From Rhodobacter capsulatus (GTDB taxonomy: Bacteria > Pseudomonadota > Alphaproteobacteria > Rhodobacterales > Rhodobacteraceae), in NCBI RefSeq assembly GCF_003254295.1, contig NZ_QKZO01000002.1, positions 62,001-126,000 on the forward strand: a stretch of DNA of 64,000 bases, read 5' to 3'. Numbering within the stretch: position 1 is the stretch's first letter; each line of letters opens with the position of its first letter. Under the pieces are notes generated by a model that was not told the DNA's origin, searched no databases, and saw nothing but the letters and a program-made list of their open reading frames with translations. The position numbers and the translations under genes were made by a program. Below, in pieces: positions 1 through 64,000 of the stretch.

Positions 1-858
1 GAGCGGGTCGAGATCGTCGAAATGGCGCCGCGTGACGGGCTGCAGAACGAGGCCCGTTTCATCGCCACCCCCGCCAAGATCGCGCTGGTCGATGCGCTCT
101 CGCAGGTGGGCTTTCCGCGGATCGAGGTGGCGTCCTTCGTCAGCCCGAAATGGGTGCCGCAGATGGCCGATGGCGCCGCCGTGCTGGCGGGGATCGCGCG
201 GCGTCCGGGCACGCGCTATGCGGCGCTGACGCCCAATCTGCAGGGCTTTCAGGCGGCGCTCGCGGCGGGGGTGGACGAGGTGGCGATCTTCGCCTCGGCC
301 TCGGAGGGGTTTTCGCGCGCCAATCTGAATTGCACCATCGCCGAAAGTCTGGCCCGCTTCGCCCCGGTGCTGCAGGCGGCGCAGGCCGGGCTGGTGCCGG
401 TGCGGGGCTATGTCTCGATGGTCACCGATTGTCCGTTTGAGGGGCCGATACCGCCCGACAGGGTGGCGCGGGTGGTGGCGGCGCTGCGCGATCTGGGCTG
501 CTACGAGGTCAGTCTGGGCGACACGATCGGGCAGGGGCGGCCGGAGACGGTCACGGCGATGCTGCGCGCGGTCTTGAACGAGATGCCGCCCGCGCGGCTG
601 GCCGGGCATTTCCACGACACCGCGGGGCGGGCGCTGGAGAATGTCGAGGCGAGCCTTGCGCTGGGTCTGCGGGTTTTCGATGCCGCGGCGGGGGGCTTGG
701 GCGGCTGTCCCTATGCGCCCGGCGCGGCGGGGAATGTGGCAACGGAAAAGCTGGCGGCGCGGCTTTTCGCGCTCGGGTTCGAGACCGGGCTTGATCCGGC
801 GGCGCTGACCCGGGCGGCGGCCTTGGCGCGCAAGCTGAAGGGGGAACAGGATGTTTGA
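1..858 (+). CDS. mvaB: hydroxymethylglutaryl-CoA lyase, 5' end outside the window
   Basis: The frame is open from the first base, so the true start is upstream. The enzyme splits 3-hydroxy-3-methylglutaryl-CoA into acetyl-CoA and acetoacetate, the last step of leucine breakdown. The visible 285 residues begin with the family motif MAPRDGLQNE (residues 8-17), carry the metal-ligand motif FHDT near residue 204, and show the glycine-rich loop GGLGGCPYAPGA with the catalytic cysteine at about residue 236. The gene overlaps the following hydratase gene by 8 bases, which suggests translational coupling within a leucine/isovalerate (liu-type) operon. The family assignment is secure; the cytosolic location is inferred from the lack of a signal or membrane segment. 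Confidence 0.93.
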   Translation, partial: ERVEIVEMAPRDGLQNEARFIATPAKIALVDALSQVGFPRIEVASFVSPKWVPQMADGAAVLAGIARRPGTRYAALTPNLQGFQAALAAGVDEVAIFASASEGFSRANLNCTIAESLARFAPVLQAAQAGLVPVRGYVSMVTDCPFEGPIPPDRVARVVAALRDLGCYEVSLGDTIGQGRPETVTAMLRAVLNEMPPARLAGHFHDTAGRALENVEASLALGLRVFDAAAGGLGGCPYAPGAAGNVATEKLAARLFALGFETGLDPAALTRAAALARKLKGEQDV

Positions 859-1636
859 GACGATCCGGATCGAGACCGATGCGCGCGGCGTGGCGTGGCT
901 GTGGCTGGCGCGCGCGGCCAAGCACAATGCGCTGGATGCGCGGATGATTGCGGAAGTGAGCCGCGCCATCGGGCAGCTGGGCGCCGATCCCGCGGTGCGG
1001 GTCGTCGTGCTGGCGGCCGAGGGGGCGAGCTTTTGCGCGGGCGGCGATCTGCGCTGGATGCAGGCCAATATCACCGCCACGCCCGAAGACCGCGCCGCCA
1101 GTGCCCGCAGCCTGGCCGCGATGCTGGCCGCGCTGAACGACTGCCCCAAGCCGGTGATCGGGCGGGTGCAGGGCAATGCCTTTGGCGGCGGCATCGGCAT
1201 GATCTCGGTCTGCGATGTCGCGCTCGCCGTGCCCGAAGCGCGGTTCGGCCTGACCGAGACGAAGCTTGGCCTGACGCCCGCGACGATTTCGCCCTATGTC
1301 ATCGCCCGGATGAGCCCGGCCAAGGCGCGGGCGGTCTTCATGTCCTCGCGGCTGTTTTCGGCCACCGAAGCGGTGGGGCTGAACCTGCTCGCGCGCACCG
1401 TTCCGGCCGCCGATCTGGACGCCGCGATCGAGGCCGAAGTCACCCCCTATCTCGCCTGCGCGCCCGGCGCCGTGGCCGAGGCGAAGGCGCTGGTGCGCGC
1501 CTTGACGCCGGGGCTCGACTCGGAGGCGCAGGAGCGCACGATTGCCGCGCTTGTGGCGCGTTGGGAAAGCGCCGAGGCGCAGGAGGGTCTGGCGGCGTTC
1601 TTTGACCGGCGGGCGCCTCACTGGCTTGTGAACTGA
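851..1636 (+). CDS. liuC: enoyl-CoA hydratase, probably methylglutaconyl-CoA hydratase
   Basis: A 261-residue crotonase-fold protein. The two oxyanion-hole segments are visible as [10 protein letters not shown] (residues 61-70) and [10 protein letters not shown] (108-117). The stretch [12 protein letters not shown] (139-150) resembles methylglutaconyl-CoA hydratases, which make HMG-CoA from 3-methylglutaconyl-CoA. That is exactly the substrate of the lyase encoded just upstream, and the 8-base overlap with that gene supports the assignment. The general crotonase assignment is certain; the substrate is an inference from context and motif. The gene is the last of its transcription unit: the next gene starts 263 bases downstream behind its own regulatory region. 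Confidence 0.85.
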
Positions 1637-1653
1637 CAGATTCGCAATATTAT
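1626..1653 (+). promoter_or_regulatory. candidate promoter for the nuo operon
   Basis: TTGTGA (1626-1631) and TATTAT (1648-1653) are separated by 16 bases and lie across the liuC stop codon. They match the sigma-70 consensus in 4 and 5 of 6 positions. Transcription from here would give a structured leader of about 240 bases before nuoA. A second, weaker candidate is TATACA at 1771-1776 with a poor -35. Neither is proven by sequence alone. Confidence 0.4.
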
Positions 1654-1708
1654 TTCGCGCATTGGCCGATTCGGCCCGGTCCTTGCCCCCGCCTTGGGGC
1701 GAGACATG

Positions 1709-1725
1709 TTGCCGCATTGCGGCAA
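1709..1725. promoter_or_regulatory. 17-base perfect palindrome upstream of nuoA
   Basis: TTGCCGCATTGCGGCAA has two 8-base arms around one central T. No T-run follows it, so it does not look like an intrinsic terminator for liuC. It lies between the two candidate nuo promoters and could be an operator. An overlapping imperfect pair TGCGGC (1718-1723) and GTCGCA (1732-1737), spaced by 8, loosely resembles the GCGNC half-sites described for RegA/PrrA; this is speculation. Confidence 0.5.
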
Positions 1726-1852
1726 CGCCTTGTCGCAGCGGCGAAACGTCTCAAATCCGGTGTGCATCGGTATACAAAATGCGACTCAAACCCAGAATCC
1801 GGGCCTCGCGATGTTGACCGGAGGGGGGGAGAGGGCTATTCCTCGCCTTGCC

Positions 1853-1884
1853 GCCCCCGCGCACGGGAAGGTGAGGTCGGGGGC
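1853..1884 (+). other. leader hairpin directly before the nuoA ribosome-binding region
   Basis: GCCCCCG (1853-1859) can pair with CGGGGGC (1878-1884). The stem ends immediately before the AAAAGG stretch that precedes the nuoA start at 1900, so it could limit or protect translation initiation of the first complex I gene. No function is shown. Confidence 0.4.
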
Positions 1885-1899
1885 AAAAGGGGTCAAAAG

Positions 1900-2804
<905 letters not shown>

Positions 2805-2815
2805 GGAGGATGAGC

Positions 2816-3415
2816 ATGAGCGAAAAGCTGCAAGACCTCGCGGCGCATGTCGCGCAGAAGCGTCCGGCCGAGGTGATCTCGGCCGAAGTGGTGCAGGGTG
2901 AGCTGACGGTGATCGTCAGGCCCGAGGGGATCGTCGGTTTCGTGCAGTTCCTGCGCGATGATGCCGCCTGCCGCTTCACCACGCTGGTCGATCTGACCGC
3001 CGTCGACTGGCCCGAACGCGCCGAGCGCTTCGAGATGGTCTGGCATTTCCTCTCGATGTGGAAGAACCAGCGCATCCGCGTCAAGGCGGCCCTGCCCGAA
3101 GACGTGATGTGCCCCTCGATCGTGGACGTCTATCCGGCGGCGAACTGGTTCGAGCGCGAAGTCTTCGACATGTTCGGCATCCTGTTCTCGGGCCATCCGG
3201 ACCTGCGCCGGCTGCTGACCGATTACGGCTTCCGCGGCCATCCTTTGCGCAAGGATTTCCCGACAACGGGCTATCTCGAGCTGCGCTACGACGAGGTGCA
3301 AAAGCGCGTCGTCTACGAGCCGGTGAAGCTGGCGCAGGAATACCGGCAATTCGATTTCCTCAGCCCGTGGGAAGGCGCGCAGAGCGTGCTTCCGGGCGAC
3401 GAGAAGCGCAGCTGA
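2816..3415 (+). CDS. nuoC: NADH-quinone oxidoreductase subunit C (30 kDa)
   Basis: A 199-residue soluble subunit of the complex I hydrogenase-like module that packs against NuoD. The family motif EREVFDMFG followed by [14 protein letters not shown] is present. There are two in-frame ATG codons. The AGGAGG at 2804-2809 touches the one at 2810 but stands six bases from the one at 2816, so 2816 is chosen. NuoC and NuoD are separate here, unlike the fused NuoCD of Escherichia coli. Confidence 0.95.
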
Positions 3416-3460
3416 TCCGGCACCGGAACGGCTGAGGCAAGCAGCACAAGGGGAAGAGGC

Positions 3461-4702
3461 ATGGACGGCGACATCCGGCACAACAGCTACGACGACGGCT
3501 CGGAAGACATGCTGGCCGGCGAGCAGAGCATCCGCAATTTCAACATCAACTTCGGCCCGCAACACCCTGCGGCGCACGGGGTTTTGCGGATGGTGCTGGA
3601 GCTGGACGGGGAGATCGTCGAACGCGCCGATCCGCATATCGGGCTTTTGCACCGCGGCACCGAAAAGCTGATGGAAAGCCGGACCTATCTGCAGAACACG
3701 CCCTATTTCGACCGGCTCGACTATGTGGCGCCGATGAACCAGGAACATGCCTGGTGTCTCGCCATCGAGAAGCTGACGGGCACGGCCGTGCCGCGCCGCG
3801 CCTCGCTGATCCGGGTGCTGTTTTCGGAAATCGGCCGCATCCTGAACCACCTGCTGAACGTCACCACGCAGGCGATGGACGTCGGCGCGCTGACGCCGCC
3901 GCTCTGGGGCTTCGAGGAACGCGAAAAGCTGATGATCTTCTACGAACGGGCCTGTGGCGCGCGTCTGCACGCGAACTACTTCCGTCCGGGCGGGGTGCAT
4001 CAGGATCTGCCGCCCGATCTGATCGACGATATCGAGATCTGGGCCAAGGCCTTCCCGCAGGTGCTGGACGATATCGAGGGGCTGCTGACCGAAAACCGGA
4101 TCTTCAAGCAGCGCAATGCCGATATCTGCATCATCACCGAAGCCGAGATCGAAAAATGGGGCTATTCCGGCGTGATGGTCCGCGGCTCGGGCCTTGCCTG
4201 GGATTTGCGCCGTGCGCAACCCTATGAATGCTATGACGAATTCGACTTCAAGATCGCCATCGGCAAGAATGGCGACTGCTATGACCGCTACCTTGTCCGC
4301 ATGGCCGAGATGCGCGAGTCGACGAACATCATCCTGCAGGCCTGCGCGAAACTGCGCGCGCCGGACGGGCAGGGCGACATCCTTTCGCGCGGCAAGCTGG
4401 CGCCGCCGAAACGGGCCGAGATGAAGACCTCGATGGAGGCGCTCATCCACCATTTCAAACTGTATACCGAGGGCTTCAAGGTTCCCGCGGGCGAGGTTTA
4501 CGCCGCGGTCGAAGCGCCGAAGGGCGAATTCGGCGTCTATCTGGTCGCCGATGGCACCAACAAACCCTATCGCGCGAAGATCCGCGCGCCGGGCTATGCG
4601 CATCTGCAATCGATCGATGCCGTCGCCAAGGGACACCAACTGGCCGATGTCTCGGCCATCATCGGCACGATGGACGTCGTGTTCGGGGAGATTGACCGCT
4701 GA
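3461..4702 (+). CDS. nuoD: NADH-quinone oxidoreductase subunit D (49 kDa)
   Basis: A 413-residue peripheral subunit related to the large subunit of [NiFe] hydrogenases; together with NuoB it forms the ubiquinone-binding site. [12 protein letters not shown] near the N-terminus and the following HRGTEK segment are family hallmarks. A purine-rich ribosome-binding site, GGGGAAGAGG, precedes the ATG. The stop TGA shares its last base with the nuoE start, so D and E are likely translationally coupled. Confidence 0.96.
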
Positions 4703-5871
4703 TGCTGCGCCGCTTGCACGCCACCCAACCCGAAAGCTTCGCCTTCACCCCCGCCAACCGCGCCTGGGCGGAGGCGCAGATCACCAAATACCCCGAGGGC
4801 CGTCAGGCCTCGGCGGTGATCCCGCTGCTGTTTCGCGCGCAGGAACAGGAAGGCTGGCTGACGAAGCCCGCGATCGAATACGTGGCCGACCTGCTCGACA
4901 TGCCCTATATCCGCGTGCTGGAAGTGGCGTCTTTCTACTTCATGTTCCAGCTGCAGCCCACGGGCTCGGTCGCGCATATCCAGGTCTGCGGCACCACCAG
5001 CTGCATGATCATGGGCTCGGAAAACCTGATTTCGGTCTGCAAGCGCAAGATCTCGCATCACCCGCATGCGCTGTCGGCCGATGGCAAGTTCAGCTGGGAA
5101 GAGGTCGAATGCCTGGGCGCCTGCGCGAATGCGCCGATGGCGCAGATCGGCAAGGATTACTACGAGGACCTGACCGAGGCGGGGCTGGAGCGGCTGATCG
5201 ACGATCTGGCCGCGGGCAAGACGCTGGTGCCGGGCTCGGAAATCGGGCGGTTCGGGGCGGAACCCGCGACCGGCCTGACCAGCTGCACGGCGACGCCCGG
5301 CGCGCGCGAGGTGCAGAACGGCTCGGTCGCGCGGGCGGTGGCGGTGGGCGATGGCACCCGCCGGATCGACGGGACCGAGGTGCGGCTTTCCGCCCCATGG
5401 CAGGTCTCGGGGCAGATGGGCGCGATCGGTCTGATGGCTGCGCGGCCGCGCTCGGCGGTGCAGCAGCAGGCGGCGGCCGAGGCGGCGAAAGCGGCGGCGA
5501 CGGCGGATCTGGCCGGGGGGACGTCAACCCCGGCTGTGCAGGGCGCCGGGGCGGCGGCGAAAGCCGCTCAAACGGCTGAAACCGCTGCGCAGAAACCGCT
5601 TGCGCTGGCCGCGGCACGCGACGGCAAGGCCGATGACCTGCAGAAGATCGAGAGCATCGGACCGGCGCTCGAGGCGCTTCTGCACGATCTGGGCATCTTC
5701 CATTTCGACCAGATCGCCGCTTGGGGCGTGGCCGAAATTGCCTGGATGGACGGCAATCTGAAGGGCTTTCCGGGGCGCGCCAGTGGCGACCGCTGGGTGG
5801 TTCAGGCGAAGATCATCGTCGAGGAAGGGCTTGACCGTTTCCTCGAACGGGCGAAGACAAACAATTACTGA
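4702..5871 (+). CDS. nuoE: NADH-quinone oxidoreductase subunit E with an extra C-terminal domain
   Basis: A 389-residue version of the 24 kDa thioredoxin-fold [2Fe-2S] subunit (cluster N1a) of the NADH-dehydrogenase module. Ligands C96 and C101 (CGTTSC) and C137 and C141 (CLGAC) are visible, and the conventional subunit ends near residue 180. It continues with a linker (about 180-305) whose second half is rich in Ala and Gln. A final folded segment (about 310-389) contains [17 protein letters not shown] and HFDQIAAW, resembling helix-hairpin-helix modules that follow ribosomal L21 and some NuoE proteins. The function of this tail is unknown. No frameshift separates the parts. Confidence 0.94.
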
Positions 5872-5970
5872 AGACGGACGACTGATCTGAAGACTTGAAC
5901 GACAACCTACAGAGGCCGGGACGGCGTGACGTCCGCCCCCCGGCACGGAAAGAGGGAAAGGAAAGGCAAA

Positions 5971-6426
5971 ATGTCGACGAACGACACAGACTGCCAGACG
6001 AAAGCCCGCAAGCTGGGTGGTTGGCTCGGAGCCGCGATTTTCTTTGCACTTTGGCTTCTGGGTTCGGTGGGGATCTGGATGGCGGCGATCGCCGGGGTGA
6101 TCTCTGCGCTGATCCTTGCGCGGCTGATCTGCTGGGCGACCTGCGGTCTGCCCGAACCGAAGGCGCCGATGACGGCCGAAGAGGGCGCCGCGCTGCGCCG
6201 GGCGGTTCCGGCCGCGGCGCCTGCGGCGGCGGTGAAGACCGCCGAAGTGCCGAAAGCGCCTGAACCGGTGCAGGCCGCGCCGGTGAAAGCCGCGCCGGTC
6301 GCCGCGCCTGCGGTGGCTCCGCTCAAGGCCGCCGAACCGGCGCCCGCGCCGGTCGTTTCGGCGCCGAAACCGGCTGCCAAACCGGCGCCCGCGCCGAAAG
6401 GCAAGCAAAAGCCCCGTCGGGGCTGA
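5971..6426 (+). CDS. accessory nuo-operon gene: two-helix membrane protein with Ala/Pro/Lys tail
   Basis: I do not recognise a function. The 151-residue product begins with a short polar segment. Two hydrophobic helices follow (about residues 16-50), then a tail of some 90 residues made almost only of Ala, Pro, Lys and Val, similar in composition to the NuoE linker just upstream. The ATG at 5971 follows a good ribosome-binding stretch (AAAGGAAAGG). It sits 99 bases after nuoE and before nuoF, where other Rhodobacterales also carry a small membrane protein as far as I remember. It may be an anchor or assembly protein for the NADH-dehydrogenase module; this is inference from position only. Confidence 0.8.
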
Positions 6427-6477
6427 GGAAAGACCCCGCCCGGCGCCTGGGGAGAGGCGCTGGTGCGGCAAGACAGG

Positions 6478-6522
6478 ATCCCGAGCCCTGCGGGGCTCGG
6501 GATTTCCCGGACAGAGGTCCGG
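6478..6522 (+). other. two tandem stem-loops inside the nuo operon
   Basis: The first has an 11-base perfect stem (6478-6488 with 6493-6503) and a TGCG loop, followed by only three T. The second pairs CCGGAC (6507-6512) with GTCCGG (6517-6522). They lie in the 196-base gap between the two-helix protein gene and nuoF. They could be a partial terminator or an RNA-processing or stabilising element that tunes the ratio of upstream to downstream subunits. Confidence 0.6.
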
Positions 6523-6622
6523 AAGCGCCGGGTTGCGGCCCGGACGAGGGAGACCGTGTGTATCGCAGCGCCGATGCCGCGCGGGCCGGGGACCGGCCCC
6601 CGCCGAAACCGAGGGAATGGAC

Positions 6623-7918
6623 ATGCTCAACGATCACGATCGCATCTTCACCAACATCTACGGGATGCACGACCGCTCGCTGAAGGGCGCGATGGCGCGT
6701 GGTCACTGGGATGGCACGGCGGCGATCCTGGGCAATGGCCGGGACTGGATCATCGAGCAGGTCAAGACCTCGGGGCTGCGCGGACGCGGCGGCGCGGGCT
6801 TTCCGACCGGGCTGAAATGGTCGTTCATGCCGAAGCAATCCGACGGGCGGCCCTCGTTTCTGGTGATCAACGCCGATGAATCCGAGCCGGGCACCTGCAA
6901 GGACCGCGAAATCATGCGCCACGATCCGCATACGCTGATCGAAGGCGCGCTGATCGCCGGTTTCGCCATGGGCGCACGGGCGGCCTATATCTATATCCGC
7001 GGCGAATATGTCCGCGAAAAGGAGGCCCTGCAGGCCGCCATCGACGAATGCTACGAAGCCGGGCTGATCGGGCGCAACGCCTGCCGCTCGGACTATGATT
7101 TCGACGTCTATCTGCACCACGGCGCGGGCGCCTATATCTGCGGCGAGGAAACCGCGCTGCTGGAAAGCCTTGAGGGCAAGAAGGGGATGCCGCGGATGAA
7201 ACCGCCGTTCCCGGCGGGCTCGGGGCTTTATGGCTGCCCGACCACGGTGAACAACGTCGAATCCATCGCCGTCGTGCCGACGATCCTGCGCCGCGGCGGC
7301 GCCTGGTTCGCGGGCATCGGGCGGCCGAACAACACCGGCGTCAAGCTCTTCGCGATGTCGGGGCACGTCAACACGCCTTGCGTGGTGGAAGAGGCGATGT
7401 CGATCAGCATGAAAGAGCTGATCGAGAAACACGGCGGCGGCGTGCGTGGCGGCTGGAAGAACCTGAAAGCGGTGATCCCCGGCGGCGCGTCCTGCCCGGT
7501 CATTCCGGCGCATCTGTGCGAAGATGCGATCATGGATTACGACGGCATGCGCGAAAAGCAGTCGTCCTTCGGCACCGCCTGCCTGATCGTGATGGATCAG
7601 CAGACCGACATCATCAAGGCGATCGCGCGGCTGTCGCAGTTCTTCAAGCACGAAAGCTGCGGCCAGTGCACGCCCTGCCGCGAGGGCACCTCGTGGATGT
7701 GGCGGGTGATGGAGCGTCTGGTGACCGGCGAGGCCGAGGTCGAGGAAATCGACATGCTGTTTTCGGTGACGAAACAGGTCGAGGGCCACACGATCTGTGC
7801 CCTTGGCGATGCTGCCGCCTGGCCGATCCAGGGGCTGATCCGGCATTACCGCGAGGAGATCGAGGACCGGATCAAGGCGCGCAAGACCGGCCGCATGGGC
7901 GCGATGGCGGCGGAGTGA
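6623..7918 (+). CDS. nuoF: NADH-quinone oxidoreductase subunit F (NADH/FMN site)
   Basis: The 431-residue catalytic subunit that oxidises NADH, holds FMN and carries [4Fe-4S] cluster N3. The glycine-rich nucleotide loop [10 protein letters not shown] lies near residue 54. The cluster ligands are C346, C349 and C352 (SCGQCTPC) and C392. Of two in-frame ATG codons (6617, 6623), the second is chosen because GAGGGA at 6611-6616 abuts the first and is correctly spaced for the second. The 5' untranslated stretch between this gene and its upstream neighbour is unusually long for this operon and strongly structured. Confidence 0.96.
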
Positions 7919-7924
7919 TCTGAG

Positions 7925-8401
7925 ATGGCCACCGGCTCGGGCAGCTTTCACAGGATCACGACGGGGGGGACGGCGACGGTTGCGGCGCTGGCCTGCGCCT
8001 GTCTGCCTGCGTTGGCCGAGGCGCCCGATTACAGCCTGCGCGCCTCGGGCTACATCCCCGATCTGTCGCGGCATCTGCGCCTCTCCGAAGGGGTGCGCGG
8101 GGCACGGGTGGAGTATTTCGGTCAGGTGATGACCGGCGGCCAGCATTGCGAAAAGAACGCCAAGGGGCTGGAAGAGTGCATTTCCTGGGACGGCTTCGCC
8201 TCGGCCTTCGAGGTCGAGTACGAGGGCGTCACCGAGACCGACGAGCGCGCGCTGAAAAAGGGCGTGCTGCTGGTGGTGGATGTGGTCTGCCCCTCGTCGC
8301 GGGCGATCTCGCGCGATCCGGCCGAGGTGCGGCGGCTGGCGGCGGGCGTCTATCGGCTGGATCTGGCCTGTCCGCGGGTCAACGAGAGGAAGGGCTACTG
8401 A
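7925..8401 (+). CDS. accessory nuo-operon gene: predicted secreted protein
   Basis: Function not recognised. The 158-residue product has a signal peptide: a positively charged start, a hydrophobic core (AALACACLPALA) and a likely cleavage site after residue 31 (ALA/EA). The mature part of about 127 residues has four cysteines (in QHCEK, EECIS, VVCPS and LACPR) that could form two disulfides in the periplasm. The start lies 7 bases after the nuoF stop, and the stop overlaps the next start by one base (TGATG), so it is co-translated with complex I genes. A periplasmic role is odd for a gene inside the cytoplasmic NADH module genes. Confidence 0.82.
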   Translation: MATGSGSFHRITTGGTATVAALACACLPALAEAPDYSLRASGYIPDLSRHLRLSEGVRGARVEYFGQVMTGGQHCEKNAKGLEECISWDGFASAFEVEYEGVTETDERALKKGVLLVVDVVCPSSRAISRDPAEVRRLAAGVYRLDLACPRVNERKGY

Positions 8402-8685
8402 TGCGGGCGCTGCTTCTTCCCCTGCTGATGGCGGGCTGCGCCGGTGCGGCGCCGATGCCCGATGGCGGCGCCCGGGCGCCGCGCATGGCCGAGGTCGCGG
8501 GCTATACCGGAACCTTCCTGCCCACCGGCGAGCTGGCCGTGCACCGCACCGCCACGCCCTTCCGCATGGACGAGGGCGCCGAGGCGAAACGCGCCGCCAA
8601 TGCGCTGTGCGGCGGCAAGGTCGCCTCGGGCGATCGTGACAACTTCATCGATGATTTTTGGGTCTTCCCCGGAGGCTGCGCATGA
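8401..8685 (+). CDS. accessory nuo-operon gene: small predicted lipoprotein
   Basis: A 94-residue product with a short signal and a lipobox-like MAGC ending at C13, so it is probably lipidated. The mature part contains two further cysteines near its C-terminal half (ALCGGK, GGCA). It overlaps both neighbours: one base with the upstream secreted-protein gene and an ATGA overlap with the methyltransferase gene downstream. No family is recognised. Co-translation with a secreted partner suggests the two act together in the cell envelope, but this is inference. Confidence 0.75.
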   Translation: MRALLLPLLMAGCAGAAPMPDGGARAPRMAEVAGYTGTFLPTGELAVHRTATPFRMDEGAEAKRAANALCGGKVASGDRDNFIDDFWVFPGGCA

Positions 8686-9452
8686 CGACCGAGGCCAAGA
8701 AATCCGCCTGGAAATTCCGCTTCGAAGGCGAGGATGTCGCCGCCGACATCCGCACGAAATATGGTGCGGGCGGCGATCTGGTCGATATCTACGCCGCGGC
8801 GAACGGGCGCGAAGTGCACAAGTGGCACCATTACCTGCCGATCTATGAGCGCTATTTCGAGAAGTTCCGCGGCAAGCCGGTGCGGATGCTGGAAATCGGC
8901 ACCTGGCGCGGCGGCTCGCTGGCGATGTGGCGCGATTATTTCGGCCCCGAGGCGGTGATCTACGGCATCGACATCAACCCCAAATGCAAGGCCTATGACG
9001 GCGAGGCGGCGCAGGTGCGCATCGGCTCGCAGGCCGATCCGAAGTTCCTGGCCGAGGTGATCGCGGAAATGGGCGGCGTCGACATCATTCTGGATGACGG
9101 CAGCCATGTGATGAAACATGTCCGCGCCAGCCTGCGCATGCTGTTTCCGCAGCTGGCCGAGGGCGGCGTCTACATGATCGAGGACATGCACACCGCCTAT
9201 TGGAAGAAGTTCGGCGGCGGCATGGACACCTCGGACAACATCTTCAACTTCGTGCGCAAGCTGATCGACGACATGCACCGCTGGTATCACGGCGGCAAGC
9301 CGCGGGTGCCGCTGTTCGGGCCGATGATCTCGGGCATCCATGTGCATGATTCGATCATCGTTCTGGAAAAGGGCCCGGTGCATCCGCCGGTGGCCTCGAT
9401 CCGTGGCGGACGTGCCGCCGAAACCGCCGAGACGGACGCCAGCGCCAGCTGA
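8682..9452 (+). CDS. accessory nuo-operon gene: MycE/TylE-like SAM-dependent methyltransferase
   Basis: A 256-residue class I methyltransferase. The SAM-binding loop is [15 protein letters not shown] (69-83) and strand 2 ends in YGIDINP (94-100). The pair ILDDGSH (136-142) and [11 protein letters not shown] (164-174) matches the metal-binding acidic residues of macrocin-type sugar O-methyltransferases (MycE, TylE) as I recall them. The likely reaction is O-methylation of a hydroxylated, perhaps sugar, substrate. The ATG at 8682 overlaps the lipoprotein stop. Its place in the complex I operon is unexplained; it differs from the mitochondrial complex I methyltransferase NDUFAF7. Confidence 0.8.
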
Positions 9453-9511
9453 CCGGCCAAGACCAACGACCCGGGCATCGCCCCGCCACCGACTGCAAGT
9501 GGAGAAGAAGC

Positions 9512-11509
9512 GTGAGCACCCTGCGCAAGATCATCATCGACGGCATCGAGGTCGAGGTCGATCCCAGCCTGACCCTGATCCAGGCCTGCGAACAGGCGGG
9601 CATCGAAGTGCCGCGGTTCTGCTATCATGAACGGCTGTCGATCGCGGGCAACTGCCGGATGTGTCTGGTCGAAGTGGTCGGCGGACCGCCCAAGCCCACC
9701 GCCAGCTGCGCCATGCAGATCAAGGACTTGCGCCCCGGCCCGAATGGCGAGCCCTCGGTGATCAAGACCAATTCGCCGATGGTGCGCAAGGCGCGCGAAG
9801 GCGTGATGGAATTCCTCTTGATCAACCATCCGCTCGATTGCCCGATCTGCGATCAGGGCGGCGAATGCGATCTGCAGGATCAGGCGATGGCCTATGGCGG
9901 CTCGGTCTCGCGCTTTCGCGAGGTCAAGCGCACCTCGGACAACCTGAACCTTGGCCCGCTGGTCAAGACCGAGATGACGCGCTGCATTTCCTGCACCCGC
10001 TGCGTGCGCTTCACCACCGAAGTCGCGGGCATCACCCAGATGGGCCAGACCGGGCGGGGCTGCGACAGCGAGATCACCAGCTATCTGAATTGCACGCTCG
10101 ACAGCAACCTGCAGGGCAACATCATCGACCTCTGCCCGGTCGGCGCGCTGACCTCGAAACCCTATGCCTTCACCGCCCGGCCGTGGGAGCTGGTGAAGAC
10201 CGAAAGCATCGACGTGATGGATGCGCTCGGCTCGAACATCCGCATCGACGCCAAGGGCCGCGAAGTGAAGCGCATCGTGCCGCGCAACCATGACGGCGTG
10301 AACGAGGAATGGCTGAGCGACAAGGGCCGCTTCATCTGGGACGGTCTGCGCCGCCAACGCCTTGACACGCCTTACATTCGCGAAGGGGCCAAGCTGCGCA
10401 AGGCGAGCTGGTCCGAGGCGCTGGCGGCTGCGGCCGCCGCGATGAAGGGACGCAAGGTTCTGGGTCTCGTCGGCGATCTTTGCTCGACCGAGGCCGCTTT
10501 CAGCTTGAAAAATCTGATCGAAGGGCAGGGCGGTTCGGTCGAATGCCGCACCGATGGCGCGCGTCTGCCGATCGGCAACCGCTCGGCCTATGTCGGCAAT
10601 GTCGCGATCGCGGACATCGACGACGCACAGGAAATCATCCTGATCGGCACCGATCCGCGGACCGAGGCGCCGGTGCTGAACGCCCGCATCCGCAAGGCCT
10701 GGGCCAAGGGCGCCGTGGTCCGGCTCATCGGCCCGGCGGTCGATCTGACCTATGAGTATGAGCATGTCGGCACCGACCGCGCGGCCTTGGCCGGGTTGAA
10801 GGCGGGCAAGGACGCGATTGTCATCGTCGGTCAGGGCGCGATTTCCGAGGCCGATGGCGATGCGGTCATTGCCAATGCGATGGCGCTCTCGGGCCGGATG
10901 CTGATGCTGCACACTGCGGCGTCGCGTGTCGGCGCGATGGATGTGGGGGCGGTCACGAATGGCGGTCTGATCGCCGCGCTCGAGGGCGTGCAGGTGATCT
11001 ACAACATGGGTGCCGACGAGGTGGAGATTGCGCCGGCCTCCGAAGGCGGGCCGTTCGTCATCTATCAGGGCAGCCACGGCGACCGCGGTGCTTCGCGTGC
11101 CGACATCATCCTGCCGGGCGCGGCCTATACCGAAGAACACGGGCTTTTCGTCAACACCGAGGGGCGTCCGCAGCTGGCCTTCCGCGCCACGTTCGCGCCG
11201 GGCGAGGCCAAGGAAAACTGGGCGATCCTGCGCGCGCTTTCGGCGGAACTGGGCGCGGTGCAGCCCTGGGACAGCCTGGGCGGGCTGCGCCAGTCGATGC
11301 TGGCTGCACATCCGCATCTGGGCGACATCGACGATCTGGCCGAGAACGGCTGGACCCCGCCCGAGCGGCGCGACATGGGCAAGGCGAGCTTCCGTCTGGC
11401 GCTTGGCGACTATTACTTCACCAACCCGATCGCGCGCGCTTCGGTGGTGATGGCGGAGTGTTCGGCGCAGGCCAAGGGGCGCAAATCCCCGGCCGTGGCG
11501 GCGGAGTGA
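9512..11509 (+). CDS. nuoG: NADH-quinone oxidoreductase subunit G (75 kDa)
   Basis: A 665-residue iron-sulfur subunit of the peripheral arm. It has an N-terminal plant-type [2Fe-2S] ferredoxin domain with cysteines in FCYHERL and NCRMC. The His/Cys ligand set of cluster N5 follows ([15 protein letters not shown]), then CISCTRC and CPVG for cluster N4, and a vestigial molybdopterin-type domain. The N7 cysteine set of Escherichia coli NuoG is missing: the stretch around residues 225-275 has no cysteine, as in mitochondria. Translation starts with GTG at 9512 behind GGAGAAGAAG. It is shorter than the E. coli protein (about 900 residues). Confidence 0.95.
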
Positions 11510-11513
11510 GCGC

Positions 11514-11921
11514 ATGACCCCGTCCCCGATCCTTCCCGTGGCGCTTCTGACCGGCCTTGCCGCCGGGCTGAGCGGCTGCGCCGAAGCCGGGGGCGGGGCG
11601 GTCTCGGGCGCGACGATCACCTATGAGGGGGTCGAGACGCATCTGCTCGATGACGATCTGGTGGGATTTCAGGTGGCGCTGTCGGGCACCACCAGCAAGG
11701 CGGCGGTGACGGCTTATGCCGCCTGCGCCGCCGCACAATATGCGCAGATCCGCGGCTTCGGCTTTGCCCGGCATGTGCGCACCAACGTGACACGCTCGGG
11801 CGGCAGCCTGCAGGCGGATGCGGTTTACCTCATCTCGCCGGCGCTGCCGCGGGGCTTGCGCACGATCGATGCGGAAGTGACCGTCGCCGATTGCCACGAG
11901 CGCGGCATTCCGACGGTTTGA
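11514..11921 (+). CDS. accessory nuo-operon gene: predicted lipoprotein
   Basis: A 135-residue product with a typical lipoprotein signal: hydrophobic core, then lipobox LSGC with the lipidated cysteine at position 22. The mature domain has about 113 residues, with a short alternating pattern suggestive of beta strands and two cysteine pairs (AACAAA, ADCHE). No function recognised. It starts 4 bases after the nuoG stop and ends 33 bases before nuoH. With the secreted protein and the small lipoprotein it makes three envelope proteins encoded inside this operon. Confidence 0.8.
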   Translation: MTPSPILPVALLTGLAAGLSGCAEAGGGAVSGATITYEGVETHLLDDDLVGFQVALSGTTSKAAVTAYAACAAAQYAQIRGFGFARHVRTNVTRSGGSLQADAVYLISPALPRGLRTIDAEVTVADCHERGIPTV

Positions 11922-11954
11922 AACGAATGATGCAGGACGGATCCGAGGGACAAC

Positions 11955-12992
11955 ATGGCTGACTTCTGGGCAACATCACTTGGACAGACCCTCATCCTGC
12001 TGGCGCAGGGTCTGGGCATCATCGCTTTCGTGATGATCGGCCTTTTGCTGCTGGTCTGGGGCGACCGCAAGATCTGGGCGGCGGTGCAGATGCGCCGGGG
12101 CCCGAACGTGGTGGGCGCCTTTGGCCTTTTGCAATCGGTGGCGGATGCCGCCAAATATGTCTTCAAGGAAATCGTCGTCCCCGCGGGCGTCGACAAGCCG
12201 GTCTATTTCCTTGCGCCCATGCTCAGCCTGGTGCTGGCTCTTCTGGCCTGGGTCGTCGTGCCCTTCAACGAAGGCTGGGTGATGGCCGACATCAACGTCG
12301 CCGTCCTTTTCGTCTTCGCGGTCTCCTCGCTCGAGGTTTACGGCGTGATCATGGGTGGCTGGGCCTCGAACTCGAAATACCCCTTCCTCGGCTCGCTGCG
12401 CTCGGCGGCGCAGATGATTTCCTATGAAGTGTCGATGGGTCTGATCATCGTCGGCGTGATCATCTCGACCGGCTCGATGAACCTTTCGGCCATCGTCGAG
12501 GCGCAGCGCGGTGATTTCGGCCTTCTGAACTGGTACTGGCTGCCGCATCTGCCGATGGTGGCGCTGTTCTTCATCTCGGCGCTCGCCGAAACCAACCGTC
12601 CGCCCTTCGACCTGCCGGAGGCGGAATCCGAACTCGTGGCCGGGTTCATGGTCGAATATTCCTCGACGCCCTATCTGCTGTTCATGGCGGGCGAATATAT
12701 CGCCGTCTGGCTGATGTGCGCGCTGACCTCGGTGCTGTTCTTCGGCGGCTGGCTTTCGCCGATCCCGGGCGTGCCCGATGGCGTGCTCTGGATGGTGGCC
12801 AAGATGGCCGCGGTGTTCTTCGTCTTCGCGATGGTGAAGGCCATCGTGCCGCGCTACCGCTATGACCAGCTGATGCGGATCGGCTGGAAGGTGTTCCTGC
12901 CGCTCTCGCTCGGCTGGGTCGTCGTCGTGGCTTTCCTTGCGAAATTCGAAGTGCTGGGCGGCTTCTGGGCCCGTTGGGGGATTGGCGCATGA
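11955..12992 (+). CDS. nuoH: NADH-quinone oxidoreductase subunit H
   Basis: A 345-residue polytopic membrane subunit (about eight helices) at the junction of the peripheral and membrane arms, where it forms much of the quinone chamber. The conserved loop [18 protein letters not shown] is visible near residue 215 and carries acidic residues implicated in quinone binding and proton transfer. The stop overlaps the next start by an ATGA junction. Confidence 0.96.
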
Positions 12993-13276
12993 ACGTGAAG
13001 GATCCGAACCGCGAAACGCTGAGCCTGACCCTTGACGGGCGTGTGGTGAAGCTCGTGCCGGTGATCGTCGAGGGCTACCGGCTGGAAGTGGATGGCAAGA
13101 ACGTGACTTCGTTCCTGTCGAAGACGCCGCCGATCATGCGGGCGGTGGGGGCGCTGGAAGGGCGCGGAGATTTTGGCGTGGGCGACCTCGAGGTTGCCTC
13201 CGACAGCCGGAAATGGACCGTTTCCGGCCCAGTCAAGCAAGACACCGGCAAGACCGATCCGGCGGAGAAGAACTGA
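12989..13276 (+). CDS. accessory nuo-operon gene: small soluble protein of unknown function
   Basis: A 95-residue product, polar throughout, with no signal, membrane helix or cysteine. Short alternating hydrophobic segments ([24 protein letters not shown]) suggest a small beta-rich domain followed by a polar, charged tail. The ATG at 12989 overlaps the nuoH stop and its own stop overlaps the nuoI start, so it is held in a strict translational chain between two subunits that meet at the quinone site. Function not recognised; an assembly or stability role is conceivable but unproven. Confidence 0.78.
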
Positions 13277-13767
13277 TGGCTTTCGATTATGTTCGCGCAG
13301 CGAAATACTTCGTCCTGTGGGACTTCATCAAAGGCTTCGCGCTGGGGATGAAATATTTCGTGGCGCCCAAGCCCACGCTGAACTACCCGCATGAAAAGGG
13401 GCCGCTGTCGCCGCGCTTCCGCGGCGAACATGCGCTGCGCCGCTACCCCTCGGGCGAGGAACGCTGCATCGCCTGCAAGCTCTGCGAGGCGATCTGTCCG
13501 GCGCAGGCGATCACCATCGACGCCGAACCGCGCGACGATGGCTCGCGCCGCACCACCCGTTACGACATCGACATGACCAAGTGCATCTATTGCGGCTACT
13601 GCCAGGAGGCCTGCCCGGTCGATGCCATCGTCGAGGGGCCGAACTTCGAATACGCCACCGAGACGCGTGAGGAACTGTTCTACACCAAGGAAAAACTGCT
13701 GGAGAACGGCGCCCGTTGGGAGGCCGAAATCGCCCGCAACATCGAGATGGATGCACCCTACAGATGA
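13276..13767 (+). CDS. nuoI: NADH-quinone oxidoreductase subunit I (clusters N6a/N6b)
   Basis: A 163-residue ferredoxin-like subunit (TYKY) carrying two [4Fe-4S] clusters, with motifs [12 protein letters not shown] and [12 protein letters not shown]. It relays electrons between NuoG and NuoB. The start at 13276 overlaps the upstream stop by one base and gives the standard family length; an extension to 13213 would lie in the upstream gene. Its stop overlaps the next gene by ATGA. Confidence 0.96.
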
Positions 13768-14170
13768 ACGCGGATTTTCAGAAGCTTTTCATGGCGATGA
13801 TGGAGCAGGGCACGGAAATGGCCCGGATGTTCAACCCGGCTCTGGAGAGCTTCAACCCCAAGGCCTTCGAGAAGATGTTTCCGACCATGCCGGCCGACAT
13901 GCTGGAAATGTGGTTCGGCAAGACCTTCAACCGCGACGGGCTGGATGCGCGCACCCGGCTTCTGGTGACGCTGGCGGGGCAGGTGACCCTGGGCGCGCAG
14001 GCCGAGGCGCCGGTCCGGCTGACCATCCGCCATGCGCTTGAAGCCGGGGCAACCGAGCGGGAGATCGCCGAGGTGATCTTTCAGATGAGCATGTTCGGCG
14101 GCGTGCCCGCCATGACCAAGGCGCTGGAACTGGCGCGCGAGGTCTTCGACGAGAAATCGGGGGAAAACAC

Positions 14171-14174
<4 letters not shown>
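13764..14174 (+). CDS. accessory nuo-operon gene: carboxymuconolactone decarboxylase (CMD/AhpD)-fold protein without cysteines
   Basis: A 136-residue protein. Its second half, from [18 protein letters not shown] through [18 protein letters not shown] to MFGGVPAM, follows the all-helical CMD/AhpD pattern. Members with peroxidase activity use a CxxC pair, but this protein contains no cysteine at all, so it cannot act as an AhpD-type thiol peroxidase. The catalytic role, if any, is unknown. It overlaps nuoI at its start and nuoJ at its stop (both ATGA), which places it firmly within the coupled complex I reading chain. Confidence 0.8.
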
Positions 14175-15131
<957 letters not shown>

Positions 15132-15135
15132 GGCC

Positions 15136-17274
15136 ATGACCACGATCATCCTGCTTGCGCCGCTTCTTGGCGCGCTGATCGGCGGCTTCGGCTGGCGGCT
15201 GATCACGGAAAAGGGGGCGCTTGTCGTCACCACCGGCCTTTTGTTCCTGTCCTGCATCCTGTCCTGGGTGGTCTTCCTGACGCTTCCGGCCGAGACGAGC
15301 CACATCCATCTGCTCGACTGGATCCGCTCGGGCACGCTCGATACCTCCTGGGGGATCCGGCTCGACCGGCTGACCGCGATCATGCTGATCGTCGTCACCA
15401 CGGTCTCGGCGCTCGTGCATCTTTATTCCTGGGGCTACATGGCCCATGACGAGAACTGGACCCATCACGAGAGCTACAAGGCGCGGTTCTTCGCGTACCT
15501 CTCGTTCTTCACCTTTGCCATGCTGATGCTCGTCACCTCGGACAACCTGGTGCAGATGTTCTTCGGCTGGGAAGGGGTGGGGGTCGCCTCCTATCTGCTG
15601 ATCGGTTTTTATTACAAGAAACCCACGGCCAATGCCGCGGCGATCAAGGCCTTCGTGGTCAACCGGGTCGGCGATTTCGGCTTCCTTCTGGGCATTCTGG
15701 GGCTCTTTTTCCTGACCGACAGCATCGACATGGATGTGATCTTTGCTTCGGCCCCCGAACTGGCGAAGACCGAGCTGCACTTCCTGGCGTGGGAGTTCAA
15801 CGCCGCCAACCTGATCGCCGTGCTTCTGTTCATCGGCGCGATGGGGAAATCGGCGCAGCTCTTCCTGCACACCTGGCTGCCCGATGCGATGGAAGGCCCG
15901 ACGCCGGTTTCGGCGCTGATCCACGCCGCGACGATGGTGACCGCGGGGGTGTTCCTGGTCTGCCGGATGTCGCCCTTGTTTGAATATGCGCCGGAAGCCA
16001 AGATGATGGTCGTCTATGTCGGTGCCGCGACCGCGTTCTTTGCCGCGACCGTCGGCCTTGTGCAGAACGACATCAAGCGCGTGATCGCCTATTCGACCTG
16101 TTCGCAGCTGGGCTACATGTTCGTCGCTGCCGGTTCGGGCGTCTATTCGGTCGCGATGTTCCACCTGCTGACGCATGCTTTCTTCAAGGCGATGCTGTTC
16201 CTCGGCGCGGGTTCGGTGATCCATGCGATGCACCACGAACAGGACATGCGCAATTACGGTGGCCTGCGCAAAAAGATCCCCTTCACCTTCGCGATCATGA
16301 TGATCGGCACCCTCGCCATCACCGGCGTCGGCATCCCGTTCCTCTCGATCGGCGGCGTGCCGGTGGGCTTTGCGGGTTACCTGTCGAAAGACGCGATCAT
16401 CGAAAGCGCCTTTGCTTCGGGGAACGGTTTCGCCTTCTACGTGCTGGTGGCGGCGGCGGGGATGACCTCGTTCTATTCCTGGCGGCTGATCTTCCTCACC
16501 TTCTACGGCGAGGCGCGGGGCGATCATCACAAGCATGACCATGCCCATGAAAGCCCGACGGTGATGCTCGCGCCGCTCGCGGTGCTGGCGGTGGGCTCGG
16601 TGCTGGCCGGGATGGTCTGGTATCACAGCTTCTTCGGCGACAAGGTGGCCAGCTTCTTCAACCTGCCCGCCGCGGCGCATGGCGAAGCCCATGGCACCGA
16701 ACACGCGACCGAAGCTCATGTCCCCGAAGCCGCGATGACGGCCGAGGCGGCGCATGAAGCCGCGATGGCGGGCACGATGGCGATGGCGGAACCGGCCGCG
16801 GATCATGCGGTGGCCAAGGCTCCGCAAGGCGCGATCTTCATGGCCGAGACGAACCATGTGATCCACGATGCCCATGGCGTGCCCGACTGGGTGAAGCTTT
16901 CGCCCTTCGTCGCGATGGTCACCGGCTTCTTCTTCGCCTGGCTTTACTACATCGGCGACAAGCCGCTGCCGGGCCGGACGGCACGGGCGCTGCCGGGGCT
17001 TTACCGCTTCCTGCTCAACAAGTGGTATTTCGACGAGCTGTTTGACCTGCTCTTCGTGAACCCGGCGAAATCGCTTGGTCGCAAACTGTGGAAGGGCGGC
17101 GATGGCGCCGTCATCGACGGGGCGATCAACGGGCTCGCGCTTGGCTGGATCCCGTTCTTCACCCGCGTCGCGGGCCGGATCCAGTCGGGCTATCTCTTCC
17201 ACTATGCGTTTGCGATGGTGCTGGGCATCGTTGCACTGATGTTCTGGGTCGTGCGGACCGGGGGAATGAACTGA
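15136..17274 (+). CDS. nuoL: NADH-quinone oxidoreductase subunit L
   Basis: The 712-residue distal antiporter-like subunit (ND5), with about 16 helices and the long lateral helix at the C-terminus. Conserved segments include [18 protein letters not shown] with the key glutamate and [15 protein letters not shown]. An unusual hydrophilic insertion rich in His, Ala and Glu lies at about residues 512-560 ([16 protein letters not shown] and following), between late helices. The stop shares one base with the nuoM start. Confidence 0.96.
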
Positions 17275-18812
17275 TGCAAAACCTCCTCTCCATCATCACC
17301 TTCCTGCCGCTGGCCGCGGCGGCGGTGCTTGCCGTGGTCAGCCGCGGGTCAGGCCCGGCGGCCGATCGCAATGCGAAATGGGTGGCCTTGACCGCGACCG
17401 TTGTGACCTTCCTTGTCTCGCTCCTGCTGCTGGCGGGCTTCGATCCGGCCAATCCCGGCATGCAGTTCGTCGAGGACCGCGCCTGGATCATGGGCCTGCA
17501 CTACAAGCTCGGCGTGGACGGCATCTCGATCCTGTTCGTGATGCTGACCACCTTCCTGATGCCGCTCACCATCGCCAGCGCCTGGCATGTGGAAGCGCGG
17601 GTCAAGGAATACATGATCGCCTTCCTTGTCCTTGAAACGCTGATGATCGGCGTCTTCGTGGCGCTCGACCTCGTGCTGTTCTACCTCTTCTTCGAGGCGG
17701 GTCTGATCCCGATGTTCCTGATCATCGGGATCTGGGGCGGCAAGGAGCGCATCTACGCGACGTTCAAGTTCTTCCTTTATACCTTCCTCGGCTCGGTGCT
17801 GATGCTGGTGGCGATGGTGGCGATGTATATGATGTCGGGCACCACCGACATCGTGACGCTGATGAGCTTCGACTTCCCGCATGCGGATCTGCCGTTCCTC
17901 GGCTGGTGGAGCCTGACGGGCGGGGTGCAGACGCTGCTGTTCCTGGCCTTCTTCGCGTCCTTCGCGGTGAAGATGCCGATGTGGCCGGTGCATACCTGGT
18001 TGCCCGACGCGCACGTGCAGGCGCCCACCGCGGGCTCGGTCGTGCTGGCGGCAGTGCTTCTGAAAATGGGCGGTTACGGCTTCCTGCGCTTCTCGCTGCC
18101 GATGTTCCCGGTGGGGGCAGAGACGATGACCACCTTCGTCTTCATCCTGTCCGCGGTCGCCATCGTCTACACCTCGCTCGTCGCTCTGGCGCAGGAGGAC
18201 ATGAAGAAGCTGATCGCTTATTCCTCGGTCGCCCACATGGGCTATGTGACGATGGGGATTTTCGCGGCGAACCAGCAGGGGGTGGACGGCGCGATCTTCC
18301 AGATGCTCAGCCACGGCTTCATCTCGGGGGCGCTGTTCCTCTGCGTCGGCGTGATCTATGACCGCATGCACACAAGGGACATCGCCGCCTATGGCGGTCT
18401 GGTGAACCGGATGCCCGCTTACGCGCTGATCTTCATGTTCTTCACCATGGCCAATGTCGGCCTGCCGGGCACCTCTGGCTTCGTTGGCGAATTTCTGACG
18501 CTGATGGGGATTTTCCAGGTCAACACCTGGGTGGCGCTGTTTGCCACCTCGGGGGTGATCCTCTCGGCGGCCTATGCTTTGTGGCTTTACCGCCGCGTCG
18601 TCTTTGGCGAGCTGGTCAAGGAAAGCCTGAGGACGATCACCGACATGACCAGCCGCGAAAAGGCGATCTTCGCGCCGCTTGTCGCGATGACGCTGATCCT
18701 GGGCGTCTATCCCAGCCTTGTGACCGATCTGATCGGGCCGTCCGTGGCCCATCTTGTGCAGAATTACCACGCCGACCTCGGCACCGTCGCACATGCGACC
18801 GCGGGCAACTGA
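17274..18812 (+). CDS. nuoM: NADH-quinone oxidoreductase subunit M
   Basis: A 512-residue antiporter-like membrane subunit (ND4) that forms one of the proton channels. The conserved [14 protein letters not shown] carries the essential glutamate, [14 protein letters not shown] the broken-helix region, and [13 protein letters not shown] the lysine-helix pattern. The start at 17274 overlaps the nuoL stop by one base and yields the usual length; earlier in-frame starts fall inside nuoL. nuoN follows after 12 bases. Confidence 0.96.
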
Positions 18813-18824
18813 GGAGAAAGACCC

Positions 18825-20261
18825 ATGACAAAAGCGGAATTCTCTCTCGTCCTGCCCGAGGTGTTGCTGGCCATCTATGCGATGGGCGTGCTGCTCTTCG
18901 GCGTCTGGACCGGCAAGGACAGGGTGGCGAAACCCATTCTCTGGGCCTCGGCCGTCACCATGCTGGCGCTGGCGGGGATCATCGGGCTTGGCTCGGGCAT
19001 GCAAACGGCCTTTGGCGGGCTTTTCATCGCCGATGATTTCGCGCGTTTCGCGAAAGTGGTGATCCTTGTCTCGGCCGCCGCGGTGCTGGCGATGAGTTCG
19101 GATTATCTGGGCCGTCGCGGTCTGCTGCGGTTCGAATATCCGATCCTGATCGTGCTCGCCGTCGTCGGCATGATGATGATGGTCTCGGCGGGCGATCTGA
19201 TGTCGCTTTACATCGGGCTCGAGCTGCAATCTCTGGCGCTTTACGTCGTCGCGGCGCTGCACCGGGACTCGGCGATTTCGTCAGAGGCCGGTCTGAAATA
19301 CTTCGTGCTGGGTTCGCTGTCGTCCGGTCTGCTGCTCTACGGCGCCTCGCTGGTGTACGGTTTCGCGGGCACCACGACTTTCTCGGGCATCATCACCGTG
19401 GTCGAGCAAGGCCACCTGCCGATCGGTCTGCTGTTCGGTCTGGTGTTCCTGCTGGCGGGCCTTGCTTTCAAGGTCTCGGCCGTGCCCTTCCACATGTGGA
19501 CGCCGGACGTCTATCAGGGCTCGCCCACGCCGGTCACCGCCTTCTTTGCCACCGCGCCGAAACTGGCCGCGATGGCGCTGATCGCGCGGGTCGTGCATGA
19601 TGCCTTCGGGCAGGTGCCGGGCGAATGGGGGCAGATCCTCGCCGCGCTGGCGCTGGCCTCGATGTATCTGGGCGCCATCGCCGGGATCGGCCAGCGCGAC
19701 ATCAAGCGGCTGATGGCCTATTCCTCGATCTCGCATATGGGCTTTGGCCTGCTGGGTCTGGCGGCGGGCACCGCGGCGGGCGTGGAATCGATGCTGATCT
19801 ACATGACGATCTACACCGTGATGAACGTCGGCACCTTCGCCTTCATCCTGTCGATGGAGCGTGACGGCAAGCCCGTCACCGAGATCGCCGCGCTGAACAT
19901 GCTGTCGAAAACCGATCCGGTGAAGGCCTTTGCGCTTCTGGTGCTGCTCTTCTCGCTGGCGGGCGTGCCGCCGATGCTGGGCTTCTTCGCCAAATTCGCG
20001 GTGATCAAGGCGGCGATCGGGGCCGGGTTCCTCTGGGTGCCGGTGGCGGCGGTCGTGGCCTCGGTGATCGGCGCCTTCTACTACCTGCGCATCGTCTATT
20101 TCATGTATTTCGGCGAAAAATCCGCACCGCTCGACGGCCGGATGCCCGCGCTGCAATTCGCCTTCCTGGTGCTGGCGGCGGGGGCGATGCTGGGCGGCGC
20201 GATCAACATGGCGGGCGTCGAGGGCGCGGCGCAGGCGGCGGCGGCCTCCCTTGTCAACTGA
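18825..20261 (+). CDS. nuoN: NADH-quinone oxidoreductase subunit N
   Basis: A 478-residue antiporter-like membrane subunit (ND2), the third proton-channel subunit and the last nuo gene. The segments [15 protein letters not shown] with the conserved glutamate, [17 protein letters not shown] and [14 protein letters not shown] are typical. GAGGAGAAAG provides the ribosome-binding site. Its 3' end overlaps the following biotin-ligase frame by 11 bases, so transcription very probably continues into the next genes. Confidence 0.96.
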
Positions 20262-21021
20262 GGCAAGCTGGCCGAGAGACTGGCCGGGGGGCGTGGCCCG
20301 CCACGTCCTTGCGCAGACCGACACGACGATGGCTGAAGCGGCCCGGCTGGCCCCGCATCTTGCGGGGCCTGCTTGGGTTTTCGCGCATCGCCAAACCGCG
20401 GGCCGGGGCAGGCGGGGCCGCGACTGGCTGATGCCTGCGGGCAATTTCGCCGCCACGCTCGTGTTTCGCCCCGCCGTCACCCCCGCCACCGCGGCGCTTT
20501 ATTCCTTTGTCGCGGCGCTTGCGCTTGAGGCCGCGCTGACCGAGGTCATGGGCCCCGGGCCCGTCACCGCGATCAAATGGCCCAATGACGTGCTGCTGAA
20601 CGGCGGCAAGATCGCCGGGATCTTGCTGGAAAGCGTCGGCACCGGCGGGCAGATCAGCCATCTTGCCGTCGGCATCGGCGTCAATCTGGCCCAGGCGCCG
20701 CCCGCCGCGGCGCTGGAGCCGGGCGCCGTCGCCCCGGTGTCGCTGGTGGGCGAGACCGGGCTGAAAATCGACCCGCTCGACTTCCTGCCGCCGCTGGCGC
20801 GCGGCTTCGCGCATTATGCCGCAACCTTCGAGCGTTACGGTTTCGCCCCCATTCGCGCGGCATGGCTTGCCCGCGCCGCCAGGATCGGGCAAAGGATCAC
20901 CGCCCGCACCGGCACGGAAACCTTGACGGGCACCTTCGAGACGATCGACGACACCGGCGCGCTGATCCTTGCGACCGGCTCGGAACGGCGGGCGATCTCG
21001 GCGGCGGATATCTTCTTTTAG
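20251..21021 (+). CDS. birA: biotin-[acetyl-CoA carboxylase] ligase
   Basis: A 256-residue cytosolic enzyme that activates biotin as biotinyl-AMP and attaches it to a lysine of biotin carboxyl carrier protein. The adenylation motif GRGRRGRDW (about residue 50) and the [19 protein letters not shown] segment are clear. There is no N-terminal winged-helix domain, so it is a ligase only and not a biotin repressor. The start is uncertain: TTG at 20251, overlapping nuoN, gives the longest frame; a GTG at 20293 is an alternative that would still keep the catalytic domain. Confidence 0.9.
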
Positions 21022-21029
21022 GGGCGCCT

Positions 21030-21806
21030 ATGCTTTTGTGCATCGACTGCGGCAACACCAACACCGTGTTTTCGGTCTGGGACGGGGCGGATTTCGCCGC
21101 CACTTGGCGCATCGCCACCGACCATCGCCGCACCGCCGACGAATATTTCGTCTGGCTCAATACGCTGATGCAGCTCAAGGGCCTGCAGGGGCGGATTTCC
21201 GCGGCGATCATCTCCTCGACCGCGCCGCGGGTGGTGTTCAACCTGCGCGTGCTTTGCGGCCGCTATTTCGACTGCCGCCCGCTGGTCGTCGGCAAACCGG
21301 GCTGCGAGCTGCCCGTCGCGCCGCGGGTCGATCCGGGCACCACGGTCGGGCCGGACCGGCTGGTGAACACGGTGGCGGGCTATGACCGCCATGGCGGCGA
21401 TCTGATCGTCGTCGATTTCGGCACCGCCACCACCTTTGACGTCGTGGCCGCCGATGGCGCCTATATCGGCGGGGTGATCGCGCCCGGGGTGAACCTGAGC
21501 CTCGAGGCGCTGCACATGGCGGCGGCCGCGCTGCCGCATGTCGATGTCACGAAACCGCAAGGCGTGATCGGCACGAATACGGTGGCCTGCATCCAATCCG
21601 GGGTGTATTGGGGCTATATCGGCCTTGTCGAAGGCATCGTGCGGCAGATCCGGATGGAACGTGACCGTCCGATGAAGGTGATTGCCACCGGGGGTCTTGC
21701 CTCGCTCTTCGATCTGGGCTTCGATCTGTTCGACAAGGTCGAGGATGACCTGACCATGCATGGTCTGCGTCTGATCTTCGATTACAACAAGGGACTTGGG
21801 GCGTGA
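21030..21806 (+). CDS. coaX: type III pantothenate kinase
   Basis: A 258-residue enzyme for the first step of coenzyme A synthesis, phosphorylation of pantothenate. The ASKHA-fold motifs are visible: IDCGNTNTVFSVW at the N-terminus, GTTVGPDRLVN, and DFGTATTFD in the middle. Type III enzymes are not feedback-inhibited by CoA. The gene starts 8 bases after birA and overlaps the next start (GTG) by an ATGA-like junction. Another CoA gene, coaD, lies at 56183. Confidence 0.94.
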   Translation: MLLCIDCGNTNTVFSVWDGADFAATWRIATDHRRTADEYFVWLNTLMQLKGLQGRISAAIISSTAPRVVFNLRVLCGRYFDCRPLVVGKPGCELPVAPRVDPGTTVGPDRLVNTVAGYDRHGGDLIVVDFGTATTFDVVAADGAYIGGVIAPGVNLSLEALHMAAAALPHVDVTKPQGVIGTNTVACIQSGVYWGYIGLVEGIVRQIRMERDRPMKVIATGGLASLFDLGFDLFDKVEDDLTMHGLRLIFDYNKGLGA

Positions 21807-23479
21807 GCGAGCGACTGATCTACCTTCCTTTGGGCGGTGCCGGCGAAGTCGGGATGAATGCCTATGTCTATGGCTACGGACCCGAGGGCAAGGAACGGCT
21901 GATCGTCGTCGATCTGGGCGTGACCTTCCCCGACATGGACGGCTCGCCCGGGGTCGATCTGATCATGGCCGACACGGCCTGGCTCGAGGCGAACGTCAAC
22001 CGCATCGACGCGATCTTCCTGACCCACGGCCATGAAGATCACATCGGCGCCATGCCGCATCTGTGGCCGAAGCTGCGCGCGCCGGTCTTTGCGCGCCGCT
22101 TCACCGCCGCGCTTGTCGCGATCAAGATGGAAGAGGCCGGTCTTGCCTCGGACATGATCCGCGTCGTCGAGCCGCGCCCGAAGGCGATCGATATCGGCCC
22201 GTTCCGGGTGCAATTCGTCCCCGTCAGCCATTCGATCCCGGAAAGCTCGGCGCTCATCATCGACACGCCCGCGGGCCGCGTCGTGCATACGGGCGATTTC
22301 AAGCTCGACGGCAATCCGGTGGTGGGCGAGCCCTTCGACCCGCTCGAATGGCACGAGATCGCCAATGAGGGCGCGGGCATCAAGGTGCTGTGCTGCGATT
22401 CGACGAACGTCTTCACCCATAATCCGGGCCGGTCGGAATCGACGCTGGTGGCGCCGCTGCGCGACTTCATCGCCGCGCAAAAGGGGATGGTGGTCACGAC
22501 CACCTTCGCCTCGAACGTGGCGCGGCTGAAAACGCTGGCCGAGGCCGGTCGGGCTGCCGGGCGCTCGGTCTGTCTTTTGGGCCGGGCCATGCGCAAGATG
22601 GTGCAGGTGGCCGAGGAAGCCAATGTTCTCAAGGGCTTTCCGGGCACGATCCAGCCCGAGGAAGCGGTCGATGTGCCGCGCCAGAATCTGATGCTGATCG
22701 TCACCGGCTCGCAAGGCGAACGCCGCGCGGCGACGGCGCAGCTGAGCCGCGGCAAATATCTGGGCCTGTCGATGAAGGAAGGCGACACGTTCCTGTTTTC
22801 CTCGAAGATCATCCCCGGCAATGAACGCGGCGTGTTCAGGATCATCAACGCCTTTTCCGAAATGGGCGTCGATGTGGTCGATGACCGGGGCGGGCTTTAC
22901 CACGTCTCGGGCCATGCCAACCGCCCCGATCTGGATGCGGTGCATGACCTTTTGCGGCCGCAGATCCTGATCCCGATGCATGGCGAGCATCGCCACCTGC
23001 GCGAACACGCCAAGATCGCGCAATCGAAGGGCATCGCCACCGAGGTCGCGACGAATGGCACGATGCTGGATCTGACCGGCCCGGCGCCGAAAGTGGTGGA
23101 ATATATCGAGACCGGGCGGCTTTATCTGGATGGCACCGTGCTGATCGGCGCGCTCGATGGCGTCGTGCGTGAACGCATCCGCATGGCGCTGAACGGCCAT
23201 GTGCTGATCACCGTGATCATCGACGAGGACGACGTGCCGCTCGGTGATGCCTGGGTCGAACTGATGGGCCTGCCCGAGCGCGGCAAGTCGGGCGGCGACA
23301 TGATGAAGATCATCGAGGACGAGCTCTCGGCCTTCCTTGAATCCGCGCCGGAAAAGGTCGTGCGCGACGATGACAAGCTGGACGAGGCGCTGCGCCGGAT
23401 CGCCCGGCAAGTCGCGATGGAAGAGATCGGCAAGAAACCCGAGGTGACGGTGGTGGTGTCGCGACTGATGGCCGACTGA
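21803..23479 (+). CDS. rnj: ribonuclease J family enzyme
   Basis: A 558-residue metallo-beta-lactamase/beta-CASP ribonuclease. The zinc motif THGHEDHIGAM (about residues 74-84), the downstream LIVTGSQGE and the histidine-rich MHGEHRHLREH segment are typical of RNase J, a 5'-exonuclease and endonuclease in mRNA turnover and rRNA maturation. Translation starts with GTG at 21803 overlapping coaX. It is the last gene before the terminator at 23503, so this nuclease gene seems to be the end of the complex I transcription unit. Confidence 0.92.
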   Translation: MSERLIYLPLGGAGEVGMNAYVYGYGPEGKERLIVVDLGVTFPDMDGSPGVDLIMADTAWLEANVNRIDAIFLTHGHEDHIGAMPHLWPKLRAPVFARRFTAALVAIKMEEAGLASDMIRVVEPRPKAIDIGPFRVQFVPVSHSIPESSALIIDTPAGRVVHTGDFKLDGNPVVGEPFDPLEWHEIANEGAGIKVLCCDSTNVFTHNPGRSESTLVAPLRDFIAAQKGMVVTTTFASNVARLKTLAEAGRAAGRSVCLLGRAMRKMVQVAEEANVLKGFPGTIQPEEAVDVPRQNLMLIVTGSQGERRAATAQLSRGKYLGLSMKEGDTFLFSSKIIPGNERGVFRIINAFSEMGVDVVDDRGGLYHVSGHANRPDLDAVHDLLRPQILIPMHGEHRHLREHAKIAQSKGIATEVATNGTMLDLTGPAPKVVEYIETGRLYLDGTVLIGALDGVVRERIRMALNGHVLITVIIDEDDVPLGDAWVELMGLPERGKSGGDMMKIIEDELSAFLESAPEKVVRDDDKLDEALRRIARQVAMEEIGKKPEVTVVVSRLMAD

Positions 23480-23502
23480 CCCCCCCCGCGGTGACGGACC
23501 GG

Positions 23503-23525
23503 ACCCCGGCGCAAGCCGGGGTTTT
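23503..23525 (+). terminator. intrinsic terminator after rnj
   Basis: ACCCCGGC (23503-23510) and GCCGGGGT (23515-23522) form an 8-base stem with a GCAA tetraloop, followed by a TTTT run. It closes the transcription unit that starts with nuoA. Confidence 0.85.
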
Positions 23526-23676
23526 GCCGTTTTCGGGGCCTTCGCTGTTGCAGCAATGCCCGTATGCGCCGGTATGCCGCAAAGCTTCTTGAATTCCGCC
23601 TCTTCCGTTCTTGTGTCGACCCCGTGCAGGATTATCTCGACGCGAGAGCACCAAGAAACCAGCCAAAGGCTTTGCC

Positions 23677-24963
23677 ATGACGCCCATCGACGACCATCCC
23701 CTGCGCTACGCGCTGGTGAACGAGCTGCACGCCCGCCCCTTTCCCTCGGTCGGTGCGCCTGCCCATGTCGTCTATCTTGCGATCAAGGAACCCTTCGACG
23801 CCGCCAACCGCGACCGCACCAAGGATCACACCCATCTGTGCGATCTTCTGACCCGCTACGGCGCCGCGATCCCGCCCGGCGATGTCACGCATTACTCGGG
23901 CGAGATCGGGCGGCACACGCTGAAATGGGACAGCCATACCGAATTCACCACCTTTCTGGCCTATGCGCCGGGGGTGTCATCGCGGCCCTTCGATCCGGCC
24001 GAGGCCGAGGTCTTCCCCTCCGACTGGATCCAGTCGGCGCCGGGGCGGCGTCTGGCGGCGGTCTCGATCCGCATCGAGGATCTGCCCGAGGACAGCGAAA
24101 CGATCCTGCCGCTGATCGACGCCTGGTTCGTGCCCGAAAGCCTGGTCTGCACCTGGGTGCTGGAGGAAACCGCGGTGATCGCCACCGATTTCCGCATCGA
24201 TCCGGCGGGGCAGATGCGCTTTGCGGTCTTTGCCAAGCCCGGCACGGGGCAGGGGCGGATTGGCCGGATCGTGCAGCGGATCTGCGAACTCGAGACTTAT
24301 CGGGCGATGTCGATGCTGGGTCTGGGCCGGGCGCGGGCGCTGACGCAAACGCTGAATGCGCTGGATCCCGAGCTGACCAATCTGGTCGCGCTGATGAACG
24401 ACGACGCCCATCCGGCCGAGGACACGCTGCATCGGCTGCTCGAGGTGTCGACGGAACTCGAAAGCCTGGCGGTGACGAACACGTTCCGGTTTTCCGCCAC
24501 CGCGGCTTACGAGGCGATCGTGAACGAACGGGTCGAGGTCCTGCGCGAAAGCCGGTTTCATGGGCGTCAGAAGTTTTCGGAATTCATGAACCGTCGTTAT
24601 GATCCGGCGATGCGGACGGTGAAATCGGCCGAGGCGCGGCTGAATGCGATGGTCGAACGCGCGGCGCGGGCGGGCGAGCTTCTGCGCACGCGCGTCGATG
24701 TGGCGCGGCAGGCGCAGAACCAGAAGCTTTTGGAAAGCATGGACCGGCGCTCGGATCTGCAGCTGCGGCTGCAACGCACGGTCGAGGGGCTTTCGGTGGT
24801 GGCGATCAGCTATTACGCGGTCAGCCTTGCGGCCTATGCCGTCTATCCGATCGCGCAGGAAATCGGCATCAGCAAGGAAATGGCGGTGGCGGGTCTGACG
24901 CCCCTGGTCGTCGCGGTGGTCTGGCTGGCGCTGCGCCGGATCAGGAACGGCGTCGGGCATTGA
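23677..24963 (+). CDS. DUF3422 family membrane protein
   Basis: A 428-residue protein matching what I know of the DUF3422 family: a long N-terminal domain starting HPLRYALVNELHARPFP, a central helical part, and two hydrophobic helices at the C-terminus (about residues 366-395 and 405-422). Function unknown. The start at 23677 is chosen because the HPLRYALVNELHARP motif normally begins within ten residues of the N-terminus. The gene stands alone, behind the rnj terminator and convergent with ilvH. Confidence 0.85.
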   Translation: MTPIDDHPLRYALVNELHARPFPSVGAPAHVVYLAIKEPFDAANRDRTKDHTHLCDLLTRYGAAIPPGDVTHYSGEIGRHTLKWDSHTEFTTFLAYAPGVSSRPFDPAEAEVFPSDWIQSAPGRRLAAVSIRIEDLPEDSETILPLIDAWFVPESLVCTWVLEETAVIATDFRIDPAGQMRFAVFAKPGTGQGRIGRIVQRICELETYRAMSMLGLGRARALTQTLNALDPELTNLVALMNDDAHPAEDTLHRLLEVSTELESLAVTNTFRFSATAAYEAIVNERVEVLRESRFHGRQKFSEFMNRRYDPAMRTVKSAEARLNAMVERAARAGELLRTRVDVARQAQNQKLLESMDRRSDLQLRLQRTVEGLSVVAISYYAVSLAAYAVYPIAQEIGISKEMAVAGLTPLVVAVVWLALRRIRNGVGH

Positions 24964-25014
24964 TCCGGTTCCGGCCGCACCCGTTCCGGTCGCAACGGCG
25001 CGGATGAACCGAAA

Positions 25015-25034
25015 AGGGGGCCCGATGGCCCCCT
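25015..25034 (-). terminator. intrinsic terminator after ilvH
   Basis: An 8-base stem AGGGGGCC/GGCCCCCT with a 4-base loop. On the minus strand it is followed by TTTC, and it stands 23 bases after the ilvH stop. It may also stop transcripts from the convergent DUF3422 gene. Confidence 0.75.
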
Positions 25035-25056
25035 GAGTCTTCGCAAGATCGCGTTT

Positions 25057-25617
25057 TCAGACGCCCCGCGCCAGCGCGGCCACGCCGGTGCGCGCCACAT
25101 CGACCAGACCGAGCGGCCGCATCAATTCGGCAAAGGCATCGATCTTTTCCGAGGTGCCGGTGATCTCGAAAATGAAGCTTTCCAGCGTGCTGTCCACCAC
25201 CGAGGCGCGGAAGATATCGGCCAGACGCAAAGATTCCACCCGCTTTTCCCCCGTCGCCGTGACCTTGAACAAGGCCAGTTCCCGCTCCACCGCCTTCGCC
25301 TCGGTGGTCAGGTCGTGGACCTCGTGCACCGGCACGATCCGGCCCAGCTGCGCGCGGATCTGTTCGATCACCGCTTCGGTGCCGCGGGTGACGATGGTGA
25401 TGCGGCTCCGGTGCCCCTTGTGGTCGATTTCCGCCACGGTCAGGCTGTCGATGTTGTAGCCGCGCCCGGAAAACAGCCCGATCACCCGGGCCAGAACCCC
25501 CGGTTCGTTCTCGACGATCACGGCGAGCGTGTGGCTGCGTTCGATATCCGAATGGAAGTCGCGCAGGTCATAGGCGGAGTGGCTCGTGGAGCCTTTCTTG
25601 ATGTTCAGAGCGGCCAT
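25057..25617 (-). CDS. ilvH: acetolactate synthase small (regulatory) subunit
   Basis: A 186-residue regulatory subunit that binds valine and stimulates and feedback-controls the catalytic subunit. The N-terminal ACT domain is seen in HTLAVIVENEPGVLARVIGLFSGRGYNIDSL (given here only as its position, about residues 30-60), and the C-terminal ACT-like domain ends the protein. It is encoded 79 bases downstream of ilvI, with a repeat unit in the gap. Length and motifs are normal for the family. Confidence 0.93.
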   Translation of the reverse strand: MAALNIKKGSTSHSAYDLRDFHSDIERSHTLAVIVENEPGVLARVIGLFSGRGYNIDSLTVAEIDHKGHRSRITIVTRGTEAVIEQIRAQLGRIVPVHEVHDLTTEAKAVERELALFKVTATGEKRVESLRLADIFRASVVDSTLESFIFEITGTSEKIDAFAELMRPLGLVDVARTGVAALARGV

Positions 25618-25640
25618 TGCCCTCTCCCTTCCGAATGTCT

Positions 25641-25692
25641 TTCATCTTGCCCGAAATACCTCGGGGGGCTCCGGGGGACAGCGCCCCCCGGC
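25641..25692. repeat. interspersed repeat, single arm, between ilvI and ilvH
   Basis: The arm TTTCATCTTGCCCGAAATAC continues with CTCGGGGGG and is followed by a GC hairpin CCGGGGG/CCCCCGG. It belongs to the family described at 44948 and 63423. This copy sits inside a co-transcribed gene pair, so it cannot be a full terminator on that strand. Confidence 0.75.
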
Positions 25693-25696
25693 CTTG

Positions 25697-27442
25697 TCAC
25701 ACCAGCGCCGCGCCGCCCGCAAAGGCCGCCGCATCGGCCGAGAGCAGCATTTCGTTATGCGGCTTGCCGGACGGGATCATCGGGAAGCAGTTCTCGTGCT
25801 TCTCGACCAGACAATCAAAAAGCACCGGACCATCGTAGTCGATCATCTCCATGATCGCATCGTCCAGCTCCTTCGGATCGCGGCAGATGATCCCCTTCCA
25901 GCCGAAGCTTTCCGCCAGCTTCACGAAATCGGGCAGGCTTTCCGACCAGCTTTGCGAATAGCGCCCGCCATGCAGCAGATCCTGCCACTGCCGCACCATG
26001 CCCAGCCGCTCGTTGTTCAGGATGAACTGCTTCACCGGGGTGCGGAACTGCGTCGCCGTGCCCATTTCCTGCATGTTCATCAGCCAGCTGGCCTCGCCCG
26101 CGATGTTGATGACGAGCGCGTCCGGATGCGCGATCTGCACCCCGATCGAGGCCGGGAAACCATAGCCCATCGTCCCCAAACCGCCCGAGGTCATCCAGCG
26201 ATTGGGCGCCTCGAAGCCCAGATATTGCGCCGCCCACATCTGATGCTGGCCGACTTCGGTGGTGATGTAGCGGTTGCGCCCCCTGGTCAGGGCGTCCAGC
26301 CGCTCCAGCGCATATTGCGGTTTGATGATCGCGTCGGAGTTGGTGTAGGCAAGGCAGCGCACCTTCTTCCACTCGTCGATCCGGCCCCACCAGTTCGCCA
26401 GGCCTTCCTTGTTGACCTTGCGCCCGCGCGCTTTCCAGACCTTGAGCAGGTCTTCCAGCACATGGCCGATATCGCCGACGATCGGCAGATCGACAGTGAT
26501 GATCTTGTTGATGGACGAGGCGTCGATATCGACATGCGCCTTGGTCGAATGGGGGCTGAAATCGGCGACGCGCCCGGTGATGCGGTCATCGAACCGCGCC
26601 CCGAGGTTGATCATCAGATCGCAGCCGTGCATCGCCAGATTGGCCTCGTAAAGCCCGTGCATGCCGAGCATGCCGAGCCAGCCCTTGCCCGAGGCCGGAT
26701 AGGCGCCCAGCCCCATCAGCGTCGAGGTGATCGGGAAGCCCGTCGCATCGACCAGCTCGCGCAAGAGTTGCGACGCCCCGGGGCCTGAGTTGATCACCCC
26801 GCCGCCGGTGTAAAAGATCGGCCGTTCCGCCTTTTCGATCAGCTCGACGAGCTTGGTGATCGCCTCGATGTCGCCCTTGACCTTGGGCTGATAGTGATCG
26901 ACGCGGGCGAGCTTCGGCCCGGTGTATTGGCCGGTGGCGAATTGCACGTCCTTGGGCAGGTCGATCAAGACCGGGCCGGGCCGCCCCGAGGTGGCGACAT
27001 GGAAGGCCTGATGGATGGTTTCCGACAGTTTCGCCGGGTCCTTCACCAGCCAGTTGTGCTTGGTGCAGGGGCGGGTGATGCCGATCGTGTCGGCTTCCTG
27101 AAAACCGTCGGTGCCGATCATGAAGGTGGGCACCTGACCCGAGAAGACGACCAGCGGAATGCTGTCCATCAAGGCATCGGTCAGCCCGGTCACCGCATTC
27201 GTCGCCCCCGGGCCCGAGGTCACCAGCACCACGCCCGGCTTGCCGGTCGAGCGGGCATAGCCCTCGGCCATGTGCACCGCGGCCTGTTCATGCCGCACCA
27301 GGATGTGGCGGATGTCGTTTTGCTGAAAGATCGCGTCATAGATCGGAAGCACGGCGCCGCCCGGGTATCCGAAGATCGTGTCGACCCCCTGATCCTTCAG
27401 CGCCTGCACCACCATTTCCGCGCCGGTCATCTGCCGCGACAT
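25697..27442 (-). CDS. ilvI: acetolactate synthase large (catalytic) subunit
   Basis: A 581-residue thiamine-diphosphate and FAD enzyme that condenses pyruvate to acetolactate (or with 2-oxobutyrate) in valine, leucine and isoleucine synthesis. FGYPGGAVLPIYD and the catalytic glutamate E52 in RHEQAA are clear. The usual metal/ThDP motif GDG appears as GEA in NIAGEASWLMNMQEM; I recall this variant from other alphaproteobacteria. The start at 27442 follows a purine-rich site. A 30-residue upstream in-frame extension overlaps the attenuator and was rejected. Expression is controlled by the leader described at 27489-27647. Confidence 0.94.
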   Translation of the reverse strand: MSRQMTGAEMVVQALKDQGVDTIFGYPGGAVLPIYDAIFQQNDIRHILVRHEQAAVHMAEGYARSTGKPGVVLVTSGPGATNAVTGLTDALMDSIPLVVFSGQVPTFMIGTDGFQEADTIGITRPCTKHNWLVKDPAKLSETIHQAFHVATSGRPGPVLIDLPKDVQFATGQYTGPKLARVDHYQPKVKGDIEAITKLVELIEKAERPIFYTGGGVINSGPGASQLLRELVDATGFPITSTLMGLGAYPASGKGWLGMLGMHGLYEANLAMHGCDLMINLGARFDDRITGRVADFSPHSTKAHVDIDASSINKIITVDLPIVGDIGHVLEDLLKVWKARGRKVNKEGLANWWGRIDEWKKVRCLAYTNSDAIIKPQYALERLDALTRGRNRYITTEVGQHQMWAAQYLGFEAPNRWMTSGGLGTMGYGFPASIGVQIAHPDALVINIAGEASWLMNMQEMGTATQFRTPVKQFILNNERLGMVRQWQDLLHGGRYSQSWSESLPDFVKLAESFGWKGIICRDPKELDDAIMEMIDYDGPVLFDCLVEKHENCFPMIPSGKPHNEMLLSADAAAFAGGAALV

Positions 27443-27488
27443 CTTTTCCGTCCTTTCCGGGGGCATCCCACCCCGCCCGTTTCTCAAC

Positions 27489-27516
27489 AAAAAGCCCCCG
27501 CTGGTCTGGCGAGGGC
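27489..27516 (-). terminator. attenuator terminator in the ilvIH leader
   Basis: On the minus strand, GCCCTCGC (27516-27509) pairs with GCGGGGGC (27501-27494), with one G-U pair and a 7-base loop, followed by five T (27493-27489). It lies between the leader peptide and ilvI and so would stop transcription before the structural genes. Confidence 0.85.
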
Positions 27517-27559
27517 GCATGGGAACCATCATGGTCGACCGTCACCGGCCCATGCGTCC
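27513..27559 (-). promoter_or_regulatory. antiterminator hairpin of the ilvIH leader
   Basis: The segment 27559-27549 (GGACGCATGGG) can pair with 27523-27513 (CCCATGCGCCC), with one A-C mismatch. The right arm shares four bases (27516-27513) with the left arm of the terminator, so the two hairpins exclude each other. The left arm lies at the end of the leader-peptide frame, where a ribosome that reaches the stop codon would mask it. Confidence 0.75.
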
Positions 27560-27589
27560 ATCCTTCCCTACGACAAGAAGCGAGAGCAT
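27542..27589 (-). CDS. ilvIH leader peptide (branched-chain amino-acid attenuator)
   Basis: A 15-codon frame encoding MLSLLVVGKDGRMGR, preceded by AAGGA seven bases before the ATG. Codons 2-7 are Leu-Ser-Leu-Leu-Val-Val, so translation is sensitive to charged leucine and valine tRNA. If the ribosome stalls there, the antiterminator (27559-27513) can form; if it runs to the stop, that pairing is blocked and the terminator at 27516-27489 forms. This is the classical logic of ilv, leu and trp attenuation. Everything except the experimental outcome is visible in the sequence. Confidence 0.85.
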   Translation of the reverse strand: MLSLLVVGKDGRMGR

Positions 27590-27618
27590 CGCTGATCCTT
27601 TCCCAATACTCGGGGCGG

Positions 27619-27647
27619 ACATTAGGGGGCGATCGGAACAGCGTCAA
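27619..27647 (-). promoter_or_regulatory. promoter of the ilvIH operon
   Basis: Minus-strand TTGACG (27647-27642) and TAATGT (27624-27619) are separated by exactly 17 bases. The -35 box matches 5 of 6 consensus positions. The start point would be near 27612, some 20 bases upstream of the leader-peptide ATG, which fits an attenuated leader transcript. Confidence 0.7.
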
Positions 27648-27745
27648 CGGCAAATCCGTGAATATAATGTCGCGGTCTGGCCAAAAAGTGTTCCGAAAGT
27701 TGCGCAAAGCGGCAAGTCGGGCGACATTTCCGGAAAATTGCCCCC

Positions 27746-27778
27746 GGGTCTGGCCTGGGTCTGGCCCGGGTCTGGCGG
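27746..27778. repeat. three tandem 11-base repeats
   Basis: GGGTCTGGCCT, GGGTCTGGCCC and GGGTCTGGCGG follow one another without a gap, 286 bases upstream of the TRAP small subunit. They could be binding sites for a regulator or a slippage product. Confidence 0.7.
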
Positions 27779-27787
27779 CGCAAGGGC

Positions 27788-27897
27788 GTATTTGGACCAA
27801 GAAGAAACCCCGTGCCGAGTCGGTTCAGGTGCCGTTTCGCGTGCCGGTTGCAAAGGCCGGGGGCGGCGCCTTTTCGCTTTTCTTCATTTGGTCAAAT
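27788..27897. repeat. degenerate member of the interspersed repeat family
   Basis: GTATTTGGACCAAGAAGAAA (27788-27807) is roughly inverted as CTTTTCTTCATTTGGTCAAAT-like sequence at 27877-27897. The left arm resembles the element at 60608 (ATATTTGGACCAAGGTGAAA). The arms are imperfect and the GC palindromes are weak, so membership is tentative. Confidence 0.4.
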
Positions 27898-28063
27898 CTC
27901 TATCCTTTGCTCCATTCGGACCATCGCCTCGCCGAACTTCCGCGGGATTGGTAAGATAATCGGACCGGAAGGGGCCGTTTTTCTTGATTTCCGCCCCGCA
28001 ACCCGGCAAGGAAGGCCGCAGCCCCTTCGAGGGCCAAGGGAAATACGGGAAGGGGAGGAGACG

Positions 28064-28636
28064 ATGGGCGCTTTGCTTGCCCTCGCACGGGTCATAGACC
28101 GCATCAACGAATTCATCGGCAAATCGGTGTCCTGGCTCATTCTGGTGGCGGTTCTGGTCTCGGCGACCAATGCCGCCATCCGCAAGATCTTCGACATCTC
28201 GTCGAACGCCTGGCTCGAGGCGCAATGGTATCTGTTCGGCGCCGCCTTCCTGCTGGCCGCGGCCTATACGCTGAAACAGAACGAACATATCCGCATCGAC
28301 ATCGTCTATGGCGCCTTCTCGCGGCGGGTGCAGCACTGGATCGACCTTTTCGGCCATGTCTTCTTCCTGATGCCCTTCCTTGTGCTGATGCTGTGGCTGA
28401 TGTTTCCCTGGCTGATGATGTCCATGCGCTCGGGCGAGGTCTCGACCAACTCGGGCGGGCTGATCATCTGGCCGGCGAAATCGCTGTTGCTGATCGGCTT
28501 CTCGCTGCTCTTCGCGCAGGGGATTTCCGAAATCATCAAGAAGATCGCCGTGATGATGGGGCTGATCCCGGATCCGCACACCTTTGCCGGCCACCATGGC
28601 ACGGCCGAAGCCTTCGTTGAAAAGGACGGCATGTGA
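28064..28636 (+). CDS. TRAP transporter small permease (DctQ family)
   Basis: A 190-residue four-helix membrane protein of the tripartite ATP-independent periplasmic transporter family. RINEFIGKSVSWLILVAV opens the first helix, and the NAWLEAQWYLFGAAFLL segment is a typical DctQ signature. A strong GGGGAGGAG site precedes the ATG at 28064; earlier in-frame ATGs lie in the repeat-bearing region and were rejected. The gene is followed without a gap by the large permease. No substrate-binding protein is encoded nearby. The mannitol/chloroaromatic-type subfamily is my best guess; the substrate is unknown. Confidence 0.9.
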   Translation: MGALLALARVIDRINEFIGKSVSWLILVAVLVSATNAAIRKIFDISSNAWLEAQWYLFGAAFLLAAAYTLKQNEHIRIDIVYGAFSRRVQHWIDLFGHVFFLMPFLVLMLWLMFPWLMMSMRSGEVSTNSGGLIIWPAKSLLLIGFSLLFAQGISEIIKKIAVMMGLIPDPHTFAGHHGTAEAFVEKDGM

Positions 28637-30453
28637 TGCTGATGGAACTCATCGCGCAGAACATGGCGCCGATCATGTTCGTCTCGCTGATCGTCTTTCT
28701 GCTGCTGGGCTATCCGGTGGCGTTCTCGCTGGCGGCGAACGGGCTTGTCTTCTTCATCATCGGGGTCGAGCTGGCGCCGCTCTCGGGCGGCTCGATCAAC
28801 CTGGACTGGCCGCTGCTCAATGCGATGCCGGAACGGTTCTGGGGGGTCTTGTCGAACGAGACATTGCTGGCCATTCCCTTCTTCACCTTCATGGGGATCT
28901 TGCTTGAAAAATCCGGCATGGCCGAGGATCTGCTCGACACGATCGGCCAGCTCTTCGGGCCGATCCGCGGCGGGCTGGCCTATGCGGTGATCCTGGTCGG
29001 CGCGCTTCTGGCGGCCACCACCGGCGTCGTCGCCGCCTCGGTGATCGCGATGGGGCTGATCTCTTTGCCGATCATGCTGCGCTACGGCTATGACCGGCGC
29101 ATCGCGAGCGGTGTCATCGCCGCCTCGGGCACCTTGGCGCAGATCATTCCGCCGTCGCTCGTGCTGATCGTTCTGGCCGACCAATTGGGCCGGTCGGTGG
29201 GCGACATGTACAAGGGCGCGCTGATCCCCGGCATGGTGCTGACCGGGCTTTACATGGCCTATGTGCTGGTGATGTCGATCCTCCGGCCGAATTCTATGCC
29301 CGCGCTGCCGAAAGAGGCGCGCACGCTGGGGCAGGGGGTGATGTCGTTCTTCGTCGCCCTAGGGCTTGGCATCGCCGTTTTCATCGCGGCGAAATACTGG
29401 CTGGCGGGCACCGGCGCGGCGAAGAATGCAGGCATTCTCGCGGCCTCGATCGCGGTGATCTTCGTCTATGTCATGGCGCTGATCGACAAGGCGACGGGCC
29501 TGAACCGGATGAGCCATCTGGCGCAGCAGGTGATCATCGTGCTGATCCCGCCGCTGGCGCTGATTTTCCTGGTGCTGGGCACGATCTTCCTTGGCATCGC
29601 CACGCCCACCGAGGGCGGCGCGATGGGCGCGGTCGGCGCGCTGATCCTTTCGGCGGTGAAGAAGCGGCTGTCGATGGGGGTCGTGCGCGAGGCGCTGGCC
29701 GCCACGACGCGGCTTTCGGCCTTCGTGATGTTCATCCTTTTGGGCGCGCGGGTGTTCTCGCTCACCTTCTACGACGTGAACGGCCATATCTGGGTCGAGC
29801 ATCTGCTGGTGTCGCTGCCGGGCGGCGAGACCGGGTTCCTGATCTTCGTCTCGCTGCTGGTGTTCTTCCTCGCCTTCTTCCTCGATTTCTTCGAGCTGGC
29901 CTTCATCATCGTGCCGCTGCTGGTGGCGCCCGCCGAGGCGCTTGGCATCGACCTGATCTGGTTCGGGGTGATCCTGGGGGTGAACATGCAGACCTCGTTC
30001 ATGCATCCGCCCTTCGGCTTTGCGCTGTTCTTCCTGCGCTCGGTGGCGCCGAAGGTGCCCTTCCTCGACAAGGTGACGGGCAAGCTGACCGATCCAGTGA
30101 AGACCTCGCAGATCTATTGGGGGGCGGTGCCGTTTGTCTGCATCCAGATCGTGATGATCGCGGTGGTGATCGCCTTCCCGCAGCTGGTGATGCACTACAA
30201 GGGCAAGCCGGTCGATGTCTCGCATGTGACGGTCACCGTGCCGGGCGGCATCGGTGGTGGTCTGGGCGGCGGCTTGGGCCTGCCCCCGATCGGGGCGCAG
30301 CCGGGGGCGGTTCCCGCGCCGGGCGGTCTGGGCGGTCTGCCGCCGGGTCTTGGCGCGCCTTCGGGGCAGCCGGTCACGCCGCCTGCCGGGGGCGCAAGCC
30401 TTGGCATCCCGGCGCCGCTTGGCCTTGGCGGGGCGCCGATCACCGGCAACTGA
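28636..30453 (+). CDS. TRAP transporter large permease (DctM family) with a Gly/Pro-rich tail
   Basis: A 605-residue polytopic membrane protein that forms the transport channel with the small subunit. VSLIVFLLLGYPVAFSLAANG and the TTGVVAASVIAMGLISLPIML region are typical of DctM. It is longer than the usual 430 residues because of an enlarged central region and a C-terminal extension of about 65 residues made largely of Gly, Pro, Ala and Leu (from VTVPGGIGGGLGGG on). The ATG at 28636 overlaps the small-subunit stop; a GTG three bases earlier is an alternative start. Confidence 0.9.
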   Translation: MLMELIAQNMAPIMFVSLIVFLLLGYPVAFSLAANGLVFFIIGVELAPLSGGSINLDWPLLNAMPERFWGVLSNETLLAIPFFTFMGILLEKSGMAEDLLDTIGQLFGPIRGGLAYAVILVGALLAATTGVVAASVIAMGLISLPIMLRYGYDRRIASGVIAASGTLAQIIPPSLVLIVLADQLGRSVGDMYKGALIPGMVLTGLYMAYVLVMSILRPNSMPALPKEARTLGQGVMSFFVALGLGIAVFIAAKYWLAGTGAAKNAGILAASIAVIFVYVMALIDKATGLNRMSHLAQQVIIVLIPPLALIFLVLGTIFLGIATPTEGGAMGAVGALILSAVKKRLSMGVVREALAATTRLSAFVMFILLGARVFSLTFYDVNGHIWVEHLLVSLPGGETGFLIFVSLLVFFLAFFLDFFELAFIIVPLLVAPAEALGIDLIWFGVILGVNMQTSFMHPPFGFALFFLRSVAPKVPFLDKVTGKLTDPVKTSQIYWGAVPFVCIQIVMIAVVIAFPQLVMHYKGKPVDVSHVTVTVPGGIGGGLGGGLGLPPIGAQPGAVPAPGGLGGLPPGLGAPSGQPVTPPAGGASLGIPAPLGLGGAPITGN

Positions 30454-30473
30454 GGCGGATGGAAAGAAAAAAG

Positions 30474-30500
30474 ACGGCGGTCCCCCGGGGCCGCCGTTTT
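30474..30500. terminator. bidirectional intrinsic terminator after the TRAP operon
   Basis: ACGGCGG (30474-30480) pairs with CCGCCGT (30491-30497). TTTT follows on the plus strand, and the A-run before the stem gives a T-run on the minus strand. Confidence 0.8.
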
Positions 30501-30572
30501 CGTTTGGCCGAGGCCATCGCCGAGGCCTTGTGCGACATCGGCTCCGTGACGGCCGGGGGCCCAAAGGCCCTC

Positions 30573-30631
30573 GGCCAGCGCCCGCCCCGCCCCCGGCGGG
30601 CGCTTCTCGCCCACCGGGACGGGCGCTGGCC
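30573..30631 (+). other. mutually exclusive GC-rich hairpins (possible small RNA or switch)
   Basis: The left arm GGCCAGCGCCCG (30573-30584) pairs perfectly over 12 bases with CGGGCGCTGGCC (30620-30631). The overlapping segment AGCGCCCGCC (30577-30586) pairs perfectly over 10 bases with GGCGGGCGCT (30595-30604). Only one of these stems can form at a time. The downstream terminator at 30683-30705 suggests that the region is transcribed on the plus strand. Confidence 0.5.
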
Positions 30632-30682
30632 TCTGTTGTGCATGCCGAAAGGGTCGTGTCGCGCCGTGGCGCTTGCGGGCGG

Positions 30683-30705
30683 GGAAACGCGATGCGTTTC
30701 CTTTT
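30683..30705 (+). terminator. orphan intrinsic terminator in the TRAP/acyl-CoA synthetase gap
   Basis: GGAAACGC (30683-30690) and GCGTTTCC (30694-30701) form an 8-base stem with a GAT loop, followed by TTTT. It points away from the TRAP genes, which already have a terminator 180 bases earlier. It may end a small RNA. Confidence 0.65.
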
Positions 30706-30780
30706 CCGCCCGACCCCGCCGCGCTGCGGCAAATGCCGTAACGTCAATTCTGCGCTGCGGCCTTTCGCCCGTGCGACCGC

Positions 30781-30809
30781 TTGACACGAGGCCCCGGCAA
30801 AGTCGCAAT
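30781..30809 (+). promoter_or_regulatory. promoter of the acyl-CoA synthetase gene
   Basis: A perfect TTGACA (30781-30786) is followed after 17 bases by CGCAAT (30804-30809), a weak -10 element. The transcript would start about 68 bases before the ATG at 30884. Confidence 0.5.
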
Positions 30810-30883
30810 GCACGCGAGGAGTGAAAGACCCGCGCGCGGCCCGGAGGGAGACCGCCGCAGGGTCCGTATCGAGGGAGGAACCG

Positions 30884-32527
30884 ATGCAGAATTCGATGAT
30901 GCACCTGCCGCTGGTGATCGGCTCGCTGGCCGATCATGTCGAGCGGTTTCACACCGCGACCGAGGTGGTCTCGGTCGAGACCACGGGCGAGGTGACCCAC
31001 ACCAGCTGGGGCGCGGTGATCGGCAATGCCCGCCGTCTGGCCTCGGCGCTGGAGATGCATGGGGTGATGCAGGGGGACCGCTGCGGCACCATCGCCTGGA
31101 ACACGCGCCGCCATCTGGAGATCTATTTCGGCGTCTCGGGCGGCGGCATGGTCTGCCACACGCTGAACCCGCGCCTTGCGGCCGAGCAGCTGGTCTATAT
31201 CGTCAATGACGCCCGCGACCGGGTGCTGTTCATCGACCGCGGTTTCGTGCCGACCATCGCCGGGCTGATCGAGCAGATGCCCACCGTGAAGATGGTGGTG
31301 ATGATGGGCGCGCGCGACGAGGCGCTCGCTGCGCAGCTCGATGGCATGCTGTTTTACGACGAGCTGATCGCGCAGGGCGATACCGCCTTCCAATGGCCGC
31401 AGATCGCGGAAACCGAGCCCTCGTCGCTGTGCTACACCTCGGGCACGACCGGCCACCCCAAGGGCGTGCTTTACACCCACCGCTCGACGCTTCTGCACAC
31501 GCTGGCGGGCAATTCGCCCGATTGTCTGGCGCTGTCGGCGCGCGACACGGTGATGCCCGCGGTGCCGATGTTCCATGTCAACGCCTGGGGCGTGCCCTAT
31601 ATCGCCGCCTCGGTGGGGGCGAAGCTGGTGCTGCCCGGCCCGAAACTGGATGGCGAGAGCCTGGCGCGGCTGATCGCGGCCGAGAAGGTCAGCCTTGCGC
31701 TTGGCGTGCCGACGGTCTGGCTGGGTCTGCTGCAGGGGCTGGAGGCCACCGGGGCGGATGTGTCCTGCCTCAAGCGCGCGATGGTGGGGGGCACCGCCCT
31801 GCCGCCCTCGATGATCGCGGAATTCCGCGACCGGTACGGCGTCGATCTGGTGCATCTGTGGGGGATGACGGAAACCAGCCCCTTGGGCACGGTGAACCAG
31901 CTTTTGCAAAAACACCTCGACCTGCCGCCCGAGGACCAGGCCGAACGCCGTCTGGCGCAGGGGCGTCCGCCCTATGGCGTGCAGCTGCGGCTGGTCGACA
32001 GCGCCGGTCACGTCTTGCCGCATGATGGCGTGACGCAGGGGGAATTGCAGGTTCGCGGCCACTGGATCGTCGACACCTATTACAACAAGGACCGCTCGGC
32101 GCTGACCTTTGACGGCTGGTTCGACACCGGCGACATCGCCACGATCGACGCCGATGGCTACATGGTGATCCGGGACCGCTCGAAGGACATCATCAAGTCG
32201 GGCGGCGAATGGATTTCCACGGTCGAGCTGGAAAACATCGCGATTGCCCATCCGGCGGTGGCCAATGCGGCCGCCATCGCGGCGCGGCATCCGAAATGGG
32301 ATGAACGCCCGGTGGTGATCGTGCAGCGCCATCTGCGCATGGAGGTGACGGAAGACGAGATCCTCGCCTGCTACAGGGGCAAGGTGCCGAACTGGCAGAT
32401 CCCGGACCGGGTGCTCTTCATCGACAACCTGCCTTTGGGCGCCACCGGCAAGGTGGTCAAGGCGCGGCTGCGCGAGCTTTACGGCGAGGTGCTGATGCCC
32501 GAGCTGGCGGAAGCCGAGCCGGTCTGA
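30884..32527 (+). CDS. AMP-dependent acyl-CoA synthetase (medium/long-chain type)
   Basis: A 547-residue adenylate-forming enzyme that activates a carboxylic acid to its CoA thioester through an acyl-AMP. The phosphate loop YTSGTTGHPKGV lies near residue 185, the core motif LWGMTETSPLGT in the middle, and DRSKDIIKSGGEWIS with the catalytic-lysine region GATGKVVK at the C-terminus. The start at 30884 follows GAGGGAGGA. It resembles FadD-like enzymes of the FadD3/AlkK type; the chain length is not decided by sequence. No fatty-acid genes are adjacent. Confidence 0.9.
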   Translation: MQNSMMHLPLVIGSLADHVERFHTATEVVSVETTGEVTHTSWGAVIGNARRLASALEMHGVMQGDRCGTIAWNTRRHLEIYFGVSGGGMVCHTLNPRLAAEQLVYIVNDARDRVLFIDRGFVPTIAGLIEQMPTVKMVVMMGARDEALAAQLDGMLFYDELIAQGDTAFQWPQIAETEPSSLCYTSGTTGHPKGVLYTHRSTLLHTLAGNSPDCLALSARDTVMPAVPMFHVNAWGVPYIAASVGAKLVLPGPKLDGESLARLIAAEKVSLALGVPTVWLGLLQGLEATGADVSCLKRAMVGGTALPPSMIAEFRDRYGVDLVHLWGMTETSPLGTVNQLLQKHLDLPPEDQAERRLAQGRPPYGVQLRLVDSAGHVLPHDGVTQGELQVRGHWIVDTYYNKDRSALTFDGWFDTGDIATIDADGYMVIRDRSKDIIKSGGEWISTVELENIAIAHPAVANAAAIAARHPKWDERPVVIVQRHLRMEVTEDEILACYRGKVPNWQIPDRVLFIDNLPLGATGKVVKARLRELYGEVLMPELAEAEPV

Positions 32528-32616
32528 GCGAAGCGGGCGGGTCTGCGCACCCGCCCCCCTTGCCCGGGACGCGCGGGGATTGTATGACCCGGCCAACCCC
32601 GCGAAAGGACAGTGCC

Positions 32617-33744
32617 ATGCGCGCCGAAATGCTCAACATCGTGGAAGCCGTCCGCAAGACGCTCAAGCTGCTTGCGCAGCGCATGGACCTTGAGACCGCG
32701 CCGCACCGGCTGGAAGAATTCAACGCCATGATCGAGCATGGCGATCTGTGGTCCGATCCGGCCCGCGCGCAAAAGCTGATGCGCGAGCGGCAGATGCTGA
32801 TGGACAAGCTCGAAACCTATCGCCGCATCGACCGCGATCTGACCGACAACATCGAGCTGATCGAGCTGGGCGAGATCGAGGAAGACCCGGAAATCGTCGA
32901 AGAGGCGGAGAAATCCCTGCGCGCGCTGAAGGAACTGGCCGCGGCGAAGGAGCTCGAGGCGCTGCTCGATGGCGAGGCCGACGGCAACGACACCTTCCTT
33001 GAGATCAACGCCGGGGCGGGCGGCACGGAAAGCTGCGACTGGGCCTCGATGCTGGCGCGGATGTATACCCGCTGGGCCGAGAAAAAGGGCTACACGGTCG
33101 AGCTGCAATCGGAAACCGCGGGCGACGAGGCGGGGATCCGCTCGGTCGCCTACAAGATTTCCGGGCAGAACGCCTATGGCTGGCTGAAATCGGAATCGGG
33201 CGTGCACCGGCTGGTGCGGATCTCGCCCTATGACTCGGCGGCGCGGCGGCATACCTCGTTCAGCTCGGTCTGGGTCTATCCGGTCGTTGACGACAATATC
33301 GAGATCGATATTCCGGCCAATGACATCCGCATCGACACCTATCGGTCGTCGGGGGCGGGCGGGCAGCACGTCAACACCACCGACTCGGCGGTGCGGATCA
33401 CCCACTTGCCGACGAATATCGTGGTGACCAGCTCGATGAAATCGCAGCACCAGAACCGCGAAGCCGCGATGAACGCGCTGCGGGCGCGGCTTTATCAGCT
33501 CGAACTCGACAAGCGCAACGCCGCGATCAACGCCCAGCACGAGGCCAAGGGCGAGGCGGGCTGGGGCAACCAGATCCGCTCTTACGTGCTGCAGCCCTAC
33601 CAGATGGTCAAGGATCTGCGCACCGGCCACGAGACCTCGGACACCCAGGGCGTGCTTGACGGCGATCTGGATGCCTTCATGGCGGCGACGCTGGCGATGG
33701 ATGTGGCGGGCAAGTCGCGCGCCGACGCGAATTCGGACGATTGA
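32617..33744 (+). CDS. prfB: peptide chain release factor 2
   Basis: A 375-residue class I release factor that reads UGA and UAA. The peptidyl-tRNA hydrolysis motif GGQ is at residues 248-250. The stop-codon recognition loop, SPF in Escherichia coli, reads SPY here (203-205). The frame is uninterrupted: the autoregulatory +1 frameshift at an internal UGA found in many bacteria is absent. The ATG at 32617 has AAAGGA upstream; an in-frame extension to 32560 was rejected because the MRAEMLNIVEAV start is the family norm. The next gene follows after 4 bases. Confidence 0.95.
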   Translation: MRAEMLNIVEAVRKTLKLLAQRMDLETAPHRLEEFNAMIEHGDLWSDPARAQKLMRERQMLMDKLETYRRIDRDLTDNIELIELGEIEEDPEIVEEAEKSLRALKELAAAKELEALLDGEADGNDTFLEINAGAGGTESCDWASMLARMYTRWAEKKGYTVELQSETAGDEAGIRSVAYKISGQNAYGWLKSESGVHRLVRISPYDSAARRHTSFSSVWVYPVVDDNIEIDIPANDIRIDTYRSSGAGGQHVNTTDSAVRITHLPTNIVVTSSMKSQHQNREAAMNALRARLYQLELDKRNAAINAQHEAKGEAGWGNQIRSYVLQPYQMVKDLRTGHETSDTQGVLDGDLDAFMAATLAMDVAGKSRADANSDD

Positions 33745-33748
33745 GCCG

Positions 33749-34303
33749 GTGGCGGCGCGGGTCTATATCACCGGCGCCGCCGGGTCCGGCACCTCTACCC
33801 TTGGCCGCGCGCTGGCGGCCGAACTCGATCTGCCCTTTCTGGACACCGACGATTTCTACTGGGCGCCGACCGCGCAGCCCTTCACGCAAAAGCGCCCGGT
33901 GGCCGAGCGGCTGGCGCTGATCTCGGCGGCGCAGCTGGGGCAGGGAGGTGATGGCGGCTGGGTGCTGGCGGGCTCTTGCGACGGCTGGGGCGACACGGCG
34001 ATTGCCGGGGCCGGGCTGATCGTCTTTCTCACCGCCCCCGCGCCGGTGCGGCTGGCCCGGATCCGCCGCCGCGAGAGCGAGAAATTCGGCGACCGCATCC
34101 GTCCGGGCGGCGACATGGATCATGCCCATGCGCAATTCCTGAAATGGGCGGCCAGCTATGACGACCCCTATTTCTCGGGCCGCTCGCTGACGCGGCACCG
34201 CAACTGGCTCTCGGGCCGCCCCGAGCCGGTGCTGGAGCTGTCGGGTTCGATGCCGCTTGCGGATCTGCTGGCCAAGACCCTTGCCCGTCTCGAGGCGCTC
34301 TGA
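33749..34303 (+). CDS. P-loop nucleotide kinase-like protein
   Basis: A 184-residue protein with an adenylate/shikimate-kinase-like fold. The Walker A loop GAAGSGTST is at residues 9-17, LDTDDFYW follows the next strand, and an RLARIRRRE lid-like segment comes later. The substrate is not recognisable. A GTG start at 33749, four bases after prfB, puts the P-loop at the normal distance from the N-terminus; the longer in-frame extension overlaps prfB and is Arg/Trp-rich, which marks it as non-coding. Likely co-transcribed with prfB. Confidence 0.75.
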   Translation: MAARVYITGAAGSGTSTLGRALAAELDLPFLDTDDFYWAPTAQPFTQKRPVAERLALISAAQLGQGGDGGWVLAGSCDGWGDTAIAGAGLIVFLTAPAPVRLARIRRRESEKFGDRIRPGGDMDHAHAQFLKWAASYDDPYFSGRSLTRHRNWLSGRPEPVLELSGSMPLADLLAKTLARLEAL

Positions 34304-34311
34304 TCGCGTCG

Positions 34312-34338
34312 CTTCATCTTGCCACAAATATCCCGGGG
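34312..34338. repeat. interspersed repeat, single arm
   Basis: CTTCATCTTGCCACAAATAT followed by CCCGGGG: one right-hand arm of the bipartite family, just after the kinase-like gene. The facing arm is missing. Confidence 0.7.
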
Positions 34339-34352
34339 TGAGACGGGATCGA

Positions 34353-34375
34353 AAAGCCTTCCGGTGGAAGGCTTT
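34353..34375 (+). terminator. hairpin after the kinase-like gene, possible terminator
   Basis: AAAGCCTTCC (34353-34362) and GGAAGGCTTT (34366-34375) form a perfect 10-base stem with a 3-base loop. Only a short T stretch closes the stem, so termination efficiency is uncertain. Confidence 0.5.
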
Positions 34376-34450
34376 CCCGTCGAACGGGCTGCCCGTGGCA
34401 GCCCTGCGGGCAGAGCCCCGGCCTTGTTCTGTCAATCGTCGCAACGCCAA

Positions 34451-34475
34451 AAGAAAAGGGCGGCCGAAGCCGCCC
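34451..34475 (-). terminator. intrinsic terminator after the bactofilin gene
   Basis: On the minus strand GGGCGGC and GCCGCCC form a 7-base stem capped by a stable TTCG loop and followed by TTTTCTT. It ends the M23 peptidase-bactofilin transcript 21 bases after the stop codon. Confidence 0.85.
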
Positions 34476-34496
34476 CCTCACATCCTGTCCGGCCGC

Positions 34497-35003
34497 TTAC
34501 TTGCCGGCAAAGGGCATGTCCGGCGTCGGCGCCATCAGCTTGGGCGCATTCGCGCCTTGCAGCGGATCGTCCTGCCGCTGCACCGAGCCCTCGAAATGCG
34601 CGCCCGATTCAATCGCGATCGTCTTGTGGATGATGTCGCCTTCGACCCGCGCGGTCGAGGTCAGGCGCACCTTCAGCCCGCGCACCCGGCCGACGACGCG
34701 GCCATGCACGACGACATCATCGGCGACGATCTCGCCCTTGATCGTGGCGCTTTCGCCCACCGTCAGCAGATGCGCGCGGATGTCGCCCTCGACGATCCCT
34801 TCGACCTGAACGTCGCCCGTGGTCTTGATGTTGCCCGTCACCGTCAGATCCGCCGAGAGCACCGAGGCCGCTGCCTTGGGCCGCGTCGTGGCGGGGACGA
34901 ATTCGCCCAAGGAGCGCGGCGGCACCGCGCTTGCCTCGGGTTTCTTCTCGGGTTCGGAGGCCGTTTTCGGGCCGGGTTCGTGGATCTTGCTTTTAGAAAA
35001 CAT
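34497..35003 (-). CDS. bactofilin (polymer-forming cytoskeletal protein)
   Basis: A 168-residue protein. A polar, Pro/Lys-rich N-terminal tail (1-45) precedes the bactofilin beta-helix repeats (about 48-145), with regular turns such as GDVQVEGIVEGDI and GRVVGRVRG, and a short polar C-terminal tail. Bactofilins polymerise without nucleotide and scaffold local cell-wall synthesis at the inner membrane. The start codon overlaps the end of the upstream M23 peptidase gene by 11 bases, a genetic pairing known from other bacteria where the peptidase and bactofilin act together in shape or stalk formation. Confidence 0.93.
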   Translation of the reverse strand: MFSKSKIHEPGPKTASEPEKKPEASAVPPRSLGEFVPATTRPKAAASVLSADLTVTGNIKTTGDVQVEGIVEGDIRAHLLTVGESATIKGEIVADDVVVHGRVVGRVRGLKVRLTSTARVEGDIIHKTIAIESGAHFEGSVQRQDDPLQGANAPKLMAPTPDMPFAGK

Positions 35004-36303
35004 CCTGAGCCGCCTTGATGAAGGTCATCGGGTTGATGGGGGCGCCACCGACCCGGATTTCATAGTGCAGATGCGGTCCCGTGGACCGTCCGGTATTGCC
35101 TGTATCACCAATTATCTCCCCGCGCGACACCTTTTGCCCGACCTTCACGCGGATTTTGGACAGATGGCCATAGACCGTCGAGACGCCGAATTTGTGCCGC
35201 AGCTTGATCACCTGACCATAGCCGTTTTCCCAGCCCGCATCGGTCACGACGCCATCGGCGGGGGCATGCACATCCATCCCCACCGGCCCGGCAAGGTCGA
35301 TGCCCGCATGCAGCCGACCCCAGCGCCAGCCGAAGGGCGAGGTGAAACGGTAGCCGCCCTTGATCGGGATGGCGAAGGGCAGCTGATCGACGGCGATGCG
35401 ATACATGTTCATCTCGTCGAGCTGTTTCAGGATGCCCTTGGCGCGGCCAAGATCGGCGCTGTCGTCGACGACGCCCTTGGTCGAGATCGCCGCCGACAGA
35501 AGCGGCCCGCCGGTGCCGGAATAGCCGCGCCGGATCTCGCGCAGGATCGCATCCGGGTCCATGCCCGACTTGCGGAACATCCGGTCGAGCGGCTCCATCG
35601 AGATCGTCACCGCGCCTTCCAGCGTGTCGAAGATCTCGGCGTTGCGTTCCTCGATCAGGCGGCGGTCCTGCAGCGCCTGATCCGCCTCGGCGCGGGCATT
35701 TTCGGCATCGCGCGCGGCGCGGTCGCGCTGATGCGCGGTCTGATCCAGCGCCGAGGCGAGCAGATCGACGGTGCCGTCCATCTCGCCCACGCGCTGGCGC
35801 AGCGCCGCCGCCGAGCCGCTGCCGCGGCTTTTGTCCAGCTCTGCCCGCGCGCTGTCGCGTTCGGTCATCGTGCGCTTCAGCGTCGCCTGAATCACGTTGA
35901 TCCCGGTTTCCAGCTCGCGGCGGCGTTCCTCGGATTGCAGCAGCTGCGACTGCATCCGCGACACCTGATCCAGCGCCAGCTGAAAGCGTTTTTGCGCCGC
36001 CAGCGCCTCGGCCGCGCGGGCATCGCGTTCCTGCGAGAGACTGTCCAGACGCGCCTCGAACTGCGCCCGAGCGATCGCCGATTGCTCGCGCGCGCCGCCC
36101 GAGGAAATCTGGTCGATGAACAGAAGCGAGGTGGCGATGACCGACCACAGGAACAGCACCGAAACTGCCGCCAGCGTCATCGCCTGGGTCAGCGGGCGCA
36201 TCCGCACGAAGCGCGTGGCGTCTTCAGATTTCAGGAACAGCCGTTGTTCCGGCAGCCATCGGTCGAGCACCGCATTGGTGCGGTCGAGTATCCGTCTGGG
36301 CAA
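34993..36303 (-). CDS. membrane-anchored M23 family metallopeptidase
   Basis: A 436-residue protein. A cytoplasmic tail is followed by one membrane helix (about 39-61), a long coiled coil (about 70-225, alternating Glu/Arg/Ala/Gln) and a C-terminal LytM/M23 domain. The zinc-site motifs are HAGID near residue 332 and HLHYE near residue 410, so the catalytic residues appear intact. It should cut peptidoglycan cross-links in the periplasm. Translation probably starts with TTG at 36303, with CAGGAAAA upstream; no better ATG exists before the membrane helix. Coupled to the bactofilin gene. Confidence 0.9.
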   Translation of the reverse strand: MPRRILDRTNAVLDRWLPEQRLFLKSEDATRFVRMRPLTQAMTLAAVSVLFLWSVIATSLLFIDQISSGGAREQSAIARAQFEARLDSLSQERDARAAEALAAQKRFQLALDQVSRMQSQLLQSEERRRELETGINVIQATLKRTMTERDSARAELDKSRGSGSAAALRQRVGEMDGTVDLLASALDQTAHQRDRAARDAENARAEADQALQDRRLIEERNAEIFDTLEGAVTISMEPLDRMFRKSGMDPDAILREIRRGYSGTGGPLLSAAISTKGVVDDSADLGRAKGILKQLDEMNMYRIAVDQLPFAIPIKGGYRFTSPFGWRWGRLHAGIDLAGPVGMDVHAPADGVVTDAGWENGYGQVIKLRHKFGVSTVYGHLSKIRVKVGQKVSRGEIIGDTGNTGRSTGPHLHYEIRVGGAPINPMTFIKAAQDVF

Positions 36304-36497
36304 AGCGGTTTTCCTGTCTTGCGGGCAGGGCCCGGTCTTTACGCCCCGGGGGGGGCCGGGTCCTTGCCGGACTTAGCAAGCGTCCTGCCCGCGGCGCAAC
36401 CGCTTTCCCCCCCGGCGGGCCGGAGCCCGGCGCCGGAGGGCGGTTTTGGGCGAAAATCTGCCGAAACTCGCCCATCGGGTCAGTTGCGGGGGCGGGC

Positions 36498-36974
36498 TCA
36501 GGTCAACGCCTGCACCGCGGCCAGAACCGCCTCGGCATGGCCCTTGACCGAGACCTTGGGCCAGACCTGCGCCACCGTGCCCGTCGCGTCGATCAGGAAG
36601 GTGGCGCGCTGGATCCCCATCGAGGTGCGGCCATACATGTTTTTCTCGACCCAGGTGCCAAAGGCGTCGCAGACCGTGCCCGCCTCGTCCGAGACCAGCG
36701 CCACACCCAGCGCATGTTTGGCGCAGAATTTCGCATGCGATTTCGCGCTGTCCTTTGAGATCCCCACGACGATCGCCCCGGCGGCGTCGAAATCCGGGCC
36801 GAGCCGGGTGAAATCCAGCGCCTCGGTGGTGCAGCCGGGGGTGTCGTCCTTGGGATAGAAATAAAGCACCACCTTGCGCGGGGCGAGGGCGGAGAGGGTC
36901 AGCTCCTCCGGTTCGGCGCCCGTGCGGGTCACGGGCAGGGTGAAATCGGGCGCCTTTTCGCCGATAGCGATCAT
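36498..36974 (-). CDS. bcp: atypical 2-Cys peroxiredoxin (PrxQ/BCP)
   Basis: A 158-residue thiol peroxidase reducing hydroperoxides. The peroxidatic cysteine is C48 in DTPGCTTEAL. The resolving cysteine found five residues later in Escherichia coli BCP is replaced by Leu, but C84 (KFCAKH) sits in the helix used as the alternative resolving site in other PrxQ proteins. A third cysteine is C102. The gene is divergent from the AsmA-like gene with a 99-base gap between the two starts. Confidence 0.92.
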   Translation of the reverse strand: MIAIGEKAPDFTLPVTRTGAEPEELTLSALAPRKVVLYFYPKDDTPGCTTEALDFTRLGPDFDAAGAIVVGISKDSAKSHAKFCAKHALGVALVSDEAGTVCDAFGTWVEKNMYGRTSMGIQRATFLIDATGTVAQVWPKVSVKGHAEAVLAAVQALT

Positions 36975-37073
36975 TTGCGTTCCTCCTTGTCGGATGCGAC
37001 ATTAGAAGTAGGGCAGAAATCCGCGCGGTCAAAGGGCCGGACGCGGGGCAGAACCGGGACAGAGCAGGGCAGG

Positions 37074-40000
37074 ATGACCGAGCCGGGGGAAAACCAGACA
37101 CCGCGCCAGCGGCAGGCGGAGCGGACGCGCCGCAGGCTGGGGATCTGGCTGATCCTCGGGCTCGCGCTGTGCAGCCTGGGGCTGGGGGTTACGGGGCTGG
37201 CGCTGACGCATCTGCCGGTGCCGGTGCCCCAGGCGCTGCTGGGCCGGATCGAGGCGCGGGCGAATGCGGCGCTGGCCGGGCGGATGCGGGTGCATCTGGG
37301 CTCGGCCGCGCTGGTGATCGAGGAGGGCTTCGCCCCCGAGGTGCGGCTGGCGATGGTGCAGATCGCCCAGCCCTCGGGCCTGCCGCTGGCGGTCTTCCCC
37401 GAGGTGCGGACCCGGCTGCGCCCCGAGGGGCTGCTGCAGGGGCGGCTTTTGCCGCAAAGGCTGCAGATCGGCGGCGCCTCGGTGGCGCTGTACCGGGCCG
37501 CCGACGGGCGGATCGATCTGGATCTGGGCGATGCCGGGGCGGGGGCGATCAAGCTCGATCTGACCGATCCGCTGAAGGTGAGCGACAGTATCGAGGCGCT
37601 GTTCGCCACGCCCGCGCTGCGCGGCGTGACCGAGGTTTCGGCCGAGGATCTGCATATCCGCATCGTCGATGAACGGGCCGAGCGGGTCTGGGAGGTCTCC
37701 GAGGGCCGGTTCCGCCTGAGCCAGAACGCCGAGGCGATCGCGCTGACGCTGGGCTTCGATGTCGGCCAGCAGGACGCGCTGCCCGCACAGGTGGCGCTGA
37801 CCGCCTCGACCTCGAAACACGGCCCGGCGGCGGAATTCGGCGCCGCCGTCACCGGCATGCCCGCCGCCGATCTGGCGGTGCAATCGCCCGCGCTGGCGGT
37901 GTTGCGCGCGCTGGATGCGCCGATCTCGGGCACGCTGCGCTCGGGCATCACCGAGGCGGGCACGCTGCGGCGTCTGGATGCCAGCCTGCATATCGGGCCG
38001 GGGGCGCTGCGCCCCTCCGAGGCGGTGAAGCCCGTCGCCTTTGACGCCGCCGATCTGAAGCTGGCCTATCGGCCGCACAGCGGCGAGGTCGAGATCACCC
38101 GGCTCGATCTGCAAAGCCGGGCCTTGCGGCTGGCGGCCACCGGACAGGTGCGGCTGCGCGATTTCGAAAAGGGCCTGCCGCGCGAGGCGCTGGCGCAGGT
38201 GCAGCTTTCCGACATCGCCTCGGACCCGGAGGGGCTGTTTGAAAAACCGGCGCGGTTTTCGCAAGGGGCGCTGGATCTGCGTCTGCGGCTGGATCCGTTC
38301 CGCGTCGATCTGGGGCAGGTGCAGCTGGTCGAGGGCAAGCGGCGGATTTCCGCCGCCGGGCAGGTCCTGGCCGGTCCGGCGGGCTGGCGGGTGGCGATGG
38401 ATGCGGCGGTGGGAGAGATCAACAGTGCCGATCTGCTGGCGCTCTGGCCGAAATCGCTGGTGCCGCCGACCCGCGAATGGCTGGCCGAAAACGTCGCCAC
38501 CGGCGAATTGCGCAATGTGCGCGCGGCCTTGCGGCTGGTTCCTGCGACGCCGCCGCGGGTCGAGCTGGGCTATGAATTCCGCGGCGCCGAGGTCAAGGTG
38601 CTGCGCACGCTGCCGCCGGTGCGCGAAGGCCGCGGCTTTGCCGGCATCACCGAGAACAAGCATACGCTGATGGTCGAGGAGGGCACCTTGCGCGCCCCCT
38701 CGGGCGGGCAGATCGAGGTGGCGGATTCGGTGATGACCGTGCCCGACATCCGCGAAAAACCAGCCCGCGCCGAGGTCAAGCTGGTCACCCGCGCGCCGAT
38801 CCCGGCAGCGCTGGCGCTGCTGGACGAGGAGCCGTTCCGCTTCATGTCGAAGGCCGGGCAGGGCACCGACATCGCGACCGGCTGGGCGGAGGCGCGGACC
38901 CGGCTGCGCTTTCAGATGAAGAAGCAGATCCTGACCGAGGATGTCGATTTCGAGGTGGCGGCGCGGCTGACCGATGTCATGTCCGACAAGATCGTGCCCG
39001 GCCACAAGATCACCGCGCCGCGGCTGACGCTGACCGCGGACCGGGCGGGGATGGTGATTTCGGGGGCGGGGCTTTTTGACATCGTGCCGTTTCAGGGCCG
39101 CTGGGCGCAGCGCTTCGGGCCGGAGGCGCGCGGCCTCTCGCGCGTCGACGGCTTTGTCGAGGTGACGCCCGCGGCGCTCGATCATTTCCGCATCGCGCTG
39201 CCGAAAGGGGCCGTGCAGGGCGAAGGCTGGGGCTCTCTGGTGATCGATCTGCACAAGGGGCAGCCGCCCGCCTATCGCTTTGCCTCCGATCTCAAGGGGT
39301 TGCGGCTTTCGGTGCCGGAAATCGGCTGGTCGAAGGCGGCGCCGACCCTGGGCCGGATCGAGCTGGCGGGCCATCTGGGGCCGGTGGCCACCGTCGACAG
39401 CCTGAAGGCCACGGCCCCGGGGCTGAGCGCCGAGGGGCGGTTGCAGCTCTCCGACAAGGGCTTCGAGAAGGCGATCTTCGGCAAGCTTGCGATCGGCAGC
39501 TGGTTTGACGGCGCCGTCGATCTTGTGGGGCGCGGCAAGGGGCGGGGGCCCGATGTGGTGGTGCGTTCCGGGCGGCTGGATCTGCGCAAGGCGCCGTTTG
39601 GCGGCGCGTCGGGGGCAGGTGGTGGCGGCGCGGGCAGTGGCGGGGCGGCCAAGGGCGGCGGCAACCGGATCGAGGCGCGGCTTGATCGGCTGACGGTCTC
39701 GGGCGGGATCGCGCTGGCGCCGATGGCGGGGCAGTTCACCACGCGGGGCGGCTTTTCGGGCGATTTCCGCGGCAGGATCAACGGCGGCCCAGAGGTGACG
39801 GGCGCGGTCGTGCCCGCGCAGAACGGCCGCGCGGCGGTGCGGATCACCGGGCCCGATGCGGGCGCGGCGCTGGCGGCGGCGGGGGTGTTTTCCAAGGCCC
39901 GTGGCGGCACGCTCGATCTGACGCTGATGCCGGTCGAAACGAAAAGCTATGACGGGCGGCTGGCGATTTCGAACCTGCGGGTGCAGGATGCGCCGGTGCT

Positions 40001-40403
40001 GGCCTCGATGCTCTCGGCCGCCTCGGTGATCGGGCTTCTGGAGCAGCTCAATGGCGACGGGCTCTTGTTCACCGATGTCGCGGGGCGGTTCCATCTGTCG
40101 CCGCAGGGGGTTTCCGTCACCTCGGGGCAGGCGGTCGGCGCCTCGATGGGGGTGACGATGTCGGGCAACTACTACCCCGACAGCAAGGCCATCGACATGC
40201 AGGGCGTGGTGACGCCGTTCTATCTGGTCAATGCGATCGGGCAGATCTTCGCGCGCAAGGGCGAGGGGCTCTTTGGTTTCAACTACCGGATGCGCGGCAC
40301 CTCGGAGGCGCCGCGCATCACCATCAACCCGCTTTCCATCTTTACCCCCGGCATGTTCCGCGAGATCTTCCGCCGCGCGCCGCCGAAACTGGTCACAGAA
40401 TGA
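37074..40403 (+). CDS. AsmA-like (YhdP-type) large envelope protein
   Basis: A 1109-residue protein with a basic N-terminus, one membrane helix (about 21-45), and a very long region of repeated beta-strand pattern as in the AsmA/YhdP/TamB lipid-transfer-like superfamily. A Gly/Ser-rich linker lies near residues 842-865, and the C-terminus has the AsmA-like ending [16 protein letters not shown]. Proteins of this family are thought to bridge the periplasm and move phospholipid to the outer membrane. The start at 37074 is chosen because the upstream in-frame extension would run through the promoter space of bcp. It overlaps queA by ATGA. Confidence 0.85.
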
Positions 40404-41452
40404 ACCTTTCCGATTTCGATTTCGACCTGCCCGAGGGGCGGATCGCCACCCGGCCCGCCCGTCCGCGCACGGCGGCGAAACTGCTGGTGGCCACGCCCGA
40501 CACGATCCGCGATCTGAGCGTGGCCGATCTGCCGGATCTTCTGGGGCCGGGCGACCGGCTGGTGCTGAACACGACCAAGGTCATTCCGGCCCGGCTCTCG
40601 GGGACGCGCGCCCGCCAAAGCGCGCAAGGGGAGGTGGTGGCAAGGGTCGAGGTGACGCTGCTCGAACCCGCGCCGGGGGGCGACTGGATGGCGCTGGCGA
40701 AACCCCTGCGCAAGCTGAAGGAGGGCGAGGAGATCGTCTTTTCCGATGCGCTTTCCGCCCGGGTCGAGGCGATCGCCGAGGGGCAGTTGCGCATCCGCTT
40801 CAACCTGAGCGGCCCGGATTTCGACGCGGCTTTGACGCAAGCCGGGGCGATGCCGCTGCCGCCCTATATCGCCGCCTTGCGCGCGCCGGATGAACAGGAC
40901 AAGGCCGATTACCAGACCGTCTTCGCGCAAAAGCCGGGGGCCGTCGCCGCGCCTACGGCCAGCCTGCATTTCACCCCGGAACTTCTTGAAAAGCTGCGCG
41001 AAAACGGCGTTCAATTCACCGAGGTCACGCTGCATGTCGGCGCCGGAACCTTCCTGCCCGTCAAGGTCGAGGATGTGACGACGCACAGGATGCATGCCGA
41101 ATGGGGCGAGGTGACGGCACAGGCGGCGGCCGAGATCAACGCGACGAAGCTTGCTGGCGGGCGGGTGATCCCGGTCGGCACCACGGCGCTGCGGCTGATC
41201 GAATCTGCCGCCACCGGTCCGGGGGTGATCGCGCCCTTTGCCGCCACCACCGACATCTTCATCTATCCGGGCTACCGTTTCCGCATCGCCGACGCGCTGA
41301 TGACGAATTTCCATCTGCCGAAATCGACGCTTCTGATGCTGGTCTCGGCCCTGATGGGGCAGGACCGGATCCGGGCGATCTACGATCACGCGCTCACGAA
41401 GAATTATCGCTTCTTCTCTTATGGTGACGCCTCGCTTCTGCTACCCGGGTAA
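40400..41452 (+). CDS. queA: S-adenosylmethionine:tRNA ribosyltransferase-isomerase
   Basis: A 350-residue enzyme that transfers the ribosyl part of SAM to 7-aminomethyl-7-deazaguanine in tRNA, forming epoxyqueuosine. Family segments [15 protein letters not shown] (N-terminus), [25 protein letters not shown] and [15 protein letters not shown] are present. The start overlaps the AsmA-like gene by four bases. No other queuosine gene is in the window. Confidence 0.95.
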
Positions 41453-41476
41453 GGGTCCCCAACTGCGAGTATTGCG

Positions 41477-42727
41477 ATGCTGTCCGTCCTGCGCACCACC
41501 TGGCCTTTGCTTTTGGGCGTGATGCTGCTCATGGTCGGCAACGGCATGCAGGGCACGTTGCTTGGCATCCGCGGCGCCCTGGAGGGCATCGGCACCTACA
41601 AGATGTCAGTGGTGATGTCGGCCTATTTCGGCGGCTTTCTGCTGGGCTCGCATTTCACCCCGCAGCTGATCGCGCGGGTGGGCCATGTGCGGGTCTTCGC
41701 GGCGCTCGGCTCGATGATTTCCGCGGTGCTGATCCTTTACCCGGCGGTGCCCGACTGGATCGCCTGGTCGGCGATGCGGGTGCTGATCGGCTTTTCCTTC
41801 TCGGGCGTCTATATCACCGCGGAAAGCTGGCTCAATGCCTCGGTCGGCAACCGGATGCGCGGGCAGGCGCTCTCGGCCTATATGATCGTGCAGATGATCG
41901 GCATCATCTCGGGGCAAGCGCTGATGAATGTCGGCGATCCGGGCGGCTATCTGCTCTTCGTCATCCCCTCGGTGCTGGTGTCGCTGGCCTTCACGCCGAT
42001 CCTTTTGTCGGTCGCCCCCGCCCCCGAATTCGCCGAGGTGCGGCGGCTCGATTTCCGCAAGCTTTTCGCCGTCTCGCCGCTGGGCGTCGTCGCCATGTTC
42101 CTGATGGGCGGGGTGTTTTCGGCGCTGTTTGGCATGGTCTCGGTCTGGGGCACCAGCGCGGGGCTGACGGTGCGGGAAATCTCGATCTTCGTCGGCGCGA
42201 TTTATCTGGGCGGGCTGGTGGCACAATATCCGATCGGCTGGATCTCGGACCGGATGGACCGGCGCAAGCTGATCCTGCAGGTCGCGGTGATCGGCGCGGC
42301 GGCGATGTTCGCGGCGGCGCTGCTCGCGCCCGGCTTCTGGACGCTGGTCGGGCTTGGCGCGGTGATCGGCGGCGTGGCGAACCCGCTTTACGGCCTGCTC
42401 ATCGCCTATACGAACGACTATCTCGACAAGACCGACATGGCCGGGGCCTCGGGCGGGCTGTTGTTCGTCAACGGCGTCGGCGCGATCACCGGCCCGCCGG
42501 TCACCGGCTGGCTGATGGAGCGCACGGGCTCTTCGGGCTTCTTTCTCTATGTCGCGATCCTGATGACGCTGATCGCGCTTTACGCGGGCTGGCGCATCCT
42601 GCGCGCGCCCGGACGGGCAGGGGCCTTCCCCGCCTCTTTCGCCGTCGTCTCGCCCTCGGCCACGGCGCTGGCGGTCGAGGCCGTGCTCGACTCGGGCGAG
42701 GGCGGCAAGGCTTCGCGGTCTGCCTGA
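41477..42727 (+). CDS. major facilitator superfamily transporter
   Basis: A 416-residue membrane protein with twelve predicted helices. The central loop bears the MFS signature ISDRMDRRKL, and the N-terminal half contains a conserved ALGSMISAVLILYP region. It resembles YcaD-type exporters in length and in FSGVYITAESWLN. The substrate is unknown. It starts 24 bases after queA and could share its transcript. Confidence 0.88.
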   Translation: MLSVLRTTWPLLLGVMLLMVGNGMQGTLLGIRGALEGIGTYKMSVVMSAYFGGFLLGSHFTPQLIARVGHVRVFAALGSMISAVLILYPAVPDWIAWSAMRVLIGFSFSGVYITAESWLNASVGNRMRGQALSAYMIVQMIGIISGQALMNVGDPGGYLLFVIPSVLVSLAFTPILLSVAPAPEFAEVRRLDFRKLFAVSPLGVVAMFLMGGVFSALFGMVSVWGTSAGLTVREISIFVGAIYLGGLVAQYPIGWISDRMDRRKLILQVAVIGAAAMFAAALLAPGFWTLVGLGAVIGGVANPLYGLLIAYTNDYLDKTDMAGASGGLLFVNGVGAITGPPVTGWLMERTGSSGFFLYVAILMTLIALYAGWRILRAPGRAGAFPASFAVVSPSATALAVEAVLDSGEGGKASRSA

Positions 42728-42863
42728 AGCTTGGGCGGGGCGCCCATCCTTTGGGCAAAATGGGGCAGAGTTGCAGACCGATCCCGCGCGGGGGCGGGTA
42801 GCGCTTGCAATTCGCGGGCCAGTTGGCACGCTAACAGGGCTGCTCCTAACCCAAGGGGGGACC

Positions 42864-43427
42864 ATGGACGAGATCACCGAAGTGATCGCCTTCTGGCACG
42901 ACGAGGTCGGACCGGATCGCTGGTACAATGCAACGCCCGAGCTCGATGCGCAGATCCGCGCCCGCTATCAGGGGCTGTGGGACCGCGCCCGCGCGGGTGC
43001 CTGCGACGACTGGGCGCAATCGGCCGTCGGCGCGCTGGCTTTGTGCATCCTGTTCGATCAGATGCCGCGCAACATGTTCCGCGGCGAGAAACTGGCCTTT
43101 GCGACCGATGCGCAGGCCCGCAAGGTTGCCGATGCCGCGATCGAGCGCGGCTTCGATCTGGAAATCGTCGATCCGCTGCGGCAGTTCTTTTACGTGCCCT
43201 TCATGCATTCCGAGAGCCTGGCCGATCAGGAACGCGGCGTGCGTCTGGCGGCGGAACGGATGCCGGACGAGCATCTGCTGCATGCCAAAGCCCATCGCGC
43301 GGTGATCGCGCGCTTCGGCCGCTTCCCTTGGCGCAACGAACTTGTCGGCCGCTATTCCTCGGACGAGGAGGCGGCGTTCCTGTGGCAGGGCGGCTATGAA
43401 CGGATGCTGGCCCACGTCGCGCGCTGA
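42864..43427 (+). CDS. DUF924 family protein
   Basis: A 187-residue soluble protein. The opening VIAFWHDEV, the ILFDQMPRNMFRG segment near residue 72 and the FFYVPFMHSESLADQ segment are the landmarks of DUF924, an all-helical family of tetratricopeptide-like structure with unknown function. The ATG at 42864 is preceded by AAGGGGGG. A strong terminator follows. Confidence 0.9.
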   Translation: MDEITEVIAFWHDEVGPDRWYNATPELDAQIRARYQGLWDRARAGACDDWAQSAVGALALCILFDQMPRNMFRGEKLAFATDAQARKVADAAIERGFDLEIVDPLRQFFYVPFMHSESLADQERGVRLAAERMPDEHLLHAKAHRAVIARFGRFPWRNELVGRYSSDEEAAFLWQGGYERMLAHVAR

Positions 43428-43446
43428 GCGCGCCGACCGATCCCGC

Positions 43447-43472
43447 AACGCGCCCTTTCGGGGGCGCGTTTT
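43447..43472 (+). terminator. intrinsic terminator after the DUF924 gene
   Basis: AACGCGCCC (43447-43455) pairs perfectly with GGGCGCGTT (43462-43470), with a 6-base loop and a T-rich run after it. Confidence 0.88.
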
Positions 43473-43546
43473 CATTTCGGGGTGCGGCTTCTTGAAGCGG
43501 GCGCGAAAATAGTTTAATGCCAAACCATCTTGAGATGGAGGGACGG

Positions 43547-44941
43547 ATGGCCGCCAAGAGCTTCGACATGATCGTGATCGGTGCGGGACCGGGGGGCTAT
43601 GTCGCGGCGATCCGCGGCGCGCAGCTGGGGCTGTCGGTGGCCGTGGTCGAACGCGAGCATCTGGGCGGCATCTGCCTGAACTGGGGCTGCATCCCGACGA
43701 AGGCGCTGCTGCGCTCGGCCGAGGTGTTCCACCTGATGCACCGCGCCAAGGAGTTCGGGCTGAAGGCCGAGGGGCTGGGCTATGATCTGGATGCCGTGGT
43801 GGCGCGAAGCCGCGCGGTGGCGAAGCAGCTTTCGGGCGGCATCGGGCATCTGTTGAAGAAGAACAAGGTCACCGTGCTGATGGGCGAGGCGAGCCTGCCG
43901 CGCCCGGGCGTGGTGGCGGTGAAAACCGGCGCGGGGGTCGAGGAGATCACCGGAAAGGCGATCGTTCTGGCCACCGGCGCGCGGGCGCGGACCCTTCCGG
44001 GGCTCGAGGCCGATGGCGATCTGGTCTGGACCTACAAACATGCGCTGGTGCCCAAACGCATGCCGAAAAAGCTTCTGGTCATCGGCTCGGGTGCGATCGG
44101 GATCGAATTTGCGTCCTTCTTCAATACTTTGGGCGCCGAGACGACGGTGGTCGAGGTGATGGACCGGGTGCTGCCCGTGGAAGATGCCGAAATCTCGGCT
44201 TTCGCCAAGAAGCAATTCGTCAAGCAGGGGATGAAGATCCTCGAAAAGACGACGGTGGTGAAGCTTGACCGCAGCCCGGGCAAGGTGGTGGCGCATCTGC
44301 AGGACGCGAAGGGCACGACAACGGCCGAATTCGACACGGTGATTTCCGCCGTGGGCATCGTCGGCAATGTCGAGGGGCTGGGGCTGGAAGCGCTTGGGGT
44401 GAAGATCGACCGGACGCATGTGGTGGTGGATGAGTTCTGCCGCACCGGCGTGCCGGGGCTTTACGCCATCGGCGACATCGCCGGGGCGCCGTGGCTGGCG
44501 CACAAGGCGAGCCACGAGGGCGTGATGGTGGCCGAGCTGATCGCGGGCAAACATGCCCATCCGATCAAGCCGGGCACGATCGCCGGATGCACCTATTGCA
44601 CGCCGCAGGTGGCCTCGGTCGGGCTGACCGAGGAAAAGGCGAAAGCCGCGGGATATGAGGTCAAGGTCGGCCGCTTCCCCTTCATCGGCAACGGCAAGGC
44701 GATTGCGCTTGGCGAGCCCGAGGGGATGGTGAAGACCGTCTTCGACGCCAAGACCGGAGAGTTGCTCGGCGCCCATATGGTCGGGGCCGAGGTGACCGAG
44801 ATGATCCAGGGCTATGTGATCGGCCGCACGCTGGAAACGACCGAGGAAGATCTGATGCACACTGTCTTCCCGCATCCGACGCTGAGCGAGATGATGCACG
44901 AAGCGGTGCTCGACGCTTACGGGCGCGCGCTGCACATGTGA
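43547..44941 (+). CDS. lpd: dihydrolipoyl dehydrogenase
   Basis: A 464-residue FAD disulfide oxidoreductase, the E3 component of 2-oxo-acid dehydrogenase complexes. The FAD motif GAGPGGYVAAIRGAQLG, the redox-active disulfide in CLNWGCIPTKAL, the NAD motif GSGAIGIEFASFF and the C-terminal active-site HPTLSEMMHEAV are all intact. The start at 43547 follows GGAGGGA; an in-frame extension of ten residues was rejected. It stands apart from any E1 or E2 gene, so which complex it serves is not decided here. Confidence 0.95.
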   Translation: MAAKSFDMIVIGAGPGGYVAAIRGAQLGLSVAVVEREHLGGICLNWGCIPTKALLRSAEVFHLMHRAKEFGLKAEGLGYDLDAVVARSRAVAKQLSGGIGHLLKKNKVTVLMGEASLPRPGVVAVKTGAGVEEITGKAIVLATGARARTLPGLEADGDLVWTYKHALVPKRMPKKLLVIGSGAIGIEFASFFNTLGAETTVVEVMDRVLPVEDAEISAFAKKQFVKQGMKILEKTTVVKLDRSPGKVVAHLQDAKGTTTAEFDTVISAVGIVGNVEGLGLEALGVKIDRTHVVVDEFCRTGVPGLYAIGDIAGAPWLAHKASHEGVMVAELIAGKHAHPIKPGTIAGCTYCTPQVASVGLTEEKAKAAGYEVKVGRFPFIGNGKAIALGEPEGMVKTVFDAKTGELLGAHMVGAEVTEMIQGYVIGRTLETTEEDLMHTVFPHPTLSEMMHEAVLDAYGRALHM

Positions 44942-44947
44942 CAGAGC

Positions 44948-45070
44948 GGGGGCGCCGCCCCCGCACCCCCGAGGTATTTATCGCAAGATGAAAAGCAAAG
45001 AGGGCTCCGCGAAGGGCGCCCTTTCATCTTGCCGCAAATACCTCGGGGGTGCAGGGGGCGGCGCCCCCTG
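44948..45070. repeat. bipartite interspersed repeat between lpd and the rhodanese gene
   Basis: Order: GC palindrome (44948-44963), left arm (44966-44994), spacer, right arm (45022-45049), GC palindrome CAGGGGGCGGCGCCCCCTG (45052-45070). The arms are inverted copies (CTCGGGGG end outward, TTTCATCTTGC end inward) with mismatches in the centre. It lies between convergent genes and the whole unit can fold as one long hairpin. Confidence 0.85.
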
Positions 45071-45074
45071 CCGT

Positions 45075-45452
45075 TCAGACCCGAACGACCGCGCCGCCGC
45101 CCGCGACCCAGTCGTTGAAGCCACCAAGATTGTAAACCTCCTTGTAGCCCATTTCGACCAGCATCTGCGCCGCCCCGGCGCTGCGCCCGCCCATCGCGCA
45201 GAACAGAACCACGGGTTTTTCCACCGACAGTTCCTTCAGGCATTCCGGGCTCGACGGGTCGCATTTCATCTTCACCGCGGCCAGCGGCACATGCAGCGCC
45301 CCCTTGGCCGTGCCCGAGGCGCGCAGCTCCATCCCGTCGCGCACGTCGATCAGAATGATCTCGCCCTTGGCCGCCTTCGCCACCGCCTCGCGCGGGGCGA
45401 TCTTTTGCACGCGGGCCGCGCCCGACGCGGCGGAGCGCAGAAAGTTGAACAT
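45075..45452 (-). CDS. rhodanese-like domain protein
   Basis: A 125-residue single-domain sulfurtransferase. The active-site loop is CAMGGRS with its cysteine carrying the persulfide, and the fold ends in YKEVYNLGGFNDWV. The first 15 residues are weakly hydrophobic, but no clear signal is seen. The start at 45452 has GGGAGG upstream. The upstream region is shared with the divergent uvrA gene. The sulfur acceptor is unknown. Confidence 0.9.
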   Translation of the reverse strand: MFNFLRSAASGAARVQKIAPREAVAKAAKGEIILIDVRDGMELRASGTAKGALHVPLAAVKMKCDPSSPECLKELSVEKPVVLFCAMGGRSAGAAQMLVEMGYKEVYNLGGFNDWVAGGGAVVRV

Positions 45453-45601
45453 CGATACCTCCCTCTCCAGGCGCCCCGACCGGCGCTTTCCCCTGTCATG
45501 CCGCCAAAGCCGGGCGCGTTTCAAGCGTTTTCACATCATATATGCGAAGATTTGAATGATGGCGCCGCCGGTGCCGCGCCACCGGGCAGCCTTTGGCAAA
45601 A

Positions 45602-45616
45602 GTTCCCGTTACGTTC
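45602..45616. promoter_or_regulatory. LexA (SOS) box upstream of uvrA
   Basis: GTTC (45602-45605), seven bases, GTTC (45613-45616): the direct-repeat LexA operator known from Rhodobacter and other alphaproteobacteria (GTTC-N7-GTTC). It lies just upstream of the -35 element of the uvrA promoter. Confidence 0.85.
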
Positions 45617-45627
45617 GCAATTTCTCG

Positions 45628-45656
45628 TTGGAGACTCGCGCCGATCCCCCTATCTA
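45628..45656 (+). promoter_or_regulatory. uvrA promoter
   Basis: TTGGAG (45628-45633) and TATCTA (45651-45656) are spaced by 17 bases; the ATG follows 25 bases later. The adjacent LexA box supports the placement. Confidence 0.6.
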
Positions 45657-45681
45657 TGGGGCCTGACATCTGGGGGCGGGC

Positions 45682-48551
<2,870 letters not shown>

Positions 48552-48555
<4 letters not shown>

Positions 48556-49169
48556 GCGCGGATCAGATCGGTTTCTGGGATCGGGTGGCGGAGCGTTATG
48601 CGGCGCGGCCGGTCCGCGACGTGGCGGCCTATGAGGAGATGCTGGCCGAGGTGGCGGCGCGGCTGCGCCCCGGTGACAAGGTGCTGGAAATCGGCTGCGG
48701 CACGGGGTCTACCGCGCTGCGGCTGGGGCCGCAGGTCGGGCTGTGGCTGGCCACCGATCTTTCGCCGGAAATGCACCGCATCGCCTGTGCCAGGCCCGGC
48801 TGCGCGCAGGTGCAGTTTCGCCAGACCGCGGCCGAGGCCCGCCAGGCCGAAGCGCCTTTCGACGTGATCTGCGCCTTTCACATCCTGCATCTTGTGCCCG
48901 ATGCCGAGGCCACGCTGGCGGCGCTTTTCGAGCAGCTGAGCCCCGGCGGGCTCTTCTTGTCCAAAACCTGGTGTCTGGCCGATCTGCCGTTCTGGATGAA
49001 GGCGCTTTTGCCGCTTCTGCGGCTGCGCGGCTGGATGCCGCCCGCCCGCGCGCTGCGGGCGGCCGAGCTGCGGGCGATGATCCTTGCCGCGGGCTTTGCC
49101 ATCGAGGAGGAGCGGACGTTCGGCAAGGGCAAGCACAGCCGCTACATCGTCGCGCGCAAGCCGGGCTGA
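48552..49169 (+). CDS. class I SAM-dependent methyltransferase
   Basis: A 205-residue methyltransferase. The SAM motif [13 protein letters not shown] lies near residue 42, followed by LATDLSPEM and the post-III segment [12 protein letters not shown]. It resembles UbiE/Methyltransf_11 proteins; the substrate is unknown. It overlaps uvrA by four bases and so may be co-induced in the SOS response, although a functional link to repair is not evident. Confidence 0.85.
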
Positions 49170-49201
49170 TCGGGCCGGGCTGAGCGGGGGGCGCCGCAAG
49201 G

Positions 49202-49231
49202 AAAACCCGCCGCAACCGGGGCTGCGGCGGG
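49202..49231 (-). terminator. intrinsic terminator after the DUF2892 gene
   Basis: CCCGCCGCA and TGCGGCGGG form a 9-base stem; on the minus strand TTTTC follows. It may also act on the convergent methyltransferase gene. Confidence 0.8.
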
Positions 49232-49258
49232 CAAGCAGATGCGCTCAGAGCTGCGGGC

Positions 49259-49459
49259 TCAGCTCTTGCAGGTGTTGATGCCCAGCAGGTTGTAAAGCGG
49301 GCAGGTGTTCAGAAGCCCGGTCGCCAGCGGCACGATGCCGATCAGGAAAATCCAGTTGTAGCTTGCTTCGCCGCGGGTCAGGATCCCGGCGACAAGCAGC
49401 AGCACGCCCGCCGCGATGCGCAGTTTCTTGTCCATGCCGCCCACATTGGTCTTGAACAT
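49259..49459 (-). CDS. DUF2892 family small membrane protein
   Basis: A 66-residue protein beginning MFKTNVGGMDKKLRI with two hydrophobic helices and ending NTCPLYNLLGINTCKS, the pattern of DUF2892/YgaP C-terminal-type proteins. In other bacteria this module is fused or adjacent to rhodanese domains. A rhodanese gene lies 4 kb away, but the direct neighbour here is a Crp/Fnr regulator. The start at 49459 removes a non-conserved 19-residue extension. Confidence 0.85.
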   Translation of the reverse strand: MFKTNVGGMDKKLRIAAGVLLLVAGILTRGEASYNWIFLIGIVPLATGLLNTCPLYNLLGINTCKS

Positions 49460-49534
49460 CTCTTGCTCCCATGATGCCAGAAGGCCGGGTTTCCGGCCGA
49501 TGATGAAGCCTAGCATGGGGCCGCGGGCCTGTCG

Positions 49535-49547
49535 GTGATCTCGTCAC
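49535..49547. promoter_or_regulatory. candidate Crp/Fnr-type operator before the DUF2892 gene
   Basis: GTGA (49535-49538) and TCAC (49544-49547) are inverted with five bases between them, about 80 bases upstream of the DUF2892 start and overlapping the regulator's stop codon. The spacing differs from classical CRP sites (8), so recognition by the adjacent regulator is only a suggestion. Confidence 0.35.
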
Positions 49548-50200
49548 AAAGCCTCGGTCGCGGCGAGCCGGGCCAGCGCGGGCGCATCGCGCAGCTCGAC
49601 CGCGCCGCGTTCCGTGCGCACCCAGCCGCGCCGCGCAAAGGCGTCAAGCCGACGCGACACCACCTCGCGCGCGGAGCCGATCTGCACCGCGATCTCGGCA
49701 TGGGTGGCATGAACCCGCCCGGCCTCGGCCCGCGCCACCAGCCAGCCCGCCAGACGGCTTTCGACCGACTGGAACGAGACCCGCTCCATCAGCCGGATCA
49801 CCTCTTCCATCCGCAGCGCCATGGCGGCAAAGACAAGGCCGCGGAAGGCGGGGGAATTTTCCATCAGTTTCAGGAAGATGGCGCGCGGCACAAGGACAAG
49901 GCGGCTGGTCTGGGTGGTGATCGCCTCGCCGCTGTAGGCGGCCTCGCCCAAAAGGCCGAGCGTCGTCTGCACGCAGGTCTGCCCGGGTTCGACCGCGTAA
50001 AGCAAGAGTTCGCGGCCATTCGCCCCGGTCAGGAAGACCTCGATCCTGCCATCGAGCATCAGAACGAAGCCCTGCACCGCATCGCCGGGGCGAAACAGCA
50101 CGGTACCCTTCGGCACCTCGCCGGGCACGAGCGGCGCCAGCGCGGCACGGGCGGGGGCGTCAAGGCAGGCGAGCGCGGGGGAAGTGTCGATCCAGTCCAT
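49544..50200 (-). CDS. Crp/Fnr family transcriptional regulator
   Basis: A 218-residue regulator with an N-terminal cyclic-nucleotide-binding-like beta barrel (about 12-125), a long dimer helix and a C-terminal winged helix-turn-helix (THAEIAVQIGSAREVVSRRL, about 167-186). It lacks the FNR iron-sulfur cysteine cluster, so it is not an oxygen-sensing FNR. The effector is unknown. The small DUF2892 membrane gene is immediately downstream on the same strand and is its most likely target. Confidence 0.88.
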   Translation of the reverse strand: MDWIDTSPALACLDAPARAALAPLVPGEVPKGTVLFRPGDAVQGFVLMLDGRIEVFLTGANGRELLLYAVEPGQTCVQTTLGLLGEAAYSGEAITTQTSRLVLVPRAIFLKLMENSPAFRGLVFAAMALRMEEVIRLMERVSFQSVESRLAGWLVARAEAGRVHATHAEIAVQIGSAREVVSRRLDAFARRGWVRTERGAVELRDAPALARLAATEAL

Positions 50201-50253
50201 GCGTCTTATCTAATCACCCCCCCGCCCCGTGCAAGCGCCCCGGGGTGAGGCGC

Positions 50254-51126
50254 TCAGCCGCGGCTGCGCTTTTCAAACCGCGGCAGCATCGCGGAAAAGT
50301 CCAGGCCGCGGCCGTCCTCCTCCTCGACGAAGCGGGCGTAAAGCGCCGCGGCCAGTTCGCCCATCGGCGTGTCGGCATCCGCGCCCGTCGCCGCCTGCTG
50401 GCTCAGCCGCAGATCCTTCAGCATCAGCTCCGCCGCGAAACCGGGCTTGTAACCGTTGTCCGCCGGACTTTTCGGCCCGATCCCGGGCGCGGGGCAATAG
50501 GCGTTCATCACCCAGCTGTAGCCGGACGAGGTCGAGACCACGTCGAACATCTTGCCCCGGTCGAGCCCGAGCTTGTCGGCCAGCGCAAAGGCCTCGCAGG
50601 TGGCGATCATGGTGACGCCCAGGATCATGTTATTGCAGATCTTCGCGGCTTGGCCCGCGCCGGAGGCGCCGCAATGCACGGCCTTCTGCCCCATCACCTC
50701 GAAGAGCGGCTGCACCGTGGCAAAGGCCGCGTCGGAGCCCCCGACCATGAAGGTGAGCGTGCCCGCGCTCGCCCCGCCGACGCCGCCCGAAACCGGCGCA
50801 TCGAGCGCCCCCATCCCCGCCGATGCCGCCTTGGCCGCCACGGCGCGGGCGCTTTCGACATCGACGGTCGAGCAATCGCAGAGCACCGCGCCTTGCGTCA
50901 TCGCCGCCAGCGCCTCGTCGGCCACCGCGCGCAGGATCGCGCCATTGGGCAGCATGGTGATCACCACTTCGGCGCCCTGCACCGCCTCGGCGATGCTTTT
51001 GGCCGGGTCGACGCCTTCGGGCGCGGGGGCGGCAAGGTCGAAGCCCGTCACCGCATGGCCCGCCCTGGCCAGATTGGCCGCCATCGGCGCGCCCATGTTC
51101 CCAAGTCCGATGAAACCGATTTTCAT
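50254..51126 (-). CDS. mmsB: 3-hydroxyisobutyrate dehydrogenase
   Basis: A 290-residue NAD-dependent dehydrogenase oxidising 3-hydroxyisobutyrate to methylmalonate semialdehyde in valine degradation. The Rossmann motif GFIGLGNMGAPMAANL is at the start, DAPVSGG near residue 120, and the catalytic-lysine segment GQAAKICNNM near residue 168. The start at 51126 has GGGAGA upstream. It is the last gene of the operon that starts with mmsA. Confidence 0.93.
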   Translation of the reverse strand: MKIGFIGLGNMGAPMAANLARAGHAVTGFDLAAPAPEGVDPAKSIAEAVQGAEVVITMLPNGAILRAVADEALAAMTQGAVLCDCSTVDVESARAVAAKAASAGMGALDAPVSGGVGGASAGTLTFMVGGSDAAFATVQPLFEVMGQKAVHCGASGAGQAAKICNNMILGVTMIATCEAFALADKLGLDRGKMFDVVSTSSGYSWVMNAYCPAPGIGPKSPADNGYKPGFAAELMLKDLRLSQQAATGADADTPMGELAAALYARFVEEEDGRGLDFSAMLPRFEKRSRG

Positions 51127-51156
51127 GTTTTCTCCCAAGGATTTGTGACGCGATCT

Positions 51157-52197
51157 TCAGGCGTCGAAAGGAATTTCCCAGCCCGCGGGCAGGGGGGCGA
51201 GCAGCTCGGCCAGCAGCGGCTCGGGCAGGGTCTCGAGGCTGTAGCGCCAGTTCGGCTTGCGGTCCTTGTCGATGATCTGCGCCCGCACGCCTTCCAGAAA
51301 TTCCGCCTTTTCGACCGCGCGCAGGGTAAAGCGGAACTCGTTTGAAAGCGCGTCGCGGATCGTCGGCGTCGCCCGGGTCATGCGGATCAGCCGCAGCGTC
51401 GCCTCGGCCGAAAGCGCCGAGACCCGGCGCAGGGTGGTGGCCGTTTCCTGCGCGAAATCGCCTTGCATCCGGTCAAGGGTTCCGACGATTTCGCGCAGGC
51501 TTCCCCCGCCGAAAGCCGCGTCGATCTCGGGGCGGAGATCGGCCAGACGGCCCTTTTGCGCGGGGGCAAGCTGTTTCGGCAGGCAGCCGGGATCGCCGGT
51601 CTCGGTGATCTGCGCGATCAGCCCGGGCCAGTCCGCCTCGGGGATGTAAAGATCGGCAAAGCCCGCATAAAGCGCGTCCGCCGCGGCGATGCGCCCGCCG
51701 GTCAGGCCCAGATATTCGCCGATCCGCCCCGGGGCGAGGGCAAGGATCAAGGTGCCGCCCACATCCGGGATCAGGCCGATACCGGTTTCGGGCATGGCGA
51801 TCTGCGTCGTGTCGCCAACGATGCGGTGGCGCGCGTGGCCGCCGATGCCGACGCCGCCGCCCATGACGAAGCCCTGCATGAAGGCCAGGATCGGCTTTTC
51901 ATAGTCCTTGATCCGCGCGTTCAGCCGGTATTCGGACCGCCAGAACCGCGGCCCGATCTCGAAATCGCCTTCCTTGCCAAGGTGATAGATCGTGGCAATG
52001 TCGCCGCCCGCACAAAAGGCGCGCGGCCCTTCGGCGTCGATGATCACGACCTGAACGGCCGGATCATGACGCCAGTCTGCGAGGGCTTTTTCGATCGCCG
52101 CCGCCATGTCGTGATCCAGCGCATTGAGCGCCGCGGGGCGGTTGAAGGTGATGCGGCCTGCGCGGCCCTCCTTGCGGGCCAGGATCCAGTCGGTCAT
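51157..52197 (-). CDS. 3-hydroxyisobutyryl-CoA hydrolase
   Basis: A 346-residue crotonase-fold protein, longer than hydratases and of the ECH_2 type. The oxyanion-hole segment FCAGGDIATIYH, the FVMGGGVGIGGHARHRI segment and the MPETGIGLIPDVGGT segment are characteristic of 3-hydroxyisobutyryl-CoA hydrolase, which frees 3-hydroxyisobutyrate for MmsB. It overlaps the acyl-CoA dehydrogenase gene by ATGA. All four valine-pathway enzymes are encoded together. Confidence 0.92.
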   Translation of the reverse strand: MTDWILARKEGRAGRITFNRPAALNALDHDMAAAIEKALADWRHDPAVQVVIIDAEGPRAFCAGGDIATIYHLGKEGDFEIGPRFWRSEYRLNARIKDYEKPILAFMQGFVMGGGVGIGGHARHRIVGDTTQIAMPETGIGLIPDVGGTLILALAPGRIGEYLGLTGGRIAAADALYAGFADLYIPEADWPGLIAQITETGDPGCLPKQLAPAQKGRLADLRPEIDAAFGGGSLREIVGTLDRMQGDFAQETATTLRRVSALSAEATLRLIRMTRATPTIRDALSNEFRFTLRAVEKAEFLEGVRAQIIDKDRKPNWRYSLETLPEPLLAELLAPLPAGWEIPFDA

Positions 52198-53342
52198 CGG
52201 TCGCGCTCCGCCATCAGGCTGCGGGTGATGATCAACCGCATGATTTCATTGGTGCCTTCGAGGATCTGATGGACGCGCAGATCACGCACCAGCTTTTCGA
52301 TGCCGTAATCGGCCAGATAGCCGTAGCCGCCATGCAGCTGCAGGCATTGGTTGGCGACGTCAAAGGCCGCGTCGGTGACGTAGAGTTTCGCCATGGCACA
52401 GAATTTCGTCGCGTCCGGGGTGGCGTGATCGAGCTTCCAGGCCGCCTGCCGCAGGAAGATCCGCGCCGATTGCAGCTTGACCTCCTGCTCCGCCAGCCGG
52501 AATTGCAGCGCCTGAAACTGGTCAAGCGACTGGCCAAAGGCCTTGCGCTCGCCCATGTAGCGCAAAGTCGCGTCAAACGCCGCCTGCGCCCCCCCCAAAG
52601 CCGAGGCCGCGATATTGAGCCGCCCGCCATCGAGCCCCGCCATCGCATAGGCAAAACCCTTGCCCTCGACCCCCACAAGGTTCTCGGCCGGGATCATGCA
52701 ATCGTCGAAATTCACCTGCGCGGTGGGTTGCGCCCGCCAGCCCATCTTGTCCTCAAGCCCGCCAAAGGACAGCCCCTTTGTCCCCGCCGCGACCACCACG
52801 GTCGAGATGCCCTTCGGGCCGTCCCCCCCGGTGCGCACCATGGTCACATAGGCATCCGAATAGCCGCCGCCCGAGATGAAGGCCTTGGTGCCATTGAGCT
52901 TGTAACCGCCCGGCACGGGTTCGGCCCGGGTGCGCAAGGCGGCGGCGTCCGAGCCCGAGCCGGGTTCGGTCAGGCAATAGGAAAAGATCGTCTCCATGCT
53001 GCACAGCTTCGGCAGGAGCCGGGCCTTCATCTCCGGGCTGCCGAATTTGTCGATCATGCCGCCGCACATGTTGTGGATCGACAGGAACGAGCCCACCGCC
53101 GGGCAGGCCATCGCCAAGGCCTCGAAGACCAGCGTCGCATCGAGCCGGCTCAGTCCCGAGCCGCCGTAATCCTCGGAAACATAGAGGCCGCCCAGCCCCA
53201 GCGCCGCCACCTTGGGCCACAGATCGCGCGGGATCGTGCCCGCCGCCTCCCAGGCGCGGGCCTGCGGGGCGATCTGCTCCTGCCCGAAGGCGAAGGCCAT
53301 GTCAAAGATGGCCTGTTGCTCCTCGCTCAACGCGAAATCCAT
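52194..53342 (-). CDS. acyl-CoA dehydrogenase, probably isobutyryl-CoA dehydrogenase
   Basis: A 382-residue flavoprotein. FAD-binding motifs CLTEPGSGSDAAAL and KAFISGGG are clear, and the catalytic glutamate is in ILEGTNEIMR at the C-terminus. The substrate isobutyryl-CoA is inferred from the operon (valine pathway). The start at 53342 is chosen because MDFALSEEQ is the standard opening; a 22-residue extension was rejected. A repeat element separates it from mmsA, 217 bases upstream. Confidence 0.92.
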   Translation of the reverse strand: MDFALSEEQQAIFDMAFAFGQEQIAPQARAWEAAGTIPRDLWPKVAALGLGGLYVSEDYGGSGLSRLDATLVFEALAMACPAVGSFLSIHNMCGGMIDKFGSPEMKARLLPKLCSMETIFSYCLTEPGSGSDAAALRTRAEPVPGGYKLNGTKAFISGGGYSDAYVTMVRTGGDGPKGISTVVVAAGTKGLSFGGLEDKMGWRAQPTAQVNFDDCMIPAENLVGVEGKGFAYAMAGLDGGRLNIAASALGGAQAAFDATLRYMGERKAFGQSLDQFQALQFRLAEQEVKLQSARIFLRQAAWKLDHATPDATKFCAMAKLYVTDAAFDVANQCLQLHGGYGYLADYGIEKLVRDLRVHQILEGTNEIMRLIITRSLMAERDR

Positions 53343-53417
53343 GCGCCCCTCCCAAACCGCGTGAATTGAACATCTGTTTAATTTCGAATCCTTGCACGAA
53401 TTTTGCAAGGGAAGGGG

Positions 53418-53512
53418 GAGGGGCGCTGCCCCTCTTGGCCTGCGGCCAATTCACCCCGAGGTATTTCGGGCAAGATGAAGCCATGGGCTTTTTCTTGGCG
53501 CAAATACGCCTC
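53418..53512. repeat. bipartite interspersed repeat between mmsA and the acyl-CoA dehydrogenase gene
   Basis: Hairpin GAGGGGC/GCCCCTC (53418-53434), hairpin TTGGCC/GGCCAA (53435-53449), left arm (53454-53479), nine-base spacer, right arm (about 53489-53510). The left arm is of the CATCTTG type and the right arm of the CTTGGCG type, so the copy is a hybrid. It lies inside an operon. Confidence 0.75.
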
Positions 53513-53559
53513 TGGCCCGAAGGGCAAGCCGCGCCTTTGGCGCGGCCCCCGTGTCCGGG

Positions 53560-55059
53560 TCAGTCGAGCGCCTTGAAGTTCAAGGCGACGCCGTCCTTGA
53601 TCCCCGAGAACCAGCGCGCGGTGACCGTTTTCGTCTTCGTGTAGAAGCGGAAGGCGTCGGGGCCGTATTGGTTCAGATCGCCGAAGGCCGATTTCTTCCA
53701 GCCGCCGAAGGTGTAGTAGGACAGCGGCACCGGGATCGGGAAGTTGATGCCGACCATGCCGACATTGACGCGGCTGGCGAAATCGCGCGCGGTGTCGCCG
53801 TCGGCGGTGAAGATCGCCGTGCCGTTGCCGTAGTCATTGTCGATCACCAGCTTCAGCGCGTCCTCGTAGGTCTCGGCGCGCACGACGCTCAGCACCGGGC
53901 CGAAGATCTCCTGCTTGTAGATCTCCATCTCGGGCGTCACCGCGTCAAAGAGGGTCGGGCCGACGTAATAGCCGTTTTCATAGCCCTGGATCTTCAGCCC
54001 GCGCCCGTCGACGACCAGCTTCGCGCCCTGCTCGACGCCCGAGGTGATCAGCCCCTCGATCCGGTCTTTCGCCTGCTGCGTGATCACCGGCCCGAAATCG
54101 ACATCGGCGCCGCCCGTGTAGGGACCGACCTTCAGCTTCTCGATCTTCGGGATCAGCCGCGAGATCAGCGCCTCGGCCGTGCCCTTGCCCACCGGCACCG
54201 CGACCGAGATCGCCATGCAGCGTTCCCCGGCCGCGCCGTAGCCCGCGCCCACCAGCGCATCGGCGGCCTTGTCCATGTCGGCATCGGGCATGATCAGCAT
54301 GTGGTTTTTCGCGCCGCCAAAGCACTGCGCGCGTTTGCCATTCGCACAGGCGCGGCCATAGATATATTGCGCGATCGGCGTCGAGCCGACAAAGCCCACC
54401 GCCTGCACGGTGTCGTTGTCAAGGATCGCATCGACCGCTTCCTTGTCGCCGTTCACCACCTGCAGCACGCCATCGGGCAGGCCCGCTTCCTTGGCCAGTT
54501 CCGCCAGACGCAGCGCGGTCGAGGGGCAGCGTTCCGAGGGTTTCAGGATCATCGCATTGCCCGCCGACAGCGCCGGGCCCATCTTCCACAGCGGGATCAT
54601 GGCGGGGAAGTTGAACGGCGTGATCCCCGCGACGACGCCAAGCGGCTGGCGCATCGCATAGATGTCGATGCCCGGTCCCGCGCCATCGGTATATTCGCCC
54701 TTCAGCAGTGCCGGGGCGCCCATGCAGACCTCGATCACCTCAAGGCCGCGTTGCACGTCGCCACGGCCATCGGCCAGCACCTTGCCATGCTCGACCGAGA
54801 CAAGCTCCGCCAGCTCGTCCATATGCGTGTTGATCAGATCGGCGAATTTCATCATCACCCGGGCGCGGCGCTGCGGGTTCGTCGCGGCCCAGCCCGGCTG
54901 GGCGCGTTCGGCGGCGGCGACGGCGGCGTCAAGCTCGGCCTTGCTCGCCAGCGCCACGCGCGCGCGCACTTCGCCCGTGGCCGGGTTCATCACCTCGGCG
55001 AACCGGCCCGAGCTGCCCGCGACCATCTTGCCGTCGATCCAGTGTCCGATCTCTTTCAT
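53560..55059 (-). CDS. mmsA: methylmalonate-semialdehyde dehydrogenase (CoA-acylating)
   Basis: A 499-residue aldehyde dehydrogenase converting methylmalonate semialdehyde to propionyl-CoA, the last step of valine degradation. The catalytic cysteine is in AGERCMAISVAVPVG, and ITPFNFPAMIPLWKMGPAL and GGAKNHMLIMPDADMDKA are typical. The start MKEIGHWIDG at 55059 has GGAGGATAG upstream; the frame stays open upstream through the divergent regulator, which is an artefact of GC-rich DNA. First gene of the operon. Confidence 0.95.
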   Translation of the reverse strand: MKEIGHWIDGKMVAGSSGRFAEVMNPATGEVRARVALASKAELDAAVAAAERAQPGWAATNPQRRARVMMKFADLINTHMDELAELVSVEHGKVLADGRGDVQRGLEVIEVCMGAPALLKGEYTDGAGPGIDIYAMRQPLGVVAGITPFNFPAMIPLWKMGPALSAGNAMILKPSERCPSTALRLAELAKEAGLPDGVLQVVNGDKEAVDAILDNDTVQAVGFVGSTPIAQYIYGRACANGKRAQCFGGAKNHMLIMPDADMDKAADALVGAGYGAAGERCMAISVAVPVGKGTAEALISRLIPKIEKLKVGPYTGGADVDFGPVITQQAKDRIEGLITSGVEQGAKLVVDGRGLKIQGYENGYYVGPTLFDAVTPEMEIYKQEIFGPVLSVVRAETYEDALKLVIDNDYGNGTAIFTADGDTARDFASRVNVGMVGINFPIPVPLSYYTFGGWKKSAFGDLNQYGPDAFRFYTKTKTVTARWFSGIKDGVALNFKALD

Positions 55060-55085
55060 TCTATCCTCCCTGACAGGTTTGCGCC

Positions 55086-55114
55086 ATATTACCCTTGCGA
55101 AAATGCCGCCAAAA
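55086..55114 (-). promoter_or_regulatory. mmsA operon promoter
   Basis: Minus-strand TTTTGG (55114-55109) and TAATAT (55091-55086) are spaced by 17 bases. The -35 is weak, as expected for an activator-dependent promoter. The palindromic operator at 55126-55151 would lie around -47 to -72. Confidence 0.6.
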
Positions 55115-55125
55115 GAGGAAGTCAG

Positions 55126-55151
55126 GCAAAAGCGTTTTGCATAATTGCAAA
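55126..55151. promoter_or_regulatory. overlapping palindromes, probable LysR operator
   Basis: GCAAAAGCGTTTTGC (55126-55140) and TTTGCATAATTGCAAA (55136-55151) are two perfect inverted repeats sharing five bases, between mmsA and the divergent LysR gene. The second fits the T-N11-A rule for LysR regulators. The position relative to the mmsA promoter suits activation, and the overlap with the regulator's own start region suits autorepression. Confidence 0.75.
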
Positions 55152-55161
55152 GGGTGCGGCG

Positions 55162-56091
55162 ATGGACTGGGATGATCTGCGGGTGTTTCTGGCGGTGGCG
55201 CGGGCGGAAAGCCTGTCGGGCGCGGGCCGGGGGCTGAAATGCGATGCGGCGACGGTGGGGCGGCGCGTGGCGCGGCTCGAGGAAGCGGTGGGCGCGAAGC
55301 TGTTTGCGAAATCGCCGCAGGGCTATGCGCTGACCGCCGAGGGGGCGCGGCTGATGCCGCATGCGGAAGCCGCCGAGGCGGCCTTTGCCGCCGCGACCGA
55401 GGAGCTTTCGGGCGCGGCGGGCCAGATCACCGGCCAGCTGCGCATCGGCGCGCCGGATGGCTGCGCAAATTACCTGCTGCCGCAGGTCTGCGCCGAGATC
55501 TGTGACGCGCATCCGGGGCTGGAGATCCAGATCGTTGCGCTGCCGCGGGTCTTCAACCTCTCGAAACGCGAGGCGGATATGGCGATTGCGGTGTCCCCGC
55601 CCTCGGCCGGGCGGCTGACGGTGCAGAAACTTGTCGACTATCAGCTGCATCTGGCCGGGCACGAGGCCTATCTGCGCCGCCATCCGCCGATCCTGGAACG
55701 CGCGCAGCTGAAGGGGCACCGGATCGTCGGCTATATTCCCGACATGATCTTCGACAAGGAACTGGATTATCTGGCGCAGACCGGGGCTTCGACGGTGGAA
55801 CTGGCGTCGAATTCGGTCTCGGTGCAGATGCAGATGCTGCGGGCGGGGGCGGGCCTCGGCATCGTGCATGATTTCGCGCTGCCCTTCACGCCCGGTGTCG
55901 TGCGCGTTCTGCCCGATCAGATCGCGCTTTCCCGTGCGTTCTGGCTGATCCGGCATGCCGATGACCGCCGCTCGGAACGGCTCGACCGGCTGGCCGAGGC
56001 CTTGGGGCGGGGCATGCGGCGCGAGGTGGCGCGGCTTGAGGCGCTGGCCGCGGCGGGGGCGGGCCTGGGCTCGCCGACGCGGGCGCTGTGA
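55162..56091 (+). CDS. LysR family transcriptional regulator of the valine operon
   Basis: A 309-residue LysR regulator. The N-terminal helix-turn-helix covers about residues 2-60 (DWDDLRVFLAVARAESLSGA and following), and a substrate-binding domain follows from about residue 92. It is divergent from mmsA with 102 bases between the two starts. The operator in that gap makes control of the mmsA operon very likely. The effector is probably a valine-pathway intermediate, but that is inference. Confidence 0.9.
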   Translation: MDWDDLRVFLAVARAESLSGAGRGLKCDAATVGRRVARLEEAVGAKLFAKSPQGYALTAEGARLMPHAEAAEAAFAAATEELSGAAGQITGQLRIGAPDGCANYLLPQVCAEICDAHPGLEIQIVALPRVFNLSKREADMAIAVSPPSAGRLTVQKLVDYQLHLAGHEAYLRRHPPILERAQLKGHRIVGYIPDMIFDKELDYLAQTGASTVELASNSVSVQMQMLRAGAGLGIVHDFALPFTPGVVRVLPDQIALSRAFWLIRHADDRRSERLDRLAEALGRGMRREVARLEALAAAGAGLGSPTRAL

Positions 56092-56182
56092 CGCTGCGGC
56101 GCGGCAGGGGGTGCTTGCAAATTCCGCGCCGATGCTGTTGCGTGCGCTCACCTTTCGGTGACTGCGGTCTGAGGAGGACTGG

Positions 56183-56689
56183 ATGCGGATCGGCCTTTAC
56201 CCCGGAACCTTCGACCCGGTGACGCTTGGGCATATCGACATCATCGAGCGCGCTTTGGCGCTGGTGGACCGTCTGGTGATCGGGGTGGCGATCAACCGCG
56301 ACAAGGGGCCGCTGTTTTCGCTCGAGGAGCGGGTGGGGATGCTGCAGGCCGAATGCGCGCCGATCACCGCGCGGCGCGGCGGCGAGATCGTCGTGCATCC
56401 GTTCGAAAACCTGCTGATCGATTGCGCCCGCGATGTCGGCGCGGGCGTGATCGTGCGCGGGCTGCGGGCGGTGGCGGATTTCGAATATGAATTCCAGATG
56501 GTGGGCATGAACCGGGCGCTGGATGCGAGTGTCGAGACCGTGTTCCTGATGGCCGATGCGCGGCGACAGGCGATCGCCTCGAAGCTGGTGAAGGAAATCG
56601 CCCGGCTGGGCGGCGACGTGTCGAAATTCGTGACGCCCGCGGTGGCCGAGCGCCTGAGCGCGCGGCTGAGCCGCCAGGCCGCGCCGTGA
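56183..56689 (+). CDS. coaD: phosphopantetheine adenylyltransferase
   Basis: A 168-residue enzyme of coenzyme A synthesis that makes dephospho-CoA from 4'-phosphopantetheine and ATP. The nucleotidyltransferase motif GTFDPVTLGHIDII is at the start, VRGLRAVADFEYEFQM in the middle. GAGGAG precedes the ATG. A solitary gene, convergent with purF across a 202-base repeat. Confidence 0.95.
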   Translation: MRIGLYPGTFDPVTLGHIDIIERALALVDRLVIGVAINRDKGPLFSLEERVGMLQAECAPITARRGGEIVVHPFENLLIDCARDVGAGVIVRGLRAVADFEYEFQMVGMNRALDASVETVFLMADARRQAIASKLVKEIARLGGDVSKFVTPAVAERLSARLSRQAAP

Positions 56690-56741
56690 CGGTGCAGATG
56701 ACCGGCCATCGCCAGCCCGCGGATTTCGGCTGAGGGAAGAG

Positions 56742-56943
56742 TTTCGCCTCGGGCTTCGCCCGAGGCGACCCGCCGGGGGCTCCGCCCCCGGGCCCCCGGG
56801 ATATTTGAAGCAAGGCGAAAGAGGACGGGCAAGCGCTTTCCGTCCGGCGTCGTGATGAAAATGGCCTTGTTTTTCCTTGGCAAAATACGCCGGGGGGGGG
56901 GCGGCGCCCCCCGCGGGTCGCCTCGGGCCTGCCCGAGGCGAAA
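56742..56943. repeat. long inverted-repeat element between coaD and purF
   Basis: The outermost bases TTTCGCCTCGGGC (56742-56754) and GCCCGAGGCGAAA (56931-56943) are perfect inverted copies. Inside them GCCCGAGGCGACCCG (56758-56772) and CGGGTCGCCTCGGGC (56914-56928) match perfectly as well. Inside these are GC palindromes and the two family arms (56793-56821, 56869-56895). Each terminus can also fold locally into a 10-base stem. The whole is about 202 bases and resembles a MITE or a giant bidirectional terminator. Confidence 0.8.
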
Positions 56944-56950
56944 GACCTTC

Positions 56951-58417
56951 TCAGCCCTTCATCTTGAAGCCCTTGCCGATCTGATCGGCGGGCTTCACCG
57001 GATAATCGCCCGAGAAACAGGCGTCGCAATATTGCGGGCAGGCAGTGTCGCGCCCGGCCTCGGCCCCCGCGGCGCGGTAAAGCCCGTCGAGCGAGATGAA
57101 TTCAAGGCTGTTCACCCCGATCCACTCGCGCATCTCCTCGACCGACATCCGCGCCGCCAGAAGCTTGTTCCGGTCGGGCGTGTCGACGCCGTAAAAGCAC
57201 GGCCAGGCGGTGGGCGGGCTGGCGATCCGGAAATGCACCTCGGCCGCGCCGGCTTCCAGGATCATCTCCTTGATCTTGCGGCTTGTCGTGCCCCGCACCA
57301 CCGAATCGTCGACCAGCACCACGCGCTTGCCCTTGATCAGGCAGCGGTTCACGTTCAGCTTCAGCCGCACGCCCATGTTGCGGATATGCTCGGTCGGCTC
57401 GATGAAGGTGCGGCCCATGTATTGGTTGCGGGTGATGCCAAGCGCGAAGGGGATCCCCGATTCCTGGCTGTAGCCGATCGCGGCAGGCGTGCCGCTGTCG
57501 GGCACCGGGCAGACCAGATCGGCCTCGACCGGGGCCTCGCGCGCCAGCTCCACCCCGATCTGACGGCGCGTCTCATAGACCGAGCGGCCGCCGATGATGC
57601 TGTCGGGCCGCGAGAAATAGACATGCTCGAAGATGCAGAACCGCGGTTGCGCGGCGTGGAAGGGCCGGGTGCTTTCGATCTGGCCTTCGTGGATGATCAC
57701 CATCTCGCCGGGTTCGATCTCGCGCACCAGTTCCGCCCCGATGATGTCGAGCGCGCAGGTCTCGGACGAGAGCACATAGCCGTTCTCGCCGAGCCGCCCC
57801 AGCACCAGCGGCCGCACGCCCAGCGGGTCGCGCACGCCAATGAGCTTCGTGCGCGTCATCGCGATGACGGAAAACGCCCCCTCGACCCGGCGCAGCGCAT
57901 CGGCGATGCGCTCGGCATGGTTGGTCTGGATCGAGCGCGCCATCAGATGGATGATGCATTCGCTGTCCGACCCCGACTGGAAGATTGCGCCGCGGTCGAT
58001 CAGCTCGCGGCGCAGCGCATCGGCATTCGTCAGGTTGCCGTTATGCGCGATCGCGCAGCCGCCCATCGAAAACTCACCGAAGAAGGGCTGGATGTCGCGG
58101 ATCACCGCCGCCTTCGATCCCGCCGTCGAATAGCGCACATGGCCGATGGCCAAGGGCCCCGGCAGCGTTTCCATCAGCGAGGCCTTGGTGAAATTGTCGC
58201 GCACATAGCCGAAGCGATGCGCCGAATTGAAGCCCTTGGCCGGATCATGGGCGACGATGCCGCCCGCTTCCTGGCCACGGTGCTGCAGCGCATGCAGGCC
58301 GAGCGCCACGAAATTCGCCGCGTCGACGACGCCGATCACGCCGAAAACGCCGCATTCCTCCTTCAGCTTGTCGTCGTCAAACGGATGCGACAGGAAGGTC
58401 TTTTCGGCAACGGTCAT
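56951..58417 (-). CDS. purF: amidophosphoribosyltransferase
   Basis: A 488-residue enzyme for the first committed step of purine synthesis (PRPP plus glutamine to phosphoribosylamine). The catalytic cysteine is C22 in EECGVFG, so a 21-residue propeptide must be removed, as in the Bacillus type. Cysteines in PRFCIFEH, WPCFYG and CPQYCDACF fit the [4Fe-4S] ligands of that type. The PRPP motif VLVDDSVVRGTTS is present. It is last in the series radA-cvpA-purF, although the gap to cvpA is 116 bases with a terminator-like hairpin. Confidence 0.95.
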   Translation of the reverse strand: MTVAEKTFLSHPFDDDKLKEECGVFGVIGVVDAANFVALGLHALQHRGQEAGGIVAHDPAKGFNSAHRFGYVRDNFTKASLMETLPGPLAIGHVRYSTAGSKAAVIRDIQPFFGEFSMGGCAIAHNGNLTNADALRRELIDRGAIFQSGSDSECIIHLMARSIQTNHAERIADALRRVEGAFSVIAMTRTKLIGVRDPLGVRPLVLGRLGENGYVLSSETCALDIIGAELVREIEPGEMVIIHEGQIESTRPFHAAQPRFCIFEHVYFSRPDSIIGGRSVYETRRQIGVELAREAPVEADLVCPVPDSGTPAAIGYSQESGIPFALGITRNQYMGRTFIEPTEHIRNMGVRLKLNVNRCLIKGKRVVLVDDSVVRGTTSRKIKEMILEAGAAEVHFRIASPPTAWPCFYGVDTPDRNKLLAARMSVEEMREWIGVNSLEFISLDGLYRAAGAEAGRDTACPQYCDACFSGDYPVKPADQIGKGFKMKG

Positions 58418-58460
58418 GGGAAGGCTCCAGGGATCTTGGGCTTGGCGCGGCTTTAACGCG

Positions 58461-58487
58461 AAACGGGAGGGGTGTTAAGCCCTCCCG
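58461..58487 (-). terminator. hairpin between cvpA and purF, probable (partial) terminator
   Basis: CGGGAGGG (58464-58471) and CCCTCCCG (58480-58487) pair perfectly; on the minus strand only TTT follows. It would limit read-through from cvpA into purF. Confidence 0.65.
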
Positions 58488-58533
58488 CTCGGAATTCCTT
58501 ACAAAGCTGTCACGATTTCGCGCGGGTCATGGC

Positions 58534-59136
58534 TCAGTTCGTGGCGGGGGGCGTCACGCCGCCGGGCAGAACCGTCTCGGCGGCGGGGGTGCATTTCGCC
58601 ACCAGGGTTTCGTAGCGCGCGACGATCCAGCCCGGCGCATCATCGGGCATCGTGTCGTCCATCTGCCCGCTCAGCTTGGAAAAAACCTTGGCGGCGCGCG
58701 AATTGTCCACCACCGGCATCGCCTGGGCGGTGACCAGCTTGTCATAGACGACGAAGGCCACCGCGACGAGGATCACCCCGCGCGCGACGCCGAAGAGAAA
58801 TCCGAGGCCCTGATCGAGCCCGCCCAGCACCGAGCGTTGCACCAGCGTCGCAAAAAGCGGCGTCAGGATCGAAAACAGCACCAGCGAGAGCGCAAAGACC
58901 GCGGCGAAACCGCCGATCGTTGCCAATTCGCAGCTGTCGGCCAGAAACTTGTTCAGGACCGGCAGCTGCGCGATCAAGGGCTTGGCGGCATCGGCAAAGG
59001 TATAGGCCAGCACCGCCGCGCCGATCCAGCCCATGATGGCCAGCCCCTCGCGCACGAAGCCGCGGCTGTAGGCGAGGATCGCCGACAGGATGATGGTGAT
59101 CGCCACGATGGCGTCGACGATGGTGAACCCTTCCAT
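58534..59136 (-). CDS. cvpA: CvpA family membrane protein
   Basis: A 200-residue protein with four membrane helices in the first 140 residues (VDAIVAITIILSAILAYSRG opens the first) and a polar C-terminal tail. CvpA is needed for colicin V production and envelope stress tolerance in enterobacteria; its activity is unknown. Association with purF is common in proteobacteria. It follows radA by 21 bases. Confidence 0.92.
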   Translation of the reverse strand: MEGFTIVDAIVAITIILSAILAYSRGFVREGLAIMGWIGAAVLAYTFADAAKPLIAQLPVLNKFLADSCELATIGGFAAVFALSLVLFSILTPLFATLVQRSVLGGLDQGLGFLFGVARGVILVAVAFVVYDKLVTAQAMPVVDNSRAAKVFSKLSGQMDDTMPDDAPGWIVARYETLVAKCTPAAETVLPGGVTPPATN

Positions 59137-59157
59137 GGTTCCAAACCCCCTGTGACG

Positions 59158-60525
59158 CTAGCCTGCGCCGAACATGTCCCCAACGAATGTCACGAGGTCG
59201 GGCAGCTTGCGCAGCGCCATCCCCGCCCCGCCCTCAAGCTTGGTGCCCACCGGCAGGATCGCCTGTGAGAAACCAAGTTTCTCCGCCTCTTTCAACCTGT
59301 TTTCCGCCTGTCCCACCGGGCGCAGCGCCGCCGAAAGCGAGATTTCCCCGAAAATCACCAGATCGGCCGGAAGCGCCACATCCTCGCGCGCCGAGAGCAG
59401 CGCGGCCGCCAGGGCGAGATCGGCGGCGGGCTCCAGAACCTTCAGCCCGCCCGCGACATTGAGGAACACATCGAGCCCGGCAAAGGGAATGCCGCAGCGG
59501 CTTTCCAGCACGGCAAGGATGGTGGACACCCGCCCCGAATCGAGGCCCACCACCGTGCGGCGCGGGCTGGCCAGCGACGAGGGGGCGACGAGCGCCTGAA
59601 TTTCCGTGAGCACCGGCCGCGTGCCCTCGATGCCCGCGAAGACCGCCGAGCCGGGGGCGGGCTGGCCGCGCTCGGACAAAAACAGCGCCGAGGGGTTGGC
59701 GACCTCGGCCAAGCCGCCGCCGGTCATCTCGAAAACGCCGATTTCCGAGGCCGGGCCGAAGCGGTTCTTCACCGCGCGCAGGATGCGGAACTGATGGCCC
59801 CGCTCGCCCTCGAAATACAGCACGGTATCGACCATGTGTTCGACGACGCGGGGGCCGGCGATCTGGCCCTCCTTGGTGACATGGCCGACAAGGATCACCG
59901 AGACGCCGCGCGATTTCGCGAAAGTCACCAGCTCATGGGCGGCGGCGCGGACCTGGCTGACCGAGCCGGGCGCCGCCTCGACCATGTCGGCCCACATCGT
60001 CTGAATGGAATCGATCACCACCAGATCGGGGCGCTCGGCCTCGAGCGTGGTCAGGATGTCGCGCAGGTTGGTCTCGGCGCCAAGGCTCACGGGCGCATCG
60101 GCCAGCCCCAGCCGCAAGGCCCGCATCCGCACCTGCGCCGAGGCTTCCTCGCCCGAGATATAAAGGCATTTCAACCCCTTGCGGGCGAAAGCGGCGACCG
60201 CTTGCAAGAGCAGCGTCGATTTCCCGATCCCCGGATCGCCCCCCACCAGGATCGCCGAGGCGGGGACAAGACCGCCCCCCAGCACCCGGTCGAATTCCGC
60301 CATGCCGCACAGGGTGCGCGGCGGCGGTGCCTCTTCATGGGCGAGCGTGGTCAGATCGATGCGCCGCCCCTTCGCCCCGCCGAGGCTTTTCCCCGCCGGG
60401 CCGGTCGAGAGCGGCGCCTCCTCGACGATCGAATTCCACGCGCCGCAGGCGTCGCAACGCCCCGACCATTTGCGATGAACGGCACCACAGCCGGTGCAGG
60501 TGAAGTTTGCGGATGCCTTGGCCAT
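59158..60525 (-). CDS. radA: DNA repair protein RadA
   Basis: A 455-residue RecA-like branch-migration helicase of recombination. It has an N-terminal zinc finger (CTGCG...CDACG, residues 10-29), Walker A GGDPGIGKSTLLLQ near residue 93, the RadA-specific KNRFG motif and a C-terminal Lon-protease-like domain. All motifs are intact. It probably forms an operon with cvpA. A repeat element lies between it and mlaF upstream. Confidence 0.95.
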   Translation of the reverse strand: MAKASANFTCTGCGAVHRKWSGRCDACGAWNSIVEEAPLSTGPAGKSLGGAKGRRIDLTTLAHEEAPPPRTLCGMAEFDRVLGGGLVPASAILVGGDPGIGKSTLLLQAVAAFARKGLKCLYISGEEASAQVRMRALRLGLADAPVSLGAETNLRDILTTLEAERPDLVVIDSIQTMWADMVEAAPGSVSQVRAAAHELVTFAKSRGVSVILVGHVTKEGQIAGPRVVEHMVDTVLYFEGERGHQFRILRAVKNRFGPASEIGVFEMTGGGLAEVANPSALFLSERGQPAPGSAVFAGIEGTRPVLTEIQALVAPSSLASPRRTVVGLDSGRVSTILAVLESRCGIPFAGLDVFLNVAGGLKVLEPAADLALAAALLSAREDVALPADLVIFGEISLSAALRPVGQAENRLKEAEKLGFSQAILPVGTKLEGGAGMALRKLPDLVTFVGDMFGAG

Positions 60526-60571
60526 GCGCCCTTGTGGCAGAGCCCCGCGCAGCCTGCAAGCGGCAGGCGGG

Positions 60572-60710
60572 GAGGGGGGCGCCGCCCCCCTCGGCCTTGC
60601 GGCCTCACCCCCCGGGATATTTGGACCAAGGTGAAAGCAGATCCGGTCTTCGTTTCACCTTGGCGCAAATATCCCGGGGGGAGTCCGAAGGACGGGGGGC
60701 GGCGCCCCCC
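60572..60710. repeat. bipartite interspersed repeat between mlaF and radA
   Basis: Palindrome of 21 bases (60572-60592), a GGCC-TTGC-GGCC hairpin, left arm (60608-60637), spacer of 14, right arm (60652-60680), palindrome GGGGGGCGGCGCCCCCC (60694-60710). The arms differ from perfect complementarity at only two to three central bases. This is the best preserved CCTTGG-type copy. Confidence 0.85.
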
Positions 60711-60727
60711 CTTCGCCGCAGCCTGCC

Positions 60728-61471
60728 TCAGCGGATCGCGGCGATCGGCCCCTCGGCCCGGCCGTGGATGAACTGTGTCACATAAGGGTCTGACGTCGTG
60801 TCCATGTCCGCGATCGTGCCGTGCCAGCGGATGAGCCCGTCATGCAGCATCGCCACCCGGTCGGCGATGGCCCGGACCGAGGACATGTCATGGGTGATGG
60901 TGATCGCGGTCGCGCCCATCTCGCGCACGACGGAATTGATCAGATCGTTGATCACCCCCGACATGATCGGATCAAGGCCGGTGGTCGGCTCGTCGAAGAA
61001 GATCACCGAGGGCTCGGTGGCAATGGCGCGGGCCAGACCGACGCGCTTTTGCATGCCGCCCGACAGCTCGGCCGGGAACAGGTCGGCGACCTCGGGGCCA
61101 AGGCCGACGCGGGCAAGTTTCTCGATCGCGACCGCGCGGGCCTCGGCCTTCGGGCGCTTTTGCGGGCCGCGCAGCAGCCGGAAGGCGACGTTTTGCCAGA
61201 CGCTCAGGCTGTCGAACAGCGCCGCGCCCTGAAACAGCATGCCGAAACGCGACAGGAAGTCCTCGCGCCCCTGCGCGACCGGGGCGCCGTTGACCCGGAT
61301 CAGGCCCGCGTCAGGCGTCACGAGACCGAGGATGCATTTCAAAAGCACCGATTTCCCGGTGCCCGAACCGCCGATGACGACAAGGCTTTCGCCGCGCTCG
61401 ATACGCAAGGACACACCGCGCAGCACCTGTTTCGACCCGAAGGACTTCGTGAGGCTTTCGATCTCGATCAT
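60728..61471 (-). CDS. mlaF: ABC transporter ATP-binding protein, MlaF type
   Basis: A 247-residue ATPase of the phospholipid-trafficking (Mla) ABC system that maintains outer-membrane lipid asymmetry. Walker A GGSGTGKSVLLK, signature LSGGMQKRV and Walker B VIFFDEPTTGLDP are intact. The SGGMQKRVGLARA wording is typical of MlaF. It overlaps mlaE by ATGA. The partner genes mlaD and mlaC are not in this window. Confidence 0.92.
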   Translation of the reverse strand: MIEIESLTKSFGSKQVLRGVSLRIERGESLVVIGGSGTGKSVLLKCILGLVTPDAGLIRVNGAPVAQGREDFLSRFGMLFQGAALFDSLSVWQNVAFRLLRGPQKRPKAEARAVAIEKLARVGLGPEVADLFPAELSGGMQKRVGLARAIATEPSVIFFDEPTTGLDPIMSGVINDLINSVVREMGATAITITHDMSSVRAIADRVAMLHDGLIRWHGTIADMDTTSDPYVTQFIHGRAEGPIAAIR

Positions 61472-62247
61472 TTGGAGAAGAACACCTCGGTCAGCAGGTA
61501 ATTGGAGGCAAGGATCGCGACCGAGGCCGCGACAACGGCGGATTTCGTCGCCCGGCCCACGCCCTGCGCGCCGCGGCCCGAATTCATCCCGTAATAGCAG
61601 CCCATCAGCGCGACCAGAAAGCCGAAGGCCGCGCCCTTGACCAGCCCCGAGCCGACATCCCAAAGTTCCAGATATTCCCAGGTGTTGCGGATATAGGTGG
61701 CCGAGTTGAAGCCGAGCCGCTCCGTCCCGATCAGCCAGCCGCCCATGACACCGATGACATCGCCCACGGCCACAAGCAGCGGCACCGAGAGCGTCGCCGC
61801 CAGAACCCGCGGCACGGCCAGATATTTCAGCGGATTGGTCGACAGCGTCACGAGCGCGTCGATCTGTTCGGTCACTTTCATCGTGCCGATCTCGGCGGCG
61901 ATCGAACTGGCCACGCGCGCGGCGACCATCAGCCCGCCGAGCACCGGGCCAAGCTCGCGCACCATCCCGATCGCGACGATCGAGGGCACGACGCTTTCGG
62001 CCGAAAACCGCGCCCCCCCCGCGTAGATCTGCAGTGCCAGCGCCGCCCCGGTAAAAAGCGCGGTCATGCCGACGACCGGCAGCGACAGCCAGCCGATCTG
62101 CAAGAGCGCCTGCAGCAATTCGCGGCCGTAAAACGGCGGGCGCAGCATGTGGCTGAGCACCGCGCCGGTGAACAGGCCGACCCGGCCCGCGCCCGCAAGC
62201 GCCGCAAGTACGGTGCGGCCAAGCGCGGCCAGAGCGGTCAGGATCAC
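61468..62247 (-). CDS. mlaE: ABC transporter permease, MlaE type
   Basis: A 259-residue inner-membrane permease with about five helices. The central [26 protein letters not shown] region (about 95-120) with its [14 protein letters not shown] continuation is the family signature. It forms the membrane core for MlaF. It overlaps alr upstream and mlaF downstream by ATGA, so the three genes are translationally coupled. Confidence 0.92.
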
Positions 62248-63293
62248 GCCAGCCCCCCGACATAGGCGCGCTGATAGCGTTGTCCCAGCGCGGTCAGAAT
62301 CTCATAGCCGATCGTGCCCGCGACCTCGGCCAGGGCATCGACGCCCTGATGCGGCCCAAGGATATCAAGGCTTTGCGGCACCTCGGCCAGATCGGTGACA
62401 TCAACGGTGATCAGATCCATCGAGACGCGGCCCACCAGCGGGCAGGGGGTGTCGCCCGCCCAGAGCCTCGCCTTGCCCGAAAACCGGCGCGAAAGCCCGT
62501 CGGCATAGCCCGCGGCGACGGTGGCGATGCGGCTTTCGCGCGGCGCGGTCCAGCTGTTGGCATAGCCCACGGTCTCGCCCGGCGCGACCTTGCGGATCTG
62601 CACCACCGGCAGCGAAAGCCGCACCACCGGGCGGGCTTTCTCGAACGGCAGCCCGCCATACAGACCGATGCCGGGCCGGGTGACGTCGAAATGATAGTCG
62701 GGACCAAGCAGGATGCCCCCCGTCGCCGAGAGCGCGCGTTTCAGCCCCGTCCCGTCGGTCATGGCGCGGAAATTTTTCAGCTGAGCCGCGTTCATCGGAT
62801 GCTCTGGCTCGTCCGAACAGGCCAGATGGCTCATCACCAGCTTCGGCCCGGCAGCGATCAGCTCGGCCGAAACCGCGGCCCAATCGGCGGGCTCAAGGCC
62901 AAGCCGGTTCATTCCCGTATCCAGCTGCACGCCGAAAGCCGCGCCGGGCAGGGCGTCGCGATGACGCTTCACCTGCTCGACCGAGTTCAGCATCGGCGTC
63001 AGGCCCAGATCCCCGATCATCTCGGTATCGCCCGCCATATGGCCGGAAAAGACGAAGATTTCGGGGCCCTCGCCAAGGGCCTGGCGGACGGTTGCGCCTT
63101 CCTCGGCGGCGGCGACAAAGAACTTGCGCGCCCCCGCCTGCGCCAGAACCCGCGCCACCCGCGCGGCGCCAAGGCCGTAGCTGTCGGCCTTGACCACCGC
63201 CCCGGTCTCGGTGGCGGCGGAAGTCATTGCGTCAAGCGCCCGCCAATTGGCAAGCACGGCGTCAAGATCGATGCGGAGCGATGCTGTGGTCAT
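62244..63293 (-). CDS. alr: alanine racemase
   Basis: A 349-residue PLP enzyme that makes D-alanine for peptidoglycan. The PLP lysine is in [11 protein letters not shown] (usual form VKANAYGHG), and RPGIGLYGG and [11 protein letters not shown] are conserved. It lies 247 bases downstream of dnaB, a common alphaproteobacterial order. Coupled to mlaE. Confidence 0.93.
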
Positions 63294-63422
63294 GCGGTTT
63301 TCTTGAGCCTGAGGGGCAGAAGGTCAAGCGCAAACATCCGTGAGCGCGCGCGCCCGCAACAGATGTGGCAGGGGGGGGCTCGTTCAGGGGGCTTACGCGG
63401 CGCCACGGTCCCCCTTCACCCC

Positions 63423-63533
63423 GTCCGCAAGCGGACTCCCCCCGAGGTATTTCGGGCAAGATGAAAACACTCTGGATTGGCTTTCATCTTGCCGCAAATA
63501 CCTCGCGGGGGTCCGGGGGCGCGAAGCCCCCGG
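63423..63533. repeat. bipartite interspersed repeat between dnaB and alr
   Basis: Hairpin GTCCGC/GCGGAC (63423-63436), left arm (63438-63466), 15-base spacer, right arm (63482-63511), hairpin CCGGGGGC/GCCCCCGG (63513-63533). The arms are near-perfect inverted copies of the CATCTTG type. It starts 7 bases after the dnaB stop on the minus strand. Confidence 0.85.
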
Positions 63534-63540
63534 TCCTGCC

Positions 63541-64000
63541 TCAGAACCCGTCCGAACCGTCGCCCTGCCAGGGCCGCGCCAGGTCCGAGAACCGGGTGAA
63601 GCGGCTTTCGAACGCCACTTCGACGGTGCCGATCGGCCCGTGGCGCTGCTTGCCCAGGATCACCTCGGCCTTGCCATGCACGCGCTCGGCCTTTTGCATC
63701 CATTCGGCGAATTTCGGATCGTCCTCCGGCGGCTTCAGGCGCTCGTGGTAATATTCGTCGCGATAGACGAACATCACCACGTCGGCATCCTGTTCGATCG
63801 AGCCCGATTCGCGCAGGTCGCTCAGCTGCGGGCGCTTGTCCTCGCGGCTCTCCACCGTCCGGCTCAGCTGCGAGAGCGCCATCACCGGAATGTTCAGCTC
63901 CTTGGCGATCGCTTTCAGCCCCATCGAGATCTCGCCGATCTCCTGCACCCGGTTGTCGGTCCGCCCCGAGCCGCGCAGCAGCTGCAGATAGTCGACGATC
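63541..64000 (-). CDS. dnaB: replicative DNA helicase, C-terminal part only
   Basis: The frame is open to the window edge, so only about 152 C-terminal residues are visible. It begins with the Walker B region IVDYLQLL and continues with [35 protein letters not shown] and a [17 protein letters not shown] segment, all hallmarks of the RecA-like domain of hexameric DnaB. It unwinds DNA at the replication fork. A GTG codon inside the frame at 63948 is not a real start. Confidence 0.96.

What the first reader, a model, noticed from the sequence alone, without database searches (positions are those of the whole stretch)
25641..63533. A family of bipartite inverted repeats 3' of genes
At 25641, 34312, 44948, 53418, 56742, 60572 and 63423 the same module recurs: a GC palindrome, a 26-30 base arm, a spacer of about 9-47 bases, the inverted arm, and a second GC palindrome. 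Two copies have only one arm. All lie directly after a gene (convergent, tandem or inside an operon), and none is found in the first 25 kb, which holds the nuo operon. The RNA of either strand can fold into one long stem. I do not recognise a named family. Possible roles: 3' mRNA stabilisation, bidirectional termination, nucleoid-protein binding, or a mobilised non-autonomous repeat.
Basis: partly seen in the sequence, partly recalled or inferred. Interest (0 to 1): 0.7.

Follow-up and report, generated by a model that had tools for sequence, protein, structure and literature searches.

The report
Gene-end repeats with changing sequence dialects
This bacterium and many of its relatives carry numerous copies of a short DNA module just after genes, built of one or two mirror-image copies of a conserved word next to small hairpins, and the word changes from genus to genus as if it followed an unknown reader protein.

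Summary
All seven modules are in the window, plus one unlisted lone arm (27780-27807). The own genome has 274 exact cores YCTTGSNNNAAATAY, reversed control 1. In 864 kb of two species 97 of 99 arms lie clear of called genes; occupied gaps are convergent 18/45, tandem 39/253, divergent 3/91.

The conserved unit is the arm, not the stem: frame TTC-X7-NNN-AAATAY. X7 is a dialect, nearly fixed within a motif-rich genome and different between genera. NNN is nearly free and not kept complementary between paired arms. Between two species NNN differs at 32% of sites, conserved positions at 6.5%. Outer GC hairpins flank 61 of 62 arms; short hairpins covary. The frame is over-represented only inside the family.

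Best reading: a gene-end element joining structured RNA hairpins to a site for an unidentified sequence-specific DNA-binding factor, acting as a transcription boundary. Anatomy is shown; factor and role are inferred. Closest kinds: REP/BIME repeats (no Y1_Tnp gene here) and uptake-sequence dialects (but no coding excess). No named family turned up in the literature searches, mostly seen as listings.

The parts
25640..25667 (+). lone arm, dialect ATCTTGC, 29 nt after the ilvB stop (between ilvB and ilvN, both - strand); a GC hairpin follows on its GGGGG side
27780..27807 (-). lone arm not in the finding, dialect TTCTTGG, in a 684-nt gap between divergent called genes
34312..34339 (+). lone arm, dialect ATCTTGC, 8 nt after the stop of the gene ending at 34303, convergent gap
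44946..44964 (.). left GC hairpin of the module after the dihydrolipoyl dehydrogenase gene
44966..44993 (-). left arm
45022..45049 (+). right arm, spacer 28 nt
45051..45071 (.). right GC hairpin
53453..53480 (-). left arm, dialect ATCTTGC
53488..53515 (+). right arm, dialect TTCTTGG (mixed pair), spacer 7 nt
56793..56820 (-). left arm, between coaD and purF (convergent)
56869..56896 (+). right arm, imperfect (two free bases instead of three), spacer 48 nt; the pair is nested inside outer hairpins TTTCGCCTCGGGC..GCCCGAGGCGA
60572..60592 (.). left GC hairpin of the module between an ABC transporter gene (best named match mlaF-like, below its cut-off) and radA
60593..60604 (.). left short hairpin GGCC-TTGC-GGCC
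60609..60636 (-). left arm, dialect ACCTTGG
60653..60680 (+). right arm, dialect ACCTTGG, spacer 16 nt
60683..60693 (.). right short hairpin GTCC-GAA-GGAC
60694..60711 (.). right GC hairpin
63439..63466 (-). left arm, dialect ATCTTGC, module between a dnaB-type helicase gene and alr
63482..63509 (+). right arm, spacer 15 nt

Best explanation
It is a family of gene-end boundary elements shared by many Rhodobacteraceae. Each element is one arm, or two arms with their TTC ends facing each other, flanked on the outer (GGGG) side by a GC hairpin, often with a short hairpin in between. Shown here: the arm [CT]TTC-X7-NNN-AAATAY.. is kept by selection on its sequence whether or not it has a partner; X7 is a genome-specific dialect; the short hairpins are kept by base pairing; elements sit just past stop codons and are rare in divergent (promoter) gaps. 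Inferred: the arm is a double-stranded DNA site for one or a few unidentified DNA-binding factors whose specificity has drifted between genera. Polymerase leaving a gene makes the GC and short hairpins and meets the bound arm; the two together stop or slow read-through, from both sides where the arm is doubled, and leave a structured, exonuclease-resistant 3' end. Where a lone arm lies inside an apparent operon (ilvB|ilvN) the boundary would be partial.
For: Position: in 864 kb, occupied gaps are convergent 18/45, tandem 39/253, divergent 3/91; 36 of 42 tandem elements are nearer the upstream stop, median 37 nt against 134.5 to the next start (orthologous C3 and G010 stretches both count). Sequence selection: in 24 orthologous arms CTTG has 0 of 96 changes, NNN 0.32, the 23 other conserved positions 0.065; the two semi-variable positions -6 and 4 (6 and 5 changes in 24) were left out of both classes. 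Not stem selection: in 18 short pairs NNN is complementary at 0.43 against 0.37 re-paired at random (367 of 2000 reached), X7 at 0.98 against 0.81 (0 of 2000). Both orientations to the upstream gene occur. Fixed gap: 56 exact cores with three free bases, 4 with two, 2 with one, 0 with none, four, five or six. Dialects: for example 22 of 26 listed matches of G162 carry ATTGTTC. Hairpins: GC hairpin in 61 of 62 halves against a mean of 6.2 in shuffled copies and 14 of 99 element-free gene ends; 16 distinct short hairpins pair with themselves at 0.98 against 0.60 with other copies, 0 of 5000 shuffles.
Against: No factor was identified and no transcript ends were seen. Orientation is not neutral everywhere: lone arms in tandem gaps lean to TATTT-in-sense in Rhodobacter (C3 plus window 8:3, G010 7:2) and all six conserved lone arms in tandem gaps have that orientation, while tandem arms across the family lean the other way (14:23, paired arms included); a purely orientation-free DNA site would predict no lean. 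U-tracts are rare: TTT within 8 nt of the GC hairpin in 9 of 61. Canonical hairpin+T patterns are no commoner in reads of convergent gaps with an element (6/36) than without (13/54), and the consensus scan marks none of the five elements in 44500-64000 as a terminator except one hit inside a spacer. Lone arms occur inside apparent operons: ilvB|ilvN here, bchH|bchL and bchN|bchB in Roseinatronobacter. Hundreds of sites changing dialect together is hard to explain by a host factor alone. Orthologous elements switch subtype as a block, which looks like copying as much as selection.
Confidence: 0.4

Rival explanations
1. REP/BIME-like extragenic repeats: copies spread by an unknown copying mechanism and persist mainly as repeats, with mRNA protection or protein binding secondary.
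For: Hundreds of copies, extragenic, at gene ends, single or inverted pairs, mosaic modules, discrete subtypes. Presence/absence between species: two of 20 mappable elements are truly absent in G010, and the mla|radA element is missing in G010 and G009. Orthologous elements change subtype as a block. The coaD|purF element sits inside what is a bare hairpin in G010 (by eye).
Against: No Y1_Tnp (PF01797) match in the own genome, while 5 of 14 control genomes ring. The arm is not itself a palindrome. The absences look like deletions leaving GC scars or ending at short repeats (by eye). Arms are conserved at orthologous sites while NNN diverges, so copies are old and constrained.
Confidence: 0.25
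2. DNA uptake-type signal: the arm is favoured by a DNA import receptor (competence or gene transfer agent uptake), with dialects tracking the receptor, as for DUS in Neisseriaceae.
For: Genus dialects, more than one per genome, inverted pairs at gene ends, both orientations. DUS dialects and terminator-like inverted pairs are described in PMC3630211 (passages seen).
Against: Uptake signals lie largely in coding DNA (47-70% in five Pasteurellaceae, passage of PMC2346458). Here exact cores in 662 kb of coding DNA are 2, both in G010: one in a gene call whose end overlaps an element, one in a 375-nt called gene. 1-mismatch cores are 5, within the 0-9 of eight control patterns. The GTA marker PF13547 is in 13 of 13 motif-rich and 11 of 13 motif-poor genomes. 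A word this long may be barred from coding DNA for other reasons, so the test is not final.
Confidence: 0.1
3. RNA-level stem: paired arms form one long stem at mRNA 3' ends for stability or RNase III processing.
For: Three of four pairs folded give z -7 to -12 on both strands. Arms of short-spacer pairs share X7 in 26 of 29. The dnaB|alr element shows mostly matching changes in both arms between four species.
Against: 17 of 38 elements in C3 plus window have one scored arm, although at least three of them (C3 30209, 171494, 316895) show a weaker partner by eye. Lone arms are conserved across species. NNN is not kept complementary. The pair at 53453 folds weakly.
Confidence: 0.12
4. Chromosome organisation sites: the arms bind a nucleoid or topology protein, and gene ends are simply where such sites are tolerated.
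For: Both orientations, sites on many contigs and on extrachromosomal Paracoccus replicons. REP precedent for gyrase and IHF is recalled, from no call.
Against: The closeness to stop codons in tandem gaps and the GC hairpins are not explained. No periodicity or chromosome-arm test was made.
Confidence: 0.13

Closest known systems
REP / BIME repeats of enterobacteria (recalled; RepRanger survey PMC12306157, a passage and one section seen)
   Same: Extragenic, hundreds of copies, single or inverted pairs, discrete subtypes, at gene ends, mosaic with other short motifs
   Different: The arm is not a palindrome; fixed frame with a nearly free NNN gap; genus dialects across a family; no Y1_Tnp match in the own genome. 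The RepRanger text has no mention of Rhodobacter, Paracoccus, Cereibacter or Roseobacter
DNA uptake sequences and their dialects (PMC3630211, passages seen)
   Same: Genus dialects, sometimes two dialects in a genome, inverted pairs near gene ends
   Different: Longer and more specific word; no excess of near-matches in coding DNA; no uptake role known; no link to the GTA marker
Caulobacter and other alphaproteobacterial intergenic repeats (CIR, RIME, Bru-RS; recalled, nothing seen)
   Same: Alphaproteobacterial, intergenic, inverted-repeat layout
   Different: As recalled they are longer and of lower copy number; no GANTC site is fixed here, it occurs only in some short hairpins (by eye)
Bidirectional intrinsic terminators
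   Same: GC hairpins at gene ends, serving both strands
   Different: U-tract mostly missing; a conserved sequence word of about 20-28 bases next to the hairpin

Membership tests
REP/BIME | extragenic and multi-copy | tested here: met
   274 exact cores genome-wide; of 99 arms in 864 kb, 1 inside and 1 partly inside one gene call of G010, whose C3 orthologue lies outside
REP/BIME | each unit is itself an imperfect palindrome | tested here: not met
   Two lone-arm stretches fold no better or only weakly better than shuffles, z -0.23 to -2.78; no internal dyad by eye
REP/BIME | associated RAYT (Y1_Tnp) gene | tested here: not met
   0 matches to PF01797 in G000; relatives were not searched
DNA uptake sequence | over-represented across the genome, coding DNA included | tested here: not met
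DNA uptake sequence | dialects differ between genera | tested here: met
   5 of the 9 genomes whose strings one search lists, and Paracoccus replicons
DNA uptake sequence | promotes DNA uptake | not testable with these tools
   needs an uptake assay
Intrinsic terminator | GC hairpin followed by a U-tract | tested here: not met
   hairpin in 61 of 62 halves but TTT within 8 nt in 9 of 61; canonical pattern in 6 of 36 reads of element-bearing convergent gaps
MITE / IS-derived repeat | target-site duplication and clean empty sites | tested here: inconclusive
   two true absences in G010, with a GC scar or a short-repeat junction by eye; duplications were not scored by script
Rfam RNA family | match at the gathering score | tested here: not met
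   0 matches in the window; only sub-threshold miRNA-hairpin matches at two elements

The most novel reading that the evidence does not exclude
Many Rhodobacteraceae mark the ends of genes with a DNA word read by an undiscovered, fast-evolving sequence-specific protein (or small set of paralogues). Specificity lies in a 7-base slot inside a constant frame TTC-X7-NNN-AAATAY, the protein and hundreds of sites change dialect together, and with the flanking hairpins it forms a protein-assisted transcription boundary.
Probability: 0.3. Interest if true: 0.85.

Novelty: new variant of a known kind. Interest (0 to 1): 0.62.

Why it matters
If the reading is right, a large and well-studied bacterial family has a gene-end recognition system that did not surface in my literature searches. 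It would bear on how genes end in GC-rich genomes where U-tract terminators are few, and it poses a clean coevolution problem: how hundreds of sites change their word together. The arm word gives a direct bait for finding the factor. It also affects terminator prediction and plasmid design in Rhodobacter, Paracoccus and roseobacters.

Tried and rejected
Intrinsic-terminator-only model: I first read arms as hairpin + UAUUU in sense direction. Rhodobacter lone arms lean that way (8:3 and 7:2), but tandem arms across the family lean the other way (14:23) and U-tracts are rare, so I dropped it as a full account. RAYT-driven REP: no PF01797 match in the own genome. Uptake-sequence drive: no excess of near-matches in coding DNA. 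GTA link: the marker is as common in motif-poor as in motif-rich genomes. A roseobacter-type right half (AAATAYNCCGCCGGAGGC, up to 1 mismatch) was searched in 26 genomes and found in only 4, one match each. The IHF consensus was compared from memory and does not fit (half-sites in the opposite order). Rfam gave nothing usable. PMC1852404, on terminators and uptake signals, does not mention the five Rhodobacteraceae genus names searched; a Term-seq survey, PMC12207403, has none of five taxon names. A second short-hairpin pattern in the script matched nothing because the expression was badly written; no result is claimed from it. The exact-sequence paper search returned 126 papers for six short strings; only 15 were listed, none relevant by title, the other 111 were not seen. 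Paracoccus plasmid stretches had no gene annotation in the collection, so my own gene caller was used there.

Limits: genes in C3, G010 and most loci were called by a simple codon-usage script; stops are more reliable than starts. C3 and G010 stretches are largely orthologous, so pooled counts are not independent. One search lists strings of only 9 of 150 genomes and at most 26 per genome. Five of the nine (17-81 matches) show dialects; four (G127, G144, G150, G158; 4-22 matches) show none and look like chance matches, so a count of matches alone does not prove the family in a genome. Positional information covers four of the five. The 62 halves were chosen at 25 bits or more, which favours the ATCTTGC and ACCTTGG subtypes.
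Full report
What was checked. The seven places were read directly. Every one holds the module as described; spacers of the five pairs are 28, 7, 48, 16 and 15 nt. One more lone arm lies at 27780-27807. The core TCTTGN4AAATA with at most one mismatch occurs 14 times in the window against 0.56 expected in shuffles; 12 of the 14 are arms.

Genome-wide. The window is G000:C2:62001-126000 in a 3.67-Mb genome. CTTGNNNNAAATANNCCGGGG with at most one mismatch occurs 174 times, reversed control 0. YCTTGSNNNAAATAY occurs 274 times exactly, reversed control 1. The genome is a Rhodobacter or very near it: RadA is 99% identical to that of R. viridis JA737 in a named record. An unnamed same-genus genome with RadA at 100% (rounded) has a contig of 3,738,958 bases, which I recall as the length of the R. 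capsulatus SB1003 chromosome.

Position. I took 400 kb of contig C3 without regard to matches and called genes with a simple script. C3 plus window hold 38 elements: 12 convergent, 24 tandem, 2 divergent, none inside a gene. With a syntenic 400 kb of G010 added, occupancy of gaps of 80 nt or more is convergent 18/45, tandem 39/253, divergent 3/91. Of 42 tandem elements 36 are nearer the upstream stop (median 37 nt against 134.5 nt to the next start). Of 99 arms one is inside and one partly inside a single called gene of G010; the orthologous arms in C3 lie outside, so I take that gene call as over-extended. On replicon stretches of Paracoccus and Roseinatronobacter, 12 of 12 frame matches are intergenic, reversed control 0; only the Roseinatronobacter stretch (2 of the 12) has curated genes.

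Anatomy. The Rhodobacter arm is TTTCAYCTTG-SY-NN-AAATAYCYCGGGGG. Among 62 halves scoring 25 bits or more, ACCTTGG goes with AAATATCCC (23), ATCTTGC with AAATACCTC (15) or AAATATCCC (12); the TTCTTGG-type with AAATACGCC-like boxes is rarer at that threshold (about 6). Three free bases between CTTGS and AAATA is the rule: 56 exact matches in C3 and window, 4 with two, 2 with one, none with zero, four, five or six. In C3, window and G010 every scored pair has its TTC ends inward; spacers cluster at 6-12 and 15-17 nt. Elsewhere in the family the opposite facing occurs at least once (L066 135/214). On the GGGG side a GC hairpin follows in 61 of 62 halves, against a mean of 6.2 (maximum 10) in 50 mononucleotide shuffles of the same 90-mers and 14 of 99 element-free gene ends. 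Many have a short hairpin in between: sixteen distinct short hairpins of one type pair with themselves at 0.98 of their outer four positions against 0.60 with other copies; 0 of 5000 shuffles reach this.

What selection keeps. Twenty of 30 C3 elements have a mappable orthologous gap in G010; ten do not. Seventeen are scored in both and three only in C3; one of the three is visibly present below the threshold, so two are truly absent. In 24 orthologous arms (15 elements; 2 of the 17 were skipped because arm counts differed) CTTG never changed (0 of 96), NNN changed at 0.32 and 23 other positions at 0.065; two semi-variable positions (-6 and 4: 6 and 5 changes in 24) were left out of both classes. 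One row (C3 274280) is inflated by a one-base shift. Eight of the 24 are lone arms. Within 18 short-spacer pairs of C3 and window, NNN is complementary at 0.43 against 0.37 for random re-pairing (367 of 2000 reached), X7 at 0.98 against 0.81 (0 of 2000) and the box after AAATA at 0.86 against 0.60 (0 of 2000). So the arm word is conserved, the free bases are not kept paired, and the two arms of a close pair carry the same dialect (26 of 29 with spacer up to 30 nt, 2 of 6 beyond). Against a simple account, orthologous elements can switch subtype as a block, both arms together at C3:186336 and in a lone arm at C3:274280, which suggests copying between elements or a sharp preference with no tolerated intermediates.

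Orientation. Both orientations to the upstream gene occur, but not evenly. Lone arms in tandem gaps run hairpin-TATTT in sense 8 times and TTC-to-AAATA in sense 3 times in C3 plus window, 7 and 2 in G010; all six lone arms in tandem gaps that are compared across the two species run hairpin-TATTT in sense. Across the family, tandem arms (paired ones included) count 14 and 23. A double-stranded DNA site explains both orientations; the lean, different by lineage, it does not explain.

Across the family. In 80 named RadA neighbourhoods of Rhodobacteraceae, TTCN10AAATAY has 57 matches against 2 reversed. YTTCN10AAATAYNC in 150 genomes of the family gives 6,659 matches against 296 reversed; 145 have at least one, 89 have 20 or more, and 86 have 20 or more and at least five times their control; five have none. 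In 94 genomes of other families of the class it gives 737 against 466, and none reaches 20 with five times its control. X7 is a dialect in five of the nine genomes whose strings are listed: of 26 listed strings ATTGTTC 22 in G162, TTTGGGT 15 in G126, TTCGTTG 14 in G027, TTATTGG 12 in G099, and GCGTTGG 6 of 17 in G187 (by eye). The other four listed genomes (4-22 matches) show no common X7. Paracoccus replicons carry TTCGTTC (7 of 10) and TCTGTTC (3 of 10). Motif-poor genomes may use a frame I did not search.

Turnover. The mla|radA element is present in the window genome and G014, reduced to a scar in G010 and absent in G009, all with RadA 99-100% identical in protein. The dnaB|alr element is shared by all four, with mostly matching changes in both arms; G010 has one arm of each box type. 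At coaD|purF the window's element lies within a hairpin that stands alone in G010. A DNA search of phage records found nothing; of plasmid records it found 11, mostly Paracoccus, with two short chance-like Bordetella matches.

How it may work. Shown: gene-end position, selection on a sequence word independent of pairing, dialects, and structured flanking hairpins. Inferred: the word is a DNA site for an unidentified factor, and hairpins plus bound factor make a boundary. The weakest points are the missing U-tracts, no enrichment of canonical terminators in convergent gaps (6/36 against 13/54; in tandem gaps 6/39 against 20/214), no element flagged by the consensus scan apart from one spacer hit, the uneven orientation, and lone arms inside apparent operons. 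I considered REP/BIME repeats, uptake signals, RNA stems and nucleoid sites as rivals. The uptake reading was tested: 1-mismatch cores in 662 kb of coding DNA number 5, within the 0-9 of eight control patterns, whereas 132 kb of intergenic DNA has 89 exact cores (controls 0) and 17 with one mismatch (controls 0-16). The GTA marker does not track the motif.

Known or new. No paper in the listings returned is about such a repeat in this family by title or the abstract start shown; most subscription papers are not in the library, and most listed papers were not opened. Passages were seen of PMC3630211, PMC2346458, PMC6238624 and PMC12306157 (one whole section of the last); PMC1852404 and PMC12207403 were searched for taxon names without a hit. 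I rate it a new variant of a known kind (interspersed gene-end repeats), with the constant-frame, variable-slot dialects as the unusual part.

Noticed in passing
window 56742-56950; C3 30209, 163716, 185036, 198038; L009, L016: Some elements have a further outer hairpin module (TTTCGCC..GGCGA joined through CCCGG) that in G010 exists alone at coaD|purF
   Followed up: partly
contig C3 about 49-130 kb (L033-L037): About 80 kb without any scored arm between element-rich stretches; nature of the stretch not examined
   Followed up: no
spacers of TTCTTGG-type pairs in C3 and G010, and window 53481-53487: Several spacers of 6-9 nt contain CATG (for example cacatg, cccatgg, ccatgcc)
   Followed up: no
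short hairpins next to arms, e.g. window 60681-60693 and C3 18518: GTCC..GGACTC hairpins place a GANTC (CcrM-type) site beside the arm in some but not all elements
   Followed up: no
C3:163716 against its G010 orthologue: G010 has a different, longer hairpin at the junction of arm and GC hairpin, as if hairpin modules are exchanged there
   Followed up: partly
62 halves in G000: X7 and the box after AAATA are coupled: ACCTTGG was seen only with ATCCC-like boxes (25 of 25), TTCTTGG-type never with them; few intermediates
   Followed up: partly
family genomes G021, G063, G077, G093, G117: No match to the frame at all although relatives are rich in it; loss, or another frame
   Followed up: partly
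window 27780-27807: Lone arm in a 684-nt gap between divergent called genes; a small uncalled gene may end there
   Followed up: no
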